Origin: a virus
Length of the DNA stretch: 24,875 nucleotides
Reading direction: 5' to 3' (one strand)
Virus record (IMG/VR): IMGVR_UViG_3300046491_000156
Span: 1-24,875 of that record
Positions 1 to 24,875 of this stretch are shown piece after piece; positions within the stretch are counted from its first letter, which is position 1; every line of letters starts with the position of its first letter. The translations under genes and the position numbers were made by a program. The notes beneath the pieces are model-generated. The model saw only the letters and a program-made list of their open reading frames with translations, ran no database searches and was not told the origin of the DNA.

Positions 1-137
1 ACGAGCAACTAGTCGAGCTATCCCCGGCTTGGAGCCTCAGCGAAATTCGCCGGTTGACCGTACGAGAGCGCCTGCACTGGGTGAAGTGGTTCAAGGCGCA
101 ACGTAATAGGCGAACTGCTGAGGCGGACAATGGCTGA
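1..137 (+). CDS. Tail assembly chaperone, C-terminal end (5' partial)
   Basis: The reading frame that starts at base 3 is open from the window edge to a TGA at 135-137. It encodes about 44 residues containing WSLSEIRRLTVRERLHW, followed by a basic, charged end. It overlaps the tape-measure start by 8 bases. A charged or aromatic tail ending like this, directly before a tape-measure gene, is what the C-terminal part of tail assembly chaperones (the G/GT type, often made by programmed frameshift) looks like in actinophages. The frameshift site would lie upstream of the window and cannot be seen. The frame is convincing; the function is inferred from position and general composition only. Confidence 0.55.
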   Translation, partial: EQLVELSPAWSLSEIRRLTVRERLHWVKWFKAQRNRRTAEADNG

Positions 138-3100
138 CGAAGGCACGGTGGCAGGACAGGGACCGCTCCTGGGCTGGAACAAAGCCCAGGATGCGATCTC
201 GAAACTGGCGAAGAACGTCGAGTCCCTGAACAAGGGCTTGGAGACGGCTGCCGCCAAGTTCAAGACGGTCGGCGGGGGAGCTGCCGGTCTCTATCAGGGA
301 TGGAACAGCCACGGCTCCGGGTCCACCAGTGGCGCCCGGGGCTTCGGCATGCTCGCCAACGACGTCTGGAACGGCACCAGCAACTACGCACACGGCCGTC
401 CCAACGGCGGTGCGAGCGCTCCGGCCACCGCGCCCCGCGCGGGCACCCAGCAGCGCATGACGACGTCCTCCAACGGAGGTGGGGCCACGTTCTCCGGGCA
501 GACCAACCAGGGCGGCGGTGCGGCCAACAACGGCGGCTCTGGTGGCTCCGGCGGATCAGGTGGCTCGGGCACCAACACTCCGCGCCTGGGCGGGGGTGCC
601 GGGAACAACGGCGGCCAGCGCAAGAGCCCCTACTCGCTCAAGGGCGGCCTCAAGGACGCCTATGCCTGGGCCACCAAGCAGATGCCCGACAAGGTCCTCA
701 TGGACAGCGTCACCTACCAGACGGGCCAGATCTCCTCGCAGTCCTACGGCGCGACCGCGAAGCAGGCGTTCACCAACAACTTCGGCGCCCAGTCCACGAC
801 GGACGCGGGACTCGCCTATCAGACCCTCGCGCAGTCCACGGCCGGTTCTCCAGGCTCCTCGAACTTCAACACGGCATGGAACTACGCCAAGTCCTCCGGA
901 TTCCTCAACCCAGGTGTCTCGGAGGCACAGCGCGTCCAGGGTATGACGGGTGCGTGGACGGCCGGGTCCTACTACGCCAACCAGGCCATCGGCATCCAGA
1001 CGATCAAGAACGGGCAGCGTCAGGACCCCCGCCAGATCGCCCAGCAGGTCATGCAGCGCTGGTCGTCGCTGAAAAGCATCAAGAACAAGGACCAGATCCA
1101 CGACACCCTCAGCGACGGCTCCGCAGTAATGCAGTCGCTGGCTCGCACCATGCCTGCGGGCACCCTCCAGCAGGTCAAGGGCGAACTGACGGGGATACTC
1201 AGCGCCCAGATCAACGGCGCGTCCGAGAAGCAGTACGACTCCACGATGACCAAGGCCAACACCGGCAACAAGAGTGCCAGGGCCCTGTTGAAGAAGTGGA
1301 ACATCGGCGACTCCGACGCGCAGGCCCTCCAGGACCGGGCCGGAACGCTGCGCAATCAGGACGTCAACACACTCCAGCCCTTCAACGATGGACTGAAGAC
1401 CGCGACCAACTACCTGGACAAGTTCAGCACCGCCGTCCAGTCCTTCCTCAAGAGTTCCCACCTGGACACCCCGATCGGCTGGGCCGGTGGTGCCGGTTCC
1501 ATGGTCGGCTCCGCTGCCGGTTCTGCCATGGGCACCTACGGCATGATGCGCGGCCTGGGCAGCGTCGCCCGCCTCGGCGGCTTCGGAGGTGGGGGTGGCG
1601 GGGGCATGCTCGGTGCTGCTCGCGCGGCCCTGGGAGGCGGTACAGGACCGGCTGCTGGCTTCGGCGCGCTCGGAGGTGCCCTGGACCTTTCCGGGGCTGC
1701 CCTGGGCGCTGCTGGCGGCTTTGGCGTCGGCGCCTACCTCACGCACCACTTCGGCTCGAAGTTGGTCGACAAGTACGTCCACGGCAAGAAGGCCAACAAG
1801 GCCGGTCACATCGGCGTGGACGCGGCGACCGGCGCCCTGACTGGTGCAGCCGTCGGTTCCGTCGTCCCCGTCATCGGTACCGGGGTCGGCGCGCTGGTTG
1901 GTGGTGCAATCGGTGCGGGTGTCGGCATCTTCGGTGGCGCTGGAGAGAGCAACGCCTCGGCCGCCACCGGCTCGGGCAAGTCCGGCGCGGTGGCCACAGG
2001 TACGCAGGGCGCGGGTAAGACGGCCGCTGCCGTCATCAAGGTCGCCATGAAGTACCTGGGCGTGAAATACGTCTGGGGTGGGGCCTCACCGAAGGGCTTC
2101 GACTGCTCCGGCTTGCTTCAGTACTCCTTCAAGCAGATCGGTGTCTCGCTGCCCCGTACGGCCGCGCAGCAGCAGAAGGCCGGTAAGGCGGTCAAGCTCG
2201 GCCAGGAGCGCGCGGGTGACCTGCTCTTCAACGGCAACCCCGCTCACCACGTCGTGATGTGCATAGGCAACGGCAGGGTCATCGAGGCTCCGCACACAGG
2301 GTCCTCGGTGCGCGTCCGGTCCTACAAGCCAGGCGAGTTCACCAACGCTGTCCGGATCCTTGGCGCGGTCGGCAACGTCGGCGACTTCACCAACGACAAC
2401 TCCGACACTGCGGGTTCCGACTCCAACCGACTGTCCACCATGGGCTTCGGCGGTGACGTCGGCTCGTACGGCTCCACCGAAGAAGTCGACGCCATCGCGG
2501 CCGGGGTCTCCTCGATCGGTGCGGCCAACGTGGGCTCCGGAGTCGGCGCCGGACAGGGTTCGTCGCAGACCACCGACAACGGCAACAACGCGGCCGGTGC
2601 CCTGCCCTCCGGAAGCCTGAAGACGTGGATCAAGTCGGCGCTCGGCATCCTGCACAAGGACACCGCCTCCAACGAGCGGTACGTCAACACGATGGCCATG
2701 CACGAGTCCGGCGGTAACCCCCGCGCGCAGAACAACTGGGACAGCAATGCCAAGGCCGGGCACCCGTCCAAGGGCATTCTCCAGACGATCGACTCGACGT
2801 TCAACGCGTATTCGCTGGCGGGTCACAAGAACATTTGGAACCCGGTCGACAACATTATTGCCGGTGTGCGGTATGCGGATTCGCGCTATGGCTCCCTGGC
2901 GAATGTGCCGGGTATCAAGTCGATGTCGAACGGCGGAGGCTATAAGGGATACGCAGTCGGCTCCACGAATATCGACGTGGACCAGACCGCCCGCATCCAC
3001 AAGGGCGAAATGATTATCCCGGCGCACCAGGCCGACGCCATCCGAAAGGCGCTGTCGAGTAATACCCCGCTCACGGGCGGAATTGGCGGGCTTAATACCT

Positions 3101-3255
3101 CGGGTGGTAAGGCCACCCTCAACTTCCACTCCGGGGCCGTCGTGGTTCAGGTGCAGGGCGCCATGGATCAGACGTCCGCACGGGATGCGGCGACGCAGTT
3201 CATGACCGCACTCGCCGAAGACAGCCGGATCAATCTCATCGCGGCAGGGAACTAA
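130..3255 (+). CDS. Tape measure protein with NlpC/P60 and lytic transglycosylase domains
   Basis: This 1041-aa protein should set tail length and travel through the tail to open the cell wall. Residues about 75-165 are a Gly/Ser/Asn-rich linker. Residues about 450-620 are Gly/Ala-rich hydrophobic segments of the kind tape measures use at membranes. Residues about 635-745 form an NlpC/P60 peptidase domain with C659 in FDCSGL, H707 in HHVV and H722 in EAPH. Residues about 835-950 form an SLT-like lytic transglycosylase domain with likely catalytic E859 in HESGGNP. The end (IHKGEMIIPAHQADAIRKAL) is typical of tape measures. The start ATG follows a GAGGCGG-like ribosome site, and its stop shares one base with the next start (TAATG). 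A CTTAATACC site lies near the 3' end at 3091. Family assignment is firm; hydrolase activity is inferred from the motifs. Confidence 0.93.
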   Translation: MADEGTVAGQGPLLGWNKAQDAISKLAKNVESLNKGLETAAAKFKTVGGGAAGLYQGWNSHGSGSTSGARGFGMLANDVWNGTSNYAHGRPNGGASAPATAPRAGTQQRMTTSSNGGGATFSGQTNQGGGAANNGGSGGSGGSGGSGTNTPRLGGGAGNNGGQRKSPYSLKGGLKDAYAWATKQMPDKVLMDSVTYQTGQISSQSYGATAKQAFTNNFGAQSTTDAGLAYQTLAQSTAGSPGSSNFNTAWNYAKSSGFLNPGVSEAQRVQGMTGAWTAGSYYANQAIGIQTIKNGQRQDPRQIAQQVMQRWSSLKSIKNKDQIHDTLSDGSAVMQSLARTMPAGTLQQVKGELTGILSAQINGASEKQYDSTMTKANTGNKSARALLKKWNIGDSDAQALQDRAGTLRNQDVNTLQPFNDGLKTATNYLDKFSTAVQSFLKSSHLDTPIGWAGGAGSMVGSAAGSAMGTYGMMRGLGSVARLGGFGGGGGGGMLGAARAALGGGTGPAAGFGALGGALDLSGAALGAAGGFGVGAYLTHHFGSKLVDKYVHGKKANKAGHIGVDAATGALTGAAVGSVVPVIGTGVGALVGGAIGAGVGIFGGAGESNASAATGSGKSGAVATGTQGAGKTAAAVIKVAMKYLGVKYVWGGASPKGFDCSGLLQYSFKQIGVSLPRTAAQQQKAGKAVKLGQERAGDLLFNGNPAHHVVMCIGNGRVIEAPHTGSSVRVRSYKPGEFTNAVRILGAVGNVGDFTNDNSDTAGSDSNRLSTMGFGGDVGSYGSTEEVDAIAAGVSSIGAANVGSGVGAGQGSSQTTDNGNNAAGALPSGSLKTWIKSALGILHKDTASNERYVNTMAMHESGGNPRAQNNWDSNAKAGHPSKGILQTIDSTFNAYSLAGHKNIWNPVDNIIAGVRYADSRYGSLANVPGIKSMSNGGGYKGYAVGSTNIDVDQTARIHKGEMIIPAHQADAIRKALSSNTPLTGGIGGLNTSGGKATLNFHSGAVVVQVQGAMDQTSARDAATQFMTALAEDSRINLIAAGN
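3091..3118 (+). repeat. CTTAATAYC-hairpin element, copy 1
   Basis: CTTAATACC lies at 3091-3099. Two bases later comes a perfect 6-bp stem (GGGTGG 3102-3107, CCACCC 3113-3118) with a 5-base loop. It lies inside the tape-measure gene and is read in frame as Leu-Asn-Thr. No start codon follows it. A partial look-alike, TAATACC before a short CCCG/CGGG stem, lies about 30 bases upstream. Confidence 0.6.
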
Positions 3256-4037
3256 TGGCAGCCAGCAAGATCGAAGACAACGGTCCTTTCGACCCCCGGA
3301 TAGCGAGCATCCCGTTTCTCCAGAAGGACGGGCACAGTTTCGACACCACCAAGAAGTTGACGCGCGGCTTCATCATCATGGAGAAGCCAATCAACGGCGT
3401 GCGCTACCGCTGCAACTTCCTGTACAACCCTAGCGAACTCGACATCTCCCACGGTATCGACTCGGGTGTCCTTACCGACCCGAATTCAGCATTGAAGAAC
3501 GACGTCACGGCGGGGCAGTTCATCCTGCCCCTCCAGCAGACGTTGCAGTTCAACCTGCAATTCGACCGGACATACGAGTTGTGGGACTCCAGCAAGTTGT
3601 TCGGGGATGCCCTCACGTGGGTTCCGGAGTTCGGAGTGGCTTACGACATCCTGTCGCTGTACAAGATCACGGGCATTGCGACTCCGATGACCGTCTCGGG
3701 CAACCAGGAGACGGACAAGCAGTCCGCCATCGACAACTTCCGGAAGGGCTCCTTCTCGACCGGCCCGGCAGGCCCGATGATCTACACCCCGGTGTACGTC
3801 GTCATCGGGTCGACGCTGTCCTTCTACGGCGTGATCCAGCAGTTGGACGTCCGGTACACCCACTGGACTCAGCAGATGATCCCCCAGCGCTGCGTGGTCC
3901 AGTTGACCGTGACGCTGCTGCCGACCCCGCAGGGCGGCAACAAGTACGCACCGATCATCGGCCCACGGCTGCCTAACTCCGGCGACCCGCTGTCGACGTC
4001 CGAGCAGTTGGGCAAGAACGGAAAGGCTGGGCGATGA
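3255..4037 (+). CDS. Tail/baseplate protein upstream of LysM protein
   Basis: This 260-aa protein has no signal peptide or membrane segment. Its core begins near residue 38 with a strand-rich region (GFIIMEKPINGVRYRCNFLY) leading to NPSELDISHGI. An NP-[ST]-x-[IL]-type turn like this recurs in structural proteins encoded between tape measure and hub in phages of Gram-positive hosts, where the partner is a LysM protein such as PBSX XkdP. The gene shares its first base with the tape-measure stop and overlaps the LysM-like gene by four bases (ATGA), so the three are almost certainly co-translated. I infer a tail-tube terminator or baseplate adaptor; I cannot name the family firmly. Confidence 0.75.
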   Translation: MAASKIEDNGPFDPRIASIPFLQKDGHSFDTTKKLTRGFIIMEKPINGVRYRCNFLYNPSELDISHGIDSGVLTDPNSALKNDVTAGQFILPLQQTLQFNLQFDRTYELWDSSKLFGDALTWVPEFGVAYDILSLYKITGIATPMTVSGNQETDKQSAIDNFRKGSFSTGPAGPMIYTPVYVVIGSTLSFYGVIQQLDVRYTHWTQQMIPQRCVVQLTVTLLPTPQGGNKYAPIIGPRLPNSGDPLSTSEQLGKNGKAGR

Positions 4038-4306
4038 TCTCCTCGAACTCCCGCTACGCGGACTCCACCCTCGCGCTCGTCTCCTCCGGCCGAGGCACCA
4101 ACCTCACCATCGTGCCGGGCCAGCAACGCGAGTGGTCCTTCCAGTTCACCTACCACCAGTGGACCTCGGCCGACCGCATCGACCTGGTCGCCACCCAGTT
4201 CTACGGCGACGCCCGCCTGTGGTGGCACATCGCCGACGCCAACCCCGAGGTCATGGACTGGACTGCCCTCACCCCCGGCCAGATCATCAGGATCCCCAGT
4301 GTCTGA
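4034..4306 (+). CDS. LysM-like baseplate protein
   Basis: This 90-aa protein is mostly one domain. Residues 47-88 (DRIDLVATQFYGDARLWWHIADANPEV, then LTPGQIIRIPSV) match the LysM/gp53-like pattern in which a YGD-x-x-x-WW-x-I-A-x-A-N core is followed by PG-x-x-(I/L)-RIP. In baseplates this fold usually serves structural assembly rather than free peptidoglycan binding. T4 gp53 and PBSX XkdP are known examples. The start ATG overlaps the preceding stop (ATGA), and its end overlaps the GTG start of the hub gene by eight bases. The fold assignment is strong; the exact partner in the hub is inferred from gene order. Confidence 0.85.
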   Translation: MISSNSRYADSTLALVSSGRGTNLTIVPGQQREWSFQFTYHQWTSADRIDLVATQFYGDARLWWHIADANPEVMDWTALTPGQIIRIPSV

Positions 4307-5450
4307 ACAAGCACCGGTCACCCGTCTGACGATGGGCACCGACCGCATCACGGACTACATCACGCGAGTGGAGGTCCGCGAGGGCTACGGCGTTCACTCG
4401 ATGGTCATCATCGACGTGACCACCCCTCCCACGTCCAAGAACCCCTACAGCGAACTGACGCCCGTCGTGCTCGACTACGGCCGCGCACCGAACGACCTGG
4501 TCCGCTGGAACGGCTACGTGCACCACTCCAGCGCGCTCGCCTCCTCCGACACCCTCCACACCACGGTGCGGTACATCTGCATCGGGACCACGCTGCCTAT
4601 GAACACCCAGCGCACCCGGTCGTGGAAGAACGTCTCGCCGACGTCGATCGTGCGGCAAGTGGGCCGGGAGAACGGCCTGCGCACCGTCATCTCCCCGTCC
4701 GCCCGGCGCCTGACCTACTGGGCCCAGACCGGCGGGAGCGACTTCAAGCTGGTCAACGACCTCGCGGCCGAGACCGGTTTCCGCTTCTGGGTGGAGGGCG
4801 CCACCCTGTACTTCCTCGACCCGCGCATTCTCCTGCTCGGGCAGAAGGCCCAGGACATCCCGGTGTTCTCCAAGAACCAGACCCCTGGGCTTTACGACAC
4901 CCTCCAGAGCCTTTCCATTCTCACCGGCACGATGATTCCCCGCAGCAATGGGGCGGCCAGCACCTCGGTGATTTCCGGCCTGGATGCGAAGACCGGGAAG
5001 GTCATCAAGGCGTCCTCTACCTCGGACACCGGAATCGGCACGTTCCTGAATTCCATATCCACCGCCCGCGCCGTGGACAACTACGCCGACGCGCAGGCCC
5101 TTATGGAAGCACGCACTCTCGCGTCCCGTGGATGGATCACCATGCAGGCCACGATTTACGGGACGGCGAAAGTGACTCCTGGAACGCTGGTCGGCATCTC
5201 CGGCAGTTCCGTTTCGTCGGACAACAAGGGCCGGTGGATGGTGACGAGCACCAAGCACGTTATCAACCGGGACAAGAACAACAAGGGCCTGATGTTCACC
5301 ACGACCGTCGATGCGGAAAGGGACCAGCCCTACGCGGTAACATTCCGAAGCGATGCGAACAAGCGTTTCAAGTTCGACACCGTCCCGGCTGTGCTGAGGA
5401 ACAGGCAGTTCTGGGAATCGAGTCTTCTGGAGGACATCAATGTCGGCTGA
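4299..5450 (+). CDS. Baseplate hub protein (gpD/XkdQ-like)
   Basis: This 383-aa protein resembles the late-control gpD / XkdQ / gp27-type hub that joins the tail tube to the central spike. Early strands (ITDYITRVEVREGYGVHSMV) are followed by a domain with SPTSIVRQVGRENGL at about residues 110-125. Next comes the hallmark stretch GSDFKLVNDLAAETGFRFWV, then LYFLDPR, around residues 145-172. The C-terminal part is strand-rich (KGRWMVTSTKHVI). The GTG start overlaps the LysM-like gene by eight bases. Its 3' end overlaps the spike gene by 11 bases, with a GGAGG ribosome site inside this gene. Being encoded directly before an OB-fold spike protein supports the hub role. Confidence 0.85.
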   Translation: MSEQAPVTRLTMGTDRITDYITRVEVREGYGVHSMVIIDVTTPPTSKNPYSELTPVVLDYGRAPNDLVRWNGYVHHSSALASSDTLHTTVRYICIGTTLPMNTQRTRSWKNVSPTSIVRQVGRENGLRTVISPSARRLTYWAQTGGSDFKLVNDLAAETGFRFWVEGATLYFLDPRILLLGQKAQDIPVFSKNQTPGLYDTLQSLSILTGTMIPRSNGAASTSVISGLDAKTGKVIKASSTSDTGIGTFLNSISTARAVDNYADAQALMEARTLASRGWITMQATIYGTAKVTPGTLVGISGSSVSSDNKGRWMVTSTKHVINRDKNNKGLMFTTTVDAERDQPYAVTFRSDANKRFKFDTVPAVLRNRQFWESSLLEDINVG

Positions 5451-8400
5451 TCCGGTGCTGGGAATGTACCGGGCGAGCGTTGCCAATAACCAGGACCCGC
5501 TGAATGAAGCCCGCGTCACGCTGCTCATTCCGCAGGTACTCGGAAACGCCGAAAGCGCCTGGGCCGCCCCCGCTTCCCCGACCAACACGATCCCGCCGGT
5601 CGGCCAGACGCTGTGGGTGCAGTTCTCCGGCGGTGACATCACCAAGCCGGTCTACTCCCCGCTCGGCATCAAGGCCGTTCAGGACCAGGTCGACGACCTG
5701 CCCAGCGGAGAGACGCTCGATGTCCTTCCGCCGAAGGAGCCCACCGCCCTCACCCTCACCACGGTGCAGTACGCCACCGCCGAGGGCGCCACCCGGGCCC
5801 GCGTGACAGCGAGCTGGACCCCGCCCACGGAGAACCAGGACGGGACCGCCCTCACCGACCTGTCCCACTACCTGCTCCAAACCTCCTACGACAACAGCAA
5901 CTGGAGCGGCGGCTTCGTCACCACGGAGGACCTGGTCCTCCTCGACGGACTTAATACCGGCGTGGCCCTCTACGTGAGGGTCGCGGCCTTCGACACCAGC
6001 AACAACACCTCCCTGTGGGCGAGCGCCAACCTCACCACGGCGTCCGCTTCCACCCCGCCTCCGGTGCCCTCCGCGCCGGGGGTCCTCGGAGTACTCGGCG
6101 GCCTGCGGGTCACCTGGGACGGCAAGGACAACACCGGCACGGCAATGCCTGCGATCTTCTCCCACGTGCAGGTGCAGCGGGACACCACCTCGGCGTTCTC
6201 CAACCCTGTCGTGATCGGCACGCTGCCCGGCCCGGACTTCCTGTACGACTCCATCCAGAACTACGCCAGCGCCTACTACTACCGGCTGGTCGCATACTCC
6301 AAGGTCGGCATCGCCTCGGCCCCGTCCGGCTCGAACTCGGACACCCCCAAGCAGGCCGTCGCCCAGGACATCCTCGACGGCTCACTGTCGGCGGCGAAGA
6401 TCGCAGTCGGCGCCATCGACAACACCAAGCTGGCGGCGAACGCCGTCCTGGCCGCGAACATAGCCAACGGGGCTGTCGAGGCAGGCAAGCTGGCGGCCCT
6501 GGCCGTCGGCACCACGAACATCGCCAACAACGCGGTCACCGGCACGCAGCTCGCCGACGCCACGATCGGCTCGGCGAAGATCATCAACGGCGCCATCGGC
6601 AACGCACAGATCGCCGACGCGGCCATCAACAACGCCAAGATCGCCGACCTCGACGCGGGCAAGATCAACGTCGGCACGCTCAACGCCGCGCGCATCGCAG
6701 CCGGATCGCTGGACGCCTCGAAGATCACCGCCGGGACGTTGACGGCTACCCAGATCCTGGCGGGCTCGATCACGGGCGACCGGCTCGCAGCCAACACCAT
6801 CACCGCCAACCAGATCGCGGCGAACACGATCACGGCCAACCAGATGGCGGCCGGAACGATCACGGCCCAGAGCGGTGTCATCGCCAGCATCGACGCCAGC
6901 AAGATCACCGTCGGCAAGTTGACTGCAACCCAGATCGACGCCACCAATTTGGTCATCGGTGGCGGCAACGTGAGCGGTACGGTCGCGAGCGCTACCACGG
7001 CAGGCAGCGCAACTTCAGCGGGCAGCGCAGGGACCGTCACGGGATCCCTCGGCGCGGGCGTCGCCGTCCCCGGCGCACAGGTCACTGGAACAGTATCCAG
7101 CGCCACAACCGCGACCACGGCTACCTCGGCGACCTCCGCAGGCAGCGCTACCACAGTCACCGGCTCCATCGGCGCGAGCGTCAGCGTCCCCGCCGGGCAG
7201 TTGAGCAACGGCACCATCCCGACCACGACCACGATCAACGGTGGCTCGATCAAGACAGGCACGATCGACGCGAGCCTGGCCAGCATCACCAACCTGGACG
7301 CCAGCAGCATCAAGGCCGGAACGCTTACCGTCGACAAGTTCTCCGCAGGTCTTCAGGGTCTGGTGGGCCAGAAGTTCTACGACTTCGGCACCAGCGCCTC
7401 GAAGTGGCTTAACGCCGCAGGTGCGGGCGGCACCATAACCTCGGTATCCAAGACCGACGCGGCCTCCGGAGGCTTCGTCATGCGCTGCGCCGGGTACGTC
7501 CAGGGCGCTTACCGCCCGGACCTGCTCATACCCTTCGACCCGACGGTCACCTACCGCGTGACCTGCCGGGTCCGCCAGGTCTCCGACAACTCCACCCCAG
7601 GCACCAACCAGAACTTCTACGCGGGCGTCACCGGCATCGCGTCCGACGGCGTGACCCTGGTCAGCACCACCGGAGCCAACGCTGTCTCCAACCAGCACTA
7701 CGTCGCGGCCAAGGGAGTGCCCCTCACCACTGGCGGTGCATGGGTCACCTACACCGGCTACATCAAGGGATCCTCCGCCACCCCCACGGGAGGCAACCCG
7801 GCCAACAACCCGACCGCCCCGGCCACGCTGCACCAGAACGTGAAGTACATCAGCCCCTGCCTCTACATGAACTACAACGGCGGATCCGGTGCGGCCGAGA
7901 TGGACATGTTCACCATCGAGGTCGTCGAGACCGGCCAGGTCAACTCGGCCAACATCAACCTCGGCAACGTCAACGCCTCGCACCTCTCCCTGGGTTCCGT
8001 GACCGGCAACATGGTCACCAACCCGGGCTTCGAGGATGCCTCCCGCGTCGGCTGGACCCTGACCCAGAGCGACAGCACGCTGGCCACAACGGTCGCCAAG
8101 ATCGAGATCGCTCAAGGCGGGTACCCGGCACGCTCCGGTCAGGGCAAGGCGACCCTGGGGGTCAACAACACCGGCACCGCTACCGCGACCAGCGACCCCT
8201 TCCCAGTCGTCGCCGGGCAGACGTACATGTTCCGGTACTGGTACTACGGCATCGGGCACCTGCACGTCACCTTCGAGACCAGCCCGGACAAGGTCACCTG
8301 GACCGACCAGATGGCTGGGGTCAACGACGTCACCTACAACGCTGCGGCGTACACCGAGGACATCTTCGAGATGACGGCGCCCACCGGGGCACTGTGGGGC

Positions 8401-9816
8401 CGGGTCACCTTCCAGCAGTTGAACCCCGGCTCGTATGGGCTGTCCACCTCGTCGTTCTCCTACATCTGCGTGGACGACGTCCTCGTCATGCGCGAGGGCT
8501 ACGGCGCGACGGACATCTCGGCCGCCGGTGTCCGGCTGTTCGGGCCGGACGGATCACTCGGCACGGAACTGACCACGTCCAACGCCTACGCCACCTTCGC
8601 GGGCGGAGCAGCGAGCATCGACCCCAACGGCGTGGGCACCTTCAAGTCGATCTTCACCCCGCAGCGCCCGGCGGGGGCACCCTCCGATGACCCGACCGGA
8701 CAGATCTGGTACCAGGGACAGGAACTGGGAGCGCTGCTGTGGAACATGCCGTGGGGCATGGTCACCTACGAGCGCGGCTGGACGAACAAGCCGACCTCGT
8801 CGACTTACTACACCACCGAAACCGGACTCATCGAGTTGGCCTTCACAGCCGTCGAGGGCCGCATGTACCGCATCGTGGCCCGATCCCAGTTCGACTTCAA
8901 CGGCGGTACAGGTAACCAAGTATTGGAGAACCGCATCAACGTCGCCGCCACGACGACGTCCGTCAACGGGTGCACGCTAATGAACCCGACCGGTGCCAGC
9001 CCAAGGGTGACGGACCAGATCATCGCCCGCTGCTTCGGGATGTACTACGACGGCGGAGGGACCGACGGCACCACCGCCGTGGAAGGCATCATCGTCTGCT
9101 CCTCCGACGCGGGCGGCCTGTACAGCAGCACCACGGCACTGGCGCCAGGCGACCACAGGCTCCTCTGGACTGCGACGCAGCACGCAGGCAACGCCACCGG
9201 CTGGGGATTGCGCAACTACATCCCCGCGCAATCCTCGGACTTTTACGTCGAGGACATCGGTCCGGCCGTGCCCGAGAACGGTGTGTACAACACGGGTGGC
9301 GCGGCCGTGACGGCCACCAAGACGTACACCAAGACGTACAACGCGGTGTGGTCCCGCCGGTACGGCAACGCCGGATACACCGACGGCACCGTGTACCAGG
9401 GCTACTACTCCAGCACCTGGGGCACGCAGAAGTCGATGATCTACTTCGGCACCCAGCCCTTCACAGACATGGGTTCCACGGCGAAGGTCTCCAAGGTCGA
9501 GATCTACCTCTACAACAACCACTGGTACTACAACGGGGGTGGCACGGCGCACATCGGTGCATTCACCGGAACCACCGAGCCGACGTCTTTCGGTGGTAGC
9601 GGAGTGAACCTCACCGTTTCCTCGTGGCCCGTTGGCGCCGGAAAGTGGGTAACCCTGCCGTCGTCCTGGAATTCAACTTGGAACGCGACCACCCCGTATC
9701 GTGGAATTACGCTAGGTGCGGATCTTGGATCCAGCACCGACAAGACCTACTACGGGTACTTTTCCGGTGTCGGGGATTCCCACCCTCCGCAACTTAAGAT
9801 CACGTACACCAAGTGA
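5440..9816 (+). CDS. Spike/fibre fusion: OB-fold tail tip, Fn3, repeat shaft, adhesin
   Basis: This 1458-aa protein probably forms the tail tip and receptor-binding fibre. Residues about 5-85 (LGMYRASVANNQDPLNEARV through GGDITKPVYSPLGIK) resemble the gp5/VgrG OB-fold of spikes. Residues about 105-205 and 208-305 look like two fibronectin-III domains. Residues about 309-506 are a run of roughly 10-residue repeats (AAKIAVGAIDNTKLA style, NG-A-I and A-x-x-I-A motifs) likely to form a trimeric shaft. Residues about 510-590 hold two tandem copies of a GTVxSATTA...TVTGS unit. The remainder contains jelly-roll or carbohydrate-binding-like domains and a Tyr/Trp-rich C-terminus. The gene overlaps the hub by 11 bases. 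The domain calls beyond the OB-fold and repeats are from visual pattern only. A CTTAATACC element lies at 5950. Confidence 0.85.
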   Translation: MSADPVLGMYRASVANNQDPLNEARVTLLIPQVLGNAESAWAAPASPTNTIPPVGQTLWVQFSGGDITKPVYSPLGIKAVQDQVDDLPSGETLDVLPPKEPTALTLTTVQYATAEGATRARVTASWTPPTENQDGTALTDLSHYLLQTSYDNSNWSGGFVTTEDLVLLDGLNTGVALYVRVAAFDTSNNTSLWASANLTTASASTPPPVPSAPGVLGVLGGLRVTWDGKDNTGTAMPAIFSHVQVQRDTTSAFSNPVVIGTLPGPDFLYDSIQNYASAYYYRLVAYSKVGIASAPSGSNSDTPKQAVAQDILDGSLSAAKIAVGAIDNTKLAANAVLAANIANGAVEAGKLAALAVGTTNIANNAVTGTQLADATIGSAKIINGAIGNAQIADAAINNAKIADLDAGKINVGTLNAARIAAGSLDASKITAGTLTATQILAGSITGDRLAANTITANQIAANTITANQMAAGTITAQSGVIASIDASKITVGKLTATQIDATNLVIGGGNVSGTVASATTAGSATSAGSAGTVTGSLGAGVAVPGAQVTGTVSSATTATTATSATSAGSATTVTGSIGASVSVPAGQLSNGTIPTTTTINGGSIKTGTIDASLASITNLDASSIKAGTLTVDKFSAGLQGLVGQKFYDFGTSASKWLNAAGAGGTITSVSKTDAASGGFVMRCAGYVQGAYRPDLLIPFDPTVTYRVTCRVRQVSDNSTPGTNQNFYAGVTGIASDGVTLVSTTGANAVSNQHYVAAKGVPLTTGGAWVTYTGYIKGSSATPTGGNPANNPTAPATLHQNVKYISPCLYMNYNGGSGAAEMDMFTIEVVETGQVNSANINLGNVNASHLSLGSVTGNMVTNPGFEDASRVGWTLTQSDSTLATTVAKIEIAQGGYPARSGQGKATLGVNNTGTATATSDPFPVVAGQTYMFRYWYYGIGHLHVTFETSPDKVTWTDQMAGVNDVTYNAAAYTEDIFEMTAPTGALWGRVTFQQLNPGSYGLSTSSFSYICVDDVLVMREGYGATDISAAGVRLFGPDGSLGTELTTSNAYATFAGGAASIDPNGVGTFKSIFTPQRPAGAPSDDPTGQIWYQGQELGALLWNMPWGMVTYERGWTNKPTSSTYYTTETGLIELAFTAVEGRMYRIVARSQFDFNGGTGNQVLENRINVAATTTSVNGCTLMNPTGASPRVTDQIIARCFGMYYDGGGTDGTTAVEGIIVCSSDAGGLYSSTTALAPGDHRLLWTATQHAGNATGWGLRNYIPAQSSDFYVEDIGPAVPENGVYNTGGAAVTATKTYTKTYNAVWSRRYGNAGYTDGTVYQGYYSSTWGTQKSMIYFGTQPFTDMGSTAKVSKVEIYLYNNHWYYNGGGTAHIGAFTGTTEPTSFGGSGVNLTVSSWPVGAGKWVTLPSSWNSTWNATTPYRGITLGADLGSSTDKTYYGYFSGVGDSHPPQLKITYTK
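5950..5985 (+). repeat. CTTAATAYC-hairpin element, copy 2
   Basis: CTTAATACC lies at 5950-5958. Two bases later comes a 10-bp stem (5961-5970 with 5976-5985) that includes two G-T wobble pairs and a 5-base loop (TACGT). It is inside the first Fn3-like domain of the spike gene, in frame as Leu-Asn-Thr. Confidence 0.55.
6364..6957 (+). repeat. Short-period coding repeat (fibre shaft)
   Basis: About 198 codons encode imperfect repeats of around ten residues. The recurring themes are A-x-x-I-A-x-G-(A/T/S)-I/L and N-T-(I/K)-x-A-N. The DNA repeats GCC/GGC/ATC-rich codons accordingly. Such runs are typical of trimeric beta-helix-like fibre shafts in actinophage minor tail proteins. This is a protein-level repeat, not a mobile or regulatory one. 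Confidence 0.75.
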
Positions 9817-9828
9817 GGAAGTCACTTA

Positions 9829-10131
9829 ATGCCTGACATTACCGTCACGGTTCCTGACGACGTCTGGCCGCGCGTCGCTGCCGCGTTCCACGTCTGCTAC
9901 CCGAACAACGTCGACACTCCGGACGTGGACCTCGTTCAGTTGGCCGCCAAGTCCTACATCCGAGACATCTGGGTCAGCACCGAGCAGGCGACTAACTCGA
10001 ACGCTGGGGCTCCGCGCTACAACCAGGTCGCCGAGGACTACAACGTCGCACGGCAGGCGGTCGACGCCGACATCCAGGCGCAGAACAACCAGGTCCTCGC
10101 GGATTCCCAGGTCGCGTTCCCCGGAATCTGA
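9829..10131 (+). CDS. Small tail-module protein, unknown function
   Basis: I do not recognise a family for this 100-aa protein. It begins MPDITVTVPDDVWPRV and is followed by mixed helical segments (DVDLVQLAAKSYIRDIWVST; AEDYNVARQAVDADIQAQNN). There is no membrane segment or Cys-rich motif. A GAGGAAG ribosome site precedes the ATG, which lies 12 bases after the spike stop. Its place between the spike/fibre and the gp25-like gene, in the same orientation, suggests a small baseplate component or assembly factor. Downstream is a 50-base gap dominated by a strong inverted repeat. Confidence 0.8.
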   Translation: MPDITVTVPDDVWPRVAAAFHVCYPNNVDTPDVDLVQLAAKSYIRDIWVSTEQATNSNAGAPRYNQVAEDYNVARQAVDADIQAQNNQVLADSQVAFPGI

Positions 10132-10145
10132 CGTAGAACCGTAAG

Positions 10146-10199
10146 TGCAATCTCGGTAGGCATTCCTGGGAGAATGCAAGCATGCCTACCGAGATTGCA
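10146..10199 (+). promoter_or_regulatory. 18-bp perfect inverted repeat over a start codon
   Basis: TGCAATCTCGGTAGGCAT at 10146-10163 is the exact reverse complement of 10182-10199. With one G-T pair at the base the stem extends to 21. The second arm is the ATG and first six codons of the gp25-like gene, and the 18-base loop (10164-10181) carries its GGGAGA ribosome site. The folded mRNA would bury the start codon. There is no run of T after the stem, so it does not look like a simple terminator. Confidence 0.75.
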
Positions 10200-10601
10200 T
10201 TTCCGTTTCGCCTAGCGTCCGACGGCACTATCGCCGTCGAGACGAATCCGGACAGGCAGATCGCCCAGCATGTGAATGCGCTCATCGGCACGCAGCCGGG
10301 GGAGCGGGTCATGCTCCCGGATTACGGGGTTCCCGTGGCTGATCTGCTGTTCGACCCTGACGCGTCCTTTGTCGCGCAGGAGATCAGCCGTGCCGTAACC
10401 ACGGCTTTCAATACGTACGAGCCCGGTGTGGTCCTCCAGAAGGCGACCCCTATCCCGGACTCCACGCAGATGTCCCTCGCTCGTATCGAGGTCGACTACA
10501 TCCGCCGCGAGGACGGGGCGTCCCCTTCCAGCCTGGCTCTCCAGTCCAACACAGCAGTCGTCCGGGTCGGCGGCACCGTAAGCGAGGTCATCAGTGGCTG
10601 A
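10182..10601 (+). CDS. gp25-like baseplate wedge protein
   Basis: This 139-aa protein matches the T4 gp25 / P2 gpW / PBSX XkdS family, which forms part of the baseplate wedge and in contractile systems nucleates sheath assembly. Visible hallmarks are a start around AFPFRLASDG and residues 24-60 with QIAQHVNALIGTQPGERVML followed by PDYGVPVADLLFDPD, equivalent to the family's I-x-x-L-x-T-x-x-G-E-R-x-x-x-P-x-(F/Y)-G core. The length is normal. The ATG follows GGGAGA, but the start sits inside an 18-bp perfect inverted repeat, so translation is probably conditional or coupled to the preceding gene. The end overlaps the baseplate-J gene by eight bases. Confidence 0.9.
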   Translation: MPTEIAFPFRLASDGTIAVETNPDRQIAQHVNALIGTQPGERVMLPDYGVPVADLLFDPDASFVAQEISRAVTTAFNTYEPGVVLQKATPIPDSTQMSLARIEVDYIRREDGASPSSLALQSNTAVVRVGGTVSEVISG

Positions 10602-12066
10602 CGTTCCCGCGATCGACTACACCTCACGCGACTACGAGGGCTTCAAGTCGTCCCTGCTCGACTTCGCCTCGCGTGCCTTCCCCCAGTGGGTGCCCTCCTC
10701 CGAGGGCGACTTCGGCGTGCTCCTGGTCGAGCTGTTCTCCTACCTCGGGGACAGCCTCTCCTACTACGGCGACCGGCTCCAGCAGGAGTCCTTCCTGCCC
10801 ACCGCGACGCAGCGGCTGTCCCTGCTCCAGATCTCCGACCTGCTCGGCTACCAGCCGTCCAACGGCGTACCGGCTACCGGAACTGTCACCTTCCAGACGT
10901 CCAACCCGGGCCCGGCCGTCACCGTGCCTGCGGGCACCCAGGTCGTCACCGACTACATCGACACCATCGACTCGCCGATCACGTACGAGACCGACACGGA
11001 CGTCACCGTGCCCAAGAACGGTGGCACCGCGACTGTCTCCGTCACCCAGGGAGTCACCCGCACCCAGGTCAACGTCGGCACCAGCTCGGGCCTGCCGGTG
11101 CAGGAGTTCCGGCTGCCCGACGTGCCTGTCATCGGCGGCACGGTCCGCGTGTACGTGGACGACGTCGACACCCTCACCGAGTGGACGTACATCGACTACA
11201 TCGTGGACGCCGACCCGAGCGACCGCGTCTTCAGCACCTACCTGGACGAGGCGGGTGCCACGTGGATCCGCTTCGGCGACAACATCAACGGCGCCATCCC
11301 GACCACCAACCTGACCATCTACGCCACCTACCGAGTGGGCGGCGGGACGGTCGGCAACGTGAACGCGGGCGTGGTCAACGCCATCGCGGACTCCACCCTG
11401 CCTGGTGTCACCTTCTCGCAGGACTCCAGCGGCAATGCGATCTCTTCCGTCATGACCGGCGGGGCTGACCCGGAGACCAACGACCAGATCCGCGCCAACG
11501 CCCCGCGCATCTTCCGCACCCAGGACCGCTGCGTCACCCTGGCCGACTTCTCCGACCTCGCGCTGACCATCCCCGGCATCGTCCGGGCCAACGCCATCGC
11601 GTCGACCTACACCTCGATCTCGGTGTTCGTCATCGGCTCCGCCGGAGGAACCCCGAGCACGACCACCCTCCAGAACGTGCAGACCAGCCTCCAGGCCAAG
11701 GCCCTGGCAGGCACCACGGTCACTGTGTCCGGCCCGACCACGGTCAAGGTGAACGTGGGCAACTCCTCGAACCCGATCACCGTCGAGTGCTGGCCCCGCT
11801 ACTCCCGGGCCTCCGTCCTCTACGACGTGCAGCAGGCGCTGAAGACGATGCTCTCCTTCGCGAACGTCGACTTCGGCATGCGCCTGACCCTCTCCGACTT
11901 CTACAAAACGATCCTGGACGTGGAGGGAGTCCGCTACGTCGACATCCCCCTGATTGCCCGCGCCGACGCGGCCCAGACCGGGACCGCCGACATCGTCATG
12001 CGCGCCTGGGAAATCCCCACGGTCGGCAACATCGCCAACATCACCATGACCGGAGGTATCGGCTGA
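10594..12066 (+). CDS. Baseplate J-like protein
   Basis: This 490-aa protein belongs to the baseplate J / XkdT / T4 gp6 type that forms the wedge ring. The N-terminus (DYTSRDYEGFKSSLLDFASR) leads to a helical region with ELFSYLGDSLSYYGDRLQQE. An Ig-like strand segment follows (GVPATGTVTFQTSNPGPAVT, then VPAGTQV). Residues about 290-330 carry ADPETNDQIRANAPRIFRTQ and the VTLADFSDLALTIPGI motif that is well conserved in the family. The C-terminus is a small alpha/beta domain with YKTILDVEGVRYVDI. The GTG start overlaps the gp25-like stop by eight bases, and the stop overlaps the next ATG by one. The gp25-then-J order is the usual one. Confidence 0.92.
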   Translation: MADVPAIDYTSRDYEGFKSSLLDFASRAFPQWVPSSEGDFGVLLVELFSYLGDSLSYYGDRLQQESFLPTATQRLSLLQISDLLGYQPSNGVPATGTVTFQTSNPGPAVTVPAGTQVVTDYIDTIDSPITYETDTDVTVPKNGGTATVSVTQGVTRTQVNVGTSSGLPVQEFRLPDVPVIGGTVRVYVDDVDTLTEWTYIDYIVDADPSDRVFSTYLDEAGATWIRFGDNINGAIPTTNLTIYATYRVGGGTVGNVNAGVVNAIADSTLPGVTFSQDSSGNAISSVMTGGADPETNDQIRANAPRIFRTQDRCVTLADFSDLALTIPGIVRANAIASTYTSISVFVIGSAGGTPSTTTLQNVQTSLQAKALAGTTVTVSGPTTVKVNVGNSSNPITVECWPRYSRASVLYDVQQALKTMLSFANVDFGMRLTLSDFYKTILDVEGVRYVDIPLIARADAAQTGTADIVMRAWEIPTVGNIANITMTGGIG

Positions 12067-12701
12067 TGGCCGCCGTCTACCCGAAGCAGTACAAGTCCTT
12101 CACCGTGCACAAGAACCTGGTGGAGGACATCGACGCATCCCACGTCAACAACCTCCAGGACGAGGTGCTGGCCCTTCAGCAGACCCTGGGCATCCTGCCG
12201 CACCAGGACACCGGCCTGAAGATGAAGACCAACACCTACGCCTCCGTCGCGGCCCGGCTCGACGCCATCCAGCGCGGCCACGGCATACCCGCGTGCTACG
12301 TGTCCAAGACGTCCGACACCGTCAAGGGAGGCGCGACCAAGACGATCTCCTTCTCCCGGCCGTCGGCGGCCCAGGACCCCGAGGGACTGTTCAACGGGCA
12401 CTCGATCACCGCCAACCGCACCGGCTGGTGGATCGTCTTCGGCCGAGTCATGTGGGCCAACGCCACCGGCTCGAACGCCACGGGCGCCGACCGGCAGATC
12501 AACATCGCAGTCGGCGGCGGTCAGGTGATGTCCCAGGACCTCCAACCGATCACCGACGGAAACTCCCACATGCACATCGGCTGGCAGGGATGGGTCACCG
12601 CAGGCAAGGCCATCGACCTCACCCTCTACCACCCGCTGGCCACCAAGACCCTGCAACTCCAGAACCTGCACCTGAGCGCGGTCATGATCCGGGAGGCGTG
12701 A
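12066..12701 (+). CDS. Minor tail protein with C1q-like C-terminal domain
   Basis: This 211-aa protein starts at ATG 12066, which shares its A with the baseplate-J stop; an upstream in-frame extension would lie wholly inside the J gene. Residues about 1-75 are helical (KNLVEDIDASHVNNLQDEVL, YASVAARLDAIQ), probably a trimerising stalk that joins the baseplate. Residues about 78-211 are strand-rich with GLFNGHSITANRTGWWIVFG, INIAVGGGQVMSQD and a closing LQLQNLHLSAVMI. That arrangement resembles C1q/TNF-like jelly rolls found at fibre tips. A receptor-binding role is inferred. Just downstream, GGGAGGCGTGAG serves the next gene's GTG start. Confidence 0.8.
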   Translation: MAAVYPKQYKSFTVHKNLVEDIDASHVNNLQDEVLALQQTLGILPHQDTGLKMKTNTYASVAARLDAIQRGHGIPACYVSKTSDTVKGGATKTISFSRPSAAQDPEGLFNGHSITANRTGWWIVFGRVMWANATGSNATGADRQINIAVGGGQVMSQDLQPITDGNSHMHIGWQGWVTAGKAIDLTLYHPLATKTLQLQNLHLSAVMIREA

Positions 12702-12702
12702 G

Positions 12703-14685
12703 GTGGGAACGTACGGCGTTTCCCTGTACGGGCTGTCGAAATACGGGACGGACATCCATCCCGACTTCGACGTCAGCCCGTTCACAGCCACGCCCGTGGA
12801 CTACTCCACCGTGCTGCTGGACTGGAAGGCCCCGGCGGGTACGTGGGACTCCCTGCGGCTGATCCGCAACCGGTACGGCTGGGCGGTCAACGAGAACGAC
12901 GGCGAGATCCTGCTCGACCAGACCCACGCCGCGACCTCGTTCTCCGACAAGGGCGTGGTCGGCGGGCACTGGCTGTACTACACGATCTTCATCTCCGCGT
13001 CCGGCCAGTGGTCCCGGGCGGGAACCATCTCGTGCCTGATGCCGAAGAACAACGGCTACACCGAGCTGCTGTACGACCTGATCCCCGACCACTACAAGGT
13101 CGACGTCCAGCCGGGCAACAACGTCACCGACGACTCCAACACGCTCAACCCCTACCTGACCCCGTTCCTGTCGATCTTCGGGTTCGGGTTCGACATCGTG
13201 AAGAGCTACTACGACTCCAACCGGTACACCAACGACGCGATGCGCACGCGCTTCGACAACATCGCCCAGTTGGCCAACCAGTTCGGGATCCAGTACGAGG
13301 CCAGCGCCCCGGCCTACCTCTTCCGCCAGCGCGTGCGGGACGCGGCCACTCTCGGCCGCCAGAAGGGCACCCTGGAGCAGATCCGCTCGATCATCTCCGA
13401 GACCACCGGCTACGACGCCGACCTGAGCATCGGCGACAACCTGATGCTCTCCGACGACCAGGCCGACTTCGACCACCCGACGTTCCCGCAGTGGGACTCG
13501 GGTGTGAACTACGCCTCCGGGGAGAAGGTGGAGTTCGGCTCGTACCTGTACCAGGCGGGCTCCTCCGGCGCGTACGGACAGGCCCAGGCACCCACCGGCA
13601 CCAACGCCTCCAACGCGTACTGGACCGTCGTCTCGTACGGCACCGACTCCACCCTGGTCGACGCCAACGGACACGTGGCGGGCTGGGAAGAGATCTCCTT
13701 CACCGCAGGCGTCACCCCGGGCACCGACGGCGTCCTGGTGGGCATCGGCGTGCAGAACCCGACCGACCCCAACGACAAGGCGGGCAACGCGCTGTGGGTG
13801 CGCAACACCAACTCCGGTGGCTCGGTCGCCACGATGGGTGTGCGCTCCGTCGGCCGCCTGTCCGGCCAGTCGACGATGGACCCGCAGCAGCCGGTCCTGT
13901 TCGGCGTCCCCATCCCGTACACCTGGCAGGCGTGGGACAACAACACCGACTACCAGCCCGGTGACATGGTCGTCTTCCACGGCCGCATCTACCAGGCGCT
14001 CACCGCGTCCCTGAACGTCTCACCACCGACCACCCCGACGGCCAACGCCCAGTGGACGCCGCTGGGTTACGACGACCGTGTGCAGATGTGCCTGTCCGGC
14101 TACGCGCAGGCGTACTCCGGCGAGCAGGTCAACGTGTACCCGTTCGTCGAGTACTACGACTCCCACGGCGCGCTGATCACCTCTCTGTACTCCGACACCG
14201 TCCCGGCCTACACCGTGCTCGACTCCTTCAGCCAGGGCTGGGTCGACTGGACCACCCGCACCACGGACCTGGGCGGCGCCTCCTGGACCGAGACGCTGGG
14301 CCAGTGGACCTCCGGCGGCTACGCAGGAGGATCGGCCTACCCGGTAGGCGCCACGGCGTCCATCGCCACCGTTCCCGGCCACGCCGACGGGACAGTGGCA
14401 GCAACGTTCCTCACCAGCCCGTCGAACACCCTGCGGCAGGGAGTGGTGTTCCGGCTCCAGGACGCCTCCAACTACTGGCGAGCGGGCCGCACAGGACTCC
14501 ACCGCATCGAGGCCGGATCCTGGGTCGCCACCTACGCCTACTCCCAGACCTTCCTGGACGGGGACCGCATCACGGTCGCCTTCTCCGGGAGCAACATCAC
14601 CGTGCAGAGGAACGGAACCCAGGTGCTCACCCTTACTAACTCGACGTTCAGCACGGCCACCAAGGTCGGAATGGTGGTGACCTGA
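12703..14685 (+). CDS. gpI-like tail protein with carbohydrate-binding modules
   Basis: This 660-aa protein has several modules. Residues about 1-110 begin MGTYGVSLYGLSKYG and form an Fn3-like region. Residues about 118-255 (YTELLYDLIPDHYKVD, then NPYLTPFLSIFGFGFDIVKS and QKGTLEQIRSIISETTGYD) resemble the P2 gpI / XkdU type that attaches fibres to the baseplate. Two segments, near residues 263-310 and 405-450, share W-(D/N)-x-x-x-x-Y-x-x-G-(D/E)-x-V-x-(F/Y)-x-x-x-(L/I)-Y-Q-A and end in W. This is the CBM5/12-like chitin- or peptidoglycan-sugar-binding pattern. The last 150 residues look like a laminin-G/concanavalin-like beta sandwich (GVVFRLQDASNYWRAGR). The GTG start is two bases after the previous stop, and its own stop overlaps the next ATG. 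Confidence 0.8.
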   Translation: MGTYGVSLYGLSKYGTDIHPDFDVSPFTATPVDYSTVLLDWKAPAGTWDSLRLIRNRYGWAVNENDGEILLDQTHAATSFSDKGVVGGHWLYYTIFISASGQWSRAGTISCLMPKNNGYTELLYDLIPDHYKVDVQPGNNVTDDSNTLNPYLTPFLSIFGFGFDIVKSYYDSNRYTNDAMRTRFDNIAQLANQFGIQYEASAPAYLFRQRVRDAATLGRQKGTLEQIRSIISETTGYDADLSIGDNLMLSDDQADFDHPTFPQWDSGVNYASGEKVEFGSYLYQAGSSGAYGQAQAPTGTNASNAYWTVVSYGTDSTLVDANGHVAGWEEISFTAGVTPGTDGVLVGIGVQNPTDPNDKAGNALWVRNTNSGGSVATMGVRSVGRLSGQSTMDPQQPVLFGVPIPYTWQAWDNNTDYQPGDMVVFHGRIYQALTASLNVSPPTTPTANAQWTPLGYDDRVQMCLSGYAQAYSGEQVNVYPFVEYYDSHGALITSLYSDTVPAYTVLDSFSQGWVDWTTRTTDLGGASWTETLGQWTSGGYAGGSAYPVGATASIATVPGHADGTVAATFLTSPSNTLRQGVVFRLQDASNYWRAGRTGLHRIEAGSWVATYAYSQTFLDGDRITVAFSGSNITVQRNGTQVLTLTNSTFSTATKVGMVVT

Positions 14686-15911
14686 TGACCACGCACAACC
14701 TCACCTTCGTCAACGACGACGACTTCGCCCCGGTCGTCTCCTTCTCCGGCAGCATCGTCGGCCGCCGGTTCAGGGTGTTCGGTCCCACGCTCGGCGGCCA
14801 GGTCACCCTCGACGGCACGCTGGCCATCAAGATCCCACGCCCGCAGCCGCTAGCCCCCGAGGCCGGGCAGATCTCCTTCCAGGGTCACCTCTCGGCCGGA
14901 ATCAAGGCGCCCGCCGCAGCGTTCAAGGACTTCGCCCACTACCCGTACGCGGGCGTCGACCCGGCCATGGCGTGGACCGGTATCAACTCCGGCGCGCTTC
15001 AGTCGGCTCCCGCTGGCTCCTACAGCCGCGCCTACGCCGCGTTCACCGGCCCGGTGGACTACCCGGTATCCGGTGGCGGCTACGCCTGGAAGCGGGCCGC
15101 GTACGCCTCTGTCGGGTTCAAGTTCGCGAGCATGTCGGCGAACAAACACCAGATTTTGGATGCGGTCCAGTTCGAGGCGCTGCCGGTCGGGTCAACCGGC
15201 CCCAGCGCATACCAGAACGCCCGCGAGATCCAGGCCATCATCAAGCCGTCCCGGCTGAACTACGCGACCAACCCCAACTTCGAGAGCGGGCTGACCGGCT
15301 ACGGTCCGACCGGCCAGGCCACCCATGCGCTGGACTCCTTCTCCTGGCGGGGCACCCAGGCTCTCAAGGTCACCGTGCCCACCACGGCCACACAGGACAG
15401 CGGCCTGTCCTTCCAGGTGTCCGGCATGATCCCGGGCCGTACGTACACCATGAGCGCCCGCGTGGCCATCGCCCAGGGCTGCGGGGACATCGCCCCCTGG
15501 TCCGGCGCGGGGGCAGTGCAGTTGGACGCGGTGAAGTGGACACAGGCAGCCAACCGCAGGGACCCAGCCCAGAAGCGGTGGCGCACGCTGTACGTCACCT
15601 TCACGACACCGGCGTCCTCGCTGTACGTCGGCATGAACGTCCTGAAGCCCACCATGACCCCGGGCACGGCGAGCATCTTCTGGGCCGACGGCGTCCTGGT
15701 CGAGGAAGGTACCTCCGTCCGCGACTACTTCGACGGCTCGATGGGATCGGACTACCTGTGGGAGCAGGGGGGCAGCCCCAACCTGGCCCGCTCGTACTTG
15801 TACGAGAACTACGTCGAGCGCAGTTACCTGATCCGCACCCTGCTCGAAGAGAATGTTCCTCTGGGAATCACGGCGGCCGTACCTCAGTACGCCGTTCTGC
15901 CGACCCAGTAA
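14685..15911 (+). CDS. Minor tail protein with carbohydrate-binding-like domain
   Basis: This 408-aa protein likely sits at the tail periphery. The N-terminal 60 residues are strand-rich (FAPVVSFSGSIVGRRFRVFG). Residues about 190-350 contain NYATNPNFESGLTGY, then GTQALKVTVP, GRTYTMSARVAI and IFWADGVLVEEGTSVRDYFD. That order is characteristic of CBM4/9-like jelly-roll domains in actinophage minor tail proteins. The last 50 residues (SYLYENYVERSYLIRTLLEE) are helical. The start overlaps the previous stop (TGATG). It closes the run of overlapping tail genes; a 21-base gap separates it from the membrane proteins. Confidence 0.8.
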   Translation: MTTHNLTFVNDDDFAPVVSFSGSIVGRRFRVFGPTLGGQVTLDGTLAIKIPRPQPLAPEAGQISFQGHLSAGIKAPAAAFKDFAHYPYAGVDPAMAWTGINSGALQSAPAGSYSRAYAAFTGPVDYPVSGGGYAWKRAAYASVGFKFASMSANKHQILDAVQFEALPVGSTGPSAYQNAREIQAIIKPSRLNYATNPNFESGLTGYGPTGQATHALDSFSWRGTQALKVTVPTTATQDSGLSFQVSGMIPGRTYTMSARVAIAQGCGDIAPWSGAGAVQLDAVKWTQAANRRDPAQKRWRTLYVTFTTPASSLYVGMNVLKPTMTPGTASIFWADGVLVEEGTSVRDYFDGSMGSDYLWEQGGSPNLARSYLYENYVERSYLIRTLLEENVPLGITAAVPQYAVLPTQ

Positions 15912-15932
15912 CCACGACCCGTAAGGATCCCC

Positions 15933-16544
15933 ATGCTTACCAACTACGCCGACGTGGCGGCCCTCGCCGTCGGCCTGGTCCTGCCCGCCATCGTGGCGGT
16001 GTTCACCAAGCCGTCGACCAACCCCACCGTCAAGGGCTTCGCGCACGCCGTCCTGGCCCTCGCCACCGGCTCCCTGGCCACCTACAAGGCCGACCCGTCG
16101 AACTTCGTGTGGGCGCCCGCTGTGATCGCCGCGTTCCTGGCCTGGCTGTCCGGCACCGCGTTCTACCACTCCCTGCTGAAGAAGTACTCCTGGTTCGGTG
16201 CGCTCCAGAACCTGTTCGTGTCCGAGGTCGAGAGCCGTCTTAATACCCACGGCGCCGACGTCGAGCGGTACTTCGAGGTGGCGCAGGCGGCCGAGCTGGC
16301 CGAGGACGCACAGGGCATCACCAACGACTTCCCCTTGAGCACCGACGTGGTTCAGTCCGGCGTGGAGGAGGCTGTCAAGGCGGCCGAGGAGATCCCCGTC
16401 GTCGGCACGGTCGTCCAGCGCTTCGAGACGGTCGCGGTCCCGGCCATCGTTACGGCCGTGGAGGCGGTCGCGGCGCCGGTCGTCGAGAACTCCACACCTG
16501 CCGTCGCTGTGCAGCCTGGCGGCCTGGGTCCGAGGGCGATCTGA
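15933..16544 (+). CDS. Membrane protein, holin candidate
   Basis: This 203-aa protein has two or three likely membrane segments in its first 100 residues: YADVAALAVGLVLPAIVAVF, then GFAHAVLALATGSLAT, then VWAPAVIAAFLAWLSGTAFY. A positively charged turn (KKYSW) and a long soluble, acidic C-terminal half follow, with PVVGTVVQRFETVAVPAIVT near the end. Small multi-span proteins directly after tail genes are often holins in actinophages, but the 100-residue cytoplasmic tail is long for one. A clear AAGGA ribosome site lies five bases before ATG. A CTTAATACC site at 16239 lies in the soluble half. A role in lysis is inferred from topology and position only. Confidence 0.7.
   Translation: MLTNYADVAALAVGLVLPAIVAVFTKPSTNPTVKGFAHAVLALATGSLATYKADPSNFVWAPAVIAAFLAWLSGTAFYHSLLKKYSWFGALQNLFVSEVESRLNTHGADVERYFEVAQAAELAEDAQGITNDFPLSTDVVQSGVEEAVKAAEEIPVVGTVVQRFETVAVPAIVTAVEAVAAPVVENSTPAVAVQPGGLGPRAI
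16239..16284 (+). repeat. CTTAATAYC element, copy 3 (weak hairpin)
   Basis: CTTAATACC lies at 16239-16247, in frame as Leu-Asn-Thr. Unlike the other copies, the downstream structure is weak: a short TCGAG stem with one bulged T near 16261, possibly enclosed by GCGCC/GGCGC. I count the nonamer as real and the hairpin as doubtful. Confidence 0.45.
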
Positions 16545-16546
16545 CC

Positions 16547-16834
16547 ATGGACTGGTTCCGGCTGCTGCTGATCGCCTTCGCCACCTTCACCGCGTGGGAG
16601 TGGCTGCGCGACGTCCTGCCTGTCGCTATCCCGGCCGCCCTTCAGCCGCCCGTGGTCGTGGGGCTGGCCTACGAGGTGCAGCGTGTTCCCGGCCCGTGGC
16701 TGGCCGCTGGGGCGGCTGCTGGAGTCGTGGCGGTACTGCACGCGCAGGTACGGGGCAGCGGGGCGGAGACGGCCTCTCTGCGCCTGCCGCGCAGGCACCC
16801 GAACACAGGGCGGCGAGTTCCCGACCTCCCCTGA
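16547..16834 (+). CDS. Small membrane protein, second holin candidate
   Basis: This 95-aa protein has an N-terminal hydrophobic segment (FRLLLIAFATFTAWEWL) and a second one around residues 50-67 (WLAAGAAAGVVAVLHAQV). A basic, probably disordered tail follows (RLPRRHPNTGRR). It starts two bases after the preceding stop, so the two membrane proteins are likely co-translated. Paired small membrane proteins at the end of a tail operon are commonly holin/antiholin-like, but there is no recognisable endolysin beside them. It is the last gene before the strong terminator at 16850. Confidence 0.65.
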   Translation: MDWFRLLLIAFATFTAWEWLRDVLPVAIPAALQPPVVVGLAYEVQRVPGPWLAAGAAAGVVAVLHAQVRGSGAETASLRLPRRHPNTGRRVPDLP

Positions 16835-16849
16835 TTGTCAAGCACAAGC

Positions 16850-16876
16850 AAAACCCCGCTAGACAAGCGGGGTTTT
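16850..16876 (+). terminator. Strong intrinsic terminator after the tail/lysis genes
   Basis: AAAACCCCGCT at 16850-16860 pairs perfectly with AGCGGGGTTTT at 16866-16876 around a 5-base loop, and T-rich sequence continues (CTTGCTTTT). The A-run on the 5' arm makes it usable from both directions. It lies 15 bases after the last small membrane-protein gene and marks the border between the structural and replication modules. Confidence 0.9.
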
Positions 16877-16877
16877 C

Positions 16878-16906
16878 TTGCTTTTAGAAGCCGTAATGGC
16901 TAAGGT
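16878..16906 (+). promoter_or_regulatory. Candidate promoter for the replication module
   Basis: TTGCTT (16878-16883), a 17-base spacer and TAAGGT (16901-16906) fit a sigma-70-type promoter of the TAnnnT sort used in high-GC actinobacteria, though only TTG of the -35 matches. The spacer contains AAGCCGTAAT, which recurs in the next promoter region at 19433. A transcript starting near 16913 would exclude the ATG at 16896 and favour the TTG start at 16956. Confidence 0.45.
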
Positions 16907-16955
16907 CTTCCTTGTTGCCAACCACGGCAGCGACCACCACAACACTGGAGCAGAC

Positions 16956-18197
16956 TTGAGCAAGCAGCCCATCACCCTGGCCTTCGCTGGTTCCGCCGAC
17001 ATCGACCCCGAGAACGTCAAGGACCTGCTCAACGACTGGCTCGGCTTCGGCGACGAGGACAAGGACGGCTTCTTCGAGCCGAGCGACCGCGAGATCAACC
17101 TCATCTTCCCGGTCACCCGGGAGCACCTGTCCGACGGCCTGGAAGCGGTCCTCGGCTGGGCCGAGAAGGCCGACCTCCCCTACGTCGCCGTCGCCGACAA
17201 CAAGCGCAGCCGCGCCACCGAGCAGATCCTCAAGGACGCCGAGGAGACCGTCCACGTCGCCAACGTCACGGCCGGTGTGGTCGACCTGCTGAAGAAGGCC
17301 GACAGCGCGGGCGACGAGGTCCACGTCATCCTGCTGTGGGGCGACGAGGGCAGCGAGCAGGCCGAACTCCTCCTGGACGCCGCCGACCATGCGGGCTTCA
17401 AGGCCAAGGACCTCACCGCCGGACTCGACGACATCTCCTTCGGTGAGCAGCCGCAGGCCGAGGAGCCGGAGGAGGAGCCCCAGCCGGAACCCGAGCCGGA
17501 GCCCGAGCCGGAGCCCGAGCCGGAGGCCCCCAAGCGTGGTCGCCGTCGTGGCCGTCGCTCTGAGCCCGAGGAGGCCGAGCCGGAGGAGGAGCCGCTGACC
17601 GAGGAGGACGCGCCGGAGGAGCCCAAGCAGGAGGAGCCCAAGCGCGGCCGTCGCGGTCGCAAGGTCGAGCCGGAGCCCGAGGAGCACCCGGTCGAGCAGG
17701 ACATCCAGGAGCAGCAGGAGGACCTGGAGCAGGAGGTCAACCGCGCCGCGCAGAAGATCCAGCGTGAGGCCACCCCGGTCCCCGACAAGGAGATCGACCT
17801 CATCCTCATCGGCAACGCTTTGGAGGGTGCCTACAACGCCTTCCGCCTGGAGGACGAGCGCAACGCGGTCATCAACCAGGCCGAGGTACGCCTCCGGCCG
17901 CTGACCGAACTGCTGGCCAAGGCGCTTAATATCGTGGCCGACTCGGTCCACGACAAGGAGGCCGAGGAGCAGGAGCGCCCGGCCGAGAAGAAGGCCGAGG
18001 AGCCGGAGGAGGAGCAGACCTCCGGACGCCGTCGCCGTGGACGTCCGCGCGACGAGAGCAAGACGTTTGCCTTCCTGGTCGACGACGAGGGCAACTACAG
18101 CCGTCGCGGCCGTGGCCGTATCCCGGCCGGACAGACCGTCGTACACCTGACCCGGGCGGAGATCGAGGAGAAGGGCCTCGAACTCGACTCGGAGTGA
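16956..18197 (+). CDS. Acidic/RGR-repeat protein with Rossmann-like N-terminus
   Basis: This protein of about 413 aa is of unknown family. The N-terminal 160 residues look alpha/beta (QPITLAFAGSADIDPENVKD; LPYVAVADNKRSRATEQI; DEVHVILLWGDEGSEQ), faintly like SLOG/DprA-type nucleotide-binding folds. A Glu-Pro repeat follows near 17475-17530. After that, acidic stretches alternate with basic clusters PKRGRRRGRR, PKRGRRGRK, GRRRRGRPRD and RRGRGRIP. GRP/RGR cores are AT-hook- or Lsr2-like minor-groove binders, so a DNA-binding or nucleoid-type role is inferred. I prefer TTG 16956, preceded by GGAG at 5 bases and lying after the candidate promoter. The alternative is ATG 16896, which has a poor ribosome site and would start only 20 bases after the terminator. 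A CTTAATATC element is at 17925. Confidence 0.75.
   Translation: MSKQPITLAFAGSADIDPENVKDLLNDWLGFGDEDKDGFFEPSDREINLIFPVTREHLSDGLEAVLGWAEKADLPYVAVADNKRSRATEQILKDAEETVHVANVTAGVVDLLKKADSAGDEVHVILLWGDEGSEQAELLLDAADHAGFKAKDLTAGLDDISFGEQPQAEEPEEEPQPEPEPEPEPEPEPEAPKRGRRRGRRSEPEEAEPEEEPLTEEDAPEEPKQEEPKRGRRGRKVEPEPEEHPVEQDIQEQQEDLEQEVNRAAQKIQREATPVPDKEIDLILIGNALEGAYNAFRLEDERNAVINQAEVRLRPLTELLAKALNIVADSVHDKEAEEQERPAEKKAEEPEEEQTSGRRRRGRPRDESKTFAFLVDDEGNYSRRGRGRIPAGQTVVHLTRAEIEEKGLELDSE
17925..17953 (+). repeat. CTTAATAYC-hairpin element, copy 4
   Basis: CTTAATATC lies at 17925-17933, in frame as Leu-Asn-Ile. A GTGGCC/GGCCAC stem (17934-17939 with 17945-17951, one bulged T) follows immediately and extends to eight pairs if the last two motif bases join. 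The loop is GACTC. Confidence 0.55.
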
Positions 18198-18202
18198 GTA
18201 AC

Positions 18203-18261
18203 GCAAAAGCCCCCGGCGCTGAAGAGGTTCGAGACCTCGATTCACTGCCGGGGGCTTTTGC
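18203..18261 (+). terminator. Long two-tier hairpin, probable terminator
   Basis: GCAAAAGCCCCCGGC (18203-18217) pairs perfectly over 15 bases with 18247-18261. Inside it a second hairpin forms: GAGGT (18224-18228) with ACCTC (18234-18238), flanked by TGAA/TTCA. The stem begins five bases after the TGA of the RGR-repeat gene. The 3' arm ends in only four T, so termination may be partial; the AAAAGC/GCTTTT symmetry would allow action in both directions. No clear promoter is visible between it and the following leader ORF. Confidence 0.7.
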
Positions 18262-18311
18262 CCACCACACCCCGAGGCCCACCACAAACCCCGAGATGGG
18301 AAGAACCTAAC

Positions 18312-18359
18312 ATGTCGAGCCGACTTAATATCAACGGCGGATTCGGAGCCGCCGAGTGA
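18312..18359 (+). CDS. 15-codon leader ORF A (MSSRLNINGGFGAAE)
   Basis: ATG at 18312 is preceded by GGGAAG at about eight bases and opens a 15-residue frame. Its TGA overlaps the GTG start of the initiator gene (GTGA). It contains CTTAATATC read as Leu-Asn-Ile, and the following CGGCGG/CCGCCG hairpin holds the next gene's GGAG in its loop. The layout is that of a leader peptide whose translation opens the downstream ribosome site. Leader ORF B at 23296 has the same plan and the same (S/T)RLN(I/T) core. Expression of such a short ORF is unproven. Confidence 0.5.
   Translation: MSSRLNINGGFGAAE
18324..18354 (+). promoter_or_regulatory. CTTAATAYC-hairpin element, copy 5, at initiator start
   Basis: CTTAATATC is at 18324-18332. 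Two bases later CGGCGG (18335-18340) pairs with CCGCCG (18349-18354), leaving the loop ATTCGGAG, which contains the GGAG ribosome site of the GTG start at 18356. The distance from motif start to gene start is 32 bases, the same as at copy 8. Confidence 0.65.
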
Positions 18360-19369
18360 GCATCATGATCATGTCGGAAGTCTTCACGCAGTCCGACACC
18401 CGCCTGGCCACGCGCCTGGTTCTGCTCGCGCTGGCGGACGCCGCCAACGACTCCCACCGCATGTGCTGGGAGTCCGTCGACACCATCGCGGCCAAGGCCA
18501 GAGTCTCGCGGCGCCAGGTGTTCACCGCGCTGGCGACCCTGGAGGAACGCCGCGTCGTCGAGCACGTCCCGGACGCGGAGAAGCCTGCCGAGGCCGAGCG
18601 GTACAAGTCCGTGGTGCGCCGGGTACTTCCGGTATCGGAATGGCTCCCGGAGCCTTCCAAGGGTGCAGAATCCGCACCCCTCTCTGAGGGTGCAGAATCC
18701 GCACAGGTGTCGAAGTTTTCACCCAACCCCAATAACCAACTGGAAGTTATAGATATAGAAGAAACTACGTTTCTTCCACCGCGCCGGTCGGCACGGTCCA
18801 ATCCCGGCGAGGCCGAGGAGATCCCTGTGAGGCCGGGTGCTCGGGGCTGGAATGCGGTTGCGGCTCCCAAGCGTGGCGGTCGGAAGAAGACCCGGAAGCA
18901 GCAGGCGGAGGAGGCCGCCCTGGCGGAGAAGGAACTCGACCCGGCGTACGTCGTGGCCCAGGCCCTCGGCGAGGAAGATCCAGGAAGCAGCCCCGCTGGC
19001 CGTCTCCCGGCTTCGGACGACGACCTGGCCCCTCCGGTCCGGCGACCTCGTGAGAAGCGCTCCAAGAGGCCGTCGGAGGAACTGGCCGAGTTCTTCGGGA
19101 AGCGGGCCGAGGAGGTAGGCCACCCGGTACCCGGCGCCACCAACCTCAGCGCCCTCTACGGGAACTTCGGCCGGTGGATGGCCCAGGGCCTGGAACGGGA
19201 GACCATCCGGCAGATGATCATCACCTACTGGTCGTCCTCCTGGAACCGGTCGGAGAACCACCCGGCCTGGAAGGACTTCCTCGGCGCCCGTGGGCTGCTG
19301 ACGGAGCGGCTGGGCAAGGTCGACAACACGATGGAGAAGCACCGGCACGACGAGTCCTTCTGGGACTGA
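18356..19369 (+). CDS. Winged-helix replication initiator, origin inside gene
   Basis: This 337-aa protein has an N-terminal winged helix-turn-helix (residues about 10-75: ATRLVLLALADAANDSHRMCW; VSRRQVFTALATLEERRVVE) of the kind used by phage replication initiators and RepA/DnaD-like proteins. The centre is a low-complexity, charged linker. Near residues 103-118 it carries a duplicated GAESA unit, which reflects two 18-base DNA repeats. The C-terminal 100 residues (ELAEFFGKRAEEVGHPVPGA; WKDFLGARGLLTERL) form a helical domain that may contact the helicase loader. Together with the DnaC-like gene next door and the helicase and primase beyond, this parallels lambda O. The GTG start overlaps leader ORF A by 3 bases. 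Function is inferred from fold and neighbours. Confidence 0.75.
   Translation: MSIMIMSEVFTQSDTRLATRLVLLALADAANDSHRMCWESVDTIAAKARVSRRQVFTALATLEERRVVEHVPDAEKPAEAERYKSVVRRVLPVSEWLPEPSKGAESAPLSEGAESAQVSKFSPNPNNQLEVIDIEETTFLPPRRSARSNPGEAEEIPVRPGARGWNAVAAPKRGGRKKTRKQQAEEAALAEKELDPAYVVAQALGEEDPGSSPAGRLPASDDDLAPPVRRPREKRSKRPSEELAEFFGKRAEEVGHPVPGATNLSALYGNFGRWMAQGLERETIRQMIITYWSSSWNRSENHPAWKDFLGARGLLTERLGKVDNTMEKHRHDESFWD
18660..18776. other. Candidate replication origin within the initiator gene
   Basis: Two identical 18-base direct repeats (AGGGTGCAGAATCCGCAC at 18660-18677 and 18687-18704) are 27 bases apart. Each has GTGC/GCAC inverted ends, and the interval can fold (GCACCC...GGGTGC with TC/GA). 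Right after them the DNA turns AT-rich: 32 of 45 bases at 18731-18775 are A or T, against roughly one third in the window. It ends in an 8-bp perfect inverted repeat (GAAGAAAC 18758-18765, GTTTCTTC 18769-18776). Iterons plus an AT-rich unwinding zone inside an initiator gene is the lambda O plan. Confidence 0.6.
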
Positions 19370-19376
19370 TGCCACC

Positions 19377-19411
19377 AGGGGCGGGCTGCTACGGCGGTCC
19401 GCCCCTTACGT
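19377..19411 (+). terminator. Probable terminator after the initiator gene
   Basis: AGGGGCGG (19377-19384) pairs with CCGCCCCT (19399-19406) over a 14-base loop, followed by TACGTTTT. It begins seven bases after the initiator stop. The loop is long and the T-run interrupted, so efficiency is uncertain. Confidence 0.55.
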
Positions 19412-19426
19412 TTTCCCAAAGGCGTA

Positions 19427-19454
19427 TTCAGAAAGCCGTAATCTGTGGTAGCCT
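19427..19454 (+). promoter_or_regulatory. Candidate promoter before the helicase-loader gene
   Basis: TTCAGA (19427-19432), 16 bases and TAGCCT (19449-19454) form a weak sigma-70-like pair. An alternative -10 is TAATCT (19439-19444). The AAGCCGTAAT decamer at 19433-19442 also occurs in the promoter region at 16888-16897, and both are followed by GTTG and then AACCAC in the leader. A promoter is expected here because a terminator lies just upstream. Confidence 0.35.
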
Positions 19455-19487
19455 CCTGAGCGTTGAACCACCACCACACAAGGAGGC
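19451..19487 (+). promoter_or_regulatory. Inverted repeat that can hide the loader's ribosome site
   Basis: GCCTCCT (19451-19457) is the exact complement of AGGAGGC (19481-19487), which is the strong ribosome-binding site of the GTG at 19492. The 23-base loop is C/A-rich. If the transcript begins at or before 19451, the site would be masked. Confidence 0.5.
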
Positions 19488-19491
19488 AACC

Positions 19492-20151
19492 GTGGCGACA
19501 GACCCCCGGGTCCACGCCTTGCGGCTCAAGGAGTACGGCATCCCCGCGCACTACCGTCACCTGCGGCTTAATACCGTGGCGGACACCGATGAGTCCGCCG
19601 CCTGCCGTACCTGGCTCGACGAACTGCGCGACCACTACGTCACCGACAAGCGGCCCCTCACGGAGTACCCCGAGGACTGGTCCCAGATCGGTAAGGGCCT
19701 GCTGCTCGTCGGCCCGCCCGGGACCGGCAAGACGACCCTCGCCACGGCCACCCTGCTGGAGGTCTACTACGCCCACCGCCTCCCGGTGCACTGGCTGGCC
19801 TACGCCGACTTCGTGAAGGACTCCATCGAGAAGATGGGCCTTCAGGACCGGGCCGAGCCCGAAGCCGTCGCCCGGTGGTGGGACATCCAGGACAAGATCG
19901 TGGCGGCCGAGAAGGCCCCCGTCCTCGTCCTGGACGACGTCGGCAAGGAGCACCGGACCAAGACCGGCTACGCCGAGGGACTGCTGGACACCCTGCTGCG
20001 CCAGCGTCACCGCGAGGCCCGGCCCACGATCGTCACCTCGAACCTCCCGCCCCGGGAGTGGGGCGCCGTCTACAACCCCACGATGGGCTCCTTCATCCAG
20101 CAGGCCTTCACACACGTCAAGTTGATCGGAGAGGACCGCCGTGCAGCCTGA
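19492..20151 (+). CDS. DnaC-like helicase-loader ATPase
   Basis: This 219-aa AAA+ ATPase probably loads the phage DnaB-like helicase at the origin. Visible are Walker A GPPGTGKTT (K80), Walker B VLVLDDVGKEH (D148, D149), and a sensor-1-type IVTSNLPPREW (N184), followed by a C-terminal basic end (VKLIGEDRRAA). The length suits DnaC/IstB-like loaders. GTG 19492 is chosen because AAGGAGG stands four bases upstream; an in-frame extension upstream would run through the terminator. The gene overlaps the next one by 11 bases. A CTTAATACC-hairpin lies at residue 26, within the N-terminal part. The ATPase assignment is firm; the loader role follows from its helicase neighbour. Confidence 0.9.
   Translation: MATDPRVHALRLKEYGIPAHYRHLRLNTVADTDESAACRTWLDELRDHYVTDKRPLTEYPEDWSQIGKGLLLVGPPGTGKTTLATATLLEVYYAHRLPVHWLAYADFVKDSIEKMGLQDRAEPEAVARWWDIQDKIVAAEKAPVLVLDDVGKEHRTKTGYAEGLLDTLLRQRHREARPTIVTSNLPPREWGAVYNPTMGSFIQQAFTHVKLIGEDRRAA
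19567..19599 (+). repeat. CTTAATAYC-hairpin element, copy 6
   Basis: CTTAATACC lies at 19567-19575, in frame as Leu-Asn-Thr. Two bases later GGCGGAC (19578-19584) pairs perfectly with GTCCGCC (19593-19599) around ACCGATGA. It is 75 bases into the loader gene and does not precede another gene start. Confidence 0.65.
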
Positions 20152-20374
20152 ATACGAGCAGACGCCCCTCCCGTTCGAGGACGAGGTTTTGGTGATTCTC
20201 TACAAACGGGAAGTGCCGGACCATCGCCTCCCCGAGCACTGGGCCTCCCTGGAGTGGACCGTCCGCAGCCGCGCTAAGCACCTCGGCTTCGACCTCGTGC
20301 GCACCCGCCGGTTCCAGAAGTGGGAGGGCGACACGCTTAATATCTCGCTCCGCGCGGAAGCGGAGCGCACCTGA
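20141..20374 (+). CDS. Small protein between loader and next gene, unknown
   Basis: I do not recognise this 77-aa protein. It has mixed strands and a helix: FEDEVLVILYKREVPDHRLP, then SLEWTVRSRAKHLGFDLVRT and a short strand-rich end. No membrane segment or catalytic motif is evident. The GTG start has GGAGAGG upstream and overlaps the loader by 11 bases. Its last 39 bases hold CTTAATATC and an 8-bp hairpin that covers the ribosome site of the following gene, with which it overlaps by one base. Its place suggests a small replication accessory protein. Confidence 0.8.
   Translation: MQPEYEQTPLPFEDEVLVILYKREVPDHRLPEHWASLEWTVRSRAKHLGFDLVRTRRFQKWEGDTLNISLRAEAERT
20336..20367 (+). promoter_or_regulatory. 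CTTAATAYC-hairpin element, copy 7, masking a ribosome site
   Basis: CTTAATATC is at 20336-20344. One base later CGCTCCGC (20346-20353) pairs perfectly with GCGGAGCG (20360-20367) around GCGGAA. The 3' arm contains GGAG (20362-20365), the ribosome site of the ATG at 20374, so the folded RNA would hide it. The motif-to-start distance is 38 bases. Confidence 0.7.
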
Positions 20375-20832
20375 TGCAGGGCGGCGACATCTCCAACGAG
20401 GTCGTCCCCCGCTTGGTCATCGCCTACGAGGGCATGCTCGGCGTCCTGCCGGAGAAGCCCGAGGGATACGTGCACGAGCTGGTTGCCCGCAAGTTCGGGC
20501 GCCGCGCTCGCATGGCCAAGCGGACCGTGGACGCGTACGAGATCAACGACGCGCTGGCCCGGGTCATCTGGGACACCGTCTGGCGCTTCAAGTACTCGGT
20601 CGACGTCGTCACCTACCTCGGGGACGACGCTGTCGAGCCCCTGGAGGCCCGCCTGGACGCCGAGGGACTTCCCATCGGCCGGGTGTGGTCCACGACCCCG
20701 GAGCGGCTGGCCAGACGCCTGCCCTACATGCCGGACGTAGCCGCGATCTTCGACAACGAACACCACCTGATCTTCGGCAGCAAGGGACGCTCTCTGCCCG
20801 CTGCTCCCACCACCTTGATCGGAGCACTGTAA
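20374..20832 (+). CDS. Replication-module protein of unknown function
   Basis: I do not assign a family to this 152-aa protein. The sequence is alpha/beta: VPRLVIAYEGMLGVLPEKPE, then a helical, basic part (RRARMAKRTVDAYEINDALARV), then SVDVVTYLGDDAVEPLEARL. It ends with MPDVAAIFDNEHHLIFGSKG. The last parts vaguely recall HAD-like proteins (a hydrophobic strand followed by D or DD), but the first-motif Asp pair is not obvious, so I do not claim phosphatase activity. It overlaps the previous stop (TGATG), ends directly at the helicase GTG, and probably works in the same operon. Its ribosome site is inside CTTAATAYC-hairpin copy 7. Confidence 0.8.
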   Translation: MQGGDISNEVVPRLVIAYEGMLGVLPEKPEGYVHELVARKFGRRARMAKRTVDAYEINDALARVIWDTVWRFKYSVDVVTYLGDDAVEPLEARLDAEGLPIGRVWSTTPERLARRLPYMPDVAAIFDNEHHLIFGSKGRSLPAAPTTLIGAL

Positions 20833-22101
20833 GTGGCTGACTTCGAGCGCTTGCTCGTGTCCCGCGTCATCCAGGACAAGGACCTGAACGACGTCGCGGA
20901 AGCGGGCATCACCGCCGAGTTCTTCGGCGACCCGGACAACAAGGCCGTCTTCAAGGCCATCCTGCGGCACAAGGCCACGTACGGCGAGATCCCCAGCCTC
21001 GCCACCATCAAGACCGACTTCCCCACGTACAAGTTCGTCAAGGTCGAGGACAGCATGCTGGTGCTGACCGACCGGCTCCGCGAGCAGCACACCCTGGACC
21101 TGCTGGAGCAGGGCCTGGCCGACTCGGTCGACGCCCACGAGGAGGGCAACGCGCTGGCCGCCATGGCAGCGCTACACAAGACCCTCGCGGACATCGCCTC
21201 GGCGGTTCCCAACGCCCGCGACACCGACCTGACCGAGACGGGCCACGAACGCCTCGCGCGGTACCTCACGCTCAAGGACCTGCCCGACGGGCTCCGGGGC
21301 ATACCAACCGGCTTCACGACGATCGACAGGGCCACCCAGGGCCTCCAGAAAGAGCAACTGGTCACCTTCGTCGGCCCGCCGAAGGCCGGTAAGTCGACGC
21401 TGTTGTTGCTCGCTGCCATGGCCGCCCACCTGCACGGGGAGCGTCCGCTTTTTATTGGCTTCGAGATGAGCAATGAGGAGCAGGAGGAACGTTTCGACGC
21501 CATCCGCGCGGGGATTTCCCACGCCCGGCTGAGAAACGGAACACTCAAGAAGGCCGAGTGGGACAAACTCGAAAGGGCCCTGCGGGAACTGGAGGCTATG
21601 CCTTCGTTCTTCCTGTCCTCGGACTCCATGAATGCGACGACGCTTACCGGTGTGCAGTCGAAGATCGACCACATCCGGCCGACGATCGTATTCGTGGACG
21701 GCATCTACATGATGCAGGACGAACTCGGCGAGGCTCAGGGATCCAGCCAGGCGCTTACGAACCTCACCCGAGGGTTCAAGCGCATGGCGAAGAACCTGCA
21801 ACTCCCGATCGTCATTTCCACGCAGGTCCTGGAATGGAAGATGAACAAGAAGAAGGGCATCACCTCCGACTCCATCGGATATTCGTCCTCCTTCGCCCAG
21901 GACTCCGACGTGATTCTCGGTGTCGAGTCCACGGACGACGCGAACATCAACAAGATCAAGGTCGTCCTGGCCCGTAACTGCCCGCCCATCGAGACGTACT
22001 GCCAGTGGGACTGGGAGACGGGCAAGTTCGAGGAACTGAACGAGGACCCGTTCGCCATGGACGAGATGAACACCGATGGCTATGTCGGCTCCTCCTTCTG
22101 A
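20833..22101 (+). CDS. DnaB-like replicative helicase
   Basis: This 422-aa RecA-fold helicase should unwind DNA at the phage fork. The N-terminal 140 residues are helical, as in DnaB N-domains. GLRGIPTGFTTIDRATQGL begins the ATPase domain, with Walker A GPPKAGKST (K187), Walker B IVFVDGIYMM (D289) and a later strand LPIVISTQVLEWK. The Walker A variant (PPKAGKS in place of the usual PGMGKT) is common among phage DnaB homologues. The GTG start follows the previous stop without a gap and has GGAG about nine bases upstream. The C-terminal 26 bases overlap the next small gene. The loader and the primase are encoded on either side. Confidence 0.92.
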   Translation: MADFERLLVSRVIQDKDLNDVAEAGITAEFFGDPDNKAVFKAILRHKATYGEIPSLATIKTDFPTYKFVKVEDSMLVLTDRLREQHTLDLLEQGLADSVDAHEEGNALAAMAALHKTLADIASAVPNARDTDLTETGHERLARYLTLKDLPDGLRGIPTGFTTIDRATQGLQKEQLVTFVGPPKAGKSTLLLLAAMAAHLHGERPLFIGFEMSNEEQEERFDAIRAGISHARLRNGTLKKAEWDKLERALRELEAMPSFFLSSDSMNATTLTGVQSKIDHIRPTIVFVDGIYMMQDELGEAQGSSQALTNLTRGFKRMAKNLQLPIVISTQVLEWKMNKKKGITSDSIGYSSSFAQDSDVILGVESTDDANINKIKVVLARNCPPIETYCQWDWETGKFEELNEDPFAMDEMNTDGYVGSSF

Positions 22102-22378
22102 GCCCCGGCTGGTGGTCCTCGCCGGGAACTTCCGGGAGTTCCAGTTCTGGTGCCGGGAGAACAACCGCAATCCCCGTGACCGGAATCTGATCTACGCCAG
22201 CGAAATGCACCGGCTGCGCGGCCTCGGGCCAGTCCGATTCATAACGTACGGAACTTGGTACTGGCGCCGCGACGCCTGGGAAATGAAGAGTTACCTGACA
22301 TACCTGGAGAGGAGATACCAGTGCCCCGAGCAAAAGCCGGATGGGACGCAATCGGAAACCCCGTCCCTGGAAACGTGA
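22076..22378 (+). CDS. Small conserved-looking protein between helicase and primase
   Basis: This 100-aa protein has the core FREFQFWCRENNRNPRDRNL then RLRGLGPVRFITYGTWYWRR. It looks like a compact alpha/beta domain with a conserved aromatic run (TYGTWYWRRD). I recall no firm function. The start may be ATG 22076 or ATG 22082; neither has a clear ribosome site, so translation is probably coupled to the helicase, which it overlaps by 26 bases. Its 3' end overlaps the primase by 58 bases, more than any other pair here. Nesting between helicase and primase suggests a replisome accessory role, which is inference only. Confidence 0.75.
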   Translation: MAMSAPPSEPRLVVLAGNFREFQFWCRENNRNPRDRNLIYASEMHRLRGLGPVRFITYGTWYWRRDAWEMKSYLTYLERRYQCPEQKPDGTQSETPSLET

Positions 22379-23286
22379 CCGCGTGCCTGGACACGCTCGG
22401 CCTTGACTACAAGGTCCAGGGAGACGAAATACATATGCCGTGCCCCATGCACGAGCAGCGCACCGGAAAGAAAGACGCACACCCATCCTTCTCTATAAAC
22501 TTCGACGAGGGCTATTTCAACTGCTTCTCCTGCGGATACCGAGGGGCTTTCTGGGTCCTCGTACGGGACATCCAGGAGGCCACCGACGCGGAGGCCAAGA
22601 ACTGGGTCCGGCGCAGGGGAGGAGCGGAGCGGGTACGGAAGTACCTGGAGAAGAAGAAGGAGCAGCGCCCCGACAAGGTCGACACGACCAAGCAGATAAA
22701 TGAGGCGTCGCTGGCCCTGTACACCGTGCCGCCGCTGAGCGCCTGCGCCGAGCGGTTCTTCATGCCGGAGGACGCTGAGGCGTGCGGGGTGCTGTGGGAT
22801 CCGGCCCGGGACATGTGGATCGTTCCGGTGCGCGACCCGGACACCGGGATGCTGTGGGGCTGGCAGGAGAAGAACGCCCGCTACTTCCGCAACCGGCCGC
22901 CGGGCATGGCCAAGTCCAAGACGCTCTTCGGCCTGCACACCTACGACGACGACGTGGCCGTGCTGGTCGAGTCGCCGCTGGACGTGGCCCGTCTGTGGAC
23001 CTGCGGGATCCGGGGAGGGCTGGCCTCCTACGGCGCCGGAGTTTCTGACTCGCAGATGTCCCTGATCCGCGACCACTTCGACACCGTGATCATCGCCCTC
23101 GACAACGACGACGCCGGGGCGGAGGCGTGCAAGCGGCTGCTGGAGGAGTGGACCGGCCGGGGCCTGACCCTGAAGTTCCTCGACTACTCCGTGGCCCCTC
23201 ACGCCAAGGACCCCGGCGACATGAACGCTGACCAGATCAAGGCCGCTGTACGCGGCGCCTACTCGTCCATCCTCGCTCGCTTCTAG
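22321..23286 (+). CDS. DNA primase (CHC2 zinc finger plus TOPRIM)
   Basis: This 321-aa primase makes RNA primers for the phage fork. A CHC2-type zinc ribbon is visible at C41-x2-H44 and C68-x2-C71 (MPCPMHEQ; FNCFSCGYRG). The middle holds a linker and strands leading to a TOPRIM domain: VLVESPLDVARLW with E217, SYGAGVSDSQ, and IALDNDDAGAEACKRL with D261 and D263. The length is short for DnaG, with no C-terminal helicase-binding domain visible, but usual for phage primases. GTG 22321 is chosen because GGAGAGGAG lies just upstream; an in-frame upstream TTG has no such site. It overlaps the preceding gene by 58 bases and is followed by leader ORF B. Confidence 0.9.
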   Translation: MPRAKAGWDAIGNPVPGNVTACLDTLGLDYKVQGDEIHMPCPMHEQRTGKKDAHPSFSINFDEGYFNCFSCGYRGAFWVLVRDIQEATDAEAKNWVRRRGGAERVRKYLEKKKEQRPDKVDTTKQINEASLALYTVPPLSACAERFFMPEDAEACGVLWDPARDMWIVPVRDPDTGMLWGWQEKNARYFRNRPPGMAKSKTLFGLHTYDDDVAVLVESPLDVARLWTCGIRGGLASYGAGVSDSQMSLIRDHFDTVIIALDNDDAGAEACKRLLEEWTGRGLTLKFLDYSVAPHAKDPGDMNADQIKAAVRGAYSSILARF

Positions 23287-23295
23287 GAGATCACC

Positions 23296-23340
23296 ATGAC
23301 CCGGCTTAATACCTGCCCCCGCAAGGGGGACCACCGATGA
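23296..23340 (+). CDS. 14-codon leader ORF B (MTRLNTCPRKGDHR)
   Basis: ATG 23296 follows TAGGAGATCACC, a good ribosome site at seven bases. The 14-residue frame ends in a TGA overlapping the next ATG (ATGA). Within it are CTTAATACC (Leu-Asn-Thr) and a CCCCC-GCAA-GGGGG hairpin whose 3' arm is the ribosome site of the HNH gene. Both the plan and the (T/S)RLN(T/I) core repeat leader ORF A. Its existence as a peptide is unproven; the coupling geometry is the stronger evidence. Confidence 0.5.
   Translation: MTRLNTCPRKGDHR
23305..23329 (+). promoter_or_regulatory. CTTAATAYC-hairpin element, copy 8, at HNH gene start
   Basis: CTTAATACC is at 23305-23313. Two bases later CCCCC (23316-23320) pairs with GGGGG (23325-23329) around the GNRA-type loop GCAA. 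GGGGGA is the ribosome site of ATG 23337, so the stem hides it. Motif start to gene start is 32 bases, identical to copy 5. Confidence 0.65.
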
Positions 23341-23633
23341 AGGCACCCGAGGGCTACGAGCACCTGGGCGAGGACTTCTGGGCCCGCGTCGAGCCGGACC
23401 CGGACACCGACTGCCTCATCTTCCAGTCCACCGCGACGCGCCCGTACTACCAGGGCAAGACCCTGCTGTCCTTCCTGACCGGAGGGGACGGCCGACAGAA
23501 GCACCGCGCGTGCAGGCGCCGGATGTGTGCCAACCCGGACCACATCCAGGACGGGCACTTCGACATGGGGACGCCGTACGCCCGGCGCCCCCGGTCGCGG
23601 AGTCAGTTCGCTCGGCAGTACTCACAGTGCTGA
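23337..23633 (+). CDS. Small HNH endonuclease-like protein
   Basis: In this 98-aa protein residues 56-69 read KHRACRRRMCANPDHI. This is the H-x2-C-x4-C-x-N-P-x-H core of HNH_3-type nucleases, with catalytic-type H56, zinc-type C59 and C64, N66 and H69. Upstream D25-C26 (PDTDCLIF) fits the usual start of that fold. It may be a free-standing homing endonuclease or a DNA-processing enzyme; the size is small for a homing enzyme with its own DNA-binding domain. The ATG overlaps leader ORF B (ATGA), and its own end overlaps the SNF2-like gene by 7 bases. Domain call is fairly firm; biological role unknown. Confidence 0.75.
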   Translation: MKAPEGYEHLGEDFWARVEPDPDTDCLIFQSTATRPYYQGKTLLSFLTGGDGRQKHRACRRRMCANPDHIQDGHFDMGTPYARRPRSRSQFARQYSQC

Positions 23634-24875
23634 CGGTCGACCTGCACGGCTATCAGGAGTCGGCGGTCGACCGCGCTGTGGAGCGCGGCTCTCTCCTGAT
23701 CGCGTACGAGATGGGCCTGGGCAAGACCGTCATCGCCCTGGCCGCCATTGAGGAGCTGCTGGAGAAGGGGGAGGTCGAGACCGCCGTCATCGTGGTCCCG
23801 GCCAACCTGAAGTACCAGTGGGCCAAGTCCATCGCCCGCCTCACCGACGTGCCGACCCGCGTGGTCACGGTGCGCGAGGACGGGCTGAAGCAGGAGATCA
23901 CCGTCCCGACGGAGGAGTACTGCGTCCTGATCGACGGCGACGCGAAGAAGCGCGCCGGGCTGTACGCCAAGGTCAAGACGCTCCGGCCGGACTACGTGAT
24001 CCTCGGCTACGAGAACGTCGTCAACGACTGGAACTACGTCAGGAGGATCAAGCCGGAGTGCATCGTCCTGGACGAGTGCACGGCCATCAAGACCTTCCGG
24101 GCCCAGCGCACGCGGAAGATCAAGAGGCTCACGGCGCCGTTCCGCTTCGGCATGACCGGCACCCCGGTCGAGAACGGGAAGCCCGAGGAACTGTTCTCGA
24201 TCATGCAGTGGGTCGACGACCAGGTCCTGGGCCGGTTCGACCTGTTCGACAAGACGTACATCGTGCGCAACCGCTTCGGCGGGGTGCAGAACTACAGGAA
24301 CCTGCCGGTGCTGCACGCCAAGCTGGCCGAGGTCATGGTCCGCAAGACGCGGCTGGACGAAGACGTCCGGCCGTACCTGCCCGAGGTGCAGGAGTCCGTC
24401 ATCCCGGTCGTCCTGGACGCCAAGACGAGGAAGGCTTACCGGGCCATCGCGGCCGACCTGCTCGCCGAACTGCGGGCAGCCGGGCCGACGATGGGCGACT
24501 TCGACTTGTTCGCGCACTACCACGGGGGAGAGGCGGCCAACGAGAACAGCCAGCAGGGCAAGATCATGAGCCGCATGCAGGCGCTCGACATGCTGCTGAA
24601 CCACCCGGACCTGATCGTCATGTCCGGGCAGAGTTACGAGGAGAGCCAGGAGGCACGATCGCGCGGCGCCGAGAAGAAGGTGTGGCCGGGCTCGAAGTAC
24701 GCGTACGAGGTGTGGCAGTCCGGCCTGCTCGATGACGTCACCACGGCTCCGAAACTGGACGCCGTGGCGGCAGCGGTCGAGGACATCATGGCGGTGCCCG
24801 GCAACAAGATCATCGTGTTCAGCGTCAACCCCGACATGCTGGACCTGCTCGGTGACCGGCTGCCGGAGGGCTCGT
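23627..24875 (+). CDS. SNF2-like DNA helicase/ATPase (3' partial)
   Basis: The frame from GTG 23627 stays open to the window end, giving 416 residues. It shows superfamily 2 helicase motifs: I in EMGLGKT (K33), Ia-like VIVVPANLKYQW, II in VLDECTAIK (D149, E150; DECT rather than DEAH), and III in GMTGTPVEN (T177-P180). A linker leads into the second RecA domain at about residue 385 (GNKIIVFSVNPDML). Motifs V and VI lie beyond the window. Such SNF2-like proteins are common in phage replication modules and are thought to aid recombination-dependent replication or fork remodelling. The start overlaps the HNH gene by 7 bases. The family is firm; substrate unknown. Confidence 0.9.
   Translation, partial: MLTVDLHGYQESAVDRAVERGSLLIAYEMGLGKTVIALAAIEELLEKGEVETAVIVVPANLKYQWAKSIARLTDVPTRVVTVREDGLKQEITVPTEEYCVLIDGDAKKRAGLYAKVKTLRPDYVILGYENVVNDWNYVRRIKPECIVLDECTAIKTFRAQRTRKIKRLTAPFRFGMTGTPVENGKPEELFSIMQWVDDQVLGRFDLFDKTYIVRNRFGGVQNYRNLPVLHAKLAEVMVRKTRLDEDVRPYLPEVQESVIPVVLDAKTRKAYRAIAADLLAELRAAGPTMGDFDLFAHYHGGEAANENSQQGKIMSRMQALDMLLNHPDLIVMSGQSYEESQEARSRGAEKKVWPGSKYAYEVWQSGLLDDVTTAPKLDAVAAAVEDIMAVPGNKIIVFSVNPDMLDLLGDRLPEGS

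Follow-up and report, generated by a model that had tools for sequence, protein, structure and literature searches.

The lambdoid nut sites (boxA–boxB) join a linear box to a following RNA hairpin and are recognized phage-specifically; each phage carries one or two copies, with no tie to reading frame. In T4, the phage endoribonuclease RegB shuts off phage messages at a short motif helped by structure, its sites having a GGAG core and lying mostly at ribosome-binding sites, and ribosomal frameshift or pause stimulators consist of a codon pair with a stem a few nucleotides downstream and are frame dependent. The stoperators of cluster A mycobacteriophages (L5/Bxb1 type), which are temperate actinobacterial phages, are presented in the portions of the two accounts used here as scattered short asymmetric sites, mostly in one orientation to transcription, whose motif co-varies with phage type; they are DNA sites, with a 13-bp core, of a repressor that halts transcription elongation (PMC6550527, PMC9283540). 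Another genome-wide repeated element, SPBRE of the Bacillus phage SP-beta, is bound by the master repressor MrpR and is given in the portion of the source used here as a 15-bp DNA motif at promoter regions, with 10 genes named (PMC10516654).

Here, we analyse a repeated nonamer with an adjoining stem-loop, an element found nowhere in the literature searched, in a high-GC phage lineage that is distantly related to annotated Streptomyces phages and is probably temperate. Its hosts are inferred to be, and likely are, actinomycetes; one scan of host genome contigs gave no relative. A search from the DnaB of locus L178 gave no closer relative, only 29 other loci with at most three CTTNATAYC matches each. 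The observations together point to a novel mRNA-level control system in this phage group.

The element in the window

The window, that is, the whole 24,875-nt stretch of viral DNA analysed, carries eight matches to CTTAATAYC on the + strand and none on the − strand, confirming every copy listed in the initial annotation (Table 1). Dinucleotide shuffles of the window gave a mean of 0.01 and a maximum of one match, in agreement with the earlier estimate of far fewer than one copy by chance, and a reversed-pattern control gave none on either strand. All eight copies are read in frame as Leu-Asn-(Thr/Ile), as had been stated. The stems described at seven of them hold up, and the copy at 16239, then left out, also has a weak one; by a simple stem score, 8/8 copies reach at least 13, compared with 26% of random positions. 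An Rfam scan of the window returned a single match with E ≤ 1, which is under its gathering score and away from all the elements.

Table 1 Elements and leader ORFs in the window
Feature	Coordinates	Strand	Sequence and stem	Context
Element 1	3091..3118	+	CTTAATACC + 2 nt + 6-bp stem GGGTGG/CCACCC (3102-3107/3113-3118)	In frame in 1041-aa tail gene (130-3255)
Element 2	5950..5985	+	CTTAATACC + 2 nt + 10-bp stem, two G.U (5961-5970/5976-5985)	In frame in 1458-aa tail gene (5440-9816)
Element 3	16239..16263	+	CTTAATACC + 2 nt + weak 5-bp stem, one G.U (16250-16254/16259-16263)	ORF 15933-16544
Element 4	17925..17951	+	CTTAATATC + 4-bp stem plus interruption (17934-17937/17948-17951)	ORF 16878-18197
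Element 5	18324..18354	+	CTTAATATC + 2 nt + 6-bp stem (18335-18340/18349-18354)	Inside leader ORF 18312..18359
Leader ORF	18312..18359	+	MSSRLNINGGFGAAE (stop)	Hosts element 5; stop overlaps next gene's GTG start at 18356
Element 6	19567..19599	+	CTTAATACC + 2 nt + 7-bp stem (19578-19584/19593-19599)	Codons 26-28 of DnaC-like helicase loader (19492-20151)
Element 7	20336..20367	+	CTTAATATC + 1 nt + 8-bp stem (20346-20353/20360-20367)	Towards end of ORF 20141-20374; ORF stop overlaps following ATG
Element 8	23305..23329	+	CTTAATACC + 2 nt + 5-bp stem CCCCC/GGGGG (23316-23320/23325-23329)	Inside leader ORF 23296..23340
Leader ORF	23296..23340	+	MTRLNTCPRKGDHR (stop)	Hosts element 8; AGGAG upstream; overlaps next gene's ATG at 23337

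A sense-strand stem-loop read in one frame

Genomes of the phage group each carry about 30 to 45 copies, and 392–400 sites were drawn from 11–12 genomes; these are largely orthologous, so the 92 ortholog groups, which include a few chance matches, are the better unit. The stem begins at +0, +1 or +2 after the nonamer in 18, 18 and 43% of 399 sites, whereas any other offset accounts for 0–11%, typically about 4%. The mean stem score is 14.0 at sites and 10.6 in orthologs without a site (41 groups, p = 8e-5). In interrupted stems, G.U outnumbers A.C by 13.5 to 2.0, the control values being 0.137 and 0.201 (Fisher p = 4e-4 on rounded counts); G.U is thus tolerated and A.C is not, which indicates sense-strand RNA. 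The initial annotation had argued for selection on a fold rather than on protein alone, and left the choice between RNA and single-stranded DNA; a sense-strand fold is supported, and the G.U bias makes RNA the natural reading. Failure of stems to persist in homologous genes, which it had named as counting against the element, is partly what we see: the mean stem score is below 13 in 41% of ortholog groups, and a register-fixed search for compensatory changes was non-significant (0.42 paired versus 0.36–0.40 when slid). Clear hairpins are lacking in the distant 35.8-kb fragment G020, where 22% of its nine sites have a stem that starts at +1 and no site has one starting at 0 or +2.

Among sites within called + strand genes (called by a simple G+C-periodicity script), 316 of 319 are in frame 0, giving the codon layout CTT-NAT-AYN. 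The earlier caveat that this frame merely avoids stops and TTA fails in relatives that carry CTTCATA, where codon usage predicts frame 0 for only 36–40% (G001 and G004). The frame in these relatives could have been inherited from an ancestor with CTTAATA, in which stops force it; the 39 ortholog groups with the CTTCATA form only, at least two of them apparent chance matches, run counter to such inheritance. Groups with leader ORFs have an in-frame start within eight codons in 6/6 cases, compared with 0/12 for the other frames, and a Shine–Dalgarno-like stretch in 5/6; in the cases looked at, the leader ORFs have 9–17 codons. Translation of the element even within such tiny ORFs had been missed in the initial annotation.

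The orientation of the element follows transcription. Eight genomes each carry a single reverse copy, which is read in frame close to where a leftward ORF begins. The earlier suggestions of a replication or priming site, or of a site for a DNA enzyme, are disfavoured by this position of the reverse copies and because the motif keeps its reading frame.

Two genome-wide spellings and a candidate factor

As the initial annotation had proposed, relatives were scanned for the motif, and the element proved to be genome-wide in them and to track phage type. The 105-kb relative G003 has CTTAATAYC 39 times on the + strand and once on the − strand, and G007 has 28/28 copies on a single strand. Five relatives of 98–110 kb contain no CTTAATAYC and 33–45 copies of CTTCATAYN, often at matching places. 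Overall, five AAT relatives carry 28–39 copies of CTTAATAYC on the main strand and no CTTCATACS, and seven CAT relatives carry 16–36 copies of CTTCATACS on the main strand and no CTTAATAYC. That related phages differ in the base at position 4 throughout had gone unremarked. In searches of whole records, the two sets are never mixed within one record, which implies a type-matched trans factor. Single off-type CTTCATAYN matches occur in 10 of 11 AAT contigs; inspection by eye in three found no clear stem.

The same split appears in codon pairs: CTT-AAT is the top in-frame pair in G003 (34 versus 0.9 expected) and CTT-CAT in G001 (38 versus 1.6), and both are absent from the seven highest pairs listed for 10 other relatives. 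At most site loci, AAT and CAT sequences fall into separate clades, so many other genes also separate the types; this analysis used the 30 of 35 mixed groups that have at least five sequences and at least two of each type. Type changes are fewer near sites (1.19 versus 1.70 far from them, p = 8e-4), in a comparison whose far windows overlap and in which 69 of the 155 far positions and 9 of the 40 near ones could not be scored. Two further spellings were rejected. CTTCTAGNC, with 27 copies on one strand of G014, was dropped because it shows no stem enrichment and because codon-context bias in that genome (CTT-CTA 49 versus 2.5, GAT-CTA 25 versus 3.6) explains the copies; GTT-CAT in G019 (13 versus 0.8) gave no element by eye.

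The best candidate for the factor, though unproven, is a HicA-like protein of about 70–97 aa. Of 120 + strand families, it has the highest type-split score (0.62; mean −0.04, s.d. 0.17), which was computed from two AAT and six CAT sequences, and a poorly conserved 695-aa family (0.55) ranks between it and a 64–66-aa family. The highest scores of all belong to − strand ORFs; the ranking was restricted to the + strand because these were taken for antisense shadows, the first one aligned having looked like one and the remaining high-scoring ones being classed so without individual inspection. The protein is present in the three element-bearing genomes of 98–106 kb tested, and none was found in 13 relatives of at least 67 kb that lack the element; it also occurs in G014, a genome without the element, and was not found in the element-bearing fragment G020. 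The HicA assignment is weak: the CAT form scores 23.7 bits against a curated PF07927 cut-off of 27 and the AAT form has no match to it, the AlphaFold2 model (pLDDT 80.5) has an α-β-β-β-α order with one extra short helix, and Foldseek matches it to the HicA structure 6g26 with a target TM of 0.62–0.63 but an E value of about 1. Searching the PDB with its sequence turned up nothing but artificial helical repeats and amine oxidases, at E ≥ 0.01.

Other candidates fared less well. An XRE/DUF5753 regulator was rejected as the type determinant, as it recombines across types (3–5 changes at 100.8–101.4 kb of G003). A phage antisense RNA also seems unlikely from the sequences, the reverse complement of the 7-mer occurring once each in G003 and G001, where it is the reverse-strand element itself, and three times in G004, two of these matches, near tRNA genes, not being elements.

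A possible mechanism and comparison with known systems

Taking the element together with its stem, sense-strand RNA nature, orientation, reading frame and two spellings, we tentatively infer a candidate mRNA control site that is read co-translationally by a phage factor and silences lytic genes, a reading we favour with somewhat guarded confidence. The site would take the form 5′-CUU-[A/C]AU-AYN-(0–2 nt)-stem-loop-3′, and the phage-encoded factor would exist in at least two specificities, CUU-AAU and CUU-CAU, with the copies in each genome matching its own factor. A ribosome on CUU-NAU would meet the stem-loop at the mRNA entry and pause; the cognate factor would bind or cut the exposed CUU-NAU/stem RNA; and translation would be shut off, either for that gene or for the one coupled to a leader ORF. 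The factor might in this way silence most lytic operons, and probably also those of a newly arriving phage of matching type, much like stoperators acting on RNA. A fuller version, which we advance more tentatively still, is that a small phage protein or RNase acts on ribosomes at CUU-NAU before the hairpin, keeps the lytic genes off and shuts out phages of its own type; about 40 such checkpoints would lie in coding frames and in purpose-made leader ORFs, and the AAU and CAU specificities would define types that exchange less DNA near sites.

Messenger RNA processing that aids expression is an unlikely, if still credible, alternative. An endoribonuclease of phage or host would cut CUUNAUAY 5′ of the stem, which would shield the 3′ product from 5′-dependent decay and set operon stoichiometry. 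The motif does lie immediately 5′ of a sense-strand RNA stem and in the orientation of transcription, two genome-wide spellings suit a phage cutter of changing specificity, and sites favour the first three tenths (144 of 319) and the last tenth (48 of 319) of genes. Many copies, however, sit within large genes (for example, that at 5950), where cutting would ruin the message, and the reading-frame rule and leader ORFs are left unexplained.

The frame rule, together with rare codons ending in U, would suit a translational device that needs no factor, in which CUU-NAU and a stimulatory stem bring about a programmed pause, a frameshift or a bypass; we regard this as rather improbable. Counted from the C of CTT, the stem starts at +10 to +12, mostly at +12, a distance near that at which ribosomal stimulators lie. 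No frameshift signature is apparent, however: median distances to stops in the shifted frames show no telling difference (50.5 versus 43 and 80 versus 61 codons), and it is hard to account for two genome-wide spellings if nothing acts in trans, unless that role falls to a tRNA.

Processive antitermination, in which nut-like sites would reload RNA polymerase every few kilobases, is improbable. The box-plus-hairpin layout, transcriptional orientation and many copies fit, as does the phage-specific recognition known for lambdoid N and boxB. A nut function should nevertheless be independent of frame, whereas these elements keep theirs and the leader ORFs are translated; 175 of the 319 sites, or about half, fall past the first three tenths of their genes.

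We hold it equally improbable that the nonamer is a DNA stoperator, the asymmetric operator of an elongation-blocking repressor, with an incidental stem. Number, single orientation and co-variation of site with type are as in cluster A mycobacteriophages, so far as the portion of the source used here describes them (PMC6550527). The stem, however, belongs to the element and tolerates G.U but not A.C, the XRE/DUF5753 regulator does not follow site type, and the frame rule and leader ORFs stand against it; indirectly, then, the sequences suggest that action on double-stranded DNA does not apply.

Least probable is a switch through a phage-altered supply or modification of the tRNA for the second codon, AAU (Asn) or CAU (His): the changed base does convert an Asn into a His codon, tRNA-Asn(GTT) is present in 9/9 genomes bearing tRNA genes and an unusual tRNA-His(GTG) in four CAT genomes (G001, G002, G005 and G012), but CAT genomes G004 and G006 lack tRNA-His, for which it was rejected as determinant, and CAT genomes retain tRNA-Asn.

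If the co-translational silencing reading is correct, these phages have a genome-wide regulatory code at the level of translated RNA, made up of dozens of nearly identical checkpoints that lie within genes, follow the frame and are respelled as a whole set when the recogniser differs. The concept of stoperators and superinfection immunity would then extend from DNA to translating mRNA. With two natural spellings and short leader ORFs, simple reporters suffice for testing.

Compared with lambdoid nut sites, the element likewise places a box before a hairpin in the transcript, but it is frame dependent and present in about 30–45 copies. Unlike T4 RegB sites, it has a genome-wide spelling change and a stem at fixed spacing. 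It shares a codon pair, a nearby downstream stem and frame dependence with frameshift stimulators, but has no slippery heptamer and no sign of an alternative product, and occurs in about 40 copies with two genome-wide spellings. Like SPBRE, it is repeated across a temperate phage genome; here, however, a hairpin and translation make up the element, and the portion of the SPBRE source used describes neither (PMC10516654). Cluster A stoperators, as far as the portions of the accounts used here go, resemble it in their many copies in one orientation (for the present element, 39 to 1 in G003 and 28/28 in G007) and in a spelling that follows phage type (PMC6550527, PMC9283540). They differ from the present element, which includes a stem at the RNA level, lies within ORFs that are translated and is bound to their reading frame.

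Two spellings of a genome-wide element

The window carries eight copies of CTTAATAYC, all on the + strand, where shuffled sequences lead one to expect 0.01, bearing out the excess over chance noticed in the initial annotation. Its G+C content is 66% over 24,875 bases, and its genes encode tail, tape-measure-like and baseplate proteins followed by a replication-initiation protein, a DnaC-like loader, DnaB, a primase and a helicase. By DnaB the closest annotated phages are the Streptomyces phages LuckySocke, BRock, pSt2308 and others (40–41% identity), and a megablast search of the window against the phage collection gave no match. Two terminator-like hairpins seen by eye in the window (ccccgc...gcgggg and gcccccggc...gccgggggc, T after each) accompany one ORF, the first near its start and the second just past its end.

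Relatives were gathered with the DnaB protein as query (43 IMG/VR loci), the window itself being a separate virus record. One relative, G003 (105,651 bases), encodes two integrases by PHROG matches, labelled by those families as probably one tyrosine-type and one large serine-type enzyme, and an XRE/DUF5753 regulator; because it carries these genes, the lineage is probably temperate. We infer that the host is a streptomycete or another actinomycete; a bacterial genome scan found no relative of the phage.

Among 16 records searched, CTTAATAYC occurs 28–39 times on one strand in five close relatives (G003, G007, G008, G009 and G010), with one further opposite-strand copy each in G003 and G010, and is absent from seven others (G001, G002, G004, G005, G006, G011 and G012); of the distant records, W01 and W03 hold one copy each and W02 and G013 none. 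Those seven carry 16–36 copies of CTTCATACS on one strand, with one further opposite-strand copy in four, and this spelling is absent from the records of the first set. Orthologous sites are spelled CTTAATA in one set (AAT type) and CTTCATA in the other (CAT type). The most over-represented in-frame codon pair is CTT-AAT in the four AAT genomes tested (22–34 versus 0.5–1.0 expected); in all seven CAT genomes (22–38 versus 0.8–1.8) and the more distant fragment G020 (9 versus 0.2) it is CTT-CAT. Neither is among the top seven pairs in ten other relatives (G013–G019, G021, W01 and W02). That all copies of a genome differ by the same base implies a trans-acting recogniser behind the sites. A single off-type CTTCATAYN occurs in 10 of 11 AAT contigs, and in the three inspected by eye a clear stem is absent.

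G003 also has a 15-kb element-free stretch of mostly function-unassigned genes with several cross-type exchanges, and G007 and G009 have element gaps of roughly 18 kb. Codon context is strongly biased in another way in G014 (CTT-CTA, 49 versus 2.5 expected; GAT-CTA, 25 versus 3.6; hairpin absent), and G019 has an excess of GTT-CAT (13 versus 0.8; no element seen).

Locations of features in the window and its relatives
Feature	Record	Location	Strand
Terminator-like hairpin	Window	16850-16886	
Terminator-like hairpin	Window	18204-18262	
ORF with hairpins near its start and past its end	Window	16878-18197	
Large serine-type integrase (invertase-like match)	G003	L063:1-2082	-
Second integrase, adjoining	G003	L063:2377-3519	+
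Element-free stretch	G003	~72.3-87.6 kb (L066:12666 to L067:7634)	
64–66-aa protein gene	G003	L067:19075-19269	
64–66-aa protein gene		L159:10001-10192	
XRE/DUF5753 regulator		L068:635-1540	-
DnaB exchange region		41.4-41.7 kb	
tRNA-His(GTG)	G012	L114:15726-15811	
CTT-CTA and GAT-CTA bias	G014	L209-L213	
GTT-CAT bias	G019	L245-L248	

A translated motif followed by a stem

Stems scoring at least 13 begin 0, 1 or 2 nt past the 9-mer at 18%, 18% and 43% of the 399 sites analysed across 12 genomes, against 0–11%, typically about 4%, at other offsets. Mean 30-nt folding energies per genome are −10.0 to −13.5 kcal/mol at sites and −6.0 to −6.8 kcal/mol at random positions. The sites form 92 ortholog groups, and in 41 of these, motif-bearing sequences have a stem score of 14.0 versus 10.6, the random level, in siteless orthologs (Wilcoxon p = 8e-5). 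The stem is thus part of the element. Single interruptions of stems (29 group-weighted cases) comprise 13.5 G.T, 2.0 A.C and 13.5 other mismatches, where random positions give 13.7%, 20.1% and 66% (G.T against A.C, Fisher p = 4e-4 on rounded counts). Because a palindrome under selection as duplex DNA would treat G.T and A.C alike, the selected molecule is most likely the sense-strand RNA. Selection on an RNA or single-stranded DNA fold, as originally proposed, is favoured by the stem scores and the mismatch bias, but the mean stem score lies under 13 in 41% of groups, stems are not distinct in the distant G020, and the compensatory changes between relatives that such selection would leave show no clear excess (register-fixed double changes, 42% paired versus 36–40% slid).

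The 400 sites divide into 319 within called + genes, 61 in the stretches separating called genes and 20 over ORFs called on the − strand. CTT is a codon at 316 of the 319, which are in excess in the first three tenths (144) and last tenth (48) of genes. Scoring by G+C periodicity places 80 of the 92 groups in this frame; among the other 12, ten have an ATG 2–6 codons upstream in the CTT frame and two look like chance matches. Each of the 392 sites tested is in an open frame with an upstream start codon, in itself weak evidence where DNA is GC-rich. Six groups lie in isolated short frames, with an in-frame start within eight codons in 6/6 versus 0/12 in the two other frames, and a Shine–Dalgarno-like stretch, sometimes weak, in five. 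The window has the leader ORFs MSSRLNINGGFGAAE and MTRLNTCPRKGDHR, the stop of each overlapping the next start. Such leaders of 9–17 codons look made to get the element translated ahead of a coupled gene. The element is read in frame.

Inheritance of the CAT frame from an AAT ancestor keeps a small residual probability, but 39 groups are CAT-only (at least two of them chance matches). Mere avoidance of TAA or TTA, as first suggested, could serve for AAT genomes, in which the other frames give these triplets, but in CAT genomes none is blocked and codon usage predicts just 36–40% for the observed frame.

Element orientation follows transcription. One reverse copy each in eight of 12 genomes (G001–G006, G010 and G012) lies in frame, 5–11 codons past the nearest possible start and 38–47 codons ahead of the stop, with stem scores of 11–20; in G003, the ORF concerned precedes the leftward serine integrase. 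These copies argue against the strand-specific replication role once considered.

Type matching and a candidate recogniser

With weak nodes collapsed, a single type change accounts for the site-flank trees of 22 among 30 mixed groups; the other eight require two or three. Fewer type changes suffice for windows flanking sites (1.19, n = 31) than for the overlapping windows lying over 900 nt from sites (1.70, n = 86; p = 8e-4). AAT/CAT exchange is freest at DnaB (4–5 changes) and the XRE regulator (3–5). The fewer changes near sites and the free exchange at the regulator suggest that mismatched sites are selected against and that the recogniser is something other than the XRE protein.

The most type-split of 120 + strand protein families is a ~70–97-aa protein (excess 0.62 from two AAT and six CAT sequences; mean −0.04, s.d. 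0.17). Contigs recovered with its AAT form carry AAT sites in 11 of 11 cases (one through a single reverse copy) and those recovered with its CAT form CAT sites in 12 of 12; in L145 of G014, the twelfth contig recovered with the AAT form, both kinds of site are absent. Against the HicA toxin profile the CAT form gives a match that falls short of the curated threshold, and it hits a PHROG toxin family with E = 5.5e-5. An AlphaFold model of the AAT form (pLDDT 80.5) has the order helix-strand-strand-(short helix)-strand-helix, and in Foldseek it matched HicA chains (6g26, TM normalised to target 0.62–0.63) only with E about 1, ranked under unrelated aminotransferases. Profile searches covering 20 records detected the protein in four: G001, G003, G006 and the element-less G014. 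The 16 in which it was not found are 13 records of 67 kb or more that lack the element, two shorter records and G020, a fragment that has the element. We regard this HicA-like protein as a candidate recogniser, a lead rather than a result. Second among well-conserved families is a 64–66-aa protein (0.39), whose genes directly follow a frame with an element near its end.

A tRNA-His(GTG) whose variable arm is long, of three sequence types, occurs in the four CAT genomes G012, G001, G002 and G005. Its body is tRNA-Leu-like, but it has a G before position 1 and C73. Present also in CAT contigs, it was not found in CAT genomes G004 and G006 or AAT genomes G003, G007 and G009.

Possible mechanism and known systems

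Taking the C of CTT as reference, stem starts fall between +10 and +12, most of them at +12; a ribosome with CUU in its P site and NAU in its A site meets downstream structure at about this distance. This spacing and the frame rule are most simply read as a ribosome that the stem would hold at CUU-NAU, where a phage factor would act. The outcome may be silencing, cutting or protection.

An Rfam scan of the window returned nothing at the elements. Literature searches showed no such element among the matches listed; the motif letters themselves matched 352 papers, and the ten listed name no phage element in title or abstract. In the cited text, SPBRE of SP-beta is a DNA element of promoter regions (PMC10516654). 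The stoperators of cluster A mycobacteriophages, scattered repressor DNA sites that the cited passages describe as predominantly of one orientation with genome-specific motifs (PMC6550527; PMC9283540), are paralleled in copy number, in distribution across structural and replication genes, and in match between site and type. This parallel concerns behaviour only: with RNA as the apparent target of selection and a dependence on frame, the element fails as a member of the stoperator family of DNA sites.
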